DNA from: a virus
Reading direction: 5' to 3' (one strand)
IMG/VR virus record: IMGVR_UViG_3300044568_002024
Span: 1-64,000 of that record
DNA length: 64,000 nt
The notes beneath the pieces were generated by a model, which was not told where the DNA came from, ran no database searches, and saw only the letters and a list, made by a program, of their open reading frames with translations. Position 1 is the stretch's first letter; every line of letters begins with the position of its first letter. Positions 1 through 64,000 of the stretch are shown in pieces. Position numbers and translations under genes: made by a program.

Positions 1-1
1 C

Positions 2-523
2 CAAGATACAGGATGTCCAGCATTTTCGGATTCATCTAAAATAACAGATGAAGATATTCAGAAGGCAATACTATATTTGAATGAAGAATCACCGAAAACT
101 TTAATTGCTTATTCTCGCGGTGGTGCAATACTTCTTCAAGCATTATCTATGGGTGCAAAAAAGCCAGATACGGTTTATTTGGTTGCACCAGCTTGGAACA
201 GACAATGGCCAACTGTATCATTGACTGGATCCGAAATTAGTGGGAATGGTGCTATAATTCATGGTGGTAGTGATAATATAGTTCCTTTGAAACATTCTGT
301 TATGTTGGCAAAAGCAAGTGGTATGCCATTGTATGTTTTTCCATCATTGAATCATGTTAGTATACTAAAAAATAAGGATAATCCAACCTCTGGCAAACAG
401 GTAAGGGATGTTACCAGTGCAAAGGCATTTCATGTTATGGCAGTTCTTCCGGATTGGGGACCAACCGGTAAAGCTACTGATGAAGAGTTAAAAGTGCAAG
501 AGGAATATGTTAATACAATATAG
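2..523 (+). CDS. alpha/beta-hydrolase-like protein, 5' end cut by the window
   Basis: The frame is open from base 2 with no start in view, so the N-terminus lies outside; 173 residues are visible. The serine nucleophile elbow is probably in AYSRGGA, followed by a strand-like YLVAPAW. HGGSDNIVP could carry the acid and SLNHVSI the histidine, which is the order of an alpha/beta-hydrolase triad. The short spacing recalls the small RBBP9/YdeN-type hydrolases. The substrate cannot be read. The gene ends 12 bases before the ParB-like gene on the same strand, so the two are probably co-transcribed. The elbow is AYSRGG rather than a strict GxSxG, which lowers confidence in catalysis. Confidence 0.6.
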   Translation, partial: QDTGCPAFSDSSKITDEDIQKAILYLNEESPKTLIAYSRGGAILLQALSMGAKKPDTVYLVAPAWNRQWPTVSLTGSEISGNGAIIHGGSDNIVPLKHSVMLAKASGMPLYVFPSLNHVSILKNKDNPTSGKQVRDVTSAKAFHVMAVLPDWGPTGKATDEELKVQEEYVNTI

Positions 524-535
524 AGAGAGAAATTT

Positions 536-1375
536 ATGAAAAATTCTTTAAAAAATTTGGTCAAAGAAGTTAGGGTAAAACTTAACGAAGATGAGGCACA
601 AGACGAATTGAAATCAATTCTTAAAAAAGATTATGCATCGTTTGTAAAAGAATTAGGTGACAACATAAAGGATCCAAAATTCGTTGATGCTATAAAGTCT
701 CTTAATAGTGCTTCACCGGTTAAAGTAACAGGAATTAGTCCAGTGTGTACAGACTTACAACCAACTCAAAATGAAGTTGTTATGGATAAGTCTTTGAGTT
801 ATCCACTTAAAGATGCTACAAGTGCAGAAACATTTTTGAAAGGTGGTGTGGTTGCTGTTGCTGGTAAATCAATAGTAACTGCTGGTGGTGGTAAGTATGT
901 TATAGACGGACACCATAGATGGTCACAAGTATTTTGTATAAATCCAGAAGCAAAAATTAAGGCAATGGATTTATCCGATATTAAAAAACCAATAGAAGCA
1001 TTGAAGGCAACACAAATCGGTATTGCAGCTCAAACTGGTGCAGTTCCTACAGCAGCTGGTGGTGGTGTTAATTTGTTTACTGTTGGTGAATCAGAATTGA
1101 AGAAATATGTTATAGATAACATACAAGAACCAGTTGTGGAAGTATTTAAGAAATATGGTAAAGGCGATACACCAGAAGCGATTGCTGATTATATTTGGGG
1201 TAATGTCCAAACATTGAAGAAACAAAGTCCTCCAGTTGCTGGTGCACCAAAGCGTGATGTTATGCCTCAAACTGACGATGCTCCTCAATGGGTAGATAAT
1301 ACTTTCAATGTTGAGAAATTGCCAGAGGCAGTTGTCCGTAGATTGAAAGAACTTATGAAATACAACAAGAAGTGA
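536..1375 (+). CDS. ParB/sulfiredoxin-like domain protein with cargo-type leader
   Basis: This 279-residue protein carries the motif VIDGHHRW near residues 122-129, the signature of the ParB/Srx nucleotide-binding fold (DGxHR). Proteins with this fold include ParB CTPases, sulfiredoxin and phage nucleases, so the activity is open. The N-terminus, SLKNLVKEV followed by KLNED, resembles the leader shared by several other proteins here and has two possible (L/V)xE processing sites, near residues 11 and 18. The ATG follows a purine-rich gagagagaa. A UUCG-loop terminator follows directly. I infer a virion or injected protein with a ParB-like domain; that is a hypothesis. Confidence 0.6.
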   Translation: MKNSLKNLVKEVRVKLNEDEAQDELKSILKKDYASFVKELGDNIKDPKFVDAIKSLNSASPVKVTGISPVCTDLQPTQNEVVMDKSLSYPLKDATSAETFLKGGVVAVAGKSIVTAGGGKYVIDGHHRWSQVFCINPEAKIKAMDLSDIKKPIEALKATQIGIAAQTGAVPTAAGGGVNLFTVGESELKKYVIDNIQEPVVEVFKKYGKGDTPEAIADYIWGNVQTLKKQSPPVAGAPKRDVMPQTDDAPQWVDNTFNVEKLPEAVVRRLKELMKYNKK

Positions 1376-1405
1376 TAATATATCGCCAACTAAAAAAATG
1401 ATAAA

Positions 1406-1429
1406 ATGGGAAATCTTCGGATTTCCCAT
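1406..1429 (+). terminator. hairpin with UUCG tetraloop after the ParB-like gene
   Basis: A 10-bp perfect stem (1406-1415 with 1420-1429) closes on the stable tetraloop TTCG and is followed by an AT-rich run. It separates the ParB-like gene from the gp32 promoter. The 3' arm ends CCCAT and runs into ATTTATTTATA, the same junction as two other terminator/late-motif pairs in the window. Confidence 0.75.
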
Positions 1430-1450
1430 ATTTATTTATAGAAAAAATTG

Positions 1451-1482
1451 CTTGCTTATTAAACATTAAATCATTATATTAG
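1451..1482 (+). promoter_or_regulatory. Bacteroidota-type promoter for gp32/uvsX
   Basis: TATATTAG at 1475-1482 fits the -7 element TAnnTTTG with one change, and CTTG at 1451-1454 lies 20 bases upstream as the -33 element. The gp32 gene starts about 70 bases further on, leaving a long leader. The same pair of elements recurs before other replication genes. Confidence 0.6.
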
Positions 1483-1554
1483 TATTGTCCTATTAGAACT
1501 AACATTCTTTTAGTAACAGTTAATCATTATTCATTACACATTTGGAGAAACAGC

Positions 1555-2310
1555 ATGAGTATTAACCTCGATGCAATCAAGAGCCGTTTGAACTCTTTGA
1601 AAAACACAAACAATCGCACATCAAACATTTGGAAACCCGATCCGGGCGAAACCCAAATTCGTATTGCCCCTTACATTCACAATAGAGAAAACCCTTTCAT
1701 TGAATTGTATTTTCATTACAATATCGGTAAGCGTTCTATTCTTTCACCCGTATCATTTGGTCGTCCTGATCCAATCGTTGAGTTTGCTGAGAAGTTGAAA
1801 CAAACTGGAGATAAAGAAGATTGGGTAATGGGTAGAAAACTTGAACCAAAAATGAGAGTGTATGCACCTGTTATCATTCGTGGTCAAGAAAATGAAGGTG
1901 TTAAGTTTTGGGGATTTGGTAAACAAGTCTATGAAGAACTACTTGCTTTCTTTGTTGATCCCGATTACGGTGATTTGTCTGATCCTAAATCTGGTCGTGA
2001 TATTGTTGTTACCGTTAAGTCACCAGAAGAAGCTGGTAAAACTTATGCAGAAACAACTATTCGTGTTAAACCAAAAGAAACCCCAATCACAGAATCTCAG
2101 GATGTTCTTGAAAAAATTAAGACACAACCACAGATTACTGAATTGTTTCCTGAGCCATCATATGATGATTTGAAAATTCAATTACAAACTTGGATGGGTA
2201 CTTCGTCACAAGAAGAACCTGCAGCTGATTTGAATTACAAACAAGAAAAGAGTGAGAAACCCACATCATCTGCTGATGATATTGGCGTTACATTTGATGA
2301 CCTATTTTAA
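1555..2310 (+). CDS. 32: single-stranded DNA-binding protein, gp32-like
   Basis: This 251-residue protein would coat single-stranded DNA at the fork and during recombination. It has the gp32 plan: a short basic N-terminal segment with NIWKPDPGETQIRI opening the OB core, a core ending near residue 190, and an acidic tail ending TFDDLF, which in T4 gp32 docks partner proteins. In the region matching the T4 zinc site (HYNIGKRSILSPVSFGRPDP), the histidine remains but the cysteines are replaced, so zinc is probably not bound. An overlapping reading frame at 1862 is a shadow. UvsX follows after 12 bases, the expected partner in strand exchange. Confidence 0.85.
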   Translation: MSINLDAIKSRLNSLKNTNNRTSNIWKPDPGETQIRIAPYIHNRENPFIELYFHYNIGKRSILSPVSFGRPDPIVEFAEKLKQTGDKEDWVMGRKLEPKMRVYAPVIIRGQENEGVKFWGFGKQVYEELLAFFVDPDYGDLSDPKSGRDIVVTVKSPEEAGKTYAETTIRVKPKETPITESQDVLEKIKTQPQITELFPEPSYDDLKIQLQTWMGTSSQEEPAADLNYKQEKSEKPTSSADDIGVTFDDLF

Positions 2311-2322
2311 TAAGGGTGCGTT

Positions 2323-3471
2323 ATGGCAAAATCAAAAAGTGATTTATCCGATGAACTCGGTGGAGTCATTGCCGAAACTATAAACAAACAATTCAAAGCT
2401 CAAAACATTAAGACCGCTTACTTTCTTGAAGGTGATAGTGATGCACCTACGATAGTAAAAGAATGGGTAGGAACTGGTTCAACCATGTTGGACTTGGCCA
2501 TTTCCAATCGTAAGTATGGTGGTTTTCCTGTTGGTCGTGTATCTGAAATAACAGGTCTCGAACAATCTGGTAAATCTCTATTGGCAGCCCATGCACTTCT
2601 CAACACACAAAAGAAAGGTGGTCTTGCTGTTTATATTGATACCGAGAATGCTATTGCTACTGAGTATTTAAGTGCAATAGGTCTGAACTTAAAAGATATG
2701 TTATACATTCCATTGGAAACCGTAGAAGATATTTTTGAAACAGTTGATGTTATCATTGAGAAAGTTCGTTCATCCGATAAAAATAGATTGGTAACTATTG
2801 TAGTTGATTCAATCGCCGGTGCATCCACTAAAACAGAAATGGCTGCAGATTTTGATAAAGACGGTTATGCTACGGCAAAGGCACTTATCATTTCAAAGGC
2901 AATGAGAAAAATTACAAATCTTATCGGTAGAGAAAGAATTTGTTTGATTATTACAAACCAACTTCGTCAGAAACTTAATGCTCCAGCATTCTCTGATCCT
3001 TGGACAACACCTGGTGGTAAAGGTATTCCTTTCCATGCATCTGTTCGTCTTCGTCTGTCTTCAATCGGTGCCATCAAGGCAAAGAAAGAAGGTCGTGATG
3101 AAATTGTTGGTTCGAGAGTTAAGGCAAAGTTAGTTAAAAATCGTTGTGGTCCTCCATTACGAGAGTGTGAATATGAGGTTTACTTTGATAGTGGTATTGA
3201 TGATTACAGTAGTTGGCTTACTGTTATGAAAGAACACAACCTTGTATCTCAATCTGGTGCTTGGTATTCATGGACAGACAAACGTTCTGGAGAAGTTATC
3301 AAATTTCAATCCAAAGAATTTGTTGAAAAGATTATGAGTAATCCTGAATTATACGATATAGTATATGATGAAATTGCTGATAAGGTGATTATGAAATACA
3401 AAAAGTTGGATGAAGCCAGAATTGACGATGTGACACTTTCAAATGAACCATTACTACAAGATGAAGTATAG
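2323..3471 (+). CDS. uvsX: UvsX-like recombinase (RecA family)
   Basis: A RecA/UvsX family protein of 382 residues that would form filaments on gp32-coated single-stranded DNA and drive strand invasion for recombination-dependent replication. Walker A is GLEQSGKS at residues 78-85, Walker B is VTIVVDS near 158-164, and TNQLRQK near 220 fits the L2/DNA-binding area. The length is close to T4 UvsX (391). It lies 12 bases after gp32 and probably shares its transcript. A strong terminator follows the stop. No gp32-loading mediator (UvsY) was recognised in the window. Confidence 0.9.
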   Translation: MAKSKSDLSDELGGVIAETINKQFKAQNIKTAYFLEGDSDAPTIVKEWVGTGSTMLDLAISNRKYGGFPVGRVSEITGLEQSGKSLLAAHALLNTQKKGGLAVYIDTENAIATEYLSAIGLNLKDMLYIPLETVEDIFETVDVIIEKVRSSDKNRLVTIVVDSIAGASTKTEMAADFDKDGYATAKALIISKAMRKITNLIGRERICLIITNQLRQKLNAPAFSDPWTTPGGKGIPFHASVRLRLSSIGAIKAKKEGRDEIVGSRVKAKLVKNRCGPPLRECEYEVYFDSGIDDYSSWLTVMKEHNLVSQSGAWYSWTDKRSGEVIKFQSKEFVEKIMSNPELYDIVYDEIADKVIMKYKKLDEARIDDVTLSNEPLLQDEV

Positions 3472-3477
3472 AAAATT

Positions 3478-3502
3478 ATGGGGTAAAATAATTTTACCCC
3501 AT
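3478..3502 (+). terminator. perfect 12-bp hairpin after uvsX
   Basis: Two 12-base arms (3478-3489 and 3491-3502) pair perfectly around one base, so the real loop is a few A/T bases. A run of nine or ten T lies about 20 bases downstream. It ends the gp32-uvsX unit. Confidence 0.75.
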
Positions 3503-3541
3503 ACTTATAGCATATACATATTTTTTTTTGGAGTATTTAAT

Positions 3542-3964
3542 ATGGGTAAGACGATAAAATTAAAGGATCTAGTGCAAGAAGGGAGATCCATACATGAAAA
3601 GTTTAACAAAAAAATGAATGAAGCACCTTTCGGGAATGCACCCATTGGGAATATACCTCCTGGAATGCCAGGTGGTCGATCCATAACTATAAAAGAATTG
3701 ATTGCAGATTATGTGATTTTCCGTAAAGAAGAAGAATACAGCAGGAATATGGAAGACACAAAAGATGCTCAAATGCAAATAAAATCATTAGAGCAACAAA
3801 TAAAAAAAATGAAAGGTAATGCATTTTTTGAAATGGTGGAGGAATTAGCAAGGTTGGTTCTTTACTATGAAGAATATGCTGGACCCCAAGAATCAAGAGA
3901 GATAGAACAACAAATACGTCAGATGGCTCCACAATTAGGCATATCGGCAAATGATTATATTTAA
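3542..3964 (+). CDS. small protein with IKLKDLVQEG leader, possible virion cargo
   Basis: The ATG at 3542 follows ttggagtatt, a good ribosome site; the open frame goes further upstream into the terminator, so earlier starts are unlikely. The 140-residue product begins with IKLKDLVQEGRS and then HEKFNKKMNEA. This is almost the same leader as at 49039 and 49424, in proteins that otherwise differ. A proline/glycine-rich patch (residues 27-44) and a charged, coiled-coil-like helix (about 65-100) follow. No known domain was recognised. The leader looks like a T4-type capsid-targeting sequence with candidate cuts after VQE or MNE. A terminator follows. Confidence 0.6.
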   Translation: MGKTIKLKDLVQEGRSIHEKFNKKMNEAPFGNAPIGNIPPGMPGGRSITIKELIADYVIFRKEEEYSRNMEDTKDAQMQIKSLEQQIKKMKGNAFFEMVEELARLVLYYEEYAGPQESREIEQQIRQMAPQLGISANDYI

Positions 3965-4004
3965 TAAACGATTATTAACTAATAGCCAATTAAGAACTAT
4001 ACAG

Positions 4005-4030
4005 AGAGAATCATCCGATTCTCTTTTTTT
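4005..4030 (+). terminator. intrinsic terminator
   Basis: AGAGAATC (4005-4012) pairs with GATTCTCT (4017-4024) across ATCC and runs straight into seven T. A classic terminator isolating the cargo-like gene at 3542 from the next promoter. Confidence 0.85.
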
Positions 4031-4032
4031 AT

Positions 4033-4063
4033 TTTGCAATGTCATATTATTTTCGTATATTAG
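4033..4063 (+). promoter_or_regulatory. Bacteroidota-type promoter for the flap nuclease-helicase unit
   Basis: TTTG (4033-4036), 19 bases, then TATATTAG (4056-4063). It starts within the T-tract of the preceding terminator. The expected transcript start near 4070 rules out the upstream in-frame ATG at 4039 for the next gene. Confidence 0.75.
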
Positions 4064-4095
4064 TATTGATAAAACAATATATGGAATTGGTTACA

Positions 4096-5142
4096 ATGAA
4101 TAAAAAATATCAAAGACTTTTACAAGAAATAGAAACAGAAAAGGCTGAACAAGGAAACCTACATCGTGATAGTAAGGTTTTGATTGTTGATGGGATGAAT
4201 TTATTTATACGCACCTTTTCTGCCATTCCCACATTAAACGAAGATGGTGTTCATGTTGGTGGTCTTTCTGGCTTCTTAAAGTCTCTTGGAGCAACAATCC
4301 GTATGGTTAATCCCACGCGGGTTGTTGTGGTCTTTGATGGTAAGGGTGGTTCACAAAGAAGAAAAGAAATTTATTCAAACTATAAGGAAGGTAGGGCAAT
4401 CAAATCAAGGTTAAACCGTGTAGTAGGATTTGAGGATATTGATGATGAGCAATCATCTATCAAATATCAACTGTTTCGTGTTTTTTCATTCCTACAAAAT
4501 CTGCCACTAACAATACTCTCCATTGATAAAATCGAAGCAGATGATGCGATTGCCTACCTTTCTTCTTATTTCAAAGAAAAATGTGTTATCCTATCAAACG
4601 ATAGAGACTTTTTGCAATTAGTCTCCGATAGGGTTGGTGTTTATTTGCCAACTAAAAAGAAAATGTATACTCCAGAAAATCTTTTGGAAGAAACTGGTAT
4701 ATGGTGTGAGAACTACATCATATACAAATCAATTCTTGGTGACAAGAGCGATAATGTTGCTGGTATAAAAGGTATTGGTGACAAATCAATTCTCAAACAT
4801 TTCCCTATATTATCAGAAAAAAGAAAAATAAATTTGGAAATGTTCATAGAATTTTGTAAATTGTATGATAACAAATCGAAGGCAATTCAAGAACTAAAAC
4901 AAAATCTGAAAGTGTTGGAAACCAATCATCGTATAATGCAACTTGAAGATGTTGATATTCCATCATCAACTAAATCTACAATTCGTAACATAGTTGATGG
5001 TGAAATTGGTGGAATAAATAAGATTGAGTTAGACAAATTGTTTGTAGAAGATAAACTACAAAATGTTTTATTGAATTGGGACGAGTGGTTGAAGAAAAAT
5101 TTTACAACATTAAATTCGATTAGGAACAAGTATGCAGGATAA
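4096..5142 (+). CDS. rnh: 5'-3' exonuclease / flap endonuclease (T4 RNase H-like)
   Basis: A FEN/PIN-type nuclease of 348 residues that would remove RNA primers and 5' flaps on the lagging strand. The acidic metal ligands are visible in order: LIVDGMN, VVFDGKGGSQRR, IEADDAIAY, ILSNDRD and GDKSDNVAGIKGIGDKS. The last includes the helix-hairpin-helix or H3TH DNA-binding motif. The start at 4096 was chosen because the promoter ends at 4063; ATG 4081 would leave almost no leader, though it cannot be excluded. The end overlaps the helicase gene by 11 bases, implying translational coupling. Confidence 0.85.
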   Translation: MNKKYQRLLQEIETEKAEQGNLHRDSKVLIVDGMNLFIRTFSAIPTLNEDGVHVGGLSGFLKSLGATIRMVNPTRVVVVFDGKGGSQRRKEIYSNYKEGRAIKSRLNRVVGFEDIDDEQSSIKYQLFRVFSFLQNLPLTILSIDKIEADDAIAYLSSYFKEKCVILSNDRDFLQLVSDRVGVYLPTKKKMYTPENLLEETGIWCENYIIYKSILGDKSDNVAGIKGIGDKSILKHFPILSEKRKINLEMFIEFCKLYDNKSKAIQELKQNLKVLETNHRIMQLEDVDIPSSTKSTIRNIVDGEIGGINKIELDKLFVEDKLQNVLLNWDEWLKKNFTTLNSIRNKYAG

Positions 5143-6484
5143 TTTATCCCAATACGGACATACATTTCAAACAAAAGTTATCACATCACTATTAAACGAT
5201 AGGTCATTCTTACAACAAGTTTCAGATATAATTGAACCAACTTACTTTGAGTCTCAGGCAAATAATTGGATTGTTGCTAGGATAATGTCTTATTATGAAA
5301 AGTATAGAACTGCACCAACTGCTGAAGTATTCAAATCGGAATTGATACAAGTTGAAGATAAAGTTTTGAAAAGCACTATTGCAGATGCTTTGAAAGAAAG
5401 TGCAAAATATAAAGACAGCACAGATGGTGAATATGTAAAATTAACTACATTAGAGTTTTGTAAAAATCAAAAGATGAAGGTTGCAATAATTGAGTCTGTT
5501 GATTTGCTAAAGAGTGGTAAATATGATTTGATAAAAAAGAAAGTTGATAATGCACTTAAAGCTGGAACTGACAAGGATATTGGTCACGATTACATAATTG
5601 ATGTTGCAGCTCGTTATGAAGAAGGAGCAAGAACTTGTGTATCTACTGGTTGGAATGTTGTTGATGATATTACAAATGGTGGACTTGCTGAAGGTGAACT
5701 TGGTGTTATCATTGCACCTGCCGGCGGTGGTAAGTCTTGGGGATTGGTTAGTCTTGCGGCGAATGCAGTTAGAGCGGGTAAGAGAGTTATTTATTACACA
5801 CTTGAATTAAATCAGTTTTATGTTGCTCGCCGATTTGATGCATTCTTTACAAAGATTGCTTTTCAAAATCTTGGTGAAGAACATGCACAGGAAAAAATTC
5901 GTGATACAATGGAAACTATCAAGGGTGACCTGATTGTAAAGTATTACCCAACTAAAACTGCAAGTATAACAACCGTGTCATCACATATAGAAAAATGTAT
6001 TAGTCAAGGTAAAAAACCAGATTTGGTTATTGTTGATTATGCAGATTTGCTTAGACCGTCAAAAGCCGGTGATAAACGATTAGAGTTGAATGATATTTAT
6101 GAGGACCTTCGTGGTATCGGTGGAACTTATGAAATACCTATTTGGACTGCATCACAGGCAAATCGTTCTGCTCTTGAAGATGATGTTATCGAAGGTGGTA
6201 AAGTTTCAGAATCATACAATAAAATTATGATTGCAGATTTCATCATGTCACTATCAAGAAAACTAAATGATAAGGTTGGTGGAACAGGTAGATGGCATAT
6301 TATCAAAAATCGTTTTGGTCCAGATGGTATGACATTCCCAAGTAAAATAAATACAATGACTGGTCACATTGAGATATATGAACCATCATCTGATATGGGA
6401 CAAAGTGTTACTACTTCCATGAAAGGTGAGGTAAATGTTAAGAAAGCCCTTTCACAGAAATTCAAAGAATTAGAAGGATTCTAA
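5132..6484 (+). CDS. 41: replicative DNA helicase, gp41/DnaB-like
   Basis: A RecA-fold hexameric helicase of 450 residues that would unwind DNA ahead of the fork. The N-terminal helical domain covers about 1-150. Walker A is APAGGGKSW at 195-203 and Walker B LVIVDYADLL at about 297-306. SQANR near 340 fits the sensor/H3 motif, and IIKNRFGPDG near 390 fits the C-terminal DnaB motif H4. The length matches T4 gp41 (475). It overlaps the flap nuclease gene by 11 bases. No separate gp61-like primase was recognised in the window. Confidence 0.9.
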   Translation: MQDNLSQYGHTFQTKVITSLLNDRSFLQQVSDIIEPTYFESQANNWIVARIMSYYEKYRTAPTAEVFKSELIQVEDKVLKSTIADALKESAKYKDSTDGEYVKLTTLEFCKNQKMKVAIIESVDLLKSGKYDLIKKKVDNALKAGTDKDIGHDYIIDVAARYEEGARTCVSTGWNVVDDITNGGLAEGELGVIIAPAGGGKSWGLVSLAANAVRAGKRVIYYTLELNQFYVARRFDAFFTKIAFQNLGEEHAQEKIRDTMETIKGDLIVKYYPTKTASITTVSSHIEKCISQGKKPDLVIVDYADLLRPSKAGDKRLELNDIYEDLRGIGGTYEIPIWTASQANRSALEDDVIEGGKVSESYNKIMIADFIMSLSRKLNDKVGGTGRWHIIKNRFGPDGMTFPSKINTMTGHIEIYEPSSDMGQSVTTSMKGEVNVKKALSQKFKELEGF

Positions 6485-6561
6485 TACTTATACCTGACTT
6501 CGTTTCGTATCATGTTTCGTTTGTTACGATGAATGATATTATCAACAAACGAGGTTTAAGA

Positions 6562-7137
6562 ATGAAAACACGAATTAGTCATGTAAACGGTAAATATGAC
6601 TTGGAAACGAGTGCCGATTTATGTGAAGTGTTTTGTGTTCCAACTGGAGAATCATCCAGAGAATTATTTGAAAGTGGATGGTTGCCTGCCGGAAATGACG
6701 AGTGGTATCAATGTAGGTCTGCTCGTGTAAAACTAAATCCTATTTCTGGTAACAGAAGAAGGAAGTTAAAAAAAATAAAAGTTTCTAATGATGGTGACTA
6801 CATACAAATTTTAGAAAATGTAAAACATTTATATCCATCAGTAGTATTTGGCGAAGTTAAAAATGCATTATCAAAACCACACGAAATTTACTATTTCAAT
6901 GATGATGTTTTTTCTATACTAAATTGGTATGATGACATACCATATGTTCCTGTTTTACTCGGTGGTAGATTAGACAAGACTGGTGTAACACCAATAGTTC
7001 ACTACTACTTTATAGACAAATTGGTTGGAAACAACTATCCTTATTTATACATTTCCGAATGGTATGAACAGTTCCACTACAAATCAAAATTGCCTGGATT
7101 TGAATGGTGGAATGGGGAAAACTGGGTTACAAAATAA
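6562..7137 (+). CDS. Bpt/ATE-like aminoacyl-tRNA-protein transferase (putative)
   Basis: The 191-residue product resembles bacterial leucyl/arginyl-tRNA-protein transferases (Bpt/ATE, GNAT fold). An early segment, GWLPAGNDEWYQCRSARVKL, parallels the GFRRSG...YRPHC...CxxCVPVRI region. ISGNRRRKLKK matches the conserved S-x-x-RR-x-x-K block. The C-terminal PYLYISEWYEQFHYKSKLPG parallels PYVYLGYWI...KMxYKARFxP. In hosts this family attaches an amino acid to protein N-termini, marking them for N-degron proteolysis. The cysteine pair of the family is not kept. ATG 6562 has gagg seven bases upstream; an alternative ATG lies at 6529. A terminator follows. The assignment comes from a remembered pattern and needs a profile search. 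Confidence 0.5.
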   Translation: MKTRISHVNGKYDLETSADLCEVFCVPTGESSRELFESGWLPAGNDEWYQCRSARVKLNPISGNRRRKLKKIKVSNDGDYIQILENVKHLYPSVVFGEVKNALSKPHEIYYFNDDVFSILNWYDDIPYVPVLLGGRLDKTGVTPIVHYYFIDKLVGNNYPYLYISEWYEQFHYKSKLPGFEWWNGENWVTK

Positions 7138-7161
7138 TTTGAAAAAACCCAATTTTTTATT

Positions 7162-7197
7162 CAAAACCATATACTTATCTGTGTATGGTTTTGTTTT
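7162..7197 (+). terminator. 13-bp hairpin before the reductase gene
   Basis: CAAAACCATATAC (7162-7174) pairs with GTGTATGGTTTTG (7181-7193) with one G-U pair and a six-base loop, followed by TTTTA. It ends the helicase/transferase unit. Confidence 0.75.
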
Positions 7198-7244
7198 ATA
7201 GTAGCAAAATAACGTTTTCAATAAAAAAATCAATGGAGAAATAA

Positions 7245-9098
7245 ATGGACATTAGCAATCGCATCTTGTCTGAAATTACTGTTTATATGAAATATGCTCG
7301 TTTCATTCCAGAAAAAAATCGTAGGGAAACATGGGAAGAATTGGTAACTAGAAATAAAGAAATGCACCAAAGAAAATACCCGCAATTAAAAGACGAGATT
7401 GAAAATGTCTATAAATTTGTGTATGATAAAAAAGTTTTACCATCAATGCGTTCATTGCAGTTTGGTGGTAAACCAATAGAGATTTCTCCTAACAGAATTT
7501 ACAACTGTGCTTATTTGCCGATTGATGACTGGCGTGCATTTGGTGAAGTGATGTTTCTTCTTCTTGGTGGAACTGGTGTTGGTTATTCTGTTCAGAAACA
7601 TCATGTTGAAGAACTACCTGCAATCCACAGACCAAAGAGTAAAGAAAGAAGATTTCTTATTAGTGATTCAATCGAAGGTTGGGCAGATGCAGTTAAGGCA
7701 TTGATGAAGTCATACTTTACAGGTGGTTCATCTATTCGTTTTGATTATTCAGATATTCGTCACAAAGGTGCTCGTCTGATTACAAGTGGTGGTAAGGCAC
7801 CTGGTCCAGAACCGCTTCGTATTTGTATTGAGAAGATTAGAGCAATACTTGATTTGAAACAAGACGGTGATCAACTTTCATCTATTGAAGTTCACGATAT
7901 TGTTTGTCATATTGCAGATGCAGTTCTTGCCGGTGGTATTCGCCGTGCCGCTCTTATATCTCTTTTCTCTGCTGATGATGACGATATGATTTCATGTAAG
8001 TTTGGAAATTGGTGGGAACTCAATCCACAAAGAGGCAGAGCTAATAATTCTGCTGTTCTTCTTCGTAGTAAAGTTTCCGAAGAATTTTTCAAAACAATTT
8101 GGAAGAAAATAGAATTATCGAATGCAGGTGAACCTGGTATTTATCTTTCAAACGATAAAGATTGGGGAACAAACCCTTGTTGTGAGATTGCACTTCGTCC
8201 TTTCCAATTCTGTAATCTTTGTGAGGTAAATGTTTCCGATGTTGAAAGTCAAGAAGATTTGGATGCAAGAGTTCGTGCCGCTTCTTTCATTGGAACATTA
8301 CAAGCCGGATATACGGACTTCCATTACCTACGTCCTATATGGCAAAGAACAACAGAAAAGGATGCACTCCTCGGTGTTGGTATGACTGGTATAGGTTCTG
8401 GTAAAGTTCAAAAATTAGATTTGAAGGCGGCTGCTAAAGTTTCTCGTGAGGAAAACGAAAGAGTTGCTGGTATCATCGGTATCAATCGTAGTGCAAGAAC
8501 AACAACAATTAAACCTGCTGGAACATCATCATTGACATTAGGTTGTTCATCAGGCATTCATGCATGGCACAATGATTTTTATTTACGCCGTGTTCGTGTT
8601 GGTAAGAATGAGGCAATTTATTCTTATCTTGCAATCAATCATCCTGAATTAGTTGAAGATGAATACTTCCGTCCACATGATACTGCTGTTATTGGTGTTC
8701 CACAAAAGGCACCAGACGGTGCTATTATGAGAACCGAATCACCATTGCAGTTGTTGGAAAGAGTAAAGTGGTTCAATCAGAATTGGATTAAACCTGGACA
8801 CAGAACTGGTATGAATACTCATAACATTTCCGCAACAGTTTCAATCCGTGAACATGAATGGGATGCCGTTGGTAATTGGATGTGGGAAAACAAAGAACAC
8901 TTCAATGGCCTTTCGGTATTGCCTTATGATGGTGGAACATATATTCAGGCACCATTTGAAGATATTACAGAAGAAAAATATAATCAGTTGATGGAAACAT
9001 TGCATGATGTTGATTTGTCCAAAATAGTAGAATTGGATGATAATACTGATTTATCAGGCGAACTTGCTTGTGCCGGTGGTGCTTGTGAAATAAAATAA
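7245..9098 (+). CDS. nrdJ: class II (B12-dependent) ribonucleotide reductase, NrdJ-like
   Basis: A monomeric-type ribonucleoside triphosphate reductase of 617 residues that would make deoxynucleotides with adenosylcobalamin as radical source. The first active cysteine is in YNCAY (residue 88). The finger loop NPCCEIALRPFQFCNL carries the thiyl cysteine, the glutamate and the second redox cysteine. KPAGTSS is the phosphate-binding stretch. The tail has the shuttle pair CAGGAC seven residues from the end, the type reduced by thioredoxin, and a phage thioredoxin is encoded at 14261. No N-terminal ATP cone was recognised. The gene stands alone after a terminator. No small-subunit gene is needed for this class, and none was recognised in the window. 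Confidence 0.85.
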   Translation: MDISNRILSEITVYMKYARFIPEKNRRETWEELVTRNKEMHQRKYPQLKDEIENVYKFVYDKKVLPSMRSLQFGGKPIEISPNRIYNCAYLPIDDWRAFGEVMFLLLGGTGVGYSVQKHHVEELPAIHRPKSKERRFLISDSIEGWADAVKALMKSYFTGGSSIRFDYSDIRHKGARLITSGGKAPGPEPLRICIEKIRAILDLKQDGDQLSSIEVHDIVCHIADAVLAGGIRRAALISLFSADDDDMISCKFGNWWELNPQRGRANNSAVLLRSKVSEEFFKTIWKKIELSNAGEPGIYLSNDKDWGTNPCCEIALRPFQFCNLCEVNVSDVESQEDLDARVRAASFIGTLQAGYTDFHYLRPIWQRTTEKDALLGVGMTGIGSGKVQKLDLKAAAKVSREENERVAGIIGINRSARTTTIKPAGTSSLTLGCSSGIHAWHNDFYLRRVRVGKNEAIYSYLAINHPELVEDEYFRPHDTAVIGVPQKAPDGAIMRTESPLQLLERVKWFNQNWIKPGHRTGMNTHNISATVSIREHEWDAVGNWMWENKEHFNGLSVLPYDGGTYIQAPFEDITEEKYNQLMETLHDVDLSKIVELDDNTDLSGELACAGGACEIK

Positions 9099-9143
9099 AA
9101 AGAATAGTGTTATAGTTCTTTGACATAATTTAGGAGAAAAGTT

Positions 9144-9455
9144 ATGGAAAATTTTTTAATGCCATTTTTAATGGGTATATGTGCGGTTACAGTTGTGGCA
9201 CTAATCACAGTTGTAGTTGTGGGTATATTCCGAATTAACAGATTAACCAAAGAACTTGATAGAACCGTAAAAGAGATTGACAGTATTAAAAGGGTTATTG
9301 ATTCAAGGGTAGATTCACTTCGTTCAATTCTTGAAAAGGAAGACTTAAATCTTCATCAAAGAATTGACAATATGTTTACATACATAGATGGTCAAGATAG
9401 GGACTTGCATCAAAGAATTGACGAATTGGGTAGACAAAATACAATTAACAAATAA
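9144..9455 (+). CDS. small membrane-anchored coiled-coil protein
   Basis: 103 residues. A single hydrophobic segment at about residues 4-28 (MPFLMGICAVTVVALITVVV) is followed by a long charged helix of coiled-coil character. That helix holds two copies of a DLHQRID motif (near 70 and 88). The ATG follows taggagaaaa. This suggests a membrane-tethered oligomer with its body in the cytoplasm or periplasm. No family was recognised. Confidence 0.65.
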   Translation: MENFLMPFLMGICAVTVVALITVVVVGIFRINRLTKELDRTVKEIDSIKRVIDSRVDSLRSILEKEDLNLHQRIDNMFTYIDGQDRDLHQRIDELGRQNTINK

Positions 9456-9505
9456 TTATTATTAACACGGTTGAAGAACTATAACACTTACTATTTTTGA
9501 AAAAC

Positions 9506-10381
9506 ATGATTAAATTAAAAGATATATTATTAGAAGGTGGAAATTTATTTGCAGATGCAGTTGGTATAAAACAAAGTGAAGTTATGCCAACGGTCAAAAA
9601 AATAGAAACTGATATTTTGAAACCATTGGGATTGATTGGATTCGGAACTGATTGTTTCATATTAGGAAGTGCAGGGAAGAAACCTGCCGACCAATTATCC
9701 GGTGATTTAGATATTGGTATTTCTATGGATCAAATTGCTTCGGCCAATGAATTGAAATTGAGTGAGGTATTTAATTGGATGTCAGACAAATTAAGTGCCA
9801 TGGGATATGAAACAGAACCAATGCGTGGGTTTTCACAAATATCTATACCATACGAAATAGTCGGTAGAAATACCGGTGAACCAGTTCAAGTAGATTTTAT
9901 GTTATCGAATAATTTGAATTGGACACAATTTGTTTATTCGTCTCCAGATTATTCAAAGAGTGAATCAAAATATAAATCTGCGTATAGAAACTTTTTATTG
10001 GGTGCAGTTGTTGCTGCATTTGATTACAAAGTATTGAAGAAAACAGATAAAGATGTTCCGATTGAAATTCAAAAATATGTAATGAGACATGATAAAGGAA
10101 TTTTCAATCTGATAAAAAATTATTCTGGCAAAGGCGGTGGCGTAATTAAGTCCGGAAAAACAATAGCCGGAAGTGAGAGTTTTTTAACACAAACACCGGA
10201 AGAAATGGTGAATTTCTTTTTAGGTGATCAATATAGCCCTATGGATATTTCATCATTTGAAAAACTACATGATGTTGTTTTTAACAAACAGAGTAAAGTT
10301 TCAGGAATGAGAGAACTAATCCGTAAGTTTTTTATTCAAAATATAACCGATGCAAAATTACCGATACCGGAAATTGTATAG
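9506..10381 (+). CDS. nucleotidyltransferase-fold protein with capsid-targeting-like leader
   Basis: The ATG at 9506 gives MIKLKDILLEGG, the clearest example of the shared leader, with a canonical LLE processing site at residue 10. A TTG at 9497 is in frame but poorer. The 291-residue product then shows a polymerase-beta-type nucleotidyltransferase core: ILGSAGK, then SGDLDIGI with the paired aspartates, and a third acid in VQVDFML. Such enzymes transfer nucleotides to RNA, proteins or small molecules, as MNT toxins and antibiotic nucleotidyltransferases do. The substrate is unknown. With the leader, this may be an enzyme carried in the head and injected, by analogy with T4 Alt. Confidence 0.65.
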   Translation: MIKLKDILLEGGNLFADAVGIKQSEVMPTVKKIETDILKPLGLIGFGTDCFILGSAGKKPADQLSGDLDIGISMDQIASANELKLSEVFNWMSDKLSAMGYETEPMRGFSQISIPYEIVGRNTGEPVQVDFMLSNNLNWTQFVYSSPDYSKSESKYKSAYRNFLLGAVVAAFDYKVLKKTDKDVPIEIQKYVMRHDKGIFNLIKNYSGKGGGVIKSGKTIAGSESFLTQTPEEMVNFFLGDQYSPMDISSFEKLHDVVFNKQSKVSGMRELIRKFFIQNITDAKLPIPEIV

Positions 10382-10399
10382 GTTATCAAAGGAGGTTTT

Positions 10400-10579
10400 A
10401 TGTCAAAGCAAGAAATCTATGCACAACTGACAAATCTATTCAATGAGTTTACAGTTGCACACAATTCAACAAAAAAGAAAGATGCAGCGGCTGCTCGTAA
10501 GGCGGCAAGTGCAATCAAAAAGTTGATTACACCATACAATCAGGCATCTGTTGCCGAAGCAAAAGAAGCAAAATCTTAA
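10400..10579 (+). CDS. small lysine/alanine-rich, histone H1/Hc1-like protein
   Basis: A 59-residue protein starting at ATG 10400, directly after a strong aaaggagg. The middle is basic and alanine-rich (KKKDAAAARKAASAIKKLI) and it ends YNQASVAEAKEAKS. Length and pattern resemble the small Hc1/H1-like proteins of Bacteroidota and their phages, which bind DNA without sequence preference. A role in nucleoid or virion DNA binding is inferred. It sits 18 bases after the nucleotidyltransferase and is followed by a terminator. The strong ribosome site suggests high expression. Confidence 0.6.
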   Translation: MSKQEIYAQLTNLFNEFTVAHNSTKKKDAAAARKAASAIKKLITPYNQASVAEAKEAKS

Positions 10580-10583
10580 ACTT

Positions 10584-10609
10584 GGGTGATGGAAACATCA
10601 CCCTTTTTT
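10584..10609 (+). terminator. intrinsic terminator
   Basis: GGGTGAT (10584-10590) pairs with ATCACCC (10597-10603) across GGAAAC and is followed by six T. It closes the nucleotidyltransferase/histone-like unit. Confidence 0.9.
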
Positions 10610-10618
10610 GTTTATCCC

Positions 10619-10627
10619 ATATTTATA
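10619..10627 (+). promoter_or_regulatory. candidate late promoter motif ATATTTATA
   Basis: ATATTTATA, preceded by CCC, lies directly after a terminator and 47 bases before the next gene. The same motif stands before several other late-type genes in the sense orientation. Confidence 0.5.
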
Positions 10628-10674
10628 TTTACAATAGTATTTTTCACACAAAGGTAACTACATGGGATGGCGTA

Positions 10675-10878
10675 ATGTTAAGAGGAAGTGCAAGAAAATA
10701 CAAAGATGTGCTGGCAAAAGTATGTTTAATACTTGGGACTTTTTTCAATCCGCTTGGATTCGATGCGGCTTTTGCTTTAGTGACAAAACTTACAGAGAGT
10801 TACGTACTTACCGATATTATATTCTATTCGGTGGCGCTGTTCTTTTTTGGACTTTATTTTTTATTATCCCGTAAATAA
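10675..10878 (+). CDS. small two-segment membrane protein
   Basis: 67 residues from ATG 10675. After a basic N-terminus (RGSARKYKDVLAK) there are two hydrophobic segments, about 15-37 and 46-63, ending SRK, so both ends are probably cytoplasmic. A competing frame starts at ATG 10662 but its product is Cys/Arg/Lys-rich and not membrane-like. The hydrophobic frame was chosen because it gives a coherent small phage membrane protein. The start is uncertain by a few codons. Family and role are unknown. Confidence 0.55.
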   Translation: MLRGSARKYKDVLAKVCLILGTFFNPLGFDAAFALVTKLTESYVLTDIIFYSVALFFFGLYFLLSRK

Positions 10879-10890
10879 TTGGAGGAAATG

Positions 10891-11241
10891 ATGAGTATTT
10901 CATCTAGAAAACAACTTTTAGAAGAAGCAGGTAAAGTATTGAAAATGATTCGTGAAGTAGACGAGGGATTAGACAAGAAAGTAAAATCTGCACTTAAAAA
11001 AATTGAAACTGCAATCGAAGAGAAAGGAGATAAAACACAAGCTCTTATAGAACTTGCCAAACTTCTTGGTGAAAAAAAATGTGTTACTAAATTAGAAGCC
11101 ATAAAAGAAATTGAAAAGGCAGAGGAAGGGACTCCATATTTTATAGATCAATATAAAAAAGAAGTTGAAAAATGTTTAATGGATATTGCTAGAGAAAAAT
11201 TTGATTCAGATGAATATGGTGCTGTTATCAGTGCTATCTGA
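10891..11241 (+). CDS. small helical protein with LLEE leader, possible cargo
   Basis: A strong ggagg five bases before ATG 10891 sets the start; ATG 10888 is too close to it. The 116-residue product opens MSISSRKQLLEEAGK, which has a T4-protease-like LEE site near residue 11. The rest is helical and charged. The same opening, (I/L)(I/L)EEA(A/G)KVL, is seen in the protein at 44751, so the two may share a leader. No known domain was recognised. It lies between a membrane protein and the 839-residue protein. Confidence 0.6.
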   Translation: MSISSRKQLLEEAGKVLKMIREVDEGLDKKVKSALKKIETAIEEKGDKTQALIELAKLLGEKKCVTKLEAIKEIEKAEEGTPYFIDQYKKEVEKCLMDIAREKFDSDEYGAVISAI

Positions 11242-11273
11242 TTTTTTTATTGTTATGTGAGTAATTTTATATT

Positions 11274-13793
11274 ATGAATATCCTAAATTTATTAACGGAA
11301 TGGTCTAAATCAAAACCTTTTTTATCCGATTTGCTTAATCGAAATAGTGATTGGAAAGATGTTTTATTTCTTGGTTCAAGATCAATAGGTCCAAGATGGT
11401 TAAATGAAGAAGGTGCTGCAAAAGAAGAAGCAGCAATTCTTGAAGCTGCGGGACCTATACCATTTGGAACAAAAGCTGTTCCAATACTATACCCTTGTTA
11501 TGCTACTAAATGGGAAACATTTGAAGGTAATAAATTTTATTTTGACGATACTCCAATAGATTTGCCTAAAAACGGTAAATGGAAATATAGATTACCAGTT
11601 ACTTATGATTTAGCTAAAAAAACGTTTCAAGCAAATTCTATTGATACCATTTACCCAAATGTAAGTAATATAAAAATAGAGGATAGATCAAAAGGTGGAT
11701 TCAGAGAAACCGATCACTATTTTGTTAGATCAAATGGAGAAGTTTGGATAAAGGGTAATACTCCATATTTGAATTTGGCTATAACTGTTAATTGGAAAAA
11801 CGATTCAGGCGGTTCAAACTCAACTCGTATAGAAATACCACCAGAAGATTTTATATTAAATGGTAAATTGATTTCTGTATCTGATAGAAAAGTTAGAGTT
11901 CCATATCGTCCTTGCTATGAAGGTTTTGAAAATTTATATGAAATAAAAGACTATGTAGTAACATTTAATAGAAAAGTATGTCATTCTTCATATGACACAA
12001 ATGATGCTATTGATTCGGTTCTAATGAACGGACCATCAAATCCCGCACCTCCTAGATTTAATCCAGATGGAACACTAGCACCTTGGTCAGAATTTGCAAC
12101 TTTCAAAGAAGGTATTTTTGCATACACACGTGATTATACAGAAGAAACTGTTGAACAAACCGTAATTGATGACAGAGGGAATCCAACTGGACAAAAAAGT
12201 ATAGGATATGAAATAGTAGAAGCTGGTGCTAGTCTTAAATATATTGGTGGAAAGACTTGGGGTGAGGCGTTCAAAAAAGTAAATAAAGATACTGGATTGC
12301 CTCTAAATGGATATACTCAAAATGCATATGAACCAGAAGAAGATGCTTTATATTATTTATCTGCTAGTATAGAAACCAGAACAACAACGATAAAAGAATA
12401 TACCAATCAAACTCGTTTTTCCGATTTGTTGAATTGTGAATGTATCGAGTTAAACATAATAACACCACCAACTATTAACAGATTTTTGACACCAGATTGT
12501 GATTGTACTGTTACAGTAAGTGAAGAAATTTATATTATCTGTCCTGATCAATTTACAACTAAAGCATACAATGAATATCTAAATGGAAGACAGACTCCGC
12601 CTGAAATAGATGATTTGATTGATCCAAATGATCCATTGGCAATAGAGCCGACTTATAGAAGAATAATAACTGCAGATCCATGTGAGTTTGGGGATGATTC
12701 TAGTAGAGTATGGCAAAGATTTGCATCCAGAGACATTAGAGATATTGTTAAAAATGAAATTGATGGATTATTTGATGGTCAAGAAACAATAGATTGTTAT
12801 TCTACTGGTTCAACTCAAAATGAGTTAAGTAAGGCATATTACTATGATGTTACTAAATGTGATATATGTGAGGTTAGTAAATCATATTTTTCAGTTTCAT
12901 TCGGTCATTATGCTGGTTCTGGATCTTTGTTTGAATCATTTGAGGATGAAGATTCTCCATCTAGATCAATTTTTAGTCAATATAGACTGAAGGCACTTGA
13001 TGATTTTTCCGAAAACTTTACATATTACAATAATGGATCAATCAATACATCTAACATGATTTATGTTATGACTTTCAATCGAAATTCTATAAAAGATAGA
13101 ATAGATCCTGGAAATTTTCAAATCAATCTTTCTGAATTAAACGGAACATCATATTCAAACATTTTTTATACGGGAAGTAATGTTCAAGTTAGTTCATCAA
13201 ATAAAATACTTTCTCTTATAGATAATTCCGGTGACTTAACTGACATGAGTTCTTGTTCTGAATTGAATGCAATGTATTCTTTTGATATTGTTAGTGGTTC
13301 ATTAACATCTGGAATACATTCATCTGGAGTTGGTAATGTATCTTCAAATCCAAATCTAACAACTTATGGTAAAGTTTATCCAAATTTGGGCGTTATAGTT
13401 TTGGATGCTGATATGTTAAATTCAGAATTGAATTTTAACACGGTTACTGGTAGTAATATAAATGGGGATAATCACTATAAACTTTTTACATCATTGAGTG
13501 GATCTGCTGCTTTAGGGCAACCAAGTAAATTTAGAAATTCAAGACAAAGAAATATAAAAAATTACTCTGTTAGAATTGCTCCCGTTGAATGTAATGTTTC
13601 AAATAATCCAACATATTTGAAAGAATACGGTAGATTAAAATACGCCTGTTTCATAGAAAATCCAGTTACATACATAACAACAGTTGGTCTTTACAATAGT
13701 GCCAAAGAGTTACTTGCTATTGCAAAATTAAGTAAGCCAATTAAAAAAACAAAAGATGATACTGTTGATATAAAAATTAGACTCGGTTTGTAA
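11274..13793 (+). CDS. large protein of unknown function, probable virion structural protein
   Basis: 839 residues, among the longest genes in the window. The N-terminus MNILNLLTEWS has an LTE site like the cargo leaders. The rest is rich in Ser, Asn, Asp and aromatic residues with many short strands. It has clustered cysteines (CDCTVTV near residue 400, CDICEV near 530) and a Gly/Ser-rich C-terminal half. This composition is typical of beta-rich tail, baseplate or decoration proteins. No domain was recognised. The start ATG has no clear ribosome site. The position, beside small membrane and cargo-like proteins and away from other structural genes, is unusual. Confidence 0.55.
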   Translation: MNILNLLTEWSKSKPFLSDLLNRNSDWKDVLFLGSRSIGPRWLNEEGAAKEEAAILEAAGPIPFGTKAVPILYPCYATKWETFEGNKFYFDDTPIDLPKNGKWKYRLPVTYDLAKKTFQANSIDTIYPNVSNIKIEDRSKGGFRETDHYFVRSNGEVWIKGNTPYLNLAITVNWKNDSGGSNSTRIEIPPEDFILNGKLISVSDRKVRVPYRPCYEGFENLYEIKDYVVTFNRKVCHSSYDTNDAIDSVLMNGPSNPAPPRFNPDGTLAPWSEFATFKEGIFAYTRDYTEETVEQTVIDDRGNPTGQKSIGYEIVEAGASLKYIGGKTWGEAFKKVNKDTGLPLNGYTQNAYEPEEDALYYLSASIETRTTTIKEYTNQTRFSDLLNCECIELNIITPPTINRFLTPDCDCTVTVSEEIYIICPDQFTTKAYNEYLNGRQTPPEIDDLIDPNDPLAIEPTYRRIITADPCEFGDDSSRVWQRFASRDIRDIVKNEIDGLFDGQETIDCYSTGSTQNELSKAYYYDVTKCDICEVSKSYFSVSFGHYAGSGSLFESFEDEDSPSRSIFSQYRLKALDDFSENFTYYNNGSINTSNMIYVMTFNRNSIKDRIDPGNFQINLSELNGTSYSNIFYTGSNVQVSSSNKILSLIDNSGDLTDMSSCSELNAMYSFDIVSGSLTSGIHSSGVGNVSSNPNLTTYGKVYPNLGVIVLDADMLNSELNFNTVTGSNINGDNHYKLFTSLSGSAALGQPSKFRNSRQRNIKNYSVRIAPVECNVSNNPTYLKEYGRLKYACFIENPVTYITTVGLYNSAKELLAIAKLSKPIKKTKDDTVDIKIRLGL

Positions 13794-13800
13794 AAAAAAA

Positions 13801-13832
13801 TTTGCTTATTTGGTTAAATTTTCTTATATTTG
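13801..13832 (+). promoter_or_regulatory. Bacteroidota-type promoter for the thioredoxin-dUTPase unit
   Basis: TTTG (13801-13804), 20 bases, then a perfect TATATTTG (13825-13832). It drives the acidic protein, thioredoxin, PLP enzyme and dUTPase genes. Confidence 0.75.
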
Positions 13833-13864
13833 ATTATGATGTTAAACAAAATTGAGGTTTCATT

Positions 13865-14257
13865 GTGACCAATCAAGAAGTATACGATATTGGTAAAAAA
13901 CTAGAATCATTTAATTACATAAATCAATATGATTTGGATAATTACTACATAGGTTATTTGATTCAAGTTGAAAATACAATCTATCAAGTTATCGTAAATC
14001 AACATAATTTGTTAATTGATCCATACGAAGAAGCAGAGGTATTTAGATCATTTGGATTAGATGGTGGTAAATCTCTTGTCAATGGTATAAACGCACATTT
14101 TCCTTTTCCAAATGATGATGATGATGAATCAAAACACGATCTTAATGTTGATCCTTTTGAACTGATTTCAAAATTCGATGAGAATGGGGATGAGATAAAA
14201 GATACATCGGCAAATAAAATGAATGTGAATTTAACAGATTTTAATAAACCTTGGTAA
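13865..14257 (+). CDS. acidic protein of unknown function
   Basis: 130 residues from a GTG start after ttgaggtttcatt; the ATGs near 13838 lead to an early stop, which supports the GTG. It is acidic, with an aspartate cluster NDDDDESKHD near residues 79-88. It is the first gene after the promoter and is 3 bases from thioredoxin. No family was recognised. Confidence 0.55.
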   Translation: MTNQEVYDIGKKLESFNYINQYDLDNYYIGYLIQVENTIYQVIVNQHNLLIDPYEEAEVFRSFGLDGGKSLVNGINAHFPFPNDDDDESKHDLNVDPFELISKFDENGDEIKDTSANKMNVNLTDFNKPW

Positions 14258-14260
14258 GTT

Positions 14261-14518
14261 ATGATTACAATTAAACATTTCACTGCATCGTGGTGTCAGC
14301 CATGTAAGCAACTGTCTCCTATTATGAGAGAGTTGAGTTCCCAAAATCCAACAGTTGGCTATCAAGTAATTGATATTGATAACAACTCTCATGTTGCACA
14401 ACAATATGGTGTTCGTGCAGTTCCAACAATAGTTTTTGAGAAGCACGGTTCTGTTGTTCAAACAGTTGTTGGTGTCCAACCAAAATCATATTATCAAAAT
14501 CTTATCAATAGTCTGTAA
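14261..14518 (+). CDS. thioredoxin
   Basis: An 85-residue minimal thioredoxin with active site WCQPC (W11-C15) and cis-proline motif VPTIV near 60. It is shorter than cellular thioredoxins (about 105) and close in size to phage glutaredoxin/thioredoxins such as T4 NrdC. It would reduce the CX4C tail of the class II reductase encoded at 7245. No phage thioredoxin reductase was seen, so host enzymes probably recycle it. Eight bases separate it from the PLP enzyme. Confidence 0.85.
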   Translation: MITIKHFTASWCQPCKQLSPIMRELSSQNPTVGYQVIDIDNNSHVAQQYGVRAVPTIVFEKHGSVVQTVVGVQPKSYYQNLINSL

Positions 14519-14526
14519 GGTGATTC

Positions 14527-15276
14527 ATGTCAGACTTCTTTCAGTATGATACGAAAGATGTCACAATAACTTTACCTGATGTTGTCATTGAAAGACATGA
14601 AAACATTTGGGTAGTCCGTGATGACTTACTTCCTGGTGGAACAAAAAGAAGATTTTTATATCGTTATCTTCAATCGCAATCTCATGTGAGAGAATGGGTA
14701 TATGCATCACCGAGAGTTGGCTATGCTCAAGTTGCACTTGCTTATGTTTGTAAAGACTTGGGATTGAAAGCAACCGTTATCATTCCGAAAGGAAAACATC
14801 TACCATTAACAGACGAAGCAATCTCTATCGGTGCAAACATTATAGAAGTTCCAATGGGATTTCTTACACACATTCAACACGTTGCTAAAAAGTATGCAGT
14901 AGAAACTCCTGGCTCACAATTACTTCCGTTTGGTCTTGACCATCCTGTTGTTATAGATGAAGTTGCTAGAATTGCAAGTTCACTACCGATACAACCGAAA
15001 GAAATTTGGTCATGTATAAGTTCAGGTGTTCTTTCAAGAGGTTTGCAGAAGGCGTGGCCAAATGCAAAAGTATATGGTGTCAGAGTTGGTCACAACACTA
15101 CTGATAGAGAAAAAGGTAGGGCAGAGATTTTCATATCGAAGTATAAATTCACACAAAAATGTAAACCCGCAGAGAAACCACCGTTTCCATCTTCGGATTA
15201 TTACGATTCAAAAGTTTGGTCATTTATTAAAGAACGGGCATCAGATGATGCTTTATTTTGGAATGTAGGAGGATAA
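14527..15276 (+). CDS. PLP-dependent fold-type II enzyme (ACC deaminase/cysteine desulfhydrase-like)
   Basis: 249 residues. DDLLPGGTKRRFL near 32-44 matches the REDLxxxxNKxRKL block of ACC deaminase/D-cysteine desulfhydrase, with K40 as the likely PLP lysine. The segment with ATVIIPKGKH fits the substrate-domain strand, and SSGVLSRGLQ fits the Gly-rich phosphate loop (usually SGGTxAGL). It is shorter than the usual 320-340 residues. It ends NVGG just before dUTPase. A nearby phage role could be sulfur or amino-acid handling, but the substrate is not visible. Host-acquired origin is possible. Confidence 0.65.
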   Translation: MSDFFQYDTKDVTITLPDVVIERHENIWVVRDDLLPGGTKRRFLYRYLQSQSHVREWVYASPRVGYAQVALAYVCKDLGLKATVIIPKGKHLPLTDEAISIGANIIEVPMGFLTHIQHVAKKYAVETPGSQLLPFGLDHPVVIDEVARIASSLPIQPKEIWSCISSGVLSRGLQKAWPNAKVYGVRVGHNTTDREKGRAEIFISKYKFTQKCKPAEKPPFPSSDYYDSKVWSFIKERASDDALFWNVGG

Positions 15277-15277
15277 A

Positions 15278-15778
15278 ATGAGTTTAGTTGGCAAATGGTT
15301 TCCCAATTACAAATTAAATTACACAAATGATTTGGATTTAACAGTAAAATTTCGTAAATTAGTTCCTGAAGCAGTAACACCGGAGTATGCTCAAAACGGT
15401 GATGCTGGTTTAGATTTAACTGCAACATCATTTAGATTTACTGATACATTCATGGAATACGGAACAGGTATTGCTGTAGAAATTCCAAGTGGTCATGTTG
15501 GTCTTCTGTTTCCGAGAAGTTCAATCACAAAGGCACCATCTGGTGTTTCATTGAAAAATTCAGTTGGAGTTATTGATTCAAATTATCGTGGTGAGATACT
15601 CGTTAGATTTGAAAAACCAACACATGAAACTTATGTTGAAAATCATATTCCAGTTGTTGGTGACAAAGTTGCTCAGTTGATAATTCTGCCATACCCAAAG
15701 GTTTATTTTGAAGAAGTTCAAGAATTGTCTGATACTAATAGAGGTAACGGTGGATTTGGTTCAACGGATAAAAAATGA
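15278..15778 (+). CDS. dut: dUTPase
   Basis: A trimeric-type dUTP pyrophosphatase of 166 residues that hydrolyses dUTP to dUMP, keeping uracil out of DNA and supplying thymidylate synthesis. All five motifs are visible: I NGDAGLDL, II PRSSITKAPSG, III SVGVIDSNYRGEI, IV GDKVAQLIILP and V RGNGGFGST. An N-terminal extension of about 35 residues is longer than usual. It lies one base after the PLP enzyme and is the last gene of the thioredoxin unit. Confidence 0.93.
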   Translation: MSLVGKWFPNYKLNYTNDLDLTVKFRKLVPEAVTPEYAQNGDAGLDLTATSFRFTDTFMEYGTGIAVEIPSGHVGLLFPRSSITKAPSGVSLKNSVGVIDSNYRGEILVRFEKPTHETYVENHIPVVGDKVAQLIILPYPKVYFEEVQELSDTNRGNGGFGSTDKK

Positions 15779-15783
15779 TTTGT

Positions 15784-15792
15784 ATATTTATA
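15784..15792 (+). promoter_or_regulatory. candidate late promoter motif ATATTTATA
   Basis: ATATTTATA in the sense orientation, 30 bases before the ATG at 15823, which has its own ribosome site (agagagaaa). It separates the nucleotide-metabolism unit from a cargo-like gene. Confidence 0.5.
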
Positions 15793-15822
15793 GTAAACTG
15801 ATTTTCATAACAGAGAGAAATT

Positions 15823-16470
15823 ATGGCAAAGTTAAAACATCTATTACCCGATAAACAATTAAATGAGAGTGGTCTTGCTCGTTTAGCAAAACATATGTCT
15901 GAACATGACTGTGGAACAATAACTGCATTCCGTTCAAAAGAGGGATGTGCGGGTCCAGAAGACAAATCATATACAAAGGCAGATAATCAAAAAAGAAATA
16001 AACAACTTTATGCAAATCTTCAAATGTTAGGATATGCCGCTACTGCCGTTCATGGTGCATACATTGAAAACTATGGAACGCCAGATGCAAAGGAAGTTAG
16101 AGAAAATGTATATTTCGTTGTTGATATTCGTGATAAAGGATCTTTGCGCAATGATCTTGAAAATCTTGGTAACAAGTATCAACAAGATTCTGTATTGTTT
16201 ATACCAAAAGGTGGCGAAGGATCAATCTTAATCGGAACAAATGATTGTAAAAATTCTTATCCTGGATTTGGTAGAGAAATGAAATTCAGAGATAGAAAGA
16301 TGGGGCAAGGTGGGGAATTTATGACAAAGATTTCAGGCAGGCCTTTCATGTTTGAAAGTAATTTGCTAGAAACAGTTATAGATGATAACTACTTTCAACA
16401 TGCAAATATAATGGGTAAGTGGGCAACCAAGACTATTGCAAAGGGCGATTGGAAAGATATTGATATTTAA
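15823..16470 (+). CDS. DUF3293-like protein
   Basis: 215 residues. TITAFRSKEG, then NQKRNKQLYANLQMLGY with a later ENVYFVVDI and KYQQDSVLFIP resembles DUF3293 proteins (TAFNP...NxxRNxxLxxxLxxxG...QxAVLW). That family's function is unknown. The N-terminus MAKLKHLLPDKQLNESG has an LNE site near residue 15, compatible with head-protease removal but less like the core leader. It stands behind its own ATATTTATA motif, which supports late expression. It is followed by two small genes. Confidence 0.55.
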   Translation: MAKLKHLLPDKQLNESGLARLAKHMSEHDCGTITAFRSKEGCAGPEDKSYTKADNQKRNKQLYANLQMLGYAATAVHGAYIENYGTPDAKEVRENVYFVVDIRDKGSLRNDLENLGNKYQQDSVLFIPKGGEGSILIGTNDCKNSYPGFGREMKFRDRKMGQGGEFMTKISGRPFMFESNLLETVIDDNYFQHANIMGKWATKTIAKGDWKDIDI

Positions 16471-16491
16471 TGTTTAACTAAAAGGTTTACT

Positions 16492-16776
16492 ATGAGCCGG
16501 TCATATAGAAAAAATTCAATAATAGGCAATACGGGTTCATCTGAAAAATACGATAAAGTTCATGCTCACAGAAAGAGTAGGAAACAAATAAAGGATCATA
16601 TTGCAGCAACTCATGGTGATTTAGATTCATTACAAGAAATTCTAATGCCAATAGAAGATGAAGTATCTGATAATTGGACATCTTCAAAGGATGGTAAAAC
16701 TTATTGGGATATAAATGAAAATGAAAATGATTCAGATTGGTTAAAAGATTTTAAGAAAAAACTTATGAGGAAATGA
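16492..16776 (+). CDS. small basic-start protein, MSRSYRKN family
   Basis: 94 residues beginning MSRSYRKNSIIGNTG, an opening seen in many small uncharacterised phage proteins (MSRSYKK type). The first 45 residues are strongly basic and the rest acidic, ending DWLKDFKKKLMRK. The stop overlaps the next start (ATGA). No function is known. Confidence 0.55.
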   Translation: MSRSYRKNSIIGNTGSSEKYDKVHAHRKSRKQIKDHIAATHGDLDSLQEILMPIEDEVSDNWTSSKDGKTYWDINENENDSDWLKDFKKKLMRK

Positions 16777-17078
16777 TTGTTATGGATTTTATTATGGTTG
16801 AACCTGTTAGAAACAAATTAAGTGCATTTCATTTTGATGGTAGTGAAAAATCTGCAAACGAAGCGCTTGATAAATGGGATTGTATCATCGGAAGAAGTGA
16901 GAATTTTGATAACAAATATGTAATAACATTTTCATCTAGTAAACAATGTTTTCCTAATGGATATATTGTTCTTGAAAATCAGGAACCAACTCCATATACA
17001 CAAGATGAATTTATTAAGAAATATCAAATAGTATACAATCTTAGAGACCGTGTGGGGAATTTTTATACAACAGATTAA
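16773..17078 (+). CDS. small protein of unknown function
   Basis: 101 residues from ATG 16773, which overlaps the previous stop; ATG 16782 is an alternative. Mixed alpha/beta composition with no membrane segment. No family was recognised. It precedes the first methyltransferase by 11 bases, so it is probably in the same operon. Confidence 0.5.
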   Translation: MIVMDFIMVEPVRNKLSAFHFDGSEKSANEALDKWDCIIGRSENFDNKYVITFSSSKQCFPNGYIVLENQEPTPYTQDEFIKKYQIVYNLRDRVGNFYTTD

Positions 17079-17089
17079 AATGGTGTTTC

Positions 17090-18316
17090 GTGGATCAAGA
17101 TTACTTCCAACAATTTTACGGTATGGAACCGTATCTTACAATAACTGCTGAACAAATAACATACATAAAAGAAAACTTCGATAAAGAATACGTAAAGGAT
17201 CGTCTTGCTGAAATAGCAATGACATATCCTTTACCGTATGCTGAAATTACTATTGACGATGCACAACGAGAGTTTCTAAAACTTAAAGGTATTCGTTGGA
17301 ACGAACTTCTAAAAGAAGGAGAGTGGTTTCCAAGAAAGGCATCTGAACCAAAATATGCTTTGATATATGAAGGAAAACAGTTATATTTCAGTCGTTTGAA
17401 TACTGGCAATGATGCATCAAATTATTTCCAACAAAAGAATCGTTGGGAAGTTGATGCGTCAGTTTCGCCAGGTCCTGCTAGAACATGGTCTAACCATAAG
17501 TTTATGAAATCACTAATGGGTTCTATGTATTCGCTCAAGATGGAAACACTTGGTAAATCAGAATTAAGAACGATGTTAGGACTTCGTAAATATATCTGTT
17601 CACAATTCAAACCAAATGTTGCTAAAGTTCTATACGAAATGTTAGGTGCAAAGAATGTATTGGACTTTTCTATGGGATGGGGTGACAGACTTGCTGGTTT
17701 TTATGCAGCATCTTGTACCCAACATTATGTTGGATTGGATCCAAGAGTAGAGAATCATCCGATATATGAAGAACAAAAAGAGTTCTATGAAAAGAATTTA
17801 GGTTTCTTTGAAAGTAAAAAGAAAACAAATTTCTATACATCACCAGCAGAAGATTTTGATTTCACACAATATCCGGAACACTTTGACTTGGTGTTTACAT
17901 CGCCTCCGTATTTTAATGTTGAAAAGTATTCGCAATCAAACACACAAAGTTGGGTTCGATATAAAGGTATTGATGAATGGAATAAAAACTTTCTGCATAA
18001 AACATTGAGTAATATCATCCCATCATTGAGAGTTGGTGGTATTATGGCAATAAACATTGCAGATGTTTACACAAACTCTGCATGGTCTACCGGTCGTCAA
18101 TGGTTAGAGATAACAAATCCAATGAGTGATTTCCTTGTAGAGAATGGAATGGAATATATCGGTTGTATCGGAATGGAAATGTCAAAGAGACCAAACTCTG
18201 CCGGTGCCGGAACTGCAACAAGAGACGGACACTTCCTTGATGATAGTGTAGAATTTGCAGAAAAGAATAAAGATAAAAAGTTTTGTGAACCAATATGGAT
18301 GTTTAGAAGAGTTTAA
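17090..18316 (+). CDS. TSPPY-type DNA methyltransferase, paralog 1
   Basis: A 408-residue DNA amino-methyltransferase that would methylate adenine N6 or cytosine N4. Motif I is VLDFSMGWGDR and motif IV is FTSPPYFN, with YIGCIGM and EPIWMFRR towards the C-terminus. The same layout (D-x-S-x-GWG-x-R, TSPPYF, EPI-x-F) occurs in the proteins at 21615 and 23239. The start is GTG at 17090. There is no restriction partner. It ends one base before the polymerase start, so expression with replication is likely. The base target cannot be set from this. Confidence 0.8.
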   Translation: MDQDYFQQFYGMEPYLTITAEQITYIKENFDKEYVKDRLAEIAMTYPLPYAEITIDDAQREFLKLKGIRWNELLKEGEWFPRKASEPKYALIYEGKQLYFSRLNTGNDASNYFQQKNRWEVDASVSPGPARTWSNHKFMKSLMGSMYSLKMETLGKSELRTMLGLRKYICSQFKPNVAKVLYEMLGAKNVLDFSMGWGDRLAGFYAASCTQHYVGLDPRVENHPIYEEQKEFYEKNLGFFESKKKTNFYTSPAEDFDFTQYPEHFDLVFTSPPYFNVEKYSQSNTQSWVRYKGIDEWNKNFLHKTLSNIIPSLRVGGIMAINIADVYTNSAWSTGRQWLEITNPMSDFLVENGMEYIGCIGMEMSKRPNSAGAGTATRDGHFLDDSVEFAEKNKDKKFCEPIWMFRRV

Positions 18317-18317
18317 T

Positions 18318-20834
18318 ATGTATCAAAACATTTTCGTAAAAACAAATACAAAAGAAGCATGGGTTTGGGATGATGTCAAAGGTTTAATGCACTTTGAATA
18401 TACTCCGTATGCTTACAAGAAAGATCCTAATGGTAAATATGTTTCTCTTTATGGGGATAAACTTTCAAAGGTTACAAACTTTGTTAAAAATGATCCAGAC
18501 TTATTTGAATCTGATATTGCAGAGACAACGCGTATTCTTGTTGATATGTATGGTGATTCAGATATGCCATCAAAGGGCATTGTAACCATGACATTCGATA
18601 TTGAGGTGGAAATGATTACAGGTCTTCCGGATCCAACACAAGGAAATAATGAAGTCACATCTATTGCATATCACGACTCTGCATCAGACCATTATACAAT
18701 TCTCGTATTGGATAAGAAAAGAAAGTTGGAATCGAAAACCACGGATAACAAAACAGTGATTCCATGCTACGATGAAAAAACTTTGTTATTGAAATTCATA
18801 GATGCAATTCAAGAAATCCAACCTCATGTTATGACCGGTTGGAATTGTGATGCGTTCGATATTCCATATTTGTATAATCGTATCAAAAGAGTTCTTGGAA
18901 AAAAACAAGCACAAAATCTTTCTGTTATCGGCGAAATGTTTTACTCACCATATAGAAATCGTTACACAATCGGTGGAACATCGGTGCTTGATTACATGAC
19001 TGTTTACAAAAAGTTTTCATATAAGGAATTGCCATCGTATGCCCTAAACTATGTTTGTAATACCGAACTTGGTCGTGGTAAGGTTGAGTATGAGGGAAAT
19101 CTTGATGACTTGATGGAAAATGATATTGATACATTCATTGAATACAACATTACAGACGTTGAGTTGGTAATTGAATTAGATAAGAAATTACAATACATTG
19201 ATTTGGTTAGAGGTATCGCCCATGTCGGTCATGTTCCTTATGAAGACTTTGTTTATTCGTCAAAGTATCTTGAAGGTGCGATGCTCACATATCTGAAACA
19301 CATTGGTGGGGTTGTTGCACCAAACAAACCAGCAGATAGACAAGAGAAGATGCAAGAATTGAAAGATAGTGGAGAGAAAGGATTCATTGGAGCATTCGTT
19401 AAGGATCCTGTACCTGGTAGATATGAGTGGATGTATGACTTGGACTTAACATCACTTTATCCGTCAATCATTATGACATTAAACATTTCACCTGAAACAA
19501 AGATTGCTAAGATTGATAATTGGGATGCAGAACAATTTCTTCGTGGTAATGTAGATGAATATATTGTTGGTGGTGAAAAGGTATCGAAAGAAAAGTTAAA
19601 GGCATTTTTGGATAAATACAAATACACAGTTGCATCAAACGGTGTTATGTATAGTTCAGAAAGAACGGGACTAATTCCTGCAATTCTTTCTGATTGGTTT
19701 GATAAACGAGTTGAATACAAAGATGAAATGAAGAAATGGGGTAAAGCTGGTGACACAGCAAAATATGAGTTCTATAAGAAAAGACAGTTGGTTCAAAAGA
19801 TTCTTCTTAATTCTATGTATGGTATTTTAGGTCTACCTGCATTTCGTTTTTATGATATTGATAATGCTGAGGCGGTTACTCTTTCTGGTCAAACTGTGAT
19901 TAAGAAAACAGAAGCGGCAATCAATATGAAATACAACAAAGAATTGAAAACGGATGATACAGATTATGTTCAATATGTTGATACTGATTCCGTGTTTGTT
20001 TCATGTTTGCCACTCGTTAAGAATAGATTTCCAGATATTGATACTGATGATATTGAATTGATGACACCAAAGATTTATGAGATTGCAACGGAAGTTCAAA
20101 ATTATGTCAATCAATTCTATGATGTATTTGCTAAAAAGATATTCAATACGGAAAAACACAGATTAGAAATCAAACAAGAAATGATTGGTAGGACTGGCTT
20201 CTGGCAAAAGAAAAAGAGATATGCTCTTTGGATTATATCTGACAACGGTGTTCCGATGGATAAATTGGAAGTGAAAGGTTTGGATATTGTTCGTTCATCA
20301 TTCCCCAAATCATTTCAGAAACTTATGAGAGAAGTCATGGTGGATATTCTCAAAGACAAGGACAAGGAAGAAATAGATGAAAACATATTGACTTTCAAAC
20401 GAAAATTGAATACAGTTTTGTATTCAGAGGTTGCCAAAACATCTTCGATAAAAGATATTAAAAAATATGCAAGTATGGTAAGTGATGATGTTCTTGGTAA
20501 GTTTGGTAAAGGAACGCCATCACATATCAAGGCGGCCATGAACTACAATAATCTGTTAAAAGTATTTGGTTGTCCTCCAAAGTTTCCGCCAATCAAAAAT
20601 GGTGATAAGGTTAAGATTGCTTATTTGAAAAACAACAAATACGGATTGGAAGAGTTGGCGTTTCGTGGTGATTCGGATCCAGAACAAATCATTGAATTTA
20701 TCAAAGAACATTTTGATGCCAATGAATTATTTGTGTCTGAATTGGATGGCAAGTTAAGAAACTTTTATGAGGCAATGAAGTGGGATTTCCCAACAGAGAA
20801 TAAAAAAGTTGCACAAAAGTTTTTTTCGTTTTGA
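18318..20834 (+). CDS. 43: DNA polymerase, family B (gp43-like)
   Basis: An 838-residue replicative polymerase with proofreading. Exo I is FDIEVE, Exo II is in the MTGWNCDAFDIPY region, and Exo III is YNITDVELV. Polymerase motif A is DLDLTSLYPSII, motif B KILLNSMYGILG and motif C YVDTDSVF. The C-terminus, KVAQKFFSF, ends in a phenylalanine-rich peptide like the clamp-binding tail of T4 gp43. Frame upstream of 18318 is open but lies inside the methyltransferase gene, so ATG 18318 was chosen. The length is close to T4 gp43 (898). Confidence 0.95.
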   Translation: MYQNIFVKTNTKEAWVWDDVKGLMHFEYTPYAYKKDPNGKYVSLYGDKLSKVTNFVKNDPDLFESDIAETTRILVDMYGDSDMPSKGIVTMTFDIEVEMITGLPDPTQGNNEVTSIAYHDSASDHYTILVLDKKRKLESKTTDNKTVIPCYDEKTLLLKFIDAIQEIQPHVMTGWNCDAFDIPYLYNRIKRVLGKKQAQNLSVIGEMFYSPYRNRYTIGGTSVLDYMTVYKKFSYKELPSYALNYVCNTELGRGKVEYEGNLDDLMENDIDTFIEYNITDVELVIELDKKLQYIDLVRGIAHVGHVPYEDFVYSSKYLEGAMLTYLKHIGGVVAPNKPADRQEKMQELKDSGEKGFIGAFVKDPVPGRYEWMYDLDLTSLYPSIIMTLNISPETKIAKIDNWDAEQFLRGNVDEYIVGGEKVSKEKLKAFLDKYKYTVASNGVMYSSERTGLIPAILSDWFDKRVEYKDEMKKWGKAGDTAKYEFYKKRQLVQKILLNSMYGILGLPAFRFYDIDNAEAVTLSGQTVIKKTEAAINMKYNKELKTDDTDYVQYVDTDSVFVSCLPLVKNRFPDIDTDDIELMTPKIYEIATEVQNYVNQFYDVFAKKIFNTEKHRLEIKQEMIGRTGFWQKKKRYALWIISDNGVPMDKLEVKGLDIVRSSFPKSFQKLMREVMVDILKDKDKEEIDENILTFKRKLNTVLYSEVAKTSSIKDIKKYASMVSDDVLGKFGKGTPSHIKAAMNYNNLLKVFGCPPKFPPIKNGDKVKIAYLKNNKYGLEELAFRGDSDPEQIIEFIKEHFDANELFVSELDGKLRNFYEAMKWDFPTENKKVAQKFFSF

Positions 20835-20860
20835 TAATTCAAGTTTTTTTCGTATATTTG
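20830..20860 (+). promoter_or_regulatory. Bacteroidota-type promoter for the sliding clamp
   Basis: TTTG (20830-20833) overlaps the polymerase stop codon; 19 bases later comes a perfect TATATTTG (20853-20860). The clamp ATG is at 20896. The clamp therefore has its own promoter, in keeping with the need for many copies. Confidence 0.8.
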
Positions 20861-20895
20861 TATACATTATTTACTAATCATTAAGGATTTTTGTT

Positions 20896-21615
20896 ATGGA
20901 AAAATCAAAATTGCTCAACTTTATCAGCAAGTATCACTTGGGTAAGTTGATTCAATCTGTTGCTTGGAATGTAAACAGTGGTCTATCTACTCGTTTTATT
21001 TCCGATGATAAATGTGTTGTTGGTGAAGTTAAGTTAAAAAGTTTTCAAGGTGACGATTGGAAGTTTGGTGTTTACAATACAGACTTGCTTGTAAGTTTGT
21101 TGGGTGTTCTTGGTAACACAGTAAACTTTCAAGTCAATGGTGCCGGTGATAAGGCATTCTCATTGACTATTGATGACAAATCAACTACTGTAAACTATAT
21201 GTTGGCTGACCTTGCAGTTATTCCACCTGCACCAGACCTTAAAGAATTGCCACCATTTGAATTGGATATTACAATTACAAAAGAATTTATTGATAAATTT
21301 ATCAAAGCTAAATCTGCTTTGTCTGATATTGAGAAGTTCACTGTATTGAAGAATGAAAAATTGAACAAATATCAAATTGTTCTTGGTTATTCAAATACAA
21401 ATTCAAATCGTATCTCGATTGATATTGACTGCAATGCAAGTGGGGATATCGATCCTATTAGTTTCTCTGCAAAATACTTTAATGGTATTCTTGCCGCTAA
21501 TAAAGACCTTAATGGTGGAACACTTAAAGTTTCTTCACAAGGTTTGGCAAAAGTTGAATTTGATATTGATGACTTTGAAGCAAAGTATTATTTGGTAAAA
21601 TTGGATAACAACTAA
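20896..21615 (+). CDS. 45: sliding clamp, gp45-like
   Basis: A 239-residue processivity clamp, close to T4 gp45 (228), trimeric by analogy. It opens with a helix (KLLNFISKYHLGKLIQS). Long beta-rich regions with the PCNA-like pattern follow, and it ends DFEAKYYLVKLDNN. Position between polymerase and clamp loader supports the call. In T4 the clamp also activates late transcription. The stop overlaps the start of methyltransferase 2 by one base. Confidence 0.85.
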   Translation: MEKSKLLNFISKYHLGKLIQSVAWNVNSGLSTRFISDDKCVVGEVKLKSFQGDDWKFGVYNTDLLVSLLGVLGNTVNFQVNGAGDKAFSLTIDDKSTTVNYMLADLAVIPPAPDLKELPPFELDITITKEFIDKFIKAKSALSDIEKFTVLKNEKLNKYQIVLGYSNTNSNRISIDIDCNASGDIDPISFSAKYFNGILAANKDLNGGTLKVSSQGLAKVEFDIDDFEAKYYLVKLDNN

Positions 21616-23237
21616 TGAAAAAGTATTTCTATGAAAAAAGTGATGTCCTATCTTGGCCATCAAATATAACATACGGTGAACTTGTATCATATGATATGGA
21701 TAAGTTTACTGAATGGGTTGAAGAATTGCGTCAAAGGTTTTTGAAAGATTGGGATGAAAACGGAAAGCCGCCACTCGTTGGCAGGAGTGAAGAAGAAATC
21801 GTGCAATCATTTTCAAAACTTCGTCAATTCAATACATCAAAGATTTTTCATAGTCCAGAAAAAGGTAATGACGCTGACATCATCGGCGTCATTGCCAATT
21901 TTTCTAAAAATGGTTCTGCCGCCAATCAATTCTTCCCAACGATGTTAAAGACAAAAATTGGGGGTGGAACATCGGAAGAAACTGCGAGATCTATTTACGA
22001 TTTCTTCACAGATGAAATGAAAGATACTTTTCTTCATGTTATGAAAAGAACTCTTTACAATGACTCAATGTATTTGTATAGTAAATCAATTTCTTCAAAT
22101 CAAATTAGAAATCCATATTTTCGTGAGGGAGAAACACTTCGAGATTTCTTTTTAGCATTCAAGAATGGTGATGGTAGATTTGATGGTCAAGGTTTGCGTA
22201 TTTCAAAAATATCATGCACACTTGATACATACAATAAAAAGTATACGAAGTATTTGACTATAAAGGCAGATGAAATTCGTGAGTTTGTAAAGGATGGAAC
22301 ACTTGATGAAAGTATGACATTTTATCTTGGTGAAATTGATGAATTGACTGATACATTTATGATTAAAAAAGATGGAGAAGAACCAAGAGTTAATGTGTTT
22401 TTAGTCCGTGTATATGAAAAGAGTGCACGATTGTTTCCACAGGCATTCCAGATATTCCGTATTTCATTCTCACAACCGGCTGTAAACTTTCCACCAATGA
22501 CTGCAAAGTTTTTGTATGAACATTTTACAAAACATATTCCTGCAAGTGAAACTGTTACAGTTTATGATCCAAGTTCAGGATGGGGTGGAAGAATACTTGG
22601 TGCAATGTCTGTCAGTCGTGCAATACATTATGTTGGAACTGATCCCAATACTGATAATTTTATTTCTGATTTGGGAATATCAAGATATGAATATCTTGCT
22701 GATTTTTATTTGAAGTCCATCGGTGAGAAAGGTAGTTCTCTATCATCAAGATTTTTTGATGTAAAAGAAAACCACACCTATGAAGTTTTCCAAGACGGTT
22801 CGGAAGTAATTCAACACAATTCTAAATTCAAAAAATATGAAGGTAAGTTAGATTTTGCTTTCACATCGCCTCCATATTTTAATCGTGAAATGTATTCTGA
22901 TGATGAAACGCAGTCATACAAATCACATGGCGAGTATGCAGATTGGAGAGATAACTTTCTTCGCCCAACACTTGAAACTGCTGTTAGATATTTGAAAAAC
23001 GATAGATACCTTTGTTGGAACATTGCAAATATCAAAGTATCTGCAAATAAAACAATTCATCTTGAAGAAGATTCTATTGAGATATTGAAATCACTTGGTA
23101 TGGAATACAAAGGTAAAATCTGTATGTTAATGACAAAGATGATTGGTAATTCCGATCCAGAGAGACTTGCAAATAAAGTTTTATTCAACGGTGAGTGGTT
23201 CAAACACGAACCGATATTTGTTTTCAGAAAACCATAA
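21615..23237 (+). CDS. TSPPY-type DNA methyltransferase, paralog 2
   Basis: The longest of the three paralogs, 540 residues, with about 280 residues before the catalytic part. Motif I is VYDPSSGWGGR, then HYVGTDPN, motif IV is FTSPPYFNREMYS, and the end is EPIFVFRK. The N-terminal half may bind DNA or a partner and is not recognisable. The ATG overlaps the clamp stop (TAATG). A terminator-like hairpin lies inside the coding region at 21864-21896. It would methylate DNA at amino groups, and context suggests coupling to replication. Confidence 0.8.
   Translation: MKKYFYEKSDVLSWPSNITYGELVSYDMDKFTEWVEELRQRFLKDWDENGKPPLVGRSEEEIVQSFSKLRQFNTSKIFHSPEKGNDADIIGVIANFSKNGSAANQFFPTMLKTKIGGGTSEETARSIYDFFTDEMKDTFLHVMKRTLYNDSMYLYSKSISSNQIRNPYFREGETLRDFFLAFKNGDGRFDGQGLRISKISCTLDTYNKKYTKYLTIKADEIREFVKDGTLDESMTFYLGEIDELTDTFMIKKDGEEPRVNVFLVRVYEKSARLFPQAFQIFRISFSQPAVNFPPMTAKFLYEHFTKHIPASETVTVYDPSSGWGGRILGAMSVSRAIHYVGTDPNTDNFISDLGISRYEYLADFYLKSIGEKGSSLSSRFFDVKENHTYEVFQDGSEVIQHNSKFKKYEGKLDFAFTSPPYFNREMYSDDETQSYKSHGEYADWRDNFLRPTLETAVRYLKNDRYLCWNIANIKVSANKTIHLEEDSIEILKSLGMEYKGKICMLMTKMIGNSDPERLANKVLFNGEWFKHEPIFVFRKP
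21864..21896 (+). terminator. terminator-like hairpin inside methyltransferase 2
   Basis: An 11-bp stem with one G-U pair (21864-21874 with 21886-21896) and an 11-base loop is followed by AATTTTTC. It falls 250 bases into the gene, where it could cut back transcription after the clamp. It may also be a coincidence of codon choice. Confidence 0.3.
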
Positions 23238-23238
23238 T

Positions 23239-24303
23239 ATGAAAGTAGATAGTGAAAGTTTAGGTAAATTTTTTGATGTTGATCCGCTAGAAGTTCGTCT
23301 GTGGAAAGAAACGGGCGAATACTTTGCAGGTAAAAGAGAATTGGATGATACGATTGATTGTATCTTTCAGTATTACCGCAAACATGGTTATCCGTATATG
23401 AAAATCACCGAACAAGAAAAACATGAACACATGAGAAAACTTCAACAGTTTGATTATGATTCTATTTTCAAAGATGGTGATATAATTCAAACCATGAACG
23501 GACTTCGATTGGCGTGGTCATACTTTCCTCATGCAATGGAAGTAAAGTGTGGCAATTCTAAAATGTCTCCTATGGATAATTTTTTGAATGACCAAACATT
23601 CAAAATGACTATTCGTAAATGTTTGAAATGGTTATCAAAACATTGGGGTGGTTCTTTTCAAGAAAACCGTTTGCGTCAATCACTTAAAATATATTCTGGT
23701 GTTCAAGGTGTTTCCAATTTCAGACCAACTGCCGCCGGTGTTATCTATAAAAAATATGGCGGTGACGGTGTTATGTGGGATATGTCTTGCGGTTGGGGTG
23801 GAAGATTGGTGGGTGCTCTTGCATCACCATACATCAAAACGTATATCGGAACTGAACCATCTACAAAAACATTTGAAGGACTATGTAAACTTCGTGATGA
23901 CTTTGATTATCTTGGGAAAGATATTCAATTAAACATGATGGGTTCAGAAGATTATCTTCCAGAAGCAGAAACATTAGACTTATGTTTTACTTCACCACCA
24001 TATTTTGATACAGAAAAATATGCAGATGAAGAAACACAGTCATACAATAAGTTTCCAACAAGAGAAGATTGGGGTTCTGGTTTCTTACAAGGGACATTTC
24101 GGAATTGTTATCATGGATTGAAAAAGGGTGGCTATATGTTAATCAACATAGCCAACACACCAAAGTATAAAGACCTCGAAGAAATGACTATAAAGTATGC
24201 CAACTTAGTTGGCTTTACTCATACTGATACCCTACAACTGATACTATCTGCCGTCATGGGTGCAGGATATAAAAGAGAGCCAATCTTTGTTTTTCAAAAA
24301 TAA
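23239..24303 (+). CDS. TSPPY-type DNA methyltransferase, paralog 3
   Basis: 354 residues from ATG 23239, two bases after the previous stop; the frame is open further upstream but inside paralog 2. Motif I is MWDMSCGWGGR, then YIGTEPS, motif IV is FTSPPYFDTEKYADEETQSY, and the end is REPIFVFQK. The stretch after TSPPYF is close to that of paralog 2 (MYSDDETQSY), suggesting tandem duplication. As with the others no nuclease partner is present, so self-protection or hypermodification is more likely than restriction. Confidence 0.8.
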   Translation: MKVDSESLGKFFDVDPLEVRLWKETGEYFAGKRELDDTIDCIFQYYRKHGYPYMKITEQEKHEHMRKLQQFDYDSIFKDGDIIQTMNGLRLAWSYFPHAMEVKCGNSKMSPMDNFLNDQTFKMTIRKCLKWLSKHWGGSFQENRLRQSLKIYSGVQGVSNFRPTAAGVIYKKYGGDGVMWDMSCGWGGRLVGALASPYIKTYIGTEPSTKTFEGLCKLRDDFDYLGKDIQLNMMGSEDYLPEAETLDLCFTSPPYFDTEKYADEETQSYNKFPTREDWGSGFLQGTFRNCYHGLKKGGYMLINIANTPKYKDLEEMTIKYANLVGFTHTDTLQLILSAVMGAGYKREPIFVFQK

Positions 24304-24335
24304 TTTGGATCTTATCTAGAAATTTTGTATATTAG
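24304..24335 (+). promoter_or_regulatory. Bacteroidota-type promoter for the clamp loader
   Basis: TTTG (24304-24307), 20 bases, TATATTAG (24328-24335). The bases after TTTG (GATCTTATC) match the extended -33 region of the promoter at 46561 and of the right-end repeats. ATG of gp44 follows 31 bases later. Confidence 0.8.
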
Positions 24336-24366
24336 TATATGAATTTATCAAACATTAAGGTATGTT

Positions 24367-25305
24367 ATGTTTAACCCCTCACACACAATTTGGAATGAAA
24401 AGTATCGTCCACAGACACTTGACACTTATGTTGGCAACGATACTGTAAAGGCAACCTTTCAACAATATATTGACACAAACGATGTTCCTCACTTACTACT
24501 TTATGGCGATGCTGGTAGTGGTAAAACCACACTTGCCAAGATTGTTGCAAATACTATTGCAAAAGATAACTACATTTATATCAACGCATCTGATGAAAAC
24601 TCCGTAGATACGGTTCGTGATAAAATCAAACAGTTTGCTTCTTCGATTGGTTTCGGTGGATTGAAATTGATTATCCTTGATGAATGTGATTACATGACAC
24701 CGAATGCGCAGGCGGCACTTCGTAATGTGATTGAAACATTCAGTAAGACTACTCGTTTCATTTTGACTTGTAACTATGTAGATAAGATTATCGATCCTAT
24801 CCAGTCTCGTTGTCAGATATTCAATATAGTTCCGCCATCGAAGAAAGAAGTTGCTTCACACCTTGTAAAAATTCTTGATGGTGAAAATGTAAAGTATGAG
24901 AAAGATAGTCTTGTAACAATTATCAATCAATCTTATCCAGATATTCGCCGTGTGATTAACACAACTCAAAGATGTGTTATCGGTGGTGTTTTGAAATTGG
25001 ATGAAACAACTTTAGTAGAACACAATTATCTTTCTTCTATTGTTGATATTCTCAAATCAAGTAAGAACAAAAAAGAAAAGTTTGATGGTATTCGTCAGTT
25101 ACTTGCTGATAATCATGTTAGAGACTTTAATCAGATGTTTCGTTATCTGTATGATAATGTTGATACATTCGCCAATGGTTTTGTTTCAACTATCATCTTG
25201 ATAATTGCAGAAGCACAATACAAAGACAGTTTTGTTGTAGACCATGAAATAAATGCCATGGCTATGTTTATTCAAATTATTATGGAAATTGACCAACGGA
25301 GGTAA
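24367..25305 (+). CDS. 44: clamp loader ATPase subunit, gp44-like
   Basis: A 312-residue AAA+ protein of the RFC/gp44 type that opens the clamp and loads it on primed DNA. It begins IWNEKYRPQTLDTYVG, the typical RFC box. Walker A is YGDAGSGKTT (46-55), Walker B LIILDECDYMT, sensor 1 LTCNYVDKI and the arginine finger SRC in IQSRCQIF. The length matches T4 gp44 (319). It is followed by a zinc ribbon gene and the gp62 candidate in one operon. Confidence 0.93.
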   Translation: MFNPSHTIWNEKYRPQTLDTYVGNDTVKATFQQYIDTNDVPHLLLYGDAGSGKTTLAKIVANTIAKDNYIYINASDENSVDTVRDKIKQFASSIGFGGLKLIILDECDYMTPNAQAALRNVIETFSKTTRFILTCNYVDKIIDPIQSRCQIFNIVPPSKKEVASHLVKILDGENVKYEKDSLVTIINQSYPDIRRVINTTQRCVIGGVLKLDETTLVEHNYLSSIVDILKSSKNKKEKFDGIRQLLADNHVRDFNQMFRYLYDNVDTFANGFVSTIILIIAEAQYKDSFVVDHEINAMAMFIQIIMEIDQRR

Positions 25306-25307
25306 CA

Positions 25308-25574
25308 ATGAGTGTGTATGACATTAACGGTGGTGGAGAAATACCACAACAGCAACAACAAGTAAATGTAGACTTAAATCAGGCAACTGATATTGAATGT
25401 TCAAAATGTGGTGGTAAGTTTTTCCACGAAGTAACATTCTTCAAAAAGATTTCTGCACTTCTTTCACCAACTGGACAAGAAGGTATTTTACCAATTCCAA
25501 CTTATGCGTGTTTGGAATGTGGTAACATCAATGATGAATTTTTACCAAGCAAAAGACAACAACTTAATGATTAA
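25308..25574 (+). CDS. small zinc-ribbon protein
   Basis: 88 residues with two metal-binding pairs, CSKCGG (about 28-33) and CLECGN (about 66-71), fitting one zinc ribbon. The N-terminus is glutamine-rich (QQQQQ). It lies between the two clamp-loader genes, 2 bases after gp44. A DNA-binding or transcription/replication accessory role is a guess. Confidence 0.65.
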   Translation: MSVYDINGGGEIPQQQQQVNVDLNQATDIECSKCGGKFFHEVTFFKKISALLSPTGQEGILPIPTYACLECGNINDEFLPSKRQQLND

Positions 25575-25582
25575 GGATTATC

Positions 25583-26038
25583 ATGGCTGCAAAAAGTTTA
25601 TTTGATCATATTAAAGGTGTCACTATTCGTAAAACGAAATGGGAAGACCTTTCAGAAGAAGATACTAAATCATGGAGCAACTATATGATTGCTCGTTTCT
25701 TTTCAATGGAACCTGAATTTGTTGAAGCTATAAATGAGTTTCAAACATATTCAAATGGAATACTATCTTCAAAGGATTACTATAAACTTTTACATGATGT
25801 CCTCCCAAAAAAATCGTTCTTTCTCAAATACATAAAAGGTAAAAACAAAATAGATATTGAACCAGAAATGGTATCAGTATTCTGCAACCATTATGAATTG
25901 GGAAGGAACGAAGTCTATGGGTATATCAAATATCTGGCAAAAGAAAATCCAGATGAATTGATTGGTATACTAAAACAGTATGGAACATCTGAAGCAGATA
26001 TTAAAAAATTTGAAAAACAATTAAAGACTGTAAAATGA
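25583..26038 (+). CDS. 62: clamp loader small subunit, gp62-like
   Basis: A 151-residue helical protein placed where gp62 belongs, after gp44. It has the pattern NYMIARFFSMEPEFVEAINEFQTYSN, then a KDYYKLLHDVLPKK stretch and a basic ILKYIKGK-like turn, as in remembered gp62 sequences of T4-like phages. Gp62 is the single clamp-loader subunit that pairs with four gp44. It is shorter than T4 gp62 (187). Assignment rests mostly on position and general pattern. Confidence 0.65.
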   Translation: MAAKSLFDHIKGVTIRKTKWEDLSEEDTKSWSNYMIARFFSMEPEFVEAINEFQTYSNGILSSKDYYKLLHDVLPKKSFFLKYIKGKNKIDIEPEMVSVFCNHYELGRNEVYGYIKYLAKENPDELIGILKQYGTSEADIKKFEKQLKTVK

Positions 26039-26049
26039 GGAATACTAAA

Positions 26050-26421
26050 ATGGCAATCACCGAAAGAGATTTGGGTATAAAACAATCAGAAGTTGTCACA
26101 GAAATGGAAAAGAAATTTCCTGTTATGACTGCTGAGTTTAAGCGTATTCAACAGGCACAATATGAATTGTTTTGTGCAAAACAGAGTAACTATGGTCCAG
26201 ACAATATATCAATGGGTAGTTCTCTTGAACGAGAAGAAGACCGCAAACTTTCCCTACAAGGTTTGTTTTTTAGATTGAACGATAAAATAAACCGTTACAA
26301 ACAAATGATTATGTTTGGATCAAAAGATGCAGTTGGTGAAAGTCTTGATGATACATTCAAAGATATTTCAGTATATGGTATTATCACACAACTTGTTCAG
26401 TCTGGCAAGTGGGGTAAATAA
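26050..26421 (+). CDS. Nmad1/DUF1599-like protein
   Basis: 123 residues from ATG 26050 (an upstream in-frame ATG at 26035 overlaps the previous stop). The pattern FCAKQSNYGPDN, then FRLNDKINRYKQM and ESLDDTFKDISVYGI fits the Nmad1 family (DUF1599, nucleotide modification associated domain 1). This family is common in phages and is thought to be linked to modified nucleotides. Its function is not proven. The presence of three DNA methyltransferases nearby is consistent. The stop overlaps the next start. Confidence 0.65.
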   Translation: MAITERDLGIKQSEVVTEMEKKFPVMTAEFKRIQQAQYELFCAKQSNYGPDNISMGSSLEREEDRKLSLQGLFFRLNDKINRYKQMIMFGSKDAVGESLDDTFKDISVYGIITQLVQSGKWGK

Positions 26422-27332
26422 TGGCCAACAGAAAAGTATCTTTCTCACAATATCAAATGTGGAAAGTCTGTCCTCATAGATGGAAACTGAATTACATAGA
26501 TAAACACTATACGTATCAACCATCAACCGCTGCTCTTTTTGGAACGGTTATGCATGAGGTATTGCAAGAATATGTAAAAAACATTTATGAGAAATCAATC
26601 GTTGAGGCAAATAAACTTGACCTTGATGAAATGTTACACACGGGCATTCGTAGTGAATATAAAAAACTTCTCGAAGAAGCAAAGGGTATTCATTTCTCAA
26701 ATGATAAAGAGTTGAAAGAATACTATTCCGATGGTGTTCAAATTATTCAATGGTTTAAGGCACATCGTGCAGACTTCTTTCAAAAGAAAGATTATGAATT
26801 GGTTGGTATAGAAGTTCCGATAAACATAGTTCCACTTGAAACTCACCCAACAGTAAAGTTAGTTGGGTTTCTTGATTTGGTAATTAAGAATACCAAAACA
26901 GGAGACATATACATATATGATTTCAAAACTAGCACGAATGGTTGGAACAAATATGCAAAGACGGATAAAGTAAAAACTTCACAGTTGATACTCTACAAAA
27001 CATATTATGCAAAACAATATGGTGTTAGTCCGGAACAAATACACATTGAGTATTTAATTCTTCGGCGTAAAATAATGGAAAACGCTGAGTATGAAGCGAT
27101 GAAACAAAGAGTTCAAAGATTTGAACCATCCAACGGCAAAGTTTCACAGAACAATATCAAGAAAGAAATTGCAGAGTTTATCACAACAAACTTTACGGAA
27201 GAAGGTGAGTATCGTTTGGATGTTATACAAACGCCAGATGCAGGACGTGATTATTCAAATTGTAAATACTGTGAGTTTAATAAAAACGAAGAACTCTGTC
27301 CGAAAGAACAAAGAAATACTTTACCGTTCTAA
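26421..27332 (+). CDS. PD-(D/E)XK nuclease, RecB/Cas4-like
   Basis: 303 residues. The nuclease core shows FGTVMHEVL (His), then LVGFLDLVI (Asp) and IYDFKTS (D-x-K). One cysteine near residue 17 (VCPHRW) and the C-terminal CKYCEFNKNEELCP could bind an iron-sulfur cluster, as in Cas4/AddB nucleases. This type makes 3' ends or trims DNA in recombination and repair. It closes the polymerase-clamp loader operon. No Cas1/Cas2 or repeats were seen, so a CRISPR role is not supported. Confidence 0.8.
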   Translation: MANRKVSFSQYQMWKVCPHRWKLNYIDKHYTYQPSTAALFGTVMHEVLQEYVKNIYEKSIVEANKLDLDEMLHTGIRSEYKKLLEEAKGIHFSNDKELKEYYSDGVQIIQWFKAHRADFFQKKDYELVGIEVPINIVPLETHPTVKLVGFLDLVIKNTKTGDIYIYDFKTSTNGWNKYAKTDKVKTSQLILYKTYYAKQYGVSPEQIHIEYLILRRKIMENAEYEAMKQRVQRFEPSNGKVSQNNIKKEIAEFITTNFTEEGEYRLDVIQTPDAGRDYSNCKYCEFNKNEELCPKEQRNTLPF

Positions 27333-27373
27333 AAATAAATCTACTATTTTCTAATGTTTTCTAAAATTAGTAC

Positions 27374-27382
27374 ATATTTATA
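27374..27382 (+). promoter_or_regulatory. candidate late promoter motif ATATTTATA
   Basis: The motif sits in the palindromic stretch ACATATTTATATGT, 28 bases before the GTG of the regulator-like gene. The same extended palindrome occurs at 48316. Confidence 0.45.
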
Positions 27383-27410
27383 TGTATATGTTTAATCATT
27401 CGAGAATGTT

Positions 27411-27563
27411 GTGAACGCAAAATCAAAATACTCCAGTATTCAAATACGTAATCAACTCAAAGAAGAATTGGTAAATTATTGTAGTGATAATGGATATAAG
27501 TTGAGTGGGTTGGTAGAAAAACTAATTCTTAATCATTTAACCGGAAGTTTAGGTGTTTCGTGA
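27411..27563 (+). CDS. ribbon-helix-helix (Arc-like) small protein
   Basis: A 50-residue protein starting with GTG at 27411. YSSIQIRNQLKEELVNYC, then NGYKLSGLVEKLILNHL, has the RHH layout: one strand, helix, turn, helix. Such proteins bind DNA as dimers. It overlaps the first glycosyltransferase gene by the GTGA tetranucleotide, so it leads the glycan operon. It may regulate that operon or itself, through the palindrome upstream. The target is inferred only from position. Confidence 0.6.
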   Translation: MNAKSKYSSIQIRNQLKEELVNYCSDNGYKLSGLVEKLILNHLTGSLGVS

Positions 27564-28945
27564 AAATAGCTCAATTGGCAATCATTGACCTATCAGTTTA
27601 TAGGGGCATACATACATTCACTAAAAATATATCATCACTTGATAGTGTTGATACTTTTTATTTTAACCCAAGTGAAACAAACAATTTCAAATCTGAATAT
27701 CAGAACTGTATAGATATTTCCGAAATGGAAATAGCTGAATTGAAAGATAAATTGGAAGGTTATGATATTGTTGTTTTGAACCTCAACAAATTTATCTACG
27801 ATGTTGATGGTATTCAAAAAAGAAAACCAGAACATAGAGAAAGACTGATTGAATTGGCAAAGATGTATTGTCAGTTGAATACTATAACTGCATTCTTTGA
27901 CCACGAGATATATCCGTATGAAGGCATGCACTTCAATACCATTTGTGTTCCGGCATTCATAAAGTATAGTGATTACTACTTAACATACACTCCGTTCTTT
28001 GTAGATGCCTTGAAAGAATATATTGGAATGAGAGGAACTTCCAACTATACTTTTCAAGTAGGTGGTTATATTGACATGAGTATTTATGACAAGTGGATTG
28101 AAAAGTCGTGGTTAGATAAAAAAGAATTACCATACATTTCAGAATGTGCTTACTATGCAAAATTCAAAGGTCATGGGAACTTCAAACCAATAGTAGAAAC
28201 GATGAATAAGATGGGACTTAGAGACTTGTCTGGTAAGAAATTGGTTCATATTGGAAATACATACTCACCCGAAAATTATTTCAATCATGTAAAGATATTG
28301 GCAGAACACGCGAATGTTTCTCGTAAAACTTTTAGTGATACATTTCTTCCGGACTTTGATTTGGATCCAACTGTATTCAAAGTTTTTGATAACCATAAAC
28401 CCATGATACTTGCAGGAACATACACGATGGAAAGTATGATGGACTTTTTATCTGGTTGTAGATTTAGTATATCAACAACAAATACAAAAGTGCCGTTTTT
28501 CGGAATGTTCATTACACCGAGATTTGAATATGCTCAAATAGAAAAAAACTTAATGACTATTCCAATCTATGATAAAACATATATTGATTTGTTTAAGGGA
28601 ACAGAATTTTCTGAATTAGTTTTATCTTATGACATAAATGATTTGGAAAATTCATTAAAAAGTCTTATATTAGAGATTCAAAGATTAGAACAAGATGAAG
28701 AAGAATATAACAGACGAAGATTGAGATTGATACGATTAACAAGAGATATGAATAAACTTGATAACTTTGTTCGTGATATGCAAACAATAGTTTCAAACGG
28801 TAAAAGAAATAAAGACGATTATTCGGAAGATTGGTTTAATTCTTCGTTAGAACAAATGGGTTACAAATTCAAACCATACCGTAAAATGCTTATTAACATG
28901 AACGGTGTTTCGTCAAACACAACAAAAAAGTTTTTTAACATATAA
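27560..28945 (+). CDS. GT-B-type glycosyltransferase-like protein
   Basis: 461 residues starting with GTG overlapped with the regulator stop. The first half has alternating strands (IVVLNLNKFIYD, NTITAFFDHEIYPYEGM) and the second a C-terminal nucleotide-sugar-like region (LVHIGNTYSP, ISTTNTKVPFFGMFITPRFEYAQIE). The order recalls two-domain GT-B enzymes such as T4 alpha-glucosyltransferase. A long charged helix near residue 370-400 precedes the end. The acceptor is unknown. It is the first enzyme of the glycan run. Confidence 0.5.
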   Translation: MKIAQLAIIDLSVYRGIHTFTKNISSLDSVDTFYFNPSETNNFKSEYQNCIDISEMEIAELKDKLEGYDIVVLNLNKFIYDVDGIQKRKPEHRERLIELAKMYCQLNTITAFFDHEIYPYEGMHFNTICVPAFIKYSDYYLTYTPFFVDALKEYIGMRGTSNYTFQVGGYIDMSIYDKWIEKSWLDKKELPYISECAYYAKFKGHGNFKPIVETMNKMGLRDLSGKKLVHIGNTYSPENYFNHVKILAEHANVSRKTFSDTFLPDFDLDPTVFKVFDNHKPMILAGTYTMESMMDFLSGCRFSISTTNTKVPFFGMFITPRFEYAQIEKNLMTIPIYDKTYIDLFKGTEFSELVLSYDINDLENSLKSLILEIQRLEQDEEEYNRRRLRLIRLTRDMNKLDNFVRDMQTIVSNGKRNKDDYSEDWFNSSLEQMGYKFKPYRKMLINMNGVSSNTTKKFFNI

Positions 28946-28954
28946 AGGTTTCAC

Positions 28955-30379
28955 ATGGCAAAGAAAAAGATATTACTACTGTCAGATGATTTGAGACTAA
29001 CATCCGGAATAGCAACTGTATCAAGAGATATGGTAATTGGAACCGCAAAAGAATTTGATTGGATTCAAGTTGGTGCTGCTATAAATCATCCAGAAAAAGG
29101 AAAGGTCTTAGATTTATCAGAAGACTTGAAAAAAAATCATGGCATAGAAAATGCATCCGTCAAAATATATTGTAACGATGGGTATGGTGATCCATTTTTA
29201 ATTCGTAGACTTATTGATATTGAAAAACCAGATGCCATTTTACATTTTACAGATCCAAGATTTTGGGGTTGGTTATATGATATGGAACATGAAATACGGC
29301 AAAAAATGCCATTGATGTATCTAAACATTTGGGATGGTGCAGGTTTGATAGGTGATACACCAACTGATCCAATGTGGAATAAAGAGGCATATTCAAGTTG
29401 TGATTCGTTAATGGCAATTTCAAAACAAACATATGGTTTGAATCATAGAATACTTACAAGGTTTGGCGAGAACACAGAAAACAATCGTATAACCTATATT
29501 CCACATGGAATCAATACTGATGTATTCACTCCAATCAATGAAACTCATATTCATTCAGATGCTTTGAAATTTGAAAATACAAGACTTCGTGGTGACAATA
29601 AAAATAAATTTATTGTTATGTGGAATAATAGAAATATACACAGAAAACATCCAGGTGATGTAGTTCTTTCTTACAAACACTTTTGTCAATTAGTTGATAA
29701 AAATGGTGGAAACGCTGCTGAAGATTGTCTGTTATTGATGCACACACAAACTATAGATCCAAATGGAACTGATTTATTATCATTGGTCAGTGAACTTTGC
29801 AATGATTACAACGTTTTATTCGATGATAAAGTTATACCGTCTGAAAGATTAAACGTTTTGTATAATTGTGCAGATGTTGTTGTTAATATGGCATCAAATG
29901 AAGGTTTTGGTTTAGGAACTGCGGAATCATTATCAGCTGGAACACCAATAGTTGTGAATGTTACAGGTGGATTGCAAGACCAATGTGGTTTTATCAATCC
30001 AGAAACAAATGAATACTTCACGGCTGATGATTATATTAAAGTTCATACATTACATAGAAAAGATATTTGGGGTGATTTGAAACACGGCGAATGGGTTAAA
30101 CCGGTTTGGCCGTCAAATATATCGTTACAGGGTTCGGTTCCAACTCCATACATTTTTGATGACCGTGCAGATTTCAGAGAAATCGGTAATGCAATTTATG
30201 AATGGTATTGCACATCAAAAGAAGAAAGAACATCTGCTGGATTAAAAGGCCGTGAATTTATTATGAATGAAACGGTTGGTATGTCAAGAGAAAATATGGC
30301 AGAAAGAATAATTGAAAGTATCAATAATACATTTGATACATTTACTACAAGAAAAAGATTTGAATTACATTTAGCGTGA
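28955..30379 (+). CDS. glycosyltransferase family 4-like
   Basis: 474 residues with a GT-B plan. The N-terminus LLLSDDLRLTSGIATVSRDM is the usual glycine-rich opening of GT4. NEGFGLGTAESLSAGTPIVV (about residue 312) is the EGFGL...E nucleotide-sugar site. A YIPHGINTDVF motif sits near 184. It would transfer a sugar from a nucleotide donor with retention. Nine bases separate it from the previous gene and seven from the next. Confidence 0.85.
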   Translation: MAKKKILLLSDDLRLTSGIATVSRDMVIGTAKEFDWIQVGAAINHPEKGKVLDLSEDLKKNHGIENASVKIYCNDGYGDPFLIRRLIDIEKPDAILHFTDPRFWGWLYDMEHEIRQKMPLMYLNIWDGAGLIGDTPTDPMWNKEAYSSCDSLMAISKQTYGLNHRILTRFGENTENNRITYIPHGINTDVFTPINETHIHSDALKFENTRLRGDNKNKFIVMWNNRNIHRKHPGDVVLSYKHFCQLVDKNGGNAAEDCLLLMHTQTIDPNGTDLLSLVSELCNDYNVLFDDKVIPSERLNVLYNCADVVVNMASNEGFGLGTAESLSAGTPIVVNVTGGLQDQCGFINPETNEYFTADDYIKVHTLHRKDIWGDLKHGEWVKPVWPSNISLQGSVPTPYIFDDRADFREIGNAIYEWYCTSKEERTSAGLKGREFIMNETVGMSRENMAERIIESINNTFDTFTTRKRFELHLA

Positions 30380-30386
30380 GGATAAA

Positions 30387-31706
30387 ATGAGTTACAAACC
30401 GGAATTAGTTTTTTGTGGACCCGTTACTACTGTTAGTGGATATGGTGCTCATGCTAGAGATTTAGTTTTATCACTTATCAAAATGGATAAATTCAAAATA
30501 TCTATTGTTCCTATAAATTGGGGACATACACCGATGAATGCTTTGAATCCAGATAATGTTGAACATAAACAAATTTTAGATTTGATAAGAACAGGACCAT
30601 TACAGTCGCAACCTGATGTATGGATGCAATGCACTATACCAAATGAATTTAATCCAGTCGGTAAGTTCAACATAGGAATAACAGCTGGTATAGAAACCGA
30701 TGTTTGTTCTGGCGAATTTATAGAGGGATGTAATAAAATGAACATGGTTATAGTTCCATCTAAACATGCAAAGTGGGTATTGGAAAACACACAATACGAT
30801 AAACGTGACAAAAATACAAATCAATTAGTTGGAAAAGTTTCCTTGAAAACTCCAGTAGAAGTTCTTCACGAGGGAGTTAGAACTGAGATTTACAATCAAG
30901 GTGTAAAGAATAGTGAAGAACTTTATTCAGAACTTGATAAGATAGTAGAAAATTTTGCATTCTTATTCGTAGGTCATTGGATGAAGGGCGATTTTGGTCA
31001 AGATAGGAAAGATGTTTCAGGATTAGTTCATACTTTCATTGAAACATTTGGCGATACACCTAATCCACCAGCTCTGGTCTTAAAAACATCATCGGGAACA
31101 TTTTCAGTAACAGATAGAAGTAGATTAGTTGAAAAAGTTAATTTGATTCGCCAAATGAGTAAGAAGAAGTATTTACCAAATGTTTACATACTTCATGGTG
31201 ATTTGACTGATTATGAAATGAACGGTTTATACAATCATCCAAAAATAAAGGCATTCGTTTCTTTTACAAAGGGTGAAGGGTATGGAAGACCTATTGCAGA
31301 ATTTATGACAACCGGTAAACCAGTTCTTGTTCCTGGATGGAGTGGTCAAGCCGATTTTGTTGATGAAAAATTCAATACATACTTAAAGGGTGAATTAAAA
31401 GAAGTTGATAAGAGTTCTATTTGGGAGGGCGTAATAAACGCAGGTTCAAAATGGTTTAATGTTGATTATCAATTTGCATCAAAGATAATGCAAAAGATAT
31501 ATTCAAATTATGGAACAAGTCTTCTTTCTTCAAAGAAGAATATAAATCAAATGAATACAAAATGGTCATTTGATTCAATGACTACTAAATTTGAATCTAT
31601 GTTAGAAACATATTTGCCCAAATTTGCTGAGAAAGTTAAAATCAATCTTCCTCAATTAAAAGAACTTCCAAAATTAACCAAACTTAAAAAAGAGGAACTG
31701 AAATGA
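30387..31706 (+). CDS. glycosyltransferase family 4-like
   Basis: 439 residues. VSGYGAHARDL near 17-27 is the N-terminal loop and FTKGEGYGRPIAEFMTTGKPVLV the donor-binding EGYGxPxxE site (about residue 292). VEVLHEGVRTEIY fits the hinge region. The C-terminal 40 residues are basic and leucine-rich (LPQLKELPKLTKLKKEELK), possibly a membrane or partner anchor. It overlaps the next gene by ATGA. Confidence 0.85.
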   Translation: MSYKPELVFCGPVTTVSGYGAHARDLVLSLIKMDKFKISIVPINWGHTPMNALNPDNVEHKQILDLIRTGPLQSQPDVWMQCTIPNEFNPVGKFNIGITAGIETDVCSGEFIEGCNKMNMVIVPSKHAKWVLENTQYDKRDKNTNQLVGKVSLKTPVEVLHEGVRTEIYNQGVKNSEELYSELDKIVENFAFLFVGHWMKGDFGQDRKDVSGLVHTFIETFGDTPNPPALVLKTSSGTFSVTDRSRLVEKVNLIRQMSKKKYLPNVYILHGDLTDYEMNGLYNHPKIKAFVSFTKGEGYGRPIAEFMTTGKPVLVPGWSGQADFVDEKFNTYLKGELKEVDKSSIWEGVINAGSKWFNVDYQFASKIMQKIYSNYGTSLLSSKKNINQMNTKWSFDSMTTKFESMLETYLPKFAEKVKINLPQLKELPKLTKLKKEELK

Positions 31707-32332
31707 TTTCATATACAATAACTGCCTGTAATGAAGAAAAAGAACTTTTGAATTTGTTGGAATCTCTAACACCACATATCACCGATGATGATCAATTGGT
31801 TATACAACTGGATATTGAAAGAGTTACCCAAGAAGTGAGAGAAGTTGTTTATCAGTATTTGGATAAAGTAAAAAATATGGTAGTGGTAGAATTTCCATTG
31901 TCAAATGATTTTGCTTCATTTAAGAACAATCTAAAAACTCATTGCACAAAAGATTGGATATTCAACATTGATGCCGATGAAGTTCCATCTTCCTTTTTAT
32001 TATCAAATATAAAATCCATATTGAAAACAAATGAAGAAGTAGATATGTTTTTGGTTCCAAGATGGAATACAGTATTCGGTATAACTGGAGATCATATTGA
32101 AAAATGGGGTTGGAAATTTGATGAACAAGACAGAGTTAATTGGCCTGATTATCAAACCAGAATATACAAAAACAAAGAATCAATAGTTTGGGTTAATAAA
32201 GTCCATGAGAGAATACAGGGTTTTGATACATATACAAATTTGCCAGAAGATGAGGCATATTGTTTGTATCACATGAAATCTATAAACAAACAAGAAAGTC
32301 AAAACTTATTTTATCAAAACATGGAAAGATAA
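31703..32332 (+). CDS. glycosyltransferase family 2-like (short)
   Basis: 209 residues. ISYTITACNEEKELLNLLESL is the typical GT2 opening, and FNIDADEVPS (about 95) carries the D-x-D-type metal site. EVPRWNT... and HERI (WVNKVHERIQG near 171) fit the catalytic and acceptor regions seen in short GT-A enzymes. It overlaps the previous gene by four bases and is 3 bases from the next. Confidence 0.75.
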   Translation: MISYTITACNEEKELLNLLESLTPHITDDDQLVIQLDIERVTQEVREVVYQYLDKVKNMVVVEFPLSNDFASFKNNLKTHCTKDWIFNIDADEVPSSFLLSNIKSILKTNEEVDMFLVPRWNTVFGITGDHIEKWGWKFDEQDRVNWPDYQTRIYKNKESIVWVNKVHERIQGFDTYTNLPEDEAYCLYHMKSINKQESQNLFYQNMER

Positions 32333-32335
32333 CAA

Positions 32336-33097
32336 ATGGAGAATTTGTTGATTGGTGCCATAAGTGGCAATTATGAAATAAAAGATATTAGTCGTTGGAT
32401 AGAATCATCCAATGGGTTTGATTGTGACAGAATACTATTGTTGTATAACAATACAAATCAATCTTTGTCTGATTACATTATGAATAATAATGTTGATGTT
32501 ATAGTTCCAGAATTTGATTTTCATGCAACTCAGATTAAACAATTTGAAACAAACACTGCAAATAACAATTTAGAGACATCGTATAATTTAATACATAACA
32601 TTAGATTTTTACATATATGGAAATTGTTAAATGATGTAAAATATGAAAAAGTTTTAGTGACTGATGTTCGTGATGTTTATTTTAACAATGAACCATTTGA
32701 TAAAATTCCAAATGATATGATAGTTGCATCTAGCGAAGAAATTGAATATGAAAAAGAAAATTGGAATAATAGACATATGTTTTTGAATCTTGGGATAATT
32801 GGAACTGAATTATTATCCAACAAGAAAATTTACAATGTTGGTGTATTCGGTGGTGGTGGTGAATATGTTAAGAACATTTCGAGAGACATATATCTTATGT
32901 CTGTTGGTAAACAGTTGGTTGCTGATCAAACATCATTTAATTACTTAATACAAACATCCTATAAAAACAATGTTTTGTTTACTGATTTGAAAGATAAGTT
33001 TGCTGTTCATTTAGATGTTGTTTCAAAAGGTTTAGTTGAGTTTGATTTATCAACTATGAAAGATTATTCTATTATCCATCAATATGATAGACTATGA
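32336..33097 (+). CDS. GT-A-type glycosyltransferase-like protein
   Basis: 253 residues. VLVTDVRDVYFNNEPFDKIP near 102-121 holds a D-x-x-D site in the style of the DUF616/TOD1-like nucleotide-diphospho-sugar transferases. YNVGVFGGGGEYV and a later LVADQTSFNYLI fit the acceptor side of that fold. There is no membrane segment. It overlaps the galactosyltransferase-like gene by ATGA. Confidence 0.6.
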   Translation: MENLLIGAISGNYEIKDISRWIESSNGFDCDRILLLYNNTNQSLSDYIMNNNVDVIVPEFDFHATQIKQFETNTANNNLETSYNLIHNIRFLHIWKLLNDVKYEKVLVTDVRDVYFNNEPFDKIPNDMIVASSEEIEYEKENWNNRHMFLNLGIIGTELLSNKKIYNVGVFGGGGEYVKNISRDIYLMSVGKQLVADQTSFNYLIQTSYKNNVLFTDLKDKFAVHLDVVSKGLVEFDLSTMKDYSIIHQYDRL

Positions 33098-33810
33098 AGT
33101 ATTCAATAATAATATCTTACCGAAATAGAGAAGAACATTTGTCTAAACTTTTACCAAGACTTAGATCACAATTTTCAAATGAAGATTATGAAATAATTGT
33201 AGTGGAACAAAATGACAATGATAAATTTCAAAAAAACTCTTTATACAATATAGCTGCTAAAAAATCAAATGGCGATATACTCGTATTTCACGATGTAGAT
33301 TATTATCCAGTTTCAGATGTTTCGTATTACACAGATTCAGAAACGCCTCTTTATCCAGTTGGTAAAGTTAAATTTTTGGCAGAAGATGATACTGAAAGGG
33401 ATTACAACGATATACCAACTGGTTATAGAAATTTTCATATATCAGTTGGTGATCATTCTGGAGGTGTATTTGTTTTACATAAGAATATATTTGAAAAGAT
33501 TGGTGGTCTGAATCCTTACTATAAAGGTTGGGGCAAAGAAGATGATGATACAAGAGAGAGATTGAGATTTCATGGGTATCAATGGAAAAGAAATACAAAT
33601 GGATTGTTTTATGCACTATACCATGAAGATAGTAAACCGGATGATTACGATATTGATTTTATCAACAATCATAAAATACATTCAAAAATAAAAGAATGTT
33701 TGAATTTGGGATTTAACAATGTATCTGCCGATGTTGATCGATACGATGCAGATACAGATTTAATTTGGTTAAAAGTTAGTAATTTTATTTATGATGAGGT
33801 TAGTATATGA
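33094..33810 (+). CDS. GT7-like beta-1,4-galactosyltransferase-type enzyme
   Basis: 238 residues with a pattern familiar from the GT7 family (animal beta4-galactosyltransferase). YRNREEHL opens the protein, FHDVDYYP (about 65-72) is the DVD metal site, then YPVG. HSGGVFVLHKNIFEKIGGLNP and YKGWGKEDDDTRERL (about 145-160) match the GGV...GWGxEDDD acceptor block. It would add a galactose-type sugar from a UDP-sugar. Such proteins are known in bacteria and phages but are not common. It overlaps both neighbours by four bases. Confidence 0.75.
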   Translation: MKYSIIISYRNREEHLSKLLPRLRSQFSNEDYEIIVVEQNDNDKFQKNSLYNIAAKKSNGDILVFHDVDYYPVSDVSYYTDSETPLYPVGKVKFLAEDDTERDYNDIPTGYRNFHISVGDHSGGVFVLHKNIFEKIGGLNPYYKGWGKEDDDTRERLRFHGYQWKRNTNGLFYALYHEDSKPDDYDIDFINNHKIHSKIKECLNLGFNNVSADVDRYDADTDLIWLKVSNFIYDEVSI

Positions 33811-34667
33811 AAATTTTAGTAAAGACTATTGGTTTTATTGGTGACAATATATTTGCATCTTCGGTTGCAAAGAAATTAAAAAAGAAGCATGGCAAAGATT
33901 GTGTAGTGGATTTCAAACTTTCAATTCTTGCTCCATTTGAATTGATATACAACAATCCGAATATAGACAATGTTTATTTCGGAGAATGTGATGAAAGTAA
34001 TTATGACATTGTTCATCAACTATATCCAATCAATAGAGAGAAAACACCAATAGATCAATTTCAATTACAATGTGGTATTGATAAAGTAGATACAACTTAT
34101 GAAGTGTTCACTACACCTGCAATAGATTCGTTGATAAATCAGGCATTTCAGCCTTATAGGAAAAATGGAAATCTTTTAGTTGCTGTTCAAACTAATTGGG
34201 AAGAAAAAAGTTTCTTATTCACAGAAGAAGAATATGAAAAGGGCATTGATGTGCCTAATTTAGGATATGGTGGAAAACGCCGTGATATAAGTTTTATTGT
34301 CAGTCAATTAAATTCAAATGAAAATATAACATTAGTTCCAGTTGGAAAACAAAATGGATATAACCAAACAACTGCTGAAGTTAGCACCGTTAGTGAATTA
34401 TCATTGACAACATCCATAATAAAAGAATGTGATTACTTTATAGGTTCAGAAGGAGGTCTTTCAAACATTGCAGCCGGTGTTGGAACAAAGACTATCATTA
34501 CAGGAGATTTCGTTCATCAACTATATGGATGGAACGGTGTCATTGAAAAAAATGAAGAACCAAAATTAGGACCAAAATTTTATTTTCCAAAATTTGGTCA
34601 TGTCACTCTAAATCCGTATATTACAGATGAAGAAGTTGTTGAAGAACTAAATAAACTTTTGGTATGA
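33807..34667 (+). CDS. GT9 (heptosyltransferase)-like protein
   Basis: 286 residues. KILVKTIGFIGDNIFASSVAKKLKKKH is the N-terminal GDxxxxxPxxxxLKxxxP-like opening of GT9, and CDYFIGSEGGLSNIAAGVGTKTIIT (about 208-232) is the GPSGLxHLAAAxGxPxVxLFG site. It is shorter than heptosyltransferases (about 330-350). The donor may be an ADP- or GDP-sugar. It overlaps the next gene by ATGA. Confidence 0.7.
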   Translation: MKILVKTIGFIGDNIFASSVAKKLKKKHGKDCVVDFKLSILAPFELIYNNPNIDNVYFGECDESNYDIVHQLYPINREKTPIDQFQLQCGIDKVDTTYEVFTTPAIDSLINQAFQPYRKNGNLLVAVQTNWEEKSFLFTEEEYEKGIDVPNLGYGGKRRDISFIVSQLNSNENITLVPVGKQNGYNQTTAEVSTVSELSLTTSIIKECDYFIGSEGGLSNIAAGVGTKTIITGDFVHQLYGWNGVIEKNEEPKLGPKFYFPKFGHVTLNPYITDEEVVEELNKLLV

Positions 34668-35353
34668 GTAAATACAGAGAATATGCACTTAAACTAATAC
34701 ACCAAAGATATTTGGATGCGAGAATATCTTTGTTTGATGTATTTCCGTATGGAGAATTATTATTGAATTTTTCAAAAGAATGTAATCATATTACTGAAAT
34801 GATATTGTCTCCGATAAATAACAAACTTTCTTTTACTTGGACAATGTTATATGGACTGCATCAATCAAAAGAAAAACACAAAACCATTTATGGAAAAGAC
34901 GTTGATAAAAAAATAGTATCACTTTCAAAAGATAAATTTCATAATGAATTGGCATATGTTATGGATTTGGCCATTTATTCTGATATTCAATTTGAAATGT
35001 TTAGATTGAAACACAAAATTAAGTTTGAACAAACCGATATGTTATTTCTTTATGTTGATAGTCGTTCATCTATTAACGATAATGAATATAAAATCCATAG
35101 TGATATTTTAGAAAACTTGAACAAGTATAGCCAATTTATCAACAAGTATATTTTAATTTACGATATGAATTTTGATAAAAATTTGGATTTCAATTTGACA
35201 AGTGTAAAAAATGATATTGGAGCAAAATCAGCTTCGATTGAATTTTTACAAAACAATCACGATTGGTCATTGTTAAAATCACCAAATACAGAATTTAGAT
35301 TTACCATATTAAAAAGAGCAGAGGAAAACTTATATGCAAAAGATATACTCTAA
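34664..35353 (+). CDS. class I methyltransferase/CmcI-like protein (tentative)
   Basis: 229 residues. DMLFLYVDSRSSINDNEYKIH and, later, INKYILIYDMNFD recall the D-x-H...HDT part of cephalosporin-hydroxylase-like (CmcI) sugar O-methyltransferases. The SAM-binding glycines at the front are not obvious and the usual histidines are missing. It overlaps the cupin gene by 20 bases. The call is weak; the gene itself is clear from its place in the overlapping run. Confidence 0.4.
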   Translation: MSKYREYALKLIHQRYLDARISLFDVFPYGELLLNFSKECNHITEMILSPINNKLSFTWTMLYGLHQSKEKHKTIYGKDVDKKIVSLSKDKFHNELAYVMDLAIYSDIQFEMFRLKHKIKFEQTDMLFLYVDSRSSINDNEYKIHSDILENLNKYSQFINKYILIYDMNFDKNLDFNLTSVKNDIGAKSASIEFLQNNHDWSLLKSPNTEFRFTILKRAEENLYAKDIL

Positions 35354-35753
35354 AATTGAACCCGAAAAACTATTACACATAATTGTTCGGAAAGATGATT
35401 TCAAACCAGGTAGAGAAGATATTGTTGAAGAAAATCAATTCATACAATGTTCTATTCTACAAATGGAAAATGGAAAAACATTCAAACCACATAAACATAT
35501 TTGGAAAGAAAGAACTCGTAATGTAATTGCACAGGAAAGTTGGATTGTTGTCCAAGGCAGTGTTAAATGTATTTTTTATGATATTGATGATACACTTATT
35601 GCAGAACCAATACTGTATCCTGGTGATGCAAGTTTTACTCTTGAAGGTGGACATAATTATGAAATACTTGAAGACGATACATTAGTTTACGAATATAAAA
35701 CTGGACCATATGAAGGGCAGTTAATGGATAAGATTTTCTTGGAGATAAAATGA
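35334..35753 (+). CDS. cupin-fold protein (WbuC/sugar-epimerase-like)
   Basis: 139 residues of beta-rich sequence. FKPHKHIWKER near 45-55 is the first metal-binding cupin motif. VVQGSVKCIFYD and PGDASFTLEGGHNYEI form the second motif, with a histidine near 103. Small cupins of this kind act in surface sugar clusters (WbuC in O-antigen loci). The exact reaction is unknown. It overlaps FabH-like by ATGA. Confidence 0.65.
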   Translation: MQKIYSKIEPEKLLHIIVRKDDFKPGREDIVEENQFIQCSILQMENGKTFKPHKHIWKERTRNVIAQESWIVVQGSVKCIFYDIDDTLIAEPILYPGDASFTLEGGHNYEILEDDTLVYEYKTGPYEGQLMDKIFLEIK

Positions 35754-36694
35754 AATTTTCAAATGTTAAAATAAAGGGATCAAGTTCTTATCTTCCAGAC
35801 ACTATTCTTACGAATGAAACGATAGAATCGAGAGTTGATACAACAAGTGAATGGATAAAACAAAAACTTGGTATAGATGAACGCCGTATTGTTGATGGGG
35901 AATTGCCATCGGACATGGGCTACAAAGTTGCAGTGAAGGCATTAGAAGATGCTGGTATAGACAAAGAAGATTTAGATTTGATAATAGTTGCAACATCAAG
36001 TCCAGAAAAAATATCACCATCAACCGCCTGTATAATACATAATAAACTTGAAATAATAAAAGATGTTCCAGCATTTGATGTAAATGCAGTTTGTTCTGGA
36101 TTCATATATGCATTGACTATTGGTGCAACCTTTATCAGTAGTGGTGTCTATAAAAATGTTCTTGTTATTGCAACAGAATCATATTCTAAAATAACAGACT
36201 GGAACCATAAGCATTCTGTATTCTTCGGTGATGGTGCCGGTGCAGTTGTTCTCGGTCAATCTAATAAAGGTTGGATGTATAGTGAACTATTGGCAAATGG
36301 TAATGGAACCGGAATGACTGGTTTTAATCTTAATCCTGGTGAAACATTTAACATGATAGGAAAAGAAGTTTGGGATCAAGCGATTAAAGTCTTGCCACCA
36401 TCTATAAAAAGTGTATTGGAAAAAACAGAAACAAATGTAAATGATATAAAAATGTTGGTTCCACATCAACCGAGTATAAACATATTGAAAATAGTTGCAG
36501 GTGAAATCGGTTTACCTATGGATAGAGTAAAGACAGTTATGCACAAATATGCAAATATAGCGGGTGCATCTATACCTATTGCTCTTGATGAGGCAATTAA
36601 ATCGGATGAAATAGTGGAAGGTGATAAAATACTTTTAACTGCAATCGGTTCTGGATGGGCATGGGGTTCTATACTTGTAAATAATGAGGATTGA
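35750..36694 (+). CDS. 3-oxoacyl-ACP synthase III (FabH)-like enzyme
   Basis: 314 residues, close to FabH (317). The catalytic triad is complete: C115 in NAVCSGF, H239 in VPHQPS and N269 in YANIAGAS (standard GNTSAAS). The C-terminal GSGWAWGSILV matches GxGxxWGxxLL. FabH condenses acyl-CoA with malonyl-ACP. Relatives without an ACP nearby make acyl esters or amides, for example on sugars (CerJ type). No phage acyl carrier protein was seen. Its place in the glycan run suggests acyl decoration of a sugar. Confidence 0.88.
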   Translation: MKFSNVKIKGSSSYLPDTILTNETIESRVDTTSEWIKQKLGIDERRIVDGELPSDMGYKVAVKALEDAGIDKEDLDLIIVATSSPEKISPSTACIIHNKLEIIKDVPAFDVNAVCSGFIYALTIGATFISSGVYKNVLVIATESYSKITDWNHKHSVFFGDGAGAVVLGQSNKGWMYSELLANGNGTGMTGFNLNPGETFNMIGKEVWDQAIKVLPPSIKSVLEKTETNVNDIKMLVPHQPSINILKIVAGEIGLPMDRVKTVMHKYANIAGASIPIALDEAIKSDEIVEGDKILLTAIGSGWAWGSILVNNED

Positions 36695-36697
36695 TAT

Positions 36698-37231
36698 ATG
36701 TTAGATAAATTAAAAAGTTATGGCAATGATGTTCGTATACATGAATTATCTGTTATTACTAGACCAGAATTGGTTGAAGTTGGAAATCATATCGCAATAG
36801 ATATGTGGACATATATTTCAACACAGGCAATTTTAGGAAACTACATACACATTGCACCGAGTGTTTCTATAATAGGTGGTGCATCTGCAAAAATAATAAT
36901 GGAAGATTTTACAAATATAGGTTCTGGCGGAAGGATTGTTTGTGCAACAGATGATTTCAGTCAAGGACTAATTTCACCGGTAGTTCCAATACAACATAGA
37001 ACTGTAATAAATTTGCCTGTTGTTTTTAAGAAGTTTTCTACTCTCGGTGTTAATTGTAGTGTATTACCGGGTGTAACACTCGGAGAAGGTAGTATCGTTG
37101 GTGCAAATTCAGTTGTAACGAAAGATACAGAACCATGGATGATATATGCAGGTAGTCCTGCAAGACCAATACGAATGAGAGATAGAGATAGAATTTTGAA
37201 AAGTGCAAAAGAATTATTAGGAGAAATTTAA
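36698..37231 (+). CDS. hexapeptide-repeat (LbH) acyltransferase
   Basis: 177 residues with left-handed beta-helix repeats: VGNHIAIDMWTYIS, LGNYIHIAPSVSIIGG, then FSTLGVNCSVLPGVTLGEGSIVGANSVVTKD and the ending YAGSPARPIR. These are typical of sugar O- or N-acetyltransferases using acetyl-CoA. It ends on the first base of the next gene. It would acetylate a sugar made by this cluster. Confidence 0.85.
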   Translation: MLDKLKSYGNDVRIHELSVITRPELVEVGNHIAIDMWTYISTQAILGNYIHIAPSVSIIGGASAKIIMEDFTNIGSGGRIVCATDDFSQGLISPVVPIQHRTVINLPVVFKKFSTLGVNCSVLPGVTLGEGSIVGANSVVTKDTEPWMIYAGSPARPIRMRDRDRILKSAKELLGEI

Positions 37232-38130
37232 TGAATACTAACTATTCAACAGACCGTAATGCTTTAGACATACCTTGGATCGAATCACCATTTTTTTATA
37301 GTTTATTAGAAAATTCTAATTTAACAGAAGAACAAAAGACCATGTGTATAAACTTTCACGAGAAGGGTTATGTCATAATTGATTTGAATTTGGATGATAG
37401 TGAAATAGAACCGATAGTAAATGATATGTATGATGCATTGAATGTTGAATCTACTGTATTTCATGCAGACCATTTTACATATTCAGATTCAAAAAGAATT
37501 TTTGAACAATGGAAACGGAGCGATTCTATTGCAAAATTAACACTACATCCAAAAATAACCGAAACATTGACTACGTTATATGGTAAAGAACCGTTTCCAT
37601 TTTCCACTATAAATTTCATAAAGGGCAGTAATCAACCTATGCATAGCGATGTCATTCATTTTCATACCGTTCCGAGTCTTTGGATGTGTGGAGTTTGGGT
37701 TGCATTTGAAGATGTGAATGAAACAAATGGTTCATTGCAAATAATACCGGGTAGTCATAAGTGGTCTGCCTATGAATACCATAATTTGAAGTTACCACAT
37801 CCTGATACATTGGAGAATGGTGAGGCAGTAACATATAGACAATACGAACACTTTGTCAAATCTTTAATAGAAAATAACAAAGTTGATCCATATATTGTTG
37901 AATTAAAAAAGGGACAATCACTTATTTGGGCAGCAAATATGTTACACGGTGGTTGTAATGTAGAAGGTGTCACAGACCTAAATAATACACGATTGACACA
38001 AGCGATTCATTATTTCTTTGGTGATTGTGAACAATACTACCATCCTATGTTTAGTGATGTTCCCAATGCAAAATATGCAAAGAAATGGTGTGATGATACT
38101 AATAATATAAAAACTTATTTGGATAAATGA
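37231..38130 (+). CDS. phytanoyl-CoA dioxygenase (PhyH)-like Fe(II)/2OG enzyme
   Basis: 299 residues. MHSDVIHFHTVPS near 133-145 gives the H-x-D metal ligands, then WVAFEDVNETNGSLQIIPGSHKW is the PhyH hallmark (D...GPL...PGSH). The distal histidine is in ANMLHGG near 241. The enzyme would hydroxylate a small molecule or sugar/lipid using 2-oxoglutarate. It overlaps the short DegT gene by ATGA. Confidence 0.85.
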   Translation: MNTNYSTDRNALDIPWIESPFFYSLLENSNLTEEQKTMCINFHEKGYVIIDLNLDDSEIEPIVNDMYDALNVESTVFHADHFTYSDSKRIFEQWKRSDSIAKLTLHPKITETLTTLYGKEPFPFSTINFIKGSNQPMHSDVIHFHTVPSLWMCGVWVAFEDVNETNGSLQIIPGSHKWSAYEYHNLKLPHPDTLENGEAVTYRQYEHFVKSLIENNKVDPYIVELKKGQSLIWAANMLHGGCNVEGVTDLNNTRLTQAIHYFFGDCEQYYHPMFSDVPNAKYAKKWCDDTNNIKTYLDK

Positions 38131-38732
38131 TTATGTTTCAGTTAGTTCAAGAATTTGAAAAAGAGATTGCAAAATTCTTTGGTTCACCATTTGCTATTGC
38201 AGTTGATAGTTGCACTCACGGTATTGAACTTGCATTGCGTTATACTGGTGCTAAAAAGATAAGTGTCCCAAAACGCACATATATTTCAATTCCATTTCTT
38301 GCAAATAAACTTAACATAGAGTTGGAATGGAAAGACGAAGAATGGTTAGATTATTATTATCTGACTAATAATATAATTGATGCTGCAGTTTTGTGGAAAG
38401 AAAATAGTTACATTCCAAATACAATGATGGGTGTTAGTTTTCAATATCAAAAACATTTATCACTTGGTAGGGGTGGCGTTCTTTTATTGGATAATGAAAT
38501 AGATGCCATTGAGATAAAAAAAATGTCTTATGACGGAAGATTGCCGGTTATACCATGGAGAGAACAAAACATATCCACCATTGGTTATCACTACTACATG
38601 ACACCAGAAACTGCAAAGAACGGTTTGGAAAAATTACCAGATGCAATAAAAACTAAACCTAGACAATGGGTTGTTTCGGATTGGCCAGATTTAACAGAAA
38701 TGAAAGTATTCAAAAATAATATAGGACTATGA
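38127..38732 (+). CDS. short DegT/DnrJ-like sugar aminotransferase
   Basis: 201 residues, against about 370 for the family. FGSPFAIAVDSCTHGIELALR matches the N-terminal cofactor loop, PKRTYISIPFLANKL the next block, and SFQYQKHLSLGRGGVLL the PLP-lysine motif with K near 112. YHYYMTPETA follows the GYNxRM position. The C-terminal small domain and part of the large domain (roughly the SHG/DxAxxxG region) are missing or reduced. Internal deletion with kept lysine suggests a compact enzyme or a decaying copy; the intact frame favours the first. Confidence 0.65.
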   Translation: MIMFQLVQEFEKEIAKFFGSPFAIAVDSCTHGIELALRYTGAKKISVPKRTYISIPFLANKLNIELEWKDEEWLDYYYLTNNIIDAAVLWKENSYIPNTMMGVSFQYQKHLSLGRGGVLLLDNEIDAIEIKKMSYDGRLPVIPWREQNISTIGYHYYMTPETAKNGLEKLPDAIKTKPRQWVVSDWPDLTEMKVFKNNIGL

Positions 38733-38733
38733 C

Positions 38734-39714
38734 ATGATTAAGAAAAAAGCATTCATAACTGGAATAGGTGGACAAGATGGTTCATATTTGGCAGAATATC
38801 TAGTAGGAATTGGGTATGATGTCTATGGAATAATAAGAAGAAACTCTACACCAGAACACCAACAAAGTAGACTTGATGGTGGTAACAAAGATATAAAAGT
38901 GTTCTATGGCGATTTGTTAGACCAATCCAGTTTAGAACGATTACTTTCAGAAATAATGCCGGATGAAATATACAATCTTGCGGCACAAAGTCATGTTAGA
39001 GTTAGTTTTGATATACCACAATTTACTGTCCAAACAAATGCAGTTGGTGTTCTAAACATACTTGATGCTTATAGGAGAATCTGTCCTAATGCCAAATTCT
39101 ATCAGGCATCATCATCTGAAATGTTCGGTAGTTCTGTTGATGAAGATGGGTTCCAAAGGGAAACAACTCTAATGAAACCAGTTTCACCTTATGGTTGCTC
39201 AAAAGTTTTTGCATATAACATTGTTCGTAATTACAGAAACTCATATGATCTTCATGCAAGTAATGGTATTCTTTTTAATCACGAATCACCAAGACGAGGA
39301 TCTAATTTTGTAACAAACAAAGTTGTTAAAACTGCAGTTAGGATAAAACTTGGGTTGGATGATTCATTGGAATTGGGCAACCTAGATTCATTTAGAGATT
39401 GGGGACACTCGAAAGATTATGTTAGGGCAATGCATCTTATATTACAACAAGATACTCCAGATGATTGGGTTGTTGCAACTGGCGAAACTCGTTCTGTTAG
39501 AGAAATGTGTGAATACGTTTTTTCCAAACTCGGGTTGGATTACAAAGATTATGTAATTCAAAATCCAAAGTTTTTAAGACCAGAAGAACTGCCTTATCTA
39601 AAAGGAGATTCTACTAAAATAAGATCTTTACTCGGTTGGAAGCCCGAATATACTTTCAATACAACTATGGATGAAATGGTAAATCATTGGATGAATGTTT
39701 TTGGAGGAAGATAA
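38734..39714 (+). CDS. gmd: GDP-mannose 4,6-dehydratase
   Basis: 326 residues. The SDR Rossmann motif is TGIGGQDGSYLAEYL (9-23), and RNSTPEHQQSRLD follows at the NADP site. SSEMFG and YGCSK (Y153, K157) are catalytic. NHESPRRGSNFVTNKV is highly typical of GMD. It converts GDP-mannose to GDP-4-keto-6-deoxymannose, the branch point to GDP-fucose, rhamnose or perosamine. The aminotransferase before it and the fucosyltransferase-like gene after it fit this route. No phage GDP-fucose synthase was identified with certainty; the epimerase at 42065 is a candidate. Confidence 0.93.
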   Translation: MIKKKAFITGIGGQDGSYLAEYLVGIGYDVYGIIRRNSTPEHQQSRLDGGNKDIKVFYGDLLDQSSLERLLSEIMPDEIYNLAAQSHVRVSFDIPQFTVQTNAVGVLNILDAYRRICPNAKFYQASSSEMFGSSVDEDGFQRETTLMKPVSPYGCSKVFAYNIVRNYRNSYDLHASNGILFNHESPRRGSNFVTNKVVKTAVRIKLGLDDSLELGNLDSFRDWGHSKDYVRAMHLILQQDTPDDWVVATGETRSVREMCEYVFSKLGLDYKDYVIQNPKFLRPEELPYLKGDSTKIRSLLGWKPEYTFNTTMDEMVNHWMNVFGGR

Positions 39715-40580
39715 TGGAAAGATTAAATGCATTTATGTGTAATCCTGGAAACTTTGGTGATAAAGAAGTTGCAGAACAATGGCCATGTTTTCCAAGTAAG
39801 TATTTACATTGGACCCCTTATGAAATGCAAGACATTGCCATTTGGATTGACTGTTGGGATTCACCGTGTATAAAAGAAATAACACGAACAGATATAAAAT
39901 ATAAAATTGCAGTATTGGTAGAACCGAGAGTTCTTGCGCCTTGGCATTATCAATTTGTATTAGATAATGAAGAAAATTTTGATTTGATATTCAGCACATA
40001 CATAGACTTTGGTTCTGATTCAAAAAACCCTAATAAATTTAGAAAATTTCCAGGTGGTGCTAGAACGCTAATCCATCCAGAAGAATGGAATGTATATCAA
40101 AAATCAAAAAATATATCTACAATCATGTCACACAAATCTTATATGCCTGGTCATAAATTAAGACATGAGATAAGAGAAAGACATGGTAACTTGTTTGAAT
40201 CAATTATTGATTATGTTAATCCGGATTTTAATTCAAAATTTTTAGGATTAAAGGATTATCGATTTGAACTCGTTATAGAAAATGAAGACGATATGTTTTT
40301 TTCTGAAAAGTTATTAGATTCTATGTTATGTGGTTGCATTCCTATTTATTGGACAGATAGAGACACATCGTATCTTGATATGTTCGATAAGAACGGTATA
40401 GTATTTTTCAAAGACGCTGATGATTTTTTTGAAAAACTTTTAAGTGGAATGTTCACAGAAGAATTTTACAATGAAAGGATGGATGCAATAAAACACAATT
40501 TTGAAGAAGCAAAAAAATACATATCACTTGGCGATATGCTTTGGGATAATGGTATCAAAGATTTAATAGGAACAAAATGA
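39714..40580 (+). CDS. GT10 fucosyltransferase-like protein
   Basis: 288 residues from ATG 39714, overlapping the gmd stop by one base. LKDYRFELVIENEDDMFFSEKLLDSMLCGCIPIYW (about 175-209) has the layout of the GT10 motif (F-x-N-S...EKL...A...GxVPV). GGARTLIHPEEW could carry the second-domain signature. It would transfer a fucose-like sugar from a GDP-sugar, in line with gmd just upstream. The N-terminal domain is divergent. Confidence 0.7.
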   Translation: MERLNAFMCNPGNFGDKEVAEQWPCFPSKYLHWTPYEMQDIAIWIDCWDSPCIKEITRTDIKYKIAVLVEPRVLAPWHYQFVLDNEENFDLIFSTYIDFGSDSKNPNKFRKFPGGARTLIHPEEWNVYQKSKNISTIMSHKSYMPGHKLRHEIRERHGNLFESIIDYVNPDFNSKFLGLKDYRFELVIENEDDMFFSEKLLDSMLCGCIPIYWTDRDTSYLDMFDKNGIVFFKDADDFFEKLLSGMFTEEFYNERMDAIKHNFEEAKKYISLGDMLWDNGIKDLIGTK

Positions 40581-41287
40581 ATAACATAAAAGTAATATAC
40601 AGAATATCAGACGCTGGTTACAATAAAGTTAAACCACTTTATATTAACAATGCCAATTGTCTACAAAATGCAGTTAGAGTTTTTGGAAAAGAAAACTTCC
40701 ATGTGATTGCAGATAATGTATCGGAAGAAACAAAAAGAATAATTCGGCAATCGGGTGATATAGAAGATGAACAGATTGATTATGTTTCCGTTGGACATGG
40801 TGCGGGAACTTTTAATTTGGCATTGGATTTGGCATTGAAACAAGATGAAGAAACGCTTGTTTATTTCCTTGAAAATGATTATATTCATAAATCAAATTCA
40901 TATAAGATAATGTTAGAAGGAATTGAATTGGGTGCAGACTATGTTAGTTTATATGACCATCCCGATAAATACATTCCTGCAAATAGAGGTGGTAATAAAT
41001 TTGTAGATGAAGACGGTGGTGAGATAACAAAGATATACCTATCCGAATCTTGTCATTGGAAATTGGCAAACAGCACTACTATGACTTTTGCAGGTAAGGT
41101 AAAGTCTTTGAAAAGAGATGAGGCGATACTTCGTAAGTGGACAAACATGGGACACTACCCAAGAGATTTTGATATGTTTTTAGAATTAAGAGAGAATGGA
41201 GTTTCATTGATGACACCTATTCCTGGTTTTTCAACTCACGGTGAAACTGCATGGTTGTCACCGCTAACTGATTGGGGACAAATATGA
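40577..41287 (+). CDS. GT-A-like glycosyltransferase (divergent)
   Basis: 236 residues. VIYRISDAGYNKVKPLYINNANCL opens a GT-A-like fold and VYFLENDYIHKSN (about 94-106) sits where the D-x-D motif would be, with END in its place. SLYDHPDKY and SESCHWKLANSTTMTF follow, and GFSTHGETAWLSPLTDW ends it. This pattern is seen in phage and bacterial glycan clusters but without a firm family name known to me. It overlaps neighbours by four bases on both sides. Confidence 0.55.
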   Translation: MNNIKVIYRISDAGYNKVKPLYINNANCLQNAVRVFGKENFHVIADNVSEETKRIIRQSGDIEDEQIDYVSVGHGAGTFNLALDLALKQDEETLVYFLENDYIHKSNSYKIMLEGIELGADYVSLYDHPDKYIPANRGGNKFVDEDGGEITKIYLSESCHWKLANSTTMTFAGKVKSLKRDEAILRKWTNMGHYPRDFDMFLELRENGVSLMTPIPGFSTHGETAWLSPLTDWGQI

Positions 41288-42072
41288 TTTCAGTAATAAT
41301 ACCATCTTATAGAAATCCAAAGTGTTTGGATATTTGCCTGAAATCTGCATTAGAAAATCAAACATATGATAATGAAATAATAGTTGTAATAGATGGATTC
41401 GTTGAAGAATCACAACATATTATTGATGAATATAGTAACAGAGTTTCATTTATACCAATAGAACAAAATTCCGGTATGCAATATGCACTAAATGCTGGAA
41501 CATACAATGCAACGAATGAATGGGTATTGATTGTAAATGATGATAATGTTTTTCCGAAAGATTGGGACACTATTCTTGAAAAAGACTTTGTGGATAAATT
41601 GGTGATAACGCCAAATCAAATTGAAAGAACACCAAGTATATTCAATTTTGTTACACTTGATTTCGGTGGTGTTGATGATTTCGATTTAATACGATATACA
41701 TTAGAGGAACAAAACCACAGAGAAGATTTACTAACAAATGATGGTGAGATATTCCCTTTCGTAATGCAAAAGAAATACTACATGGCATCCGGTGGGTTTG
41801 ATACAATATATGATTCACCATTTATTTGTGATTGGGATTTCTTCTTGAAGTTAGAATTGATTGGTCTTAATTTTTTAAGAAGTAGAAAATTAAACTTCTA
41901 TCATTTCGGTAGTATGGCAACAAAGAACGGATCAGAATCAAATAGATTCAGAGAAAGTGAAATGATTGCTGCAGAAACATTTGAATATAAATGGGGATTC
42001 AAACCATTTAGAACTCTAGGAAATTCACATTCACCAAAAGGAAACATTGTTAAAGGAATAATGTATGAATGA
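41284..42072 (+). CDS. glycosyltransferase family 2
   Basis: 262 residues from ATG 41284 (the open frame starts upstream with TTG but ATGA coupling favours this ATG). SVIIPSYRNPKCLDICLKSAL is the GT2 opening, then IVVIDGF and VNDDNVFPKDW for the metal site (about 87-97), and FICDWDFFLKLELIG (about 178) for the catalytic E/D region. It would be an inverting transferase. It overlaps the epimerase gene by eight bases. Confidence 0.85.
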   Translation: MISVIIPSYRNPKCLDICLKSALENQTYDNEIIVVIDGFVEESQHIIDEYSNRVSFIPIEQNSGMQYALNAGTYNATNEWVLIVNDDNVFPKDWDTILEKDFVDKLVITPNQIERTPSIFNFVTLDFGGVDDFDLIRYTLEEQNHREDLLTNDGEIFPFVMQKKYYMASGGFDTIYDSPFICDWDFFLKLELIGLNFLRSRKLNFYHFGSMATKNGSESNRFRESEMIAAETFEYKWGFKPFRTLGNSHSPKGNIVKGIMYE

Positions 42073-43066
42073 TAAAACTATATTGATTACTGGTGGCGCG
42101 GGTTTACTTGGTGCTAGACTTTCGGATTGGATTGTAACAAATCAACCAGAATATAAAGTTGTTTCTGTTGATAATTTATCAGGTGGTTACATTGAAAATA
42201 TAAATCCCAATGTTACTTTTTATGAGGCAGATTGTGTTGATAGAAAACAAATTGAGGATATATTCAACAGACACAAACCAACTTATGTATATCACATGGC
42301 TGCATACGCAGCTGAAGGATTGTCACCATTCATTCGTTGTTTTAATTATGAGAACAATCTTTTGGCTACCGCTAACATTGTTAATAACTGCATCAAACAT
42401 AGTGTAGACAGATTGGTATTCACATCAACAATGGCAGTTTATGGTCATGGTAATCCTCCTTTTGATGAATCACATCAACCTACACCTATAGATCCATATG
42501 GTGTTGCAAAGTTTGGGTGTGAACAGGATATACAGATTGCAGGTGAACAACATGGTTTGGATTGGTGTATAATCAGACCACACAATGTTTACGGTATAAA
42601 ACAAAACATTTGGGACAAATATAGAAATGTTCTTGGTATTTGGATGTATCAAGTTCTTAACAATAAACCAATGACGATATATGGTGACGGTGATCAAGTT
42701 CGTTCATTCAGCTATATTGATGATTGTCTTGAACCACTTTGGAAGGCAGCAGTAGATTATCGTGCGTCAAAACAGATAATAAATTTAGGTGGAACAAAGG
42801 ATTGTAGTATAAATGAAGCAAACGATATTCTCAAATCAGTTATTGGATATGGTGAAACTATACACCTTGAACCAAGACATGAAGTAAAGTATGCACATCC
42901 TACTTGGAAAAAATCTGTTGATTTACTTGATTATACAGACAAGACATCACTCGAAGATGGATTAAGACAAATGTGGAATTGGGCAAAGGAACAGCCGATG
43001 CGTGAACAATTCATTTGGAATGAATATGAATTGGACAAGGGCATATATTCTTTTTGGAAAAAATAA
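42065..43066 (+). CDS. NAD-dependent sugar epimerase/dehydratase
   Basis: 333 residues of the extended SDR family (GalE-like). LITGGAGLLGARL (7-19) binds NAD, with STMAVYG and YGVAKFGCE (Y about 140, K about 144) as catalytic elements. RPHNVYGIKQNIWDKYRNVLG fits the sugar-binding segment. It could be a UDP-sugar 4-epimerase or make a later step from the gmd product. It is the last gene of the glycan run. Confidence 0.85.
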   Translation: MNDKTILITGGAGLLGARLSDWIVTNQPEYKVVSVDNLSGGYIENINPNVTFYEADCVDRKQIEDIFNRHKPTYVYHMAAYAAEGLSPFIRCFNYENNLLATANIVNNCIKHSVDRLVFTSTMAVYGHGNPPFDESHQPTPIDPYGVAKFGCEQDIQIAGEQHGLDWCIIRPHNVYGIKQNIWDKYRNVLGIWMYQVLNNKPMTIYGDGDQVRSFSYIDDCLEPLWKAAVDYRASKQIINLGGTKDCSINEANDILKSVIGYGETIHLEPRHEVKYAHPTWKKSVDLLDYTDKTSLEDGLRQMWNWAKEQPMREQFIWNEYELDKGIYSFWKK

Positions 43067-43086
43067 TGTTAAATGAAATTAACCAT

Positions 43087-43095
43087 ATATTTATA
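43087..43095 (+). promoter_or_regulatory. candidate late promoter motif ATATTTATA
   Basis: The motif lies 36 bases before ATG 43132. It is placed in the loop of an inverted repeat (AATGTTAAA 43065-43073 and TTTAACATT 43103-43111) that is followed by six T, so termination and initiation signals may overlap here. Confidence 0.45.
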
Positions 43096-43131
43096 GCTGA
43101 AGTTTAACATTTAATTTTTTGGAGTATAGAG

Positions 43132-43488
43132 ATGCATGAGATAGCAAGCACTCTTGTTGCGATTCAAACACAATTAAGATTCTTTCATTGGCAAACAAAA
43201 TCATACGCTCGTCACCAGGCATATGGGGGAACATATAGTGCCATGAATGAATTGATCGATGGATTTGTTGAAGTTCTTATGGGAAAGTACGGCAGAGTTC
43301 CTGCATTGCCATTCAAACTTTACAATAGAAATGAAAAGGATATTATCGCTTTTATTGATGAAACAATTTTATATCTATTAAATTTGGATAATGTTCTAAA
43401 CACACAAACAGATACAGACTTGTTAAATATCCGCGATGAAATGGTTGCAGAGTTTAACAAACTTCGTTATTTAATTACATTAAAGTAA
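43132..43488 (+). CDS. Dps/ferritin-like small phage protein
   Basis: 118 helical residues. LRFFHWQTKSYARHQAYGGTYSAMNELIDGFVEVLMGKYG has the helix pattern and histidine/aspartate spacing of Dps ferroxidase helices (HW...H...Y...D...E). It is shorter than Dps (about 160) and likely belongs to an uncharacterised phage family. A DNA-binding or iron role is only suggested. The start follows ttggagtatagag. Confidence 0.55.
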   Translation: MHEIASTLVAIQTQLRFFHWQTKSYARHQAYGGTYSAMNELIDGFVEVLMGKYGRVPALPFKLYNRNEKDIIAFIDETILYLLNLDNVLNTQTDTDLLNIRDEMVAEFNKLRYLITLK

Positions 43489-43510
43489 AACTAATTAAAA
43501 GGTGGTTACT

Positions 43511-43699
43511 ATGAGTGAAGAAACAAAACTCAATGAAAATCAAGAATCAAAAGGTCTAGGAGACACTATTGCAAAAATGACCCATGCTATTGGGTTAGAC
43601 AAAGTTGCTGAGAATGTTGCTAAGGCAGTTGGAAAAGAAGATTGTGGTTGTAATAAAAGACGCCAGAAATTAAATGATATGTTCCCGTATAATAGATGA
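43511..43699 (+). CDS. small cysteine-containing protein, CGCxKR...LNxxFPY type
   Basis: 62 residues from ATG 43511 after aaaggtgg. The C-terminal part DCGCNKRRQKLNDMFPYNR is a pattern seen in small conserved proteins of many large phages; function unknown. The start, MSEETKLNENQES, holds a KLNE site similar to the second processing site of the cargo-type leaders. It overlaps the next gene by ATGA. Confidence 0.6.
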   Translation: MSEETKLNENQESKGLGDTIAKMTHAIGLDKVAENVAKAVGKEDCGCNKRRQKLNDMFPYNR

Positions 43700-43890
43700 T
43701 ACCGAAAGATATACATAAGATTGCAGATAAGATTGCGGTGAAATGGGATGGGGATAAAAACTTCATGTCATGGTGTCAAGATACCGTTGGTAAAAGACAT
43801 CTTGATGATATGACAGAGGTAGAATTGATCATGATATACAATAGATTAAAAAATGGTAAATACCCACTGTCATTGAATAAAGATGCCTAA
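43696..43890 (+). CDS. small protein of unknown function
   Basis: 64 residues, overlapping both neighbours (ATGA at the start, 8 bases at the end). WDGDKNFMSWCQDTVGKRHLDDMTEVELIMIYNRL is helical. The layout resembles small phage head/tail accessory proteins found beside the CGCxKR gene, but no name can be given. Confidence 0.5.
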   Translation: MIPKDIHKIADKIAVKWDGDKNFMSWCQDTVGKRHLDDMTEVELIMIYNRLKNGKYPLSLNKDA

Positions 43891-44314
43891 TATAAATCAT
43901 ATATCACCGGAAGAACTTTCTAAAATAATTAAACCGGGAGCGGCTGGTGTTTTAACCATGACCGCCTCCGGTGAATTTCTTTTAACAAAAAGAACATCAA
44001 AGGCACATTATCTAGGTGGTCATTGGTCTGTTCCATCTGGAGAGGTGGATGTTAATAAATTAGAATCAATGGAAGACTGTGCTCGTAGAGAGTTTTTTGA
44101 GGAAACAACACATCAGATCCCATTGGATGCAAAATTAACCTGTATTGATAGATACTTTACAGATGACAGAATATATTTTTTATTTTTGTATAAAGTCAAA
44201 AAACGTTTTTTCGTTAAGATAGATTGGGAACACGAAGATGTAAATTGGTTCACAAAAGAAAATTTACCACAACCAATATCTTCACAAATTTACGATGCAA
44301 TACAAAGACTTTGA
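43883..44314 (+). CDS. Nudix hydrolase
   Basis: 143 residues. GHWSVPSGEVDVNKLESMEDCARREFFEETTHQI (about 48-81) is a Nudix box with REFFEE, slightly longer than GX5EX7REUXEEXGU between its first G and the R. The family cleaves nucleoside diphosphates linked to another group, such as NTPs, sugar nucleotides, NAD or RNA caps. Phage examples include T4 NudE. The substrate is unknown. It lies in a run of overlapping small genes. Confidence 0.85.
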   Translation: MPNINHISPEELSKIIKPGAAGVLTMTASGEFLLTKRTSKAHYLGGHWSVPSGEVDVNKLESMEDCARREFFEETTHQIPLDAKLTCIDRYFTDDRIYFLFLYKVKKRFFVKIDWEHEDVNWFTKENLPQPISSQIYDAIQRL

Positions 44315-44325
44315 TATTTATTATT

Positions 44326-44682
44326 ATGAAAAATAACAAAACATATAAAGAATTACAAGATGCGAAATACATCATGGATATGATGAAAGAGGATGTGTTT
44401 GGACATAGAGTAACATCGTATTCACCAAAAGATACACTTCGTTTGAAAAACAAACTAATGCAACCAACAACTGATGCTGAAAAGGAAATGTTTGTTGCTA
44501 CGGTTGAACCCCTAATGAAAAGAAAAACATACATATCTCCGGATAAAGATGCATTTCTTGATTCATTTGTTGATTTAGATACCAGAGTCAGTCAAAGAGA
44601 TTTCAGTCAACCAGAAGATGACATGGATGAGTTGGATTATTTGTTTGGTGGCATAGAAGATATTTTGGATGATGATGAATAA
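44326..44682 (+). CDS. acidic-tail protein of unknown function
   Basis: 118 residues from ATG 44326; an in-frame start at 44224 lies inside the Nudix gene and is less likely. The N-terminal half is basic/helical, and the C-terminus is very acidic (DDMDELDYLFGGIEDILDDDE). An ATATTTATT sequence sits too close to the ATG to be its promoter. No family was recognised. Confidence 0.5.
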   Translation: MKNNKTYKELQDAKYIMDMMKEDVFGHRVTSYSPKDTLRLKNKLMQPTTDAEKEMFVATVEPLMKRKTYISPDKDAFLDSFVDLDTRVSQRDFSQPEDDMDELDYLFGGIEDILDDDE

Positions 44683-44710
44683 ACTGCTTTTTAATTTGAA
44701 ATAATTTTAG

Positions 44711-44718
44711 TATATTTG
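44711..44718 (+). promoter_or_regulatory. Bacteroidota-type -7 element
   Basis: A perfect TATATTTG, 33 bases before ATG 44751. The only upstream TTTG is at 44695, with a 12-base spacer that is too short. At the right distance there is just a T-rich stretch, so this promoter has a weak -33 box. Confidence 0.45.
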
Positions 44719-44750
44719 TATATTCTCCGTTGGAGATATTGGAGATTGTA

Positions 44751-45341
44751 ATGAACCCAATGAAACGAATCATAATCGAAGAAGCTGCTAAAGTTTTGAG
44801 AGAAGTGAAAAAACAAAAAAGAGTAAGTCCGGTTAAGTCTAATTTATTTGAGGCAATAAAAACTGCGGATATAGTTAAGAACAATCCTAAAAAATATAGA
44901 ATAGCGAAAAAACTTATTGCTATTAGTGAAAATAAATTTATCAAAGAAAGAAACCGTCTAAAAGAAGAACATGGTCCAGAGGATGAATCCGAAATGGCAA
45001 AGGCACAATTAGCTGCAATCATGGAAAAATCTAATGAACTTTATAGAATGTTAGACGGAGTATCACATCTTGAAGATTGGTTACAATATAAACTTTCAAT
45101 CGCAGAAAACTATATTGATGCAGTTCATGGTTATATGAAATACTTTAACGGAGGTGAAGAAATGGAATCAGACGAACAGTATGATGATCAATGGGATGAT
45201 GTTGAAGAAGAAGATTTTAATGACGAAGATGCGGAATACTATGATGATGAATCCGAAGAAAATTTTGATGATTTCGATGATTATGATTTTGAAGATGATT
45301 ATGAAGATTTCGATGAAGATGATGAGGAATTTATTGTATAA
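44751..45341 (+). CDS. helical protein with IIIEE leader and acidic tail, possible cargo
   Basis: 196 residues from ATG 44751, chosen because the upstream frame start at 44730 lies almost at the transcription start. The N-terminus MNPMKRIIIEEAAKVLREV holds an IEE site near residue 10 and is similar to the leader at 10891. The middle is basic and helical. The last 60 residues are almost all Asp/Glu/Tyr/Phe, a DNA-mimic-like composition. No domain is known. Packaging in the head is a hypothesis from the leader. Confidence 0.55.
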   Translation: MNPMKRIIIEEAAKVLREVKKQKRVSPVKSNLFEAIKTADIVKNNPKKYRIAKKLIAISENKFIKERNRLKEEHGPEDESEMAKAQLAAIMEKSNELYRMLDGVSHLEDWLQYKLSIAENYIDAVHGYMKYFNGGEEMESDEQYDDQWDDVEEEDFNDEDAEYYDDESEENFDDFDDYDFEDDYEDFDEDDEEFIV

Positions 45342-45360
45342 GTTAAAGGAAGATAAATGA

Positions 45361-45564
45361 ATGGTTGCTGATTTTATATTCGTTGATGGATGGAGATTCT
45401 TTTCTTCAAAAGGAAATTACCTATACATAACAGAAGAAGATTTGAAAAACTATGCAGAAAACGGTTTAACGATAGATGAAATAAAATCAATATCATTTTC
45501 TTATCTAACTTCTCAAAATTTATTTGATTTTTCAGTAGTGGACAACATAGACCATGAATTTTGA
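45361..45564 (+). CDS. small protein of unknown function
   Basis: 67 residues from ATG 45361, after aaaggaagataaatga. FVDGWRFFSSKGNYLYITEEDLKNYAENG is a short beta-then-helix fold. It overlaps the next gene by 11 bases. No family was recognised. Confidence 0.45.
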   Translation: MVADFIFVDGWRFFSSKGNYLYITEEDLKNYAENGLTIDEIKSISFSYLTSQNLFDFSVVDNIDHEF

Positions 45565-45838
45565 TACAAGAACTGTTATAGACATAATAAATCTAAACAA
45601 TGATTTCAAAGAATCATTATTTGAATTGATATTGGAAGAACAATCAATGATTGATAACACCGATGAATTTCGTGATAAAATTTTCATTGAAACTGTTACG
45701 CCAATGGTTAAGAATAAAATAAAAGATTTTTTGTTTCGTAAGGAATTAACAAAGATGAATTTGGGAATCCTAAAAGGAATAATAAATCTAAACAATGTAG
45801 ATTACAAATATCTTATTGAAGATGTTACATCGTTTTAA
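45554..45838 (+). CDS. small helical protein of unknown function
   Basis: 94 residues, helical, with no cysteine and no membrane segment. The short word IINLNN(D/V) occurs at both ends (residues 11-16 and 76-81), which may mark a two-fold repeat. It overlaps the gene before it and is followed by a membrane protein. Confidence 0.45.
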   Translation: MNFDTRTVIDIINLNNDFKESLFELILEEQSMIDNTDEFRDKIFIETVTPMVKNKIKDFLFRKELTKMNLGILKGIINLNNVDYKYLIEDVTSF

Positions 45839-45852
45839 CAAAAGGTTTTGAA

Positions 45853-46035
45853 ATGAATAAGTTTTTTGAATTTCTTTCGATGGGAATTGTTACACCCATC
45901 TTCTATCTTATTTACTCTTTATTTGCAATCATATTTACATTTGCTTTAGGATTACCCATTGCTATTGGGATATACTTTATACAAATGGTTATGAACTGGA
46001 TATTTGAAGGAGGTTTTTATCATGCCAACTTATGA
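45853..46035 (+). CDS. small membrane protein
   Basis: 60 residues with two hydrophobic segments (about 10-32 and 34-52) separated by a short LPIA turn. It overlaps the FmdB-like gene by 14 bases. Such proteins in phages can be holin accessory or superinfection proteins; no evidence decides here. Confidence 0.55.
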   Translation: MNKFFEFLSMGIVTPIFYLIYSLFAIIFTFALGLPIAIGIYFIQMVMNWIFEGGFYHANL

Positions 46036-46213
46036 TTTTGAATGTGACAAATGTGGTAGAATTGACGAATACTATGTCCCACTAACAAATTCCGTTCCGG
46101 ATAAATGTGCTTGTGGAAAAAATCCAAAACTAAATAAATTAGAATCTTTCTCAAAGAGTAAAGCAATACTCAATACAGATGGATTCTATGAAACAGATTA
46201 CAAAAATAAGTGA
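46022..46213 (+). CDS. FmdB-type zinc-ribbon protein
   Basis: 63 residues from ATG 46022 after a strong gaaggaggt. The opening MPTYDFECDKCG with later CACG is the FmdB/CxxC-CxC zinc ribbon, often annotated as a putative regulatory protein. It would bind one zinc. The target is unknown. Confidence 0.7.
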   Translation: MPTYDFECDKCGRIDEYYVPLTNSVPDKCACGKNPKLNKLESFSKSKAILNTDGFYETDYKNK

Positions 46214-46220
46214 GGTTACT

Positions 46221-46553
46221 ATGAATTATCCCAAACATAGACTGGGAAAAAATGTTGTGGTTAGATTGGCACCACAAGTTGGCGTTATGGAATGTGAACT
46301 TAGACATTTGATTAGGGCATTTGGACAACCAACATTCTCAACTGAATCAGGTGATGATTTTGATGGTGTAGAAAAGGTTGCATGGCATATTGAATTTGAA
46401 ACTGGTCATGTTGCTAAAATATCAGATGTTCGCCCATTTGGTTTGCATGAAATGCAAATCAACAGCATAAAAGAATGGAAAGTAAATGCACATGATGAGC
46501 AAGTATACGAGTGGATAAAAGAAAAGATTAGGGATGCCAACCCAATGGGTTAA
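46221..46553 (+). CDS. small protein of unknown function
   Basis: 110 residues from ATG 46221 (after tgaggttact), 7 bases after the zinc ribbon gene. ECELRHLIRAFGQPTFSTESGDDFDGVEKVAWHIEFETG... looks like an alpha/beta single domain with a conserved WHIEFETG strand. This pattern is seen in small phage proteins, name unknown. Confidence 0.5.
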   Translation: MNYPKHRLGKNVVVRLAPQVGVMECELRHLIRAFGQPTFSTESGDDFDGVEKVAWHIEFETGHVAKISDVRPFGLHEMQINSIKEWKVNAHDEQVYEWIKEKIRDANPMG

Positions 46554-46560
46554 TTTTTGT

Positions 46561-46591
46561 TTTGATCTTATCTTCAAATTTGTTATATTAG
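46561..46591 (+). promoter_or_regulatory. Bacteroidota-type promoter for the exported-protein pair
   Basis: TTTG (46561-46564), 19 bases, TATATTAG (46584-46591). After TTTG it continues ATCTTATC, the same extension as in the right-end repeats and at 24304. ATG 46625 follows with its ribosome site aaaaggagt. Confidence 0.8.
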
Positions 46592-46624
46592 TATAGTTAA
46601 TAATTTTCAAAAGGAGTTTAGACA

Positions 46625-47041
46625 ATGAGATATATCATTGCCTTATTCCTCGCAGTTGGCATATTAACTGCGAGTGACACCAAGACACATCTACATAAAT
46701 GTTGTGTGAGTGGTGGTAATAGTAATGCAACACTTGGTCAAGTTGTTGCAGGTTTCAAGAACGGGTTTCATGTTGGCATTCGTATTCCAAAACGAGTGGC
46801 ATTGTCCGTAGAAGAAACAAGAAATGTCGATGGTTTGGTTTATCCGAACCCGTGTTATGGCGTTGCAACTGTTGGTATGGACAATGTTAAATCAATTCAA
46901 GTATCTGACCTGTATGGTAAGTTTCTAACAGAGGGGATTGATGTTTTTACCAGAACTATCACATTCACAAATCGTGGTGTGTATATTGTTAGAGTTACAA
47001 CAAACTCTAATGTTACTTATTCAACAATTATCATTTACTAA
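46625..47041 (+). CDS. exported protein with type IX secretion (T9SS)-like C-terminal sorting domain
   Basis: 138 residues. A signal peptide covers about 1-16 (MRYIIALFLAVGILTA). A short cysteine-bearing segment (HKCCVSG) and a linker follow. From residue 70, LVYPNPCYGVATV, IQVSDLYGKFLTEG, RTITFTNRGVYIVRVTT and a final strand match the type A sorting domain of Bacteroidota (YPNP...DxxGK...GxYxV). In hosts this domain sends proteins through the outer membrane by T9SS. The mature part outside the domain is tiny, so the domain itself may be the function. It is followed by another exported protein. Confidence 0.75.
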   Translation: MRYIIALFLAVGILTASDTKTHLHKCCVSGGNSNATLGQVVAGFKNGFHVGIRIPKRVALSVEETRNVDGLVYPNPCYGVATVGMDNVKSIQVSDLYGKFLTEGIDVFTRTITFTNRGVYIVRVTTNSNVTYSTIIIY

Positions 47042-47061
47042 TTTTAAGAGGTTTTATTACA

Positions 47062-48237
47062 ATGCGTTATTTTATTTTGGCACTTGTTGCTCTCGTTTCG
47101 TTTAATGCTTTCGCTGGAACAAACATTCAATATCAGGCACATGCACCTGCTGGTTCACCAACCGAAACAAAGTTTTCTATCTACATTGCAGATAGTTCTT
47201 TCGATGAAAACTCACATCTTAATTCCAATGCACTTTGGTATCGTGAGAATGAAAACATTGAAATCAACAATGGTATTATCAATTATCTTATTGAGAATGT
47301 TGCAGATAACATTTTGATTGATAACTATGGTAAGAAATTGTTTGTATATGCGTATGTAGATGGTGTATCACTCGGTAGATTACAGATTCGTAGTGTTCCA
47401 TACTCACTTCTTTCAACTTATTCATTGGAAGCTGCTGAGGCAAAACATTCACAAACATCCGATAAAGCTAAATTGTCAGATAGTTCAAAGAAATCTGCCC
47501 ATGCTGTTAATTCAAATCGTTCACTAACTGCTGAATATGCAGACTCAACTGCAGTCAGTAACCGTTCAAATACAAGTGGATATTCAGATACAAGTAGAGC
47601 CGCTGGTAAGGCAACTCTTTCAGACTTGGCAACCTATGCTTCAACGGCTGCACATTCTGCCAAGTCCGATACTGCAAGATATGCTTTAGATGCAGGTCAT
47701 GCTTTTGATGCAGACACATCAGTATTTGCGTATGATGCAGACCATGCTAATTTTGCATCAACATCTGCATTTGCAACAAATTCTGCTCGTTCAGTTCTTG
47801 CAGATACGGCAAAAACATTGGTTGATAATTCAATAGAACATCGTAACTTTCAACCAGAATCCGTTAGACTTTCATCACTTGAAGGAAGTTCAACTGCTCC
47901 CGTTGGTTCATACGCAGTTCGTGGAACTAACGGAATTTCGTGGGAAGTTAATCCACAACACAGAACAAGTAATGTTCAAGTCTATACCGCCGCCCCAACA
48001 AGTATTCCTGGAGATACACGATGGATTGTCAGTCGTGTTGCGGTCGATTACAACATTACATCACCTACAAATCCAGTTGTTGGTCAGCTCATTTCCATCT
48101 TCAATGGTTCAACTGCAAATACAGTTACTCTTTTGAACTCGGTATGGAATTTCGATACTGCAATGATTTATGCTATTTATCCAAACCAATCAAGAACACT
48201 TTGGTTCAATGGAACCAATTGGGTAGTTGTAGAATAA
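47062..48237 (+). CDS. exported fibre-like protein with Ala/Ser repeat shaft
   Basis: 391 residues. A signal peptide covers 1-18 (LALVALVSFNAFA). Residues 19-115 (NIQYQAHAPAGSPTETKFSIYIAD, then LGRLQIRSVPYSLLSTYS) resemble the N-terminal domain of secreted Bacteroidota surface proteins that begin with an F/IxYQA segment and end in VPYAL. Residues about 118-260 are a shaft with a recurring A-x-x-A/S spacing (TSDKAK, SDSSKKSAH, YADST, SDTSR, FAYDADHA). The last 120 residues are beta-rich with GTNGISWEV and FNGTNWVVVE. It looks like a host-style adhesin. A tail-fibre role is less likely because of the signal peptide. Confidence 0.65.
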   Translation: MRYFILALVALVSFNAFAGTNIQYQAHAPAGSPTETKFSIYIADSSFDENSHLNSNALWYRENENIEINNGIINYLIENVADNILIDNYGKKLFVYAYVDGVSLGRLQIRSVPYSLLSTYSLEAAEAKHSQTSDKAKLSDSSKKSAHAVNSNRSLTAEYADSTAVSNRSNTSGYSDTSRAAGKATLSDLATYASTAAHSAKSDTARYALDAGHAFDADTSVFAYDADHANFASTSAFATNSARSVLADTAKTLVDNSIEHRNFQPESVRLSSLEGSSTAPVGSYAVRGTNGISWEVNPQHRTSNVQVYTAAPTSIPGDTRWIVSRVAVDYNITSPTNPVVGQLISIFNGSTANTVTLLNSVWNFDTAMIYAIYPNQSRTLWFNGTNWVVVE

Positions 48238-48272
48238 TATCTCAATAACCATGTGTTAATGGAGTTACGAAG

Positions 48273-48298
48273 TCGCCAGATTATCTCTGGCGATTTCT
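48273..48298 (+). terminator. hairpin terminator after the exported-protein pair
   Basis: TCGCCAGA (48273-48280) pairs with TCTGGCGA (48286-48293) across TTATC and is followed by TTTCTGTTT. It ends the 46625-48237 unit. Confidence 0.8.
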
Positions 48299-48317
48299 GT
48301 TTATATCCAATGTTTAC

Positions 48318-48326
48318 ATATTTATA
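48318..48326 (+). promoter_or_regulatory. candidate late promoter motif ATATTTATA
   Basis: Within the palindromic ACATATTTATATGT, 25 bases before ATG 48352. It follows a terminator, as expected for the start of a new unit. Confidence 0.5.
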
Positions 48327-48351
48327 TGTACCTTAAACATGGGAGACCTTA

Positions 48352-48987
48352 ATGGCACAACTAAATGCAAATACTCCTTATGTACAATGTTACATAAGAA
48401 AAGAAATAACAGGTTATGATAAACACTTACACGGTTACATATTCGGTGTAAAATCTATGTTAAATTATCCTATGCTATTTCATTTTCAGAGTGAGATTGG
48501 TGCTATATTTTGGAATATGCCAATTAGTGCATTCTTTCATAAAGAAAATTTCGATATACTATCAGACAATGAACAAAAGAGATTACAGTTATTACAGACT
48601 TGGGATTGTCAATCAACGGCAATATCAGTTTGTTGTTTCAAATTCTTACAACATAAAAGAGTAGATATTTTTTGTAGAGATAAAAAATGGCGCAGTGGAA
48701 TATATCATTTTACAATAGATGATTACTATACGGATCCTAATGAAATTCATGTTGGTTATTCACAAGACATGGATAGTAAGTGTTATCATTTTATAGAAAT
48801 GGAAGATGGAAACTTCTGTATTCATCCAAACAATCTATTAAGATGGCACAATCCAGATTTCGTTGTTCCATATGATAAGAACAAACCACCTAAAATACGA
48901 ATTAACAATCCACTAATGTCAAGTGAAGATATTGACCGCAGTTATGGAAATACTGCTTATTACTTTTACAACAATGAAGTTGATTGA
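48352..48987 (+). CDS. protein of unknown function, T4-like conserved type
   Basis: 211 residues. The opening MAQLNANTPYVQCYIRKEI and the segment YIFGVKSMLNYPMLFHFQSEIGAIFWNMPISAFFH are distinctive and feel like a conserved T4-like family. I cannot name it. Cysteines and aromatics are frequent (CQSTAISVCCFKFL). It has no membrane segment or signal peptide. A late motif upstream suggests a virion or assembly role. Confidence 0.5.
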   Translation: MAQLNANTPYVQCYIRKEITGYDKHLHGYIFGVKSMLNYPMLFHFQSEIGAIFWNMPISAFFHKENFDILSDNEQKRLQLLQTWDCQSTAISVCCFKFLQHKRVDIFCRDKKWRSGIYHFTIDDYYTDPNEIHVGYSQDMDSKCYHFIEMEDGNFCIHPNNLLRWHNPDFVVPYDKNKPPKIRINNPLMSSEDIDRSYGNTAYYFYNNEVD

Positions 48988-49002
48988 TTTGTAAATTATT
49001 AC

Positions 49003-49011
49003 ATATTTATA
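49003..49011 (+). promoter_or_regulatory. candidate late promoter motif ATATTTATA
   Basis: Sense-oriented, 27 bases before ATG 49039, in the context ACATATTTATATGTG. It heads the run of cargo-like genes and the GH19 endolysin. Confidence 0.5.
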
Positions 49012-49038
49012 TGTGATATATTATTAACGGAGTATTTA

Positions 49039-49422
49039 ATGAAAGATTTGGTAAACGAGGGAAGACATTTACAAGATAAATTCAAAGACAAATTGAAAGA
49101 GGAATTAACGGGTCCTTCAAAGGCAGATATTCACTATAAAATAAATCATCCAGTTCTTACTATACTAACCATACAGGATGACAAATCTGCATTTTCTGGT
49201 AATAGAGGAACAACTCGTATGCAAATTGTGTTTGGATTGAAGTCTCCTGCAATTAACACAATGGCTGATCCAGAAATGCTTATGCGTGATGCTTCAAAAA
49301 TTGCCAGAGATATATGTGGTAAACTTGATAACTACAATACAACTCATAATTCAGGTAGACCACAACAACAAGGAAATAATATAATAGTTCCGGTTAGAGT
49401 TGAACACTGGACAGGTGATTGA
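49039..49422 (+). CDS. small protein with MKDLVNEGR leader, possible virion cargo
   Basis: 127 residues. The first 25 (MKDLVNEGRHLQDKFK, then DKLKEE) match the leaders at 49424 and 3542 closely while the remainder differs. Candidate cuts are after VNE (residue 7) or LKE (residue 22). The body has strands PVLTILTIQDD and RMQIVFGL and a glutamine/asparagine-rich loop before VPVRVEHWTGD. Its function is unknown. It lies 1 base before the next leader-bearing gene. Confidence 0.6.
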   Translation: MKDLVNEGRHLQDKFKDKLKEELTGPSKADIHYKINHPVLTILTIQDDKSAFSGNRGTTRMQIVFGLKSPAINTMADPEMLMRDASKIARDICGKLDNYNTTHNSGRPQQQGNNIIVPVRVEHWTGD

Positions 49423-49423
49423 T

Positions 49424-49744
49424 ATGAAAGACTTAGTAAATGATGGTAGAAAATTACAAGATAACTTTCGTAAAAAATTATTGAAAGAAGATGTATTTCA
49501 AGATTTGGGAATATCACTTTCACCAAAAGCAAAAGAAGAAGTATTAACTAACAGACTCACAAACAATCCGCAATACATTAGTGCAGTTCAACACGAATGG
49601 GATTTTTTTAGTGTTAATGAAAAAGAAGCAAAATCGGAAGATGTTGCAATGATGTTAGAAAAATTAAGAAAAAATAATTGGAACAACACACCAGAAGATT
49701 GGGCTAAACTTCATGTAACAGAATTTTTTGCAAACAAGGAGTGA
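49424..49744 (+). CDS. small protein with MKDLVNDGR leader, possible virion cargo
   Basis: 106 residues from ATG 49424. The leader MKDLVNDGRKLQDNFRKK, then LLKED, is a close copy of that at 49039; here the first site has Asp instead of Glu, so the LKE site near residue 23 is the better candidate. The body (FQDLGISLSPKAKEEVLTNRL, YISAVQHEWDFFSVNEKEA) is helical. No known domain. The ribosome site of the endolysin lies in its last codons. Confidence 0.6.
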   Translation: MKDLVNDGRKLQDNFRKKLLKEDVFQDLGISLSPKAKEEVLTNRLTNNPQYISAVQHEWDFFSVNEKEAKSEDVAMMLEKLRKNNWNNTPEDWAKLHVTEFFANKE

Positions 49745-49749
49745 GTGAA

Positions 49750-50355
49750 ATGGATATTGGTAAATTGAACGGTAAAATTCCAGATATTGTCTATGATGAA
49801 ATACAATCTGTGATAAATACTTTTTTAATAAATACACCAATTAGATTGTCACATTTTCTCGGCCAATGTGCACATGAAAGTGGAAATTTTAAGTTTATAT
49901 CTGAAAATCTAAATTATTCAACCAAAGGTTTGATTGCAACATTTCCAAAGTATTTCAAACAACCAGGACTTGCAGAAGCATATGCCAGAAATCCTGAAAG
50001 GATTGCATCAAGAGTTTATGCAGATAGAATGGGTAACGGCGTTGAAGGTAGTGGGGATGGCTGGAAATTTAGAGGCAGAGGTTACATACAATTAACAGGT
50101 AAAAATAACTACTTTGCATTTGATAAGTTTGTAAATGAAGATATTGTATCAAATCCAAATTTGGTTGCAAGTAAATATCCCTTATTATCTGCAGGTTGGT
50201 TTTTTCATAAGAACAAATTGAATAGTATTTCAGATAAAGGTTTGACTGAGCAGGTTATATTAGAATTGACTAAAAGAATAAACGGTGGAACTAATGGATT
50301 ACAAGACCGTATAAAATACACAATAAAGTTTGGTAAAATACTTGGAGTAATTTGA
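49750..50355 (+). CDS. GH19 chitinase-like endolysin
   Basis: 201 residues from ATG 49750, with aaggag eight bases upstream; a GTG at 49741 is in frame. CAHESGNF carries the first catalytic glutamate (E43). RMGNGVEGSGDGWKFRGRGYIQLTGKNNY has the second (E99) and the substrate-binding block. In phages this fold cuts the peptidoglycan sugar chain. There is no signal peptide, so it would need a holin or act as a virion-associated lysin. A second, CHAP-type lysin is encoded at 57234. Its place between cargo-like genes favours a virion or injection role as an alternative. Confidence 0.88.
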   Translation: MDIGKLNGKIPDIVYDEIQSVINTFLINTPIRLSHFLGQCAHESGNFKFISENLNYSTKGLIATFPKYFKQPGLAEAYARNPERIASRVYADRMGNGVEGSGDGWKFRGRGYIQLTGKNNYFAFDKFVNEDIVSNPNLVASKYPLLSAGWFFHKNKLNSISDKGLTEQVILELTKRINGGTNGLQDRIKYTIKFGKILGVI

Positions 50356-50356
50356 A

Positions 50357-51589
50357 ATGAATAGAAAAAATGATATGTCCCTTGTTAAATTACTGAAAGA
50401 GATAATGATTTCAGAGGGAGATACATCTGGCTCAACTGATGCAGAAAATGTATTAGCAATTCTTATGAGTAATCAAGGAATGACGAAAGAAGAATTTGCT
50501 AAATTTTACAAAACAAAAAATGTAGATGCTGTATTTTTGAAAGATTATTTTGCAAGATTTCTGAATGGAAAGCCAATTGATGTTTATTACGGAGCCATTA
50601 AGAATATAAAGGCTGAAAAATTACCAGTAAACGCAAAACAGGTTGGTGATGCTAATTTTGGAACAACCCAAATGTGGCAATCATATGGGGGTATCAAGTC
50701 TGTTCGTTCAAAGGCAGATGTAATAGGACAAGGAGTAACATATTCTGTAAAAAATGCAAGCACACAGGTTAGAGTTCTTGATGCATCTGCTCCACAGATA
50801 ATAGCGTTGATTCATTGTGCCATGGATAAAACTAAAAACACTCAAAAGGTTAGAGAGACTATTAGGAAAAGATTGACAACACTAAAAGAATTATCCAATG
50901 AAGAAGGCGCAAAATTGTCAAGAATGTTTGGTGGAAAAAAATATGGACTCGGTGAATTGAGAAAACTACTTGATACAAATATGAAGGCATTGATTAAACA
51001 ATACGATGACAATACCGCTGAAATGAATGTTGAGATTGAAGCAATTTTTGATCAAATTCAAAGTGAAAAAGATTTCAAAGATGCATTTATTTATGAATCA
51101 TTATCCGGAAAAACAATGTTGGGTGAAAATTCCGATGGTAGAGCAGATGCTATTTTGACATGGACTGCTGATTTTTCACAAGTTAAAAGCCATGACATAA
51201 AAGATGTTACAACAAAAATAACTTCCAATTTTAAGATACCAAAGTTTGCATCAAAAAGTAGTGGTGTTAGAATCACAAAAACTATACAAATGTTTTTTCA
51301 AGACACTTCAAAAGAAGTAGACAAATTGGCTACACAAGAAAATATATTGATTAAAAAAAGAAATAGTAGACTGATAACAGAGGGTGCCTTTTCTGATTTG
51401 TGGAATACATTACAACAGAAAGGAATGGACGTTATTAAAAAATTGATAAAGGCCATAATGGATTTCATTAAAAAGGTAACGGATAAAATATCAGGCGCCA
51501 TTACTGATTTGTTATCTGTGTTGGGTTTTGAAGTTCAAATACAAGGTGATTACAGTTTAGATGCTTCAATAAATTATGAAAGTTTGTGA
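50357..51589 (+). CDS. cargo-type protein with amphipathic C-terminal segment
   Basis: 410 residues. The N-terminus MSLVKLLKEIMISEGD (from residue 7) has LKE and ISE sites like the capsid-targeting leaders. The middle includes AFIYESLSGKTMLGENSDGRADAIL, a pattern remembered from phage proteins of unknown function. Residues about 345-395 (LWNTLQQKGMDVIKKLIKAIMDFIKKV, then ISGAITDLLSVLGF) form strongly amphipathic to hydrophobic helices. These could insert in a membrane. I infer a large injected protein; no family name is known. Confidence 0.55.
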   Translation: MNRKNDMSLVKLLKEIMISEGDTSGSTDAENVLAILMSNQGMTKEEFAKFYKTKNVDAVFLKDYFARFLNGKPIDVYYGAIKNIKAEKLPVNAKQVGDANFGTTQMWQSYGGIKSVRSKADVIGQGVTYSVKNASTQVRVLDASAPQIIALIHCAMDKTKNTQKVRETIRKRLTTLKELSNEEGAKLSRMFGGKKYGLGELRKLLDTNMKALIKQYDDNTAEMNVEIEAIFDQIQSEKDFKDAFIYESLSGKTMLGENSDGRADAILTWTADFSQVKSHDIKDVTTKITSNFKIPKFASKSSGVRITKTIQMFFQDTSKEVDKLATQENILIKKRNSRLITEGAFSDLWNTLQQKGMDVIKKLIKAIMDFIKKVTDKISGAITDLLSVLGFEVQIQGDYSLDASINYESL

Positions 51590-51591
51590 TT

Positions 51592-51873
51592 ATGTTAGAT
51601 TCGTTTTGGGCAAGTTTGGAGATAGATGATATATCTGATTTAGGATATACGGAAAACTCTCCGTATAAAACACAAGAACAAAAAGAAGATGTATTGGAAA
51701 AGATAGATTGGGTGTTACTAAAATTACATAAGATAAAAGATAAGAGAAAATATGATTATGATATTGTAACAAGTGTAAAAAACAAAATAAAGTTTAACGA
51801 TTGTTCATTGACTATTAAGGGTGTGGAATTTCTTAATTTGATAACGAATGATTTGAAACAGGACATCTTCTAA
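51592..51873 (+). CDS. small protein of unknown function
   Basis: 93 residues from ATG 51592, two bases after the previous stop (a GTG overlapping that stop is also in frame). DSFWASLEIDDISDLGYTENSPYKTQEQKEDV is acidic and the rest lysine-rich and helical. It is the last plus-strand gene before the strand switch. Confidence 0.5.
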   Translation: MLDSFWASLEIDDISDLGYTENSPYKTQEQKEDVLEKIDWVLLKLHKIKDKRKYDYDIVTSVKNKIKFNDCSLTIKGVEFLNLITNDLKQDIF

Positions 51874-51877
51874 AAAG

Positions 51878-51904
51878 AAAACCCCATGAATTTCATGGGG
51901 TTTT
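51878..51904. terminator. bidirectional terminator at the strand switch
   Basis: A 12-bp stem (51878-51889 with 51893-51904) has an A-tract before it and a T-tract after it, so it can end transcription from both sides. The convergent genes stop 5 and 7 bases from it. Confidence 0.9.
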
Positions 51905-51910
51905 TATTTA

Positions 51911-53074
51911 TCATTCAAATGCTTTACTACCAATCAACTTTACTATTTCTTCAAATACTTTTTCAGATTCTTTCATTTCATCAACTTTAATTTTGAATTT
52001 ATTCAAGTTGTGTTCTATCGCTTGGTCGAATGTTGATAGGTAAGCATCCCCTTTCTTTTTTCTAATAGTTCCAACCCAAAGAATTGCCTGTATCTCCAAT
52101 GGTTCCATGTTGAATCTTTCTGCAAGATCATGTGTCTTTTTTGAAAGATATTGGTAATTACTATTCTTTGCTAGTATCTTTCTTTTTTCTTCTGTATTCA
52201 AATGTGGATAGAAGAATGTTGCCATCCAAATGTCCATTGTAACGGGCATCCAACCTGTTTCTGTTTTGTATGTTGGATCCAAAAGATTAAGACAGAATGA
52301 TAATATCTTCTCGGATGATATAACTTTCGTGTCCATCAATGCTCCAGTGTCTTGTCTAATGTGTCTACCTAATTCTTGTGCTAAGTCTGTCTTTTGAAAT
52401 TGATAACCCTTTTCTTTGTACAGTTTCAATGTTCTTAATATGTTTGGCAAAACAGTTGGAAGACTTTTGTTACCCTTAATCATTCCCTTAACGGTTGCTA
52501 AATTCTTAAATTCATTTCTTTGTTTTATACTTTGATACAATTCAGAACTTGACATTTGTATCATTCTTAATAATTGTGCTTCTGTTTTTGGATCAGAAAG
52601 GTCTCTTTTTATTCCAGTATAAACTTGTGATGCAAGTTTGAAGTTATCTGATAGTCTTGAAAATGATGCAAAAATTCCTAAGAGAAGAAGAAACAAACAA
52701 CCATCTGATTCTTCCATTGCTGATAGAATTTTTGTATTCATTTCTTCATACCATTTTTTTGCTGCTAATCCCAAGTCCACGATTTCTTCAACTCCATCAA
52801 AAACGGATTTGTCTATCTTCAAAACATACCCACCTTCTTCTAATTCTGCAGATGTCATTTGTAGATATTTTGGTTTTTCTTTTTCTTCCAATTCCATTTC
52901 AACAAATGGTGTAACATCTGCACCAACTTGTTTAGCGAAATCATTTAAGTCTTGAAATTCCTTTGCATCCAATTCAAAACCAACTTCACCACCTTCAAAC
53001 ATTAGAGTGAAACGTTTTTTTCTTTGTTGCAAAGGTGTTAATTTTTCTTCAATGAGTTTTTTTAATCGTATCAT
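51911..53074 (-). CDS. cargo-type protein with DUF7178-like C-terminal domain (tentative)
   Basis: 387 residues. The start MIRLKKLIEEKL is a version of the shared leader with an IEE site near residue 9. Residues 230-350 (EKILSFCLNLLDP, VTMDIWMATFFYP, YQYLSKKTHDLAERFNMEPLEIQAILWVGTIRKKK) have the pattern NLL...VTIDxWMAR...QAIxW known from phage proteins I associate with DUF7178, of unknown function. A hydrophobic stretch CLFLLLLGIFASF lies near 125. It overlaps the repeat protein gene by four bases. Confidence 0.5.
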   Translation of the reverse strand: MIRLKKLIEEKLTPLQQRKKRFTLMFEGGEVGFELDAKEFQDLNDFAKQVGADVTPFVEMELEEKEKPKYLQMTSAELEEGGYVLKIDKSVFDGVEEIVDLGLAAKKWYEEMNTKILSAMEESDGCLFLLLLGIFASFSRLSDNFKLASQVYTGIKRDLSDPKTEAQLLRMIQMSSSELYQSIKQRNEFKNLATVKGMIKGNKSLPTVLPNILRTLKLYKEKGYQFQKTDLAQELGRHIRQDTGALMDTKVISSEKILSFCLNLLDPTYKTETGWMPVTMDIWMATFFYPHLNTEEKRKILAKNSNYQYLSKKTHDLAERFNMEPLEIQAILWVGTIRKKKGDAYLSTFDQAIEHNLNKFKIKVDEMKESEKVFEEIVKLIGSKAFE

Positions 53075-53517
53075 TCTATTATCCTTATCATATTTTTGGT
53101 GTATAAATAAACTGCAGCTGCAGCTCCTGCCATTTTTGCATCTGTTCTTTCCCTCTTAGCAACAATAACAGTTGCCAATATATCACCAGATGGTGAACGC
53201 CCTTCTCTAACTCTATTTGATGTATCTATGTTGGCTATAACTTTTCCAGTTGTACTTTCTCCCAATCTAACGAATGGTGTAACAAATCTTGCAAGTATTC
53301 TTCCAGATGGTGACCGTCCTAATCTAATTTTATCTCGGTCTATTGTGAGTAGTATATCACCAGATGGTGAACGTCCTTCTCGTATTGAGTTTTCATTAAA
53401 GTTTAAGAATATGTTTCCAGATGGAGACCTACCTAACTTTATTACATTGGCAACTGGAGTGTTTATGTTGAACCCCAAACCAAATACTTCATTTAATATG
53501 TCTTTTAATTTAATCAT
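53071..53517 (-). CDS. cargo-type protein built of five GRSPSG repeats
   Basis: 148 residues from the ATG at 53517, which has ccggaaa upstream; a start at 53532 is also open. The leader MIKLKDILNE carries an LNE site. Residues 28-125 consist of five tandem repeats of about 20 residues with the core (L/E)GRSPSGxIL; the fourth is degenerate (GESTTGKV). The C-terminus has an alanine-rich segment KMAGAAAAVYLYTKN. The repeat recalls small beta-propeller or 'beta flower' sequences with a G-x-x-x-G-x-(I/V) turn. Function unknown. Confidence 0.6.
   Translation of the reverse strand: MIKLKDILNEVFGLGFNINTPVANVIKLGRSPSGNIFLNFNENSIREGRSPSGDILLTIDRDKIRLGRSPSGRILARFVTPFVRLGESTTGKVIANIDTSNRVREGRSPSGDILATVIVAKRERTDAKMAGAAAAVYLYTKNMIRIIE
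53148..53440 (-). repeat. five in-frame ~60-bp coding repeats
   Basis: The plus strand repeats the word ccagatggtga (with small changes) near 53188, 53303, 53360 and, weaker, 53417; these encode the GRSPSG core. The spacing of about 57-60 bases (about 115 across the degenerate unit) and the protein-level variation show coding repeats, not a CRISPR array. Confidence 0.6.
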
Positions 53518-54295
53518 ATTTTTCCGGATCAATGTATGGTATTCCTAAATCCAAATGAAACTGTTTGTCTGATGCTTTATATGATTCCTGTGTTTCGTCA
53601 TTGAAGTCGGTTGTGTATTGCCAGTTCCAAAATAAATTATCTGGTGTATCAAATCCGAATGCACCCAACACACTTTTTTGAACTACGGTTACATTTGCAC
53701 CGTTCCAATTTTGTCCTATACAAATAAAACCCGCTTGTTTATCTTTCAGTAAATTTTCTTCACCTAGTGTTGTATGTCTGTTTTCTATCCAAGTCAATCT
53801 CTCTATCAGTTTTTGATATTCCGCATTTGTTTGTCCCCAACGGATAGATGCAAAGAAAATAACTATATCTGCTTTGAATAGTTCTTTACTCACCATCCAT
53901 AATTGATCTTCTTTATCATTTACTGATGCCCAGCATCTGTGATGTCCTGTTGGATTTTTCTTCTTGTCCTTTAATACGGAATCTATAACACCACAAGTAT
54001 TACCTGTTTTATGTGATACATTGCCTTCACATGGGTATATTTTCACTTGTGGTATATCAATCCATTCTGATTTGTTTGGTATCTGTTCTTTGATGAATAA
54101 GGCAAGTTCTGTTGATTTTGGCAATTCTAATTCAACACCACCTGCGGAATACTCCGTGTTAAACGGGTATCGTGTTGATGTTGTTAAAAACAAAACACGT
54201 TTCGATGGTTGTAGTGATAGATATGATATGGTATCACTAACCACACCAGATATGTCTCTACGTTTTAGTAACGATGCTAAAGATGGTATTGCCAT
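53510..54295 (-). CDS. flavodoxin / NADPH-dependent FMN reductase-like protein
   Basis: 261 residues. LFLTTSTRYPF (about 36-46) is the FMN phosphate loop (T/S-x-T-x-x). ADIVIFFASIRWGQTNAEYQKLIERLTWIENR (about 140-171) matches the family's P-x-Y-x-G-S-x-S...KxFIDR segment. It would bind FMN and shuttle electrons, perhaps from NADPH. The N-terminal 30 residues (MAIPSLASLLKRRDIS) are extra. The ATG has no ribosome site, but an ATATTTATA motif lies 33 bases upstream. It overlaps the repeat protein gene by eight bases. Confidence 0.7.
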   Translation of the reverse strand: MAIPSLASLLKRRDISGVVSDTISYLSLQPSKRVLFLTTSTRYPFNTEYSAGGVELELPKSTELALFIKEQIPNKSEWIDIPQVKIYPCEGNVSHKTGNTCGVIDSVLKDKKKNPTGHHRCWASVNDKEDQLWMVSKELFKADIVIFFASIRWGQTNAEYQKLIERLTWIENRHTTLGEENLLKDKQAGFICIGQNWNGANVTVVQKSVLGAFGFDTPDNLFWNWQYTTDFNDETQESYKASDKQFHLDLGIPYIDPEKYD

Positions 54296-54327
54296 TTTAT
54301 CAAATTAAAGTTTAGAAAAATACTAAC

Positions 54328-54336
54328 TATAAATAT
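54328..54336 (-). promoter_or_regulatory. candidate late promoter motif ATATTTATA
   Basis: On the minus strand, ATATTTATA 33 bases before the ATG at 54295, just after the groEL terminator. The orientation is the same relative to transcription as on the plus strand. Confidence 0.5.
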
Positions 54337-54345
54337 ATGCTAAAA

Positions 54346-54377
54346 AAAATCCCACCCAAAAAAATGAGTGGGATTTT
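54346..54377 (-). terminator. groEL terminator
   Basis: GTGGGATTTT and AAAATCCCAC arms (54368-54377 and 54346-54355) form a 10-bp stem; on the minus strand it runs into seven or eight T. It lies 7 bases past the groEL stop. Confidence 0.85.
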
Positions 54378-54383
54378 TCAAAA

Positions 54384-56371
<1,988 letters not shown>

Positions 56372-56398
56372 AAAACCTCCAAATTAAATTTGTATAAA

Positions 56399-57097
56399 TT
56401 AACTTTCCGATTCGGATTCTTCATCCCAATCGAAAAACTTTTCTTGTTCTTCTTTTTTCTTTTCTTCTTGTTGTCTGATTCTTTCTTCTAATCTTCTACG
56501 GTATCTGCCGTCTCTTGGGCGTTTCTCGCCATACCACGGTGTCTTTGATACTGTTCCATATGTCCATCCTTGATATGATGTTGATGGTGTTCTTACAAGA
56601 TTGAAGTAACAATTAAAACACAACAAACGAAGATTCTCTAAACGAGTATTCCGCCAGTTGTTATCTATGAAGTCTATCAGTAGTGGATAGTTCCCATCAG
56701 TCATTCTTGGTTCATCCCAACCACACGCCGCACATGAACACGGAATCCATCCTGACAGTAATAATCGCTTTCGTAACTTTCTTGAATCGTATGCAGGATG
56801 TTTACCATCAAGTATATCCTCTAACTTTTCTTTGTAACCTTTGTTACAATCAAATGATTTACCATTCCACTTGTCATCTTTCTTTTCTCTTGTTAGTGGA
56901 ATACCAATCTTTGAATGTAGTTCAAATAATGTTTTGCCTGTTTCGGAATCAATATGTTGCTTAGCCCACTTCTTATATGTGCGATAATCTACTTTTAGAA
57001 ATCTGGAAGCATCTTTATTACCGAAACTATTTTGCATTGCATAACGGATTTGTGCTTCCGTTAATATCAAAGGTGGTCTACCCTTTTTTCCATTCAT
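56399..57097 (-). CDS. HNH-like zinc protein with N-terminal helix-turn-helix
   Basis: 232 residues. Residues 1-50 (GRPPLILTEAQIRYAMQNSFGNKDASRFLKVDYRTYKKW) look like a helix-turn-helix. Residues 118-165 have the two zinc pairs of an HNH domain, CAACGW and CFNCY, around LLIDFIDNNWRNTRLENLRLL. The first catalytic histidine (LELHHIDG in active enzymes) is not present, so cleavage is doubtful. The C-terminus is highly charged (EERIRQQEEKKKEEQEK). Relatives occur in T4-like phages. It may bind DNA as a regulator or be a decayed homing nuclease. It leads the groES-groEL unit. Confidence 0.6.
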   Translation of the reverse strand: MNGKKGRPPLILTEAQIRYAMQNSFGNKDASRFLKVDYRTYKKWAKQHIDSETGKTLFELHSKIGIPLTREKKDDKWNGKSFDCNKGYKEKLEDILDGKHPAYDSRKLRKRLLLSGWIPCSCAACGWDEPRMTDGNYPLLIDFIDNNWRNTRLENLRLLCFNCYFNLVRTPSTSYQGWTYGTVSKTPWYGEKRPRDGRYRRRLEERIRQQEEKKKEEQEKFFDWDEESESES

Positions 57098-57131
57098 AAC
57101 ATACTATCTCATAACACTAAAACATTGTAGA

Positions 57132-57140
57132 TATAAATAT
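57132..57140 (-). promoter_or_regulatory. candidate late promoter motif ATATTTATA
   Basis: Minus-strand ATATTTATA, 35 bases before the HNH-like ATG at 57097. Together with the host-type promoter just upstream it would give the HNH-groES-groEL unit both early and late expression. Confidence 0.5.
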
Positions 57141-57164
57141 GGTATAATATATCAAAACCACAAA

Positions 57165-57196
57165 CAAATATACAAAAACTTTTGGTAACAAACAAG
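57165..57196 (-). promoter_or_regulatory. Bacteroidota-type promoter for HNH-groES-groEL
   Basis: On the minus strand a perfect TATATTTG (57172 to 57165), with CTTG 20 bases upstream or TTTG 16 bases upstream. It lies 68 bases before the ATG. Confidence 0.55.
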
Positions 57197-57207
57197 CAAA
57201 AATAAAA

Positions 57208-57229
57208 AAGGTGAGTATAAACTCACCTT
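57208..57229 (-). terminator. terminator after the CHAP endolysin
   Basis: AAGGTGAGT and ACTCACCTT (57208-57216, 57221-57229) form a 9-bp stem with loop ATAA. On the minus strand TTTTTTATTTTT follows. It ends the holin-endolysin unit. Confidence 0.85.
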
Positions 57230-57233
57230 AATT

Positions 57234-57815
57234 TTATCGTTGGTCTAACAGAGCAAAGTCTGTTATTCGGAAATGGTTATATGGATTAATTGTTCTCTTA
57301 CGATACCATACGCCCCCACCATCCCATTCTCTACCGCTTTTACCGGAAGATGTATTACCTTCAATGGTAGTTCCACCTTTCCCTTTCCATTTATCAACGA
57401 ACCCAACATGACCAAACATTGTTGTTCCTCTACGCCAAACCACTACGGTTCCCATAGGAATGTCCATGTTTGAGTTCACAACTTTCGTAGCACGGATTGT
57501 CTTGTTCTTCGTAATGAAGTGTCTGGCTAAACCAGAACGAACACGCATAGACTTTATCTTAGCACTATCAAGACAGAATGAAACGAATGCTCCACACCAT
57601 TGATTACCGGGTCTCAATCCAACTGATTTTAGAAATCTGTTTACCCAATAACCGCTGTTGTTTCCTTCCTCTTTCGTTCCAACGAATCCGTAAGCAATGT
57701 TTCTAACCCTTTCACCGTCTGTCTGTTCAACTGTTTGAGAAGCAGAGAGCAGCGGTAAGGATGTTAGCAAACAACCAAATAGCGTAAGCAATAGGATTTT
57801 CTGAAAGTATCTCAC
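57234..57815 (-). CDS. CHAP-domain endolysin with signal peptide
   Basis: 193 residues. A signal peptide or SAR-type segment covers about 1-26 (KILLLTLFGCLLTSLPLLSASQ), with LFGC as a possible lipobox. The CHAP/NlpC-like core has C74 in NQWCGAFVSF and H136 in FGHVGFVDKW, followed by TIEGNTSSGK. It would cut peptide bonds in peptidoglycan. With its own export signal it can reach the periplasm through the Sec system, with the holin setting timing. It shares 89 bases with the end of the holin-like gene in another frame. Confidence 0.8.
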   Translation of the reverse strand: MRYFQKILLLTLFGCLLTSLPLLSASQTVEQTDGERVRNIAYGFVGTKEEGNNSGYWVNRFLKSVGLRPGNQWCGAFVSFCLDSAKIKSMRVRSGLARHFITKNKTIRATKVVNSNMDIPMGTVVVWRRGTTMFGHVGFVDKWKGKGGTTIEGNTSSGKSGREWDGGGVWYRKRTINPYNHFRITDFALLDQR

Positions 57816-57990
57816 GAGTCTTCACCTCCTTAATCAAGAATGAATCAACAAACCATGCAGCTCCAACGGCAAGTGCATACTTACTCAAACCAACAGCGAA
57901 TGTGCTGAAGTTACCATCCCCAAATGTTGCACCGATTGCTATTACGGATAAAACAAGTAATGGTATGAATGTGTTTAAGGTATCTAACAT
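57727..57990 (-). CDS. holin-like membrane protein
   Basis: 87 residues with three hydrophobic segments: about 8-24, 31-53 and 66-85. Only KEVKTREILSENP is polar between the last two. Size and topology fit a class I holin. It lies directly before the CHAP endolysin and overlaps its first 89 bases, the arrangement of a lysis cassette. A late-type motif lies upstream at 58029. Confidence 0.7.
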   Translation of the reverse strand: MLDTLNTFIPLLVLSVIAIGATFGDGNFSTFAVGLSKYALAVGAAWFVDSFLIKEVKTREILSENPIAYAIWLFANILTAALCFSNS

Positions 57991-58028
57991 GATATAACCT
58001 CATATAATAAATAAAACATAACTACCAT

Positions 58029-58037
58029 AATAAATAT
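58029..58037 (-). promoter_or_regulatory. candidate late promoter motif (ATATTTATT)
   Basis: Minus-strand CCCATATTTATT, one base off the ATATTTATA motif, about 39 bases before the holin ATG. It begins in the 3' arm of the upstream terminator, as at 1406-1440. Confidence 0.45.
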
Positions 58038-58065
58038 GGGTAGTGATTAAAAAACCACTACCCAT
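58036..58065 (-). terminator. hairpin after the tRNA gene
   Basis: ATGGGTAGTG (58036-58045) pairs with CACTACCCAT (58056-58065) over a 10-base loop, a perfect 10-bp stem seven bases past the tRNA on the minus strand. It probably ends the tRNA transcript. Confidence 0.7.
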
Positions 58066-58071
58066 TGCTTG

Positions 58072-58156
58072 TAGTCCGGGTGGGACTCGAACCCACACGA
58101 AGATTACTCCTCTCAGGATTTTAAGTCCTGTGCGTCTGCCATTTCGCCACCGGACC
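58072..58156 (-). tRNA. tRNA-Leu (UAA)
   Basis: The 85-base minus-strand sequence folds as a class II tRNA. The acceptor arms GGTCCGG and CCGGACT pair with one G-U. The D arm is GGCGAAATGGCAGACGC. The anticodon stem CAGGA/TCCTG has loop CTTAAAA, giving anticodon UAA. A long variable arm is followed by T arm GTGGG-TTCGAGT-CCCAC and discriminator A. The 3' end reads CAA, not CCA, so CCA must be added. UUA is a likely frequent codon in this AT-rich genome, which gives a reason to carry it. Confidence 0.95.
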
Positions 58157-58160
58157 CAAA

Positions 58161-58490
58161 TCAAATCTTGTATACGAAATTGTAAAACTCTTTCTGTAAG
58201 TATTCTGGAAGTCTATTCGTTATCCTATCCTCAAACATATAAGGAAATAATTCCACAACGTTTTCAGTCTCACAATAAATTAACATTTGTTCCAACATTT
58301 GTTTCTTTGTCTTATGGTCGCGAATAAGATTGTTGAAATAGTCTCTCAAATCTTCTTCGGTGGTGGATCCAATAGAATCATTCTCATAGTATTCACGGTG
58401 TATAAAATTCTTTGCGTTCTGTAATAGTTTCAGTTGTGAATCACATTGGTCAATCCACTCTCTTATCATGTCTGTCGTTATGTCTCTCAT
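58161..58490 (-). CDS. small helical protein of unknown function
   Basis: 109 residues from the ATG at 58490, preceded by ggagaatgac. Highly helical and charged ([30 protein letters not shown]). It follows the membrane protein gene by one base and is just before the tRNA. No family was recognised. Confidence 0.5.
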
Positions 58491-58491
58491 G

Positions 58492-58644
58492 TCATTCTCC
58501 AAATACTTCTAAGAAACCACGAATTGCGGATAGAAACTTTCCACCGATAAATAGAAACAGTACCGCATTTGCTAGACCCAAACCAATCAACCAATTTGTC
58601 ATGCGGTCGCCGCGGTTTTCCAGTATTGCCTTTGATTCTTTCAT
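58492..58644 (-). CDS. 50-residue single-pass membrane protein
   Basis: Starts at ATG 58644 (MKESKAILENRGDRM) with ggaaaata upstream. One hydrophobic segment at about 17-38 (NWLIGLGLANAVLFLFIGG) is followed by a basic/acidic tail. The gene fits exactly between its neighbours. Role unknown; small membrane proteins of this sort are common in early phage regions. Confidence 0.5.
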   Translation of the reverse strand: MKESKAILENRGDRMTNWLIGLGLANAVLFLFIGGKFLSAIRGFLEVFGE

Positions 58645-58645
58645 A

Positions 58646-58795
58646 TTATTTTCCTTTGTGATTGTGCTCGGTATGTTCCAACTTCAAACTTCGTTTGAGT
58701 TTGTCACACACCTCACCACTTACTTCTTTGAAAATATCATCCACAGTATCATCCCAATTAGGGCAGTATTCAACACAGTCAATCCAATTAACCAC
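58646..58795 (-). CDS. possible 49-residue cysteine-containing protein
   Basis: A GTG-started frame (VVNWIDCVEYCPNWDDTVDD, then IFKEVSGEVCDKLK) ends one base before the 58644 gene. It overlaps the membrane protein at 58720 by 76 bases, so only one may be real, or both may be. It fills what would otherwise be a 75-base gap. Evidence is weak. Confidence 0.3.
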   Translation of the reverse strand: MVNWIDCVEYCPNWDDTVDDIFKEVSGEVCDKLKRSLKLEHTEHNHKGK

Positions 58796-58875
58796 AACAC
58801 AGTGTCCATCAACAGGTCAACAGTTCTTGGACTATCCTCTGTCCACACTCTCGGTTTACCTTTGAACGTCATCAT
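58720..58875 (-). CDS. 51-residue membrane protein
   Basis: Starts at 58875, overlapping the stop of the upstream gene (GCATGATG). A polar start (MMTFKGKPRVWTEDSPRT) is followed by one long hydrophobic stretch of about 30 residues (LLMDTVLWLIGLTVLNTALI and on) and ends FSKK. The overlap and composition support it. Function unknown. Confidence 0.45.
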   Translation of the reverse strand: MMTFKGKPRVWTEDSPRTVDLLMDTVLWLIGLTVLNTALIGMILWMIFSKK

Positions 58876-59009
58876 GCGAATACCTCGTCTAACACACATT
58901 CAAATACAAAGTCTGTTCCGTATTCTGCATTCTCCATAGCCAATTCATGTGATGAATAAACACCACGAATCTCACAGAAACTTTGGTTGTAAAGCACATA
59001 GACTTTCAT
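58872..59009 (-). CDS. 45-residue protein of unknown function
   Basis: MKVYVLYNQSFCEIRGVYSS begins after an excellent aaggaggcaccg ribosome site at ATG 59009. The opening looks like a small beta-strand pair, then HELAMENAEYGTDFVFECVL. Short proteins of this look are common in T4-like early regions. It overlaps both neighbours. Confidence 0.5.
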   Translation of the reverse strand: MKVYVLYNQSFCEIRGVYSSHELAMENAEYGTDFVFECVLDEVFA

Positions 59010-59179
59010 CGGTGCCTCCTTAAAATATGTTTAATAAATTCCCAATCCGTGTGGGTTTGATTACCACCACTACGCCGTGTGTTCCAACGGATGCGAACAC
59101 GATTTATCCAATCAATGAAACTTGTTACACCCAAGACAAGTGCAATCGTGAGTAAAACGGATGCGATGATTTCACTCAT
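59006..59179 (-). CDS. 57-residue single-pass membrane protein
   Basis: From ATG 59179 (ttggagttatacct upstream) MSEIIASVLLTIALVLGVTSFIDWINRVRIRWNTRRSG: one hydrophobic segment, then a strongly basic tail (positive-inside). It overlaps both neighbouring genes by four bases. Function unknown. Confidence 0.5.
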   Translation of the reverse strand: MSEIIASVLLTIALVLGVTSFIDWINRVRIRWNTRRSGGNQTHTDWEFIKHILRRHR

Positions 59180-59367
59180 AGGTATAACTCCAATACACCG
59201 GATGCAAGAGCAGACCATAGGGCATACTTACAAATATCCGCGTGTAACCAAGCGGCGTCACGAGACCATAACAATTTACGGTTTATGTGGTAGATAATCA
59301 TTAGTACGGTAGCGGAGACACCCGCCCATGCTGCGATAAAGAGTAAGGTGAATGTTAGATATTCCAT
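59176..59367 (-). CDS. 63-residue membrane protein
   Basis: Two hydrophobic segments: about 3-27 (LTFTLLFIAAWAGVSATVLMII) and about 46-62. Start ATG 59367 follows aaggaatcat. No family was recognised. It belongs to a run of three small membrane proteins. Confidence 0.5.
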   Translation of the reverse strand: MEYLTFTLLFIAAWAGVSATVLMIIYHINRKLLWSRDAAWLHADICKYALWSALASGVLELYL

Positions 59368-59378
59368 TATATGATTCC

Positions 59379-59591
59379 TTATTGATTGGTGATAAACCCA
59401 ATGGGCTTGGGTGCAAAATGTTCTTGAAGCACTTGTTGAGCAGAGATAAGACTTCCATCATCGTCACGGACAAAGAGCTGTGGTCTATCGGCTTCCGGAA
59501 GACCTTCAATGATTCTCGCCATCGTTTGATTAAAGGAACGACCGGAGAGCTTTGACAGGCCGATAAGATATTCGAGACTTGGGTTAAACAT
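59379..59591 (-). CDS. 70-residue protein of unknown function
   Basis: The start at 59591 was chosen because it overlaps the end of the upstream gene and has aggtaatc upstream; a longer frame to 59693 would lie inside that gene. MFNPSLEYLIGLSKLSGRSFNQTMARIIEGLP is helical with a short RHH-like look (SFNQTMARII). A role in DNA binding is only a possibility. Confidence 0.5.
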   Translation of the reverse strand: MFNPSLEYLIGLSKLSGRSFNQTMARIIEGLPEADRPQLFVRDDDGSLISAQQVLQEHFAPKPIGFITNQ

Positions 59592-59865
59592 GATTACCTC
59601 GGCCATCGGTTGCGGTTCCGTCATCGTTGTACGACCATGAATCATCAGATGGTTCTTCGTTCTCATGTTCGGGTTCCACAAAGTATTCGTCATACAATAC
59701 TCTCAGGACTTCATCATCGGTGTAAGCATATCCACCGAATCCATATTCCAATACCTCACGCCAATCGGGTAGTATATCATTGTCCAATTCAAAGTCAATG
59801 ATAGCATCCACTATCTCTTGTCTTGTGTAGCCATGATGAAAGATTGTTTCTTCATTGTGTGTCAT
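59584..59865 (-). CDS. acidic protein of unknown function
   Basis: 93 residues, strongly acidic: REVLEYGFGGYAYTDDEVLRVLYDEYFVEPEHENEEPSDD. Small acidic proteins in early phage regions are sometimes DNA mimics or host-enzyme inhibitors, but nothing specific is seen. It overlaps both neighbours by four to eight bases. Confidence 0.5.
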   Translation of the reverse strand: MTHNEETIFHHGYTRQEIVDAIIDFELDNDILPDWREVLEYGFGGYAYTDDEVLRVLYDEYFVEPEHENEEPSDDSWSYNDDGTATDGRGNHV

Positions 59866-60104
59866 TGGTCTGTCTCCTTATTTACGGGTTGGTCAATTCT
59901 GATACTGTCAAAAACAAGTCTGTGAAATTCTGTCCAACGGGCACCACAACCACATTCCATTTCATAGAAATAAAACTCGTCACCGATACCACTATCAAGA
60001 TGATCTATGAACGCATCCGAATGACATTCTGGACATTCATTTTCCTTTATGAAATAACCTTTGTATTTCTGTCCAACATCGTAGTATTCTTCAATCCAAT
60101 CCAT
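59862..60104 (-). CDS. small zinc-ribbon-like protein
   Basis: 80 residues with CPECHSD (24-30) and CGCGARW (about 51-57), which can form one zinc site. It starts at 60104, 23 bases after a host-type -7 element. Possibly nucleic-acid binding. Followed by overlapping acidic protein gene. Confidence 0.55.
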   Translation of the reverse strand: MDWIEEYYDVGQKYKGYFIKENECPECHSDAFIDHLDSGIGDEFYFYEMECGCGARWTEFHRLVFDSIRIDQPVNKETDQ

Positions 60105-60126
60105 TGAGTTATCCTTTATTGATATA

Positions 60127-60158
60127 CAAATATACGGAATTAGTTTGAGACTACCAAA
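60127..60158 (-). promoter_or_regulatory. Bacteroidota-type promoter
   Basis: On the minus strand TTTG (60158 to 60155), 20 bases, then a perfect TATATTTG (60134 to 60127). It lies over the end of the 60140 gene and drives the zinc-ribbon gene and the small genes downstream. Confidence 0.75.
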
Positions 60159-60367
60159 GGATTTTTTACTTTGTTAGTTGGCGTCCGAAGAGCAAGTCTG
60201 TATGTGTCCATTGGGATTGCGGTCACATTACGGACATCCTGCAAGTTTGTGTTGAATACCGCATCCTCTTCGGCGTCTCTCTCACAAGATGCCCAAGTTG
60301 CATAGGTAAACAGTTCTTGGTGGTCATCTTCAAGTATGACCATCCATTCTTGATAGGTATTTATCAT
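60140..60367 (-). CDS. 75-residue protein of unknown function
   Basis: MINTYQEWMVILEDDHQELFTYATWASCERDAEEDAVFNTNLQDV is a short alpha/beta sequence. It overlaps the upstream gene by four bases and its end overlaps the next promoter. No family was recognised. Confidence 0.5.
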   Translation of the reverse strand: MINTYQEWMVILEDDHQELFTYATWASCERDAEEDAVFNTNLQDVRNVTAIPMDTYRLALRTPTNKVKNPLVVSN

Positions 60368-60789
60368 CTATGTTCCCCATTGTAAACTTCAAAAATAACT
60401 GGACATTCCTCACCGTTTTCATCTTCTTCATTTTCATAGAGCCAGTCAGCATCCGTGTTCAATATATTCAGTTCCTCAGCAAGTTCTTCGTTGGTATATT
60501 CCACCCAACCTTTGACACCAGATTCCATCATATCAAGATAGTATTCTATCATATCGTGAACACCTATATCGTATGGATTAAATCTCTCTGAGTTCCATTC
60601 ACGCAATGTATCGATTGCCTTTGCCCTTTCAATCCTACGGACAAATGCAGTTCCCCATTCGGGATGTTCAATCTTTGTATAACCTTCTCGCCATTCCTCA
60701 CCGTTACTGTGAGTAGGCGTAGTCTTTAGTTCATTCATTTTCTTCTCAATTCCTTGCCAATCAATTTGTGATGGATGCGGCATAGACAT
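60364..60789 (-). CDS. acidic protein of unknown function
   Basis: 141 residues from ATG 60789 (aaggaataaaact upstream). Rich in Glu and Trp (EEWREGYTKIEHPEWGTAFVRRIERAKAID, DADWLYENEEDENGEECP). No domain was recognised. It is the longest of the small right-end genes. Confidence 0.5.
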   Translation of the reverse strand: MSMPHPSQIDWQGIEKKMNELKTTPTHSNGEEWREGYTKIEHPEWGTAFVRRIERAKAIDTLREWNSERFNPYDIGVHDMIEYYLDMMESGVKGWVEYTNEELAEELNILNTDADWLYENEEDENGEECPVIFEVYNGEHR

Positions 60790-60810
60790 AGTTTTATTCC
60801 TTGTTAATGT

Positions 60811-61032
60811 TTATTCTATAATAAATGTTTCACTTGTGCCATAATGTCTGTAAAGTTCTGCTATCAATTCTTCATCGTTCATGTTTACCAAACCTTTATG
60901 GCTGGTTCCGTTGAGTTGCCAATCAATCCAAACGTGTTCCATTTCACTGAGGTATTCGGTGCAAAAGTCAATTACCAAATCGATTGCTTCTTGTTTGCTT
61001 ACAACTTTAACTTCTCTTGTTTCGATTCTCAT
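60811..61032 (-). CDS. 73-residue protein of unknown function
   Basis: MRIETREVKVVSKQEAIDLVIDFCTEYLSEMEHVWIDWQLN is an alpha/beta sequence, followed by HKGLVNMNDEELIAELYRHYG. The phrase NDEELIAEL resembles TNEELAEEL in the next gene (60364), perhaps a shared helical element. Ribosome site aaggaataac. Confidence 0.5.
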   Translation of the reverse strand: MRIETREVKVVSKQEAIDLVIDFCTEYLSEMEHVWIDWQLNGTSHKGLVNMNDEELIAELYRHYGTSETFIIE

Positions 61033-61057
61033 TGTGTTATTCCTTAATTGTTAATGT

Positions 61058-61303
61058 TTAATTCCAACGGTATTCTTGTATAGATTGTATAATGTCACAT
61101 GATATAATCATCGCGTGTGTATGTCTTATCTTTGCGTATTCAGCTGCCTTCAGGTATTCCCCACGGATAAGTTCATACCTTTCCGTATCGGGTTCTTCAT
61201 GGTTCAGAATATCCTTCAATGCATCATAGGTTTCACTAGCATTGTGATACTTTACCAACAAGTCTGTTGCAAGTTCGTATGCATGGTCATCTTGTAAAAA
61301 CAT
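61058..61303 (-). CDS. 81-residue helical protein of unknown function
   Basis: DHAYELATDLLVKYHNASETYDALKDILNHEEPDTERYELIRGEYLKAAEYAK is nearly all helix. It starts 3 bases after the gene upstream. Two histidine-rich spots (IRHTHAM). No family known. Confidence 0.45.
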   Translation of the reverse strand: MFLQDDHAYELATDLLVKYHNASETYDALKDILNHEEPDTERYELIRGEYLKAAEYAKIRHTHAMIISCDIIQSIQEYRWN

Positions 61304-61306
61304 GGT

Positions 61307-61543
61307 TCACCATTGGGTAATTTTGATATTCGTAAATTCATTAAAGTCTCTGCGGGTAAAATTAAATTCACCATCGAATGCAGCACCGGTTCGGTGATTC
61401 TCAATATACCGCACCCAAGAACGATTTGTTCCAGTCACGGTGCAGTCAATCCACTTGCCTCTACTTGGGCAATACCATTGGAATTTAGTGCCACGCTTAA
61501 CATGGTGTGACCTTTTGTCTCGGATATGTGGTTTCCTTACCAT
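61307..61543 (-). CDS. 78-residue basic protein of unknown function
   Basis: Basic N-terminus (MVRKPHIRDKRSHHVKRGTKF) followed by a beta-rich part (WYCPSRGKWIDCTVTGTNRSWVRYIEN). The composition would suit an SH3-like nucleic-acid-binding barrel. It overlaps the upstream gene by seven bases. Confidence 0.5.
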   Translation of the reverse strand: MVRKPHIRDKRSHHVKRGTKFQWYCPSRGKWIDCTVTGTNRSWVRYIENHRTGAAFDGEFNFTRRDFNEFTNIKITQW

Positions 61544-61896
61544 GATGACCTCGGGTTGTTTAGGTAAGCGGGTCCGTATAGATCATATTCGGCTGTTCCT
61601 TCTAACAGATTACCACGAGCGTGTTTTGCAGGTGCCTTGAATGATGCAGCTTTGAGCAAGTCTCCTCGTTTGTATGGTATGCCACTCACAGTCATGTCTT
61701 GTAGGGCAACAAAACCCCAAACAGACTTTACTCCGCCGGCAGGACCACGGTTAGTTTCTGAAATAATCTTAGCATACTTGTTGCCGTATTGGACTGAATA
61801 CAGCCATGTTTTGTTTGTATCAAGTTCTGGTAGTCTATGGTTTACTAAAAACCCAATAGCAGATACAAGACTGGGTGTTTGTGTTGTTGTATTCAT
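61537..61896 (-). CDS. 119-residue protein of unknown function
   Basis: MNTTTQTPSLVSAIGFLVNHRLPELD, then WLYSVQYGNKYAKIISETNRG and GFVALQDMTVSGIPYKRGDLLKAASFKAPAKHARGNLLEG look like a beta-rich single domain. The ending YLNNPRSSW is distinctive. Function unknown. One-base overlap with the gene upstream. Confidence 0.5.
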   Translation of the reverse strand: MNTTTQTPSLVSAIGFLVNHRLPELDTNKTWLYSVQYGNKYAKIISETNRGPAGGVKSVWGFVALQDMTVSGIPYKRGDLLKAASFKAPAKHARGNLLEGTAEYDLYGPAYLNNPRSSW

Positions 61897-62138
61897 TATC
61901 TAACTCCTGTATATTCTGAAATTGGTTTGACGGTTTCTACCATTACATGACTGTCAGGAATTCCACGCAAAGTGTTCAAGACAATATGTAAACTTTTTTT
62001 GGTTTCAAATTCAAATTCAACATCTGGAATGATAGTATTACCAATGATGCGGTATTCTTTGATATTCCTACCCATCGCTCTCACAAATTCAAATACATCA
62101 TTGACGCCTTCGGCTCTCATTTTATATGTCATTATCAT
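61896..62138 (-). CDS. 80-residue protein of unknown function
   Basis: ATG 62138 has aggataaca upstream. GVNDVFEFVRAMGRNIKEYRII...VEFEFETKKSLHIVLNTLRGIPDSHVMVETV alternates helix and strand like a small ferredoxin-like fold. No name can be given. Confidence 0.5.
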   Translation of the reverse strand: MIMTYKMRAEGVNDVFEFVRAMGRNIKEYRIIGNTIIPDVEFEFETKKSLHIVLNTLRGIPDSHVMVETVKPISEYTGVR

Positions 62139-62163
62139 GGTTGTTATCCTTATAGTTTATTGT

Positions 62164-62334
62164 TTATCGTGTGCAAAGACCAGCATCAATCAATGTCATT
62201 GCGATTCTACCATACCAGCCTTGCAATCCCCAAACATCGCCACTATCAATTAGTGACTGAAATGATTGGATATACAGTTCTTCACTACATTCTGGGTTGC
62301 ATTCGATATTCATAACTGCATCAATGGTGCTCAT
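62164..62334 (-). CDS. 56-residue protein, WGLQGWYGR type
   Basis: From ATG 62334: MSTIDAVMNIECNPECSEEL, then YIQSFQSLIDSGDVWGLQGW and YGRIAMTLIDAGLCTR. The phrase W-x-LQGW-(Y/F)GR with a later GLC is familiar from small proteins of many T4-like phages; function unknown. It was found by translating the gap between the two neighbouring genes. Confidence 0.65.
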   Translation of the reverse strand: MSTIDAVMNIECNPECSEELYIQSFQSLIDSGDVWGLQGWYGRIAMTLIDAGLCTR

Positions 62335-62346
62335 GGTTGTTGTTCC

Positions 62347-62553
62347 TTATTGTTTGTTGTATGTATTGATATAGATACTGGATGTGATCGAATTTTCTAC
62401 ACCGAAGATTTGTTGGAACGAAGCGTTTGCAATGTCACTGGCTTCTCCAAAACTGTAAGCATGAATCTTGCGTTCTGGAATTGAAACTACTTTGTTGTTG
62501 TAAACACCAGAAACGGTGACTACATATTCGCGAATGTGTTTTGTGGTTTCCAT
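62347..62553 (-). CDS. 68-residue protein of unknown function
   Basis: METTKHIREYVVTVSGVYNN is a strand-rich opening; then IHAYSFGEASDIANASFQQIFG. The pattern strand-strand-helix, with a YSFGEA turn, is like small early proteins of T4-like phages. Start after aaggaaaaacaacc. Confidence 0.5.
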   Translation of the reverse strand: METTKHIREYVVTVSGVYNNKVVSIPERKIHAYSFGEASDIANASFQQIFGVENSITSSIYINTYNKQ

Positions 62554-62571
62554 GGTTGTTTTTCCTTGTGG

Positions 62572-62694
62572 TTATTGTCTAAAATAATTCATTGCCATGT
62601 CTAGCAGACTATCAATACTGGATACAATGAGAACAAACAGTATGATCCCGGTAATGATTACAGTCTCTTTGAGAATGTGTTTTAAGCGTTTCAT
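62572..62694 (-). CDS. 40-residue single-pass membrane protein
   Basis: From ATG 62694: MKRLKHILKETVIITGIILF, then VLIVSSIDSLLDMAMNYFRQ. Basic start, one hydrophobic segment (11-26), and an amphipathic end. It stands 22 bases after a host-type -7 element, so it is the first gene of that transcript. Confidence 0.55.
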   Translation of the reverse strand: MKRLKHILKETVIITGIILFVLIVSSIDSLLDMAMNYFRQ

Positions 62695-62702
62695 TTTGTG
62701 TC

Positions 62703-62750
62703 CTTAACTTACTTTACAAATATACGGAATTTTCAGATAAGATCAAAGCA
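62703..62750 (-). repeat. 48-bp promoter repeat, copy 1
   Basis: This 48-base block and the ones at 62988-63035 and 63083-63130 have the same length and near-identical ends (cttaacttac and gatcaaagca on the plus strand). Each holds a promoter on the minus strand. Confidence 0.75.
62717..62747 (-). promoter_or_regulatory. Bacteroidota-type promoter in repeat copy 1
   Basis: Minus strand TTTG (62747 to 62744), 19 bases, TATATTTG (62724 to 62717). The TTTG overlaps the stop codon of the upstream gene. It is followed by GATCTTATC as in the promoters at 24304 and 46561. Confidence 0.8.
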
Positions 62751-62967
62751 TTATTTTTGAAGATGGAATACCTGCACCATTTTTTACCGTGTCCACGGCT
62801 TCGGACAACAGAGCAATACGATACAAGACTGATTCCTTGCGGTTCATATAGTCTATTGATTCCTCTAATGTCATTGGATTGACGCGGGTTTCTCTTTCAC
62901 GGATGAGCTTTGAATAGTCAGACCAAGCATCTGATAGTTTATCGGTTAGTGTTTTCGAGAATAACAT
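62743..62967 (-). CDS. 74-residue helical protein of unknown function
   Basis: MLFSKTLTDKLSDAWSDYSKLIRERETRVNPMTLEESIDYMNRKESVLYR is helical. The ATG at 62967 follows aaggaaacaacc and lies 35 bases from a host-type -7 element. Its last codons contain the -33 box of the next promoter. Confidence 0.55.
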   Translation of the reverse strand: MLFSKTLTDKLSDAWSDYSKLIRERETRVNPMTLEESIDYMNRKESVLYRIALLSEAVDTVKNGAGIPSSKIML

Positions 62968-62987
62968 GGTTGTTTCCTTTGGTTGTT

Positions 62988-63035
62988 CTTAACTTACATT
63001 ACAAATATACGAACTTTTTTTGTAAGATCAAAGCA
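62988..63035 (-). repeat. 48-bp promoter repeat, copy 2
   Basis: Second copy of the block; only the spacer centre differs clearly from copy 1. It contains the promoter at 63002-63032. Confidence 0.75.
63002..63032 (-). promoter_or_regulatory. Bacteroidota-type promoter in repeat copy 2
   Basis: Minus strand TTTG (63032 to 63029), 19 bases, TATATTTG (63009 to 63002), directing the gene at 62967. Confidence 0.8.
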
Positions 63036-63082
63036 CTATTTTTTATTTTTGTGGAATTGTTTTTGGTCTCAATTACCACCAC

Positions 63083-63130
63083 CTTAACTTACAATACAAA
63101 TATAAGGCATTGGCATGAAAGATCAAAGCA
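63083..63130 (-). repeat. 48-bp promoter repeat, copy 3
   Basis: Third copy, 95 bases from copy 2 with no convincing gene between them; the only frame there is 27 codons from a GTG. The spacer differs most in this copy. Confidence 0.7.
63097..63127 (-). promoter_or_regulatory. Bacteroidota-type promoter in repeat copy 3
   Basis: Minus strand TTTG (63127 to 63124), 19 bases, TATATTTG (63104 to 63097). It would add a second start for the transcript of the 62967 gene. Confidence 0.75.
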
Positions 63131-63309
63131 TTACTTTATGGATATGAAATTTGTATTTAGACTGAATCTAAATAAGGAGGGTTATGCAAGTCGTTGATTT
63201 GTAAGGAGTTAGTAAGTCCTTTATTTTCAACGAGTTATGGGGGCATAAGAATAGGGTAGTTCCGTTAGAAACTACCCCAGATTCGGTATGACATTTTGTC
63301 ATGTGTCAA
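63131..63309. other. non-coding stretch with an 8-bp hairpin
   Basis: No convincing gene is seen in these 180 bases. They hold an inverted repeat GGGTAGTT/AACTACCC (63254-63261 and 63270-63277) and a shorter TTTAGA/TCTAAA pair near 63157-63173. On the minus strand the hairpin is not followed by a T run, so a terminator for the right-end gene is possible but weak. Confidence 0.4.
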
Positions 63310-64000
63310 TTATGATATTTTCAATTTCATATCATCTGAAAGTCCGTGGTTGTGGACCTCCAAAATTGCCTCCATGAATCCTTCTGAATCACCAAGGTTT
63401 TGAATTGACGGTGCATCTGCAAGTTGAATGTTTTTCAAAAACCTATCAAAACTGAAATCAGAAAACTCTAACACTTTTTTGAGGGCATAGATGAAGTCTC
63501 TTTTTACAACACCTTTTTTGTTGATCAATTTTGAATTTAGATACGGTCTAACTTCTTGAACATTATCCATCAGTTCTGTTGCCTCTTGTAGGAGGTTTAC
63601 AACAAACTTTCCATTTTGCCATATTGTGTTTCTGTTTTCACCTTTTGGATATGATTCACCATACAATAAACCAATCGTAGTCCAATGACCAACATTGTAT
63701 TTGTTTCGGAAAGTTTCGTAAACAGAATAGTCTTTTTTACCCTTTCCTTTCCAAAGTTTCAACCAGTCATTTTCTCTCCATGGTTTACCATTTTGGAATA
63801 TGTTTACATGGTCAATGGTTAGTCCAGGTATAACATAATAGTATATCTCACCACCACGACTTTGCAATGCCGTAAAACGATTTTGACCATCAATAATTTC
63901 ATGGTTTTCGTTTACTATGATTGGGACCGGTATGTAACCATTTTTGGTGAGATCACCAAATTCTTTTGAAACATAGTCAAGCGAATCAGTAATTGGGCTC
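63310..64000 (-). CDS. ParB-like domain protein, 5' end cut by the window
   Basis: The minus frame is open to the right edge, so the start lies outside; about 230 residues are visible. NENHEIIDGQNRFTALQSRG, near the cut end, is the ParB/Srx motif (DGQxR). The next part, KPWRENDWLKLWKGKGKKDYSVYETFRNKYNVG, resembles phage ParB-like proteins of unknown role. The ORF has no start codon at the motif; apparent starts inside are not real. It differs from the ParB-like protein at 536 outside the motif. It may be a nuclease or CTP-binding protein. Confidence 0.7.
   Translation of the reverse strand, partial: SPITDSLDYVSKEFGDLTKNGYIPVPIIVNENHEIIDGQNRFTALQSRGGEIYYYVIPGLTIDHVNIFQNGKPWRENDWLKLWKGKGKKDYSVYETFRNKYNVGHWTTIGLLYGESYPKGENRNTIWQNGKFVVNLLQEATELMDNVQEVRPYLNSKLINKKGVVKRDFIYALKKVLEFSDFSFDRFLKNIQLADAPSIQNLGDSEGFMEAILEVHNHGLSDDMKLKIS

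Follow-up and report, generated by a model that had tools for sequence, protein, structure and literature searches.

In phage T4, the internal proteins IPI-III, Alt and gp24 carry N-terminal capsid-targeting sequences or propeptides of about ten residues, which stand on unrelated protein bodies and are processed by the prohead protease gp21 (PMC9026906, PMC5694885). gp21 cleaves after L/I-x-E. Within this sequence, targeting depends on residues 4 and 7 and processing on residues 8 and 10, and aspartate at position 10 blocks processing while targeting stays intact (PMC9026906). The targeting sequence was described in a T4 review as having affinity for the core, and it was proposed there earlier that sequences of this kind enable T4-like phages to transport a variety of proteins (PMC9026906). 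The ejection proteins of phiKZ and SPN3US resemble what we propose below: as inner-head proteins they lose N-terminal propeptides, cut off after x-x-E by a prohead protease, and two SPN3US proteins have an identical N-terminal 15-mer; unlike the leader described here, these propeptides are mostly longer than 100 residues, carry an A-x-E motif and belong to another phage lineage (PMC5694885).

The window analyzed here is 64,000 nucleotides long and covers the initial 64 kb of a virus record of 68,132 bases (IMGVR_UViG_3300044568_002024), itself a fragment. It is best read as part of a T4-like virus of bacteria, in a clade that includes Flavobacterium phage immuto. Its genes were read from their sequences as a T4-type replication set: single-strand binding protein, UvsX, helicase and clamp loader. 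The helicase was 60% identical to that of Microcystis phage Mel-JY01, the nearest named phage, followed by Flavobacterium phages 'immuto' at 43%. UvsX was 97% identical to that of contig G001, which carries the major capsid protein (MCP) of the clade. No near DNA match to the first 24 kb of the window was found among 50,697 phage records. MCP comparison brought together Mel-JY01, immuto (55%) and a metagenomic phage, with Rhodothermus phage RM378 (36%) next, and T4, one cyanophage and one pelagiphage distant; immuto matched the clade MCP at E 9e-218. The close homologues of core genes place the window in a T4-like clade with Mel-JY01 and immuto.

The first-pass annotation had noticed that proteins at 3542, 9506, 49039, 49424, 51911 and 53071 begin with versions of one short leader followed by unrelated bodies. 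It had added five proteins with a looser form, and had read the set, up to about eleven proteins, as capsid-targeted cargo injected at infection. The six leaders were confirmed at each coordinate, and leaders were enriched over controls. An 8-residue PSSM was trained on relatives alone, with the window excluded, and used with a threshold of 12 bits. Scores of window ORFs were bimodal: eight ORFs (seven of normal length and a 40-aa ORF at 62572) scored 16.2-20.7 bits, and the next score was 8.4. Shuffled N-termini gave 0.07 expected matches at this threshold and internal Met sites gave 0; significance rests on these two controls, because several training sequences were homologues of window proteins. 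When several start codons were allowed, there were 7 matches against 0.10 expected in the window, 16 against 0.33 in G002 and 8 against 0.23 in G001, and the same scan returned 0 in T4 and 0 in the cyanophage. The 40-aa ORF at 62572 (16.7 bits) was set aside as too short to trust. For the proteins at 49039 and 49424, whose starts fall within the PSSM core, support comes from de novo N-terminal comparison and from homologues or genes with a like leader in G001 and G006; the two have a 23-residue form in common with 3542 and with genes of these two contigs.

The highest score (20.7 bits) belonged to a 148-aa protein with leader MIKLKDILNE at 53071..53517 on the minus strand, a 6-fold beta-flower protein that matched Pfam Bflower_3 at 2e-13, above the cut-off. 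Also on the minus strand, 51911..53074 encodes a DUF7178-like protein of 387 aa (leader MIRLKKLIEE, 16.9 bits), with a Pfam DUF7178 match of 1.2e-5, slightly below the cut-off; its G001 homologue (44%) starts MIKLRNILNE. The other candidates are on the plus strand. The 140-aa protein at 3542..3964 (MGKTIKLKDLVQE; MGKTIKLKDLVQEGRSIHEKFNKKMNE; 18.6 bits) retains its leader in the G005 homologue. At 9506..10381 lies a protein of 291 aa (18.2 bits) whose ten-residue leader, MIKLKDILLE (9506..9535, residues 1-10), is an exact match to the strict pattern, with a cut predicted after E10. An apparent absence of the leader from its homologues in G001, G004 and G009 was traced to wrong starts set by the gene caller, and reading upstream of the called starts gave MIKLKKLLTEGGN in all three. 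This family is putatively nucleotidyltransferase-like, judging from an invariant GS...DLD...D pattern; the structure model had a mean pLDDT of 49, too weak for a fold search.

The long form of the leader was seen on the 127-aa protein at 49039..49422 (MKDLVNEGRHLQDKFKDKLKEE), where it is retained in the G001 homologue and present in the same form in G006, and on the 106-aa protein at 49424..49744 (MKDLVNDGRKLQDNFRKKLLKED), whose G001 homologue has MKDLVNEGRQLQ. Three of the five looser proteins also held up. The ParB-like protein of 279 aa at 536..1375 (leader MKNSLKNLVKE, 17.3 bits) has a second possible site, VKLNE, at residue 18; the leader is retained in six homologues, down to 32% identity, and the match to Pfam ParBc_2 was weak (0.024). 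The helical protein of 116 aa at 10891..11241 (MSISSRKQLLEEA, 17.1 bits) has homologues in which one body bears differing leaders (MKSLKLKSLLIKEE, MKLSKIIKEA). The 410-aa protein at 50357..51589 ((MNRKND)MSLVKLLKEIMISEG, 16.2 bits) has two relatives in viral contigs, aligned from residue 1 at 100% and 68%. We did not accept the protein at 11274..13793 (MNILNLLTEW, 8.4 bits) as cargo, because its body is a fibre-like module with homologues bearing unrelated N-termini; in Mel-JY01 these form a five-gene run at 172489-181435. The fifth, a possible carrier, is an acidic-tailed protein of 196 aa at 44751..45341 (MNPMKRIIIEEA; G001 homologue MHPIKKMIIEET) and was absent from the scoring ORFs. Nine of the eleven leaders were therefore kept, and a probable further cargo protein overlooked earlier was added: the 215-aa protein at 15823..16470 (MAKLKHLLPDKQLNE/SGL) scored only 8.3 bits, and its Mel-JY01 homologue starts MQFKQYILGE/SSL, with homology beginning around that E. 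Family searches of ten window candidates against Pfam and PHROGs gave no match to IP or Alt families, and a PDB sequence search gave no relevant match. As a separate observation, a distant relative of the ParB-like protein (G001:105350-106360, in L099) lies directly downstream of the MCP gene in G001, G004 and G005.

A degenerate DNA pattern for M-I-K-L-K-D-[LIMF]-L-x-E was searched in 2.9 million viral contigs and matched at least 120 stretches. Strict class I leaders gave 84 distinct matches among those listed, none in an ORF shorter than 40 aa. Among the matches listed from environmental viruses, 82 bodies behind MIKLKD[IL]LxE fell into at least 55 unrelated families, and a K/D-swapped control of the same composition found 5 stretches in the whole collection. 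The short N-terminal peptide is thus common to proteins with unrelated bodies, as in a T4-type targeting sequence. Strict carriers included Zeta-toxin/AAA_33 kinases, DUF5824, phage lysozymes, M23 peptidase, RimK-type ATP-grasp, NUDIX, RNase_T and beta-flower domains, and one G002 leader protein matched Tox-ART-HYD1 above the cut-off. A run of leader genes, including one for an ADP-ribosyltransferase-type (Tox-ART-HYD1) protein, was observed within about 3.5 kb of G002 (G002:165621-169062, in L109).

The KD[LI][LIV]xE hexamer occurred near the N-terminus of 27 of 2,016 clade proteins versus 0 of 717 proteins of T4, cyanophage and pelagiphage. Most of its 27 carriers were cargo candidates; the rest were four scaffolds, two terminases and one further protein. 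The profile by itself lacks specificity, because the N-terminal helix in terminase and in a few enzymes also agrees with looser forms of the leader. Terminase N-termini scored as leaders in seven contigs; we treated them as false positives because the Mel-JY01 terminase is without the motif and no large terminase is known to be packaged. A match to a pelagiphage UvsX was likewise rejected as a false positive.

The clade sequence MIKLKDILxE differs from the MKTYQEFIAE of T4. MIKLKD[IL]LxE shares the register of T4 IPII/IPIII, Alt and gp24 (the last beginning MAKINELLRE), with hydrophobic residues at 4, 7 and 8 and E at 10. Pairwise N-terminal comparison within T4, with no motif given, returned the pair with MKTYQEFIAE, which we take to be IPII/IPIII, and the pair with MELITELFDE (Alt and its neighbour); besides one weak pair, it also returned two groups that are probably homing endonucleases. 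The same kind of comparison revealed no shared N-terminal set in cyanophage S-ShM2. Strict class I leaders always end in [LI]LxE by construction of the pattern, and E occupied the site in 86 of 95 PSSM matches, with a PSSM that itself favours E. A, G or S followed the E in 32 of the 84 strict leaders listed (38%) versus 19% after internal [LI]xE (p 6e-5). Some leaders have a bulky or charged residue directly behind the E, which counts against a targeting propeptide.

The body of one gene between the protease and MCP genes is conserved while its leader is swapped, with the boundary beside an E: MIKLKTILLE/KDEKPDSENPDKMLV in G006, ...RSFSLSEE/DEKPASEDPEKMLV in G001 and MYEYVEYILE/KQNSDKILV in Mel-JY01. 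A HAD-type gene likewise reads MNITKILKE/AKAKKLRIFDFDDTL in G014 versus ...KSINE/GPAVKKLRIFDFDDTL in G002.

The proposed capsid-targeting reading called for a gp21-type protease and matching sites in the MCP, and a protease and candidate sites were found in close relatives of the window. As T4 has gp21, the clade has Peptidase_S77 proteins, which were matched in Mel-JY01 (6e-30) and G001 (4e-30); in G001 the prohead protease and a T4-type MCP lie in one block. One clade protease gene occupies L099:16505-17173 on the minus strand. Among 22 larger leader-bearing contigs, 12 had a Peptidase_S77 protease and 11 a T4-type MCP, the remainder being fragments. A PF03420 search of the window's own record, the 68,132-base fragment, found no protease, and there was no capsid gene on it either; for a fragment, this says nothing about the complete genome. 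The MCPs contain throughout a segment LLENQAKQLIxE/[AST] or KQLVTE/A that resembles the end of the leader. We align this segment with the cleavage site of T4 gp23. The leader pattern also appears at the start of three MCPs. Together with the T4 comparison above, the protease and the MCP segment support a T4-type targeting role.

Clade scaffolds begin with DLL[KR]xAIA[DE]AK. Some of these N-termini (KDLLKE) match the class I core, and ILNE occurs near the scaffold C-terminus. The scaffold gene is directly upstream of the MCP gene, a likeness to T4 gp22, whose start, MLKEQLIAEA, likewise ends in an (L/I)xE site; a difference from gp22 is that both ends of the clade scaffold reappear as leaders of unrelated cargo candidates. 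The leader site therefore appears to match the capsid and scaffold processing sites of the clade, which are themselves assigned by analogy with T4. G034 and G039 have two leader genes apiece between the protease and MCP genes. Clustering near MCP was not general, and the majority of leader genes are located outside the head module, a point against the targeting reading.

Two further leader classes were found. Class II (RMQKLAGIITE; ILSE...RMQKLAGIITE) was searched as MQKLAGI[IL]xE and gave at least 120 stretches; the counts that follow are of matches listed and hence lower bounds. Of 85 matches listed, 80 were within 45 residues of an ATG and four at a C-terminus; 65 bodies among them formed at least 55 families, and a K/Q-swapped control found 5 stretches. 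Three of the four C-terminal copies belong to the gene directly upstream of MCP, with a scaffold N-terminus. The immuto scaffold has KEIISEVSEQVSRWQKLAGIIK at its C-terminus, and a cargo candidate of this phage has MKKQILSEQFRRMQKLAGIITE at its N-terminus. RMQKLAGIITE was observed as a scaffold C-terminal tail in L336, L379, L410 and immuto (W03:111675). The clade MCP was present in 12 of 15 larger class II carriers, with E near 1e-200. In class III, three immuto proteins have MEN(T)FDLKKFLVEN[KR]LTxNS in common, and FDLKKFLxENKLT gave 82 stretches, with 34 families among 65 bodies. Loci with the (M)xNFDLKKFLVENKLTxNS leader were L452-L531 and immuto W03:1803, 103806 and 118632. All three leader classes occur in the genome of immuto, which is a cultured isolate. 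One protein of 486 aa (L489:5789-7249), encoded directly upstream of a terminase-like gene, opens with a class III-like leader (NFNLRQFLTENKLT), of which another copy stands at residue 348; the protein is perhaps two cargo units in one chain.

From these sequence comparisons, the leader is very probably a T4-type capsid-targeting propeptide that would be cut after E10. The amphipathic N-terminal decapeptide, with hydrophobic residues at 2, 4, 7 and 8 and E at 10, would dock cargo on the core as the prohead assembles, binding either the scaffold or the capsid protein's inner face. A gp21-type serine protease would cut after E while trimming scaffold and capsid protein, and the freed cargo would remain in the head and be ejected with the DNA. 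Leader-bearing proteins are thus probably a large set delivered into the host with the DNA. Compared with T4, the clade has many more body families and two further leader classes, one of which repeats the scaffold C-terminus; this scale and the extra classes go beyond the proposal of the T4 review.

Class I leaders repeat the scaffold KDLLKE and class II leaders its C-terminal tail. This raises the prospect, to which we give slightly less than even weight, that scaffold mimicry loads a large, fast-changing set of injected effectors. Cargo would then assemble into the core with scaffold, be released by the same protease and be delivered across environmental T4-like phages. The likeness offers a concrete candidate answer to what a capsid-targeting sequence binds.

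Carriers that dock on the prohead could instead have mostly structural or core roles, remaining in the head or aiding assembly rather than acting as injected effectors. T4 IPIII has such a role in assembly (PMC9026906), some carriers are encoded within the protease-MCP block, and the pattern is also present in MCP and scaffold. We regard this as unlikely, since carriers are many and patchy and have enzyme domains (Zeta toxin, RimK, NUDIX, RNase_T, Tox-ART-HYD1). Docking to another phage or host partner unrelated to capsids, such as a polymerase, a chaperone or a membrane site, would fit the fact that amphipathic helix starts are generic interaction motifs and that a looser form stands on terminase; the match to capsid and scaffold processing segments, the T4 register and the leader exchange at E make it highly improbable. 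Recombination at conserved DNA can disseminate short repeats at gene starts, yet a shared DNA element (promoter, ribosome-binding region or recombination site) translated by chance is hardly credible here, since the 88 matches listed have 75 distinct leader DNAs that vary at synonymous positions and no upstream position exceeds 0.51 bits, so it is the peptide that is kept.

If the preferred reading, a capsid-targeting propeptide, is correct, the likely injected proteins of an entire phage clade could be enumerated from sequence alone with a ten-residue string. Such effectors are difficult to detect, since most fall outside known families; in this clade each of two leader classes would comprise at least 55 families, with domains that include ADP-ribosyltransferase-like, zeta-type kinase, RimK-type ligase, NUDIX and nuclease types. 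A full-text literature search for the leader strings found no paper, and a paper on phages of strain LMO8, the immuto host, contained no mention of immuto and no immuto virion proteomics.

The window also carries GroEL-like and GroES-like genes (54384-56371, minus strand), the GroEL being about 60% identical to bacterial GroEL, and a 15-kb sugar-gene island (27560-43066) with look-alikes of glycosyltransferase, epimerase and related sugar genes. Among the window, Mel-JY01, immuto, G002 and T4 contigs, Shine-Dalgarno-like sites were found upstream of 58% of window genes and 61% of T4 genes, and of only 12-15% in immuto and G002, a spread that hints at different host groups inside one clade.
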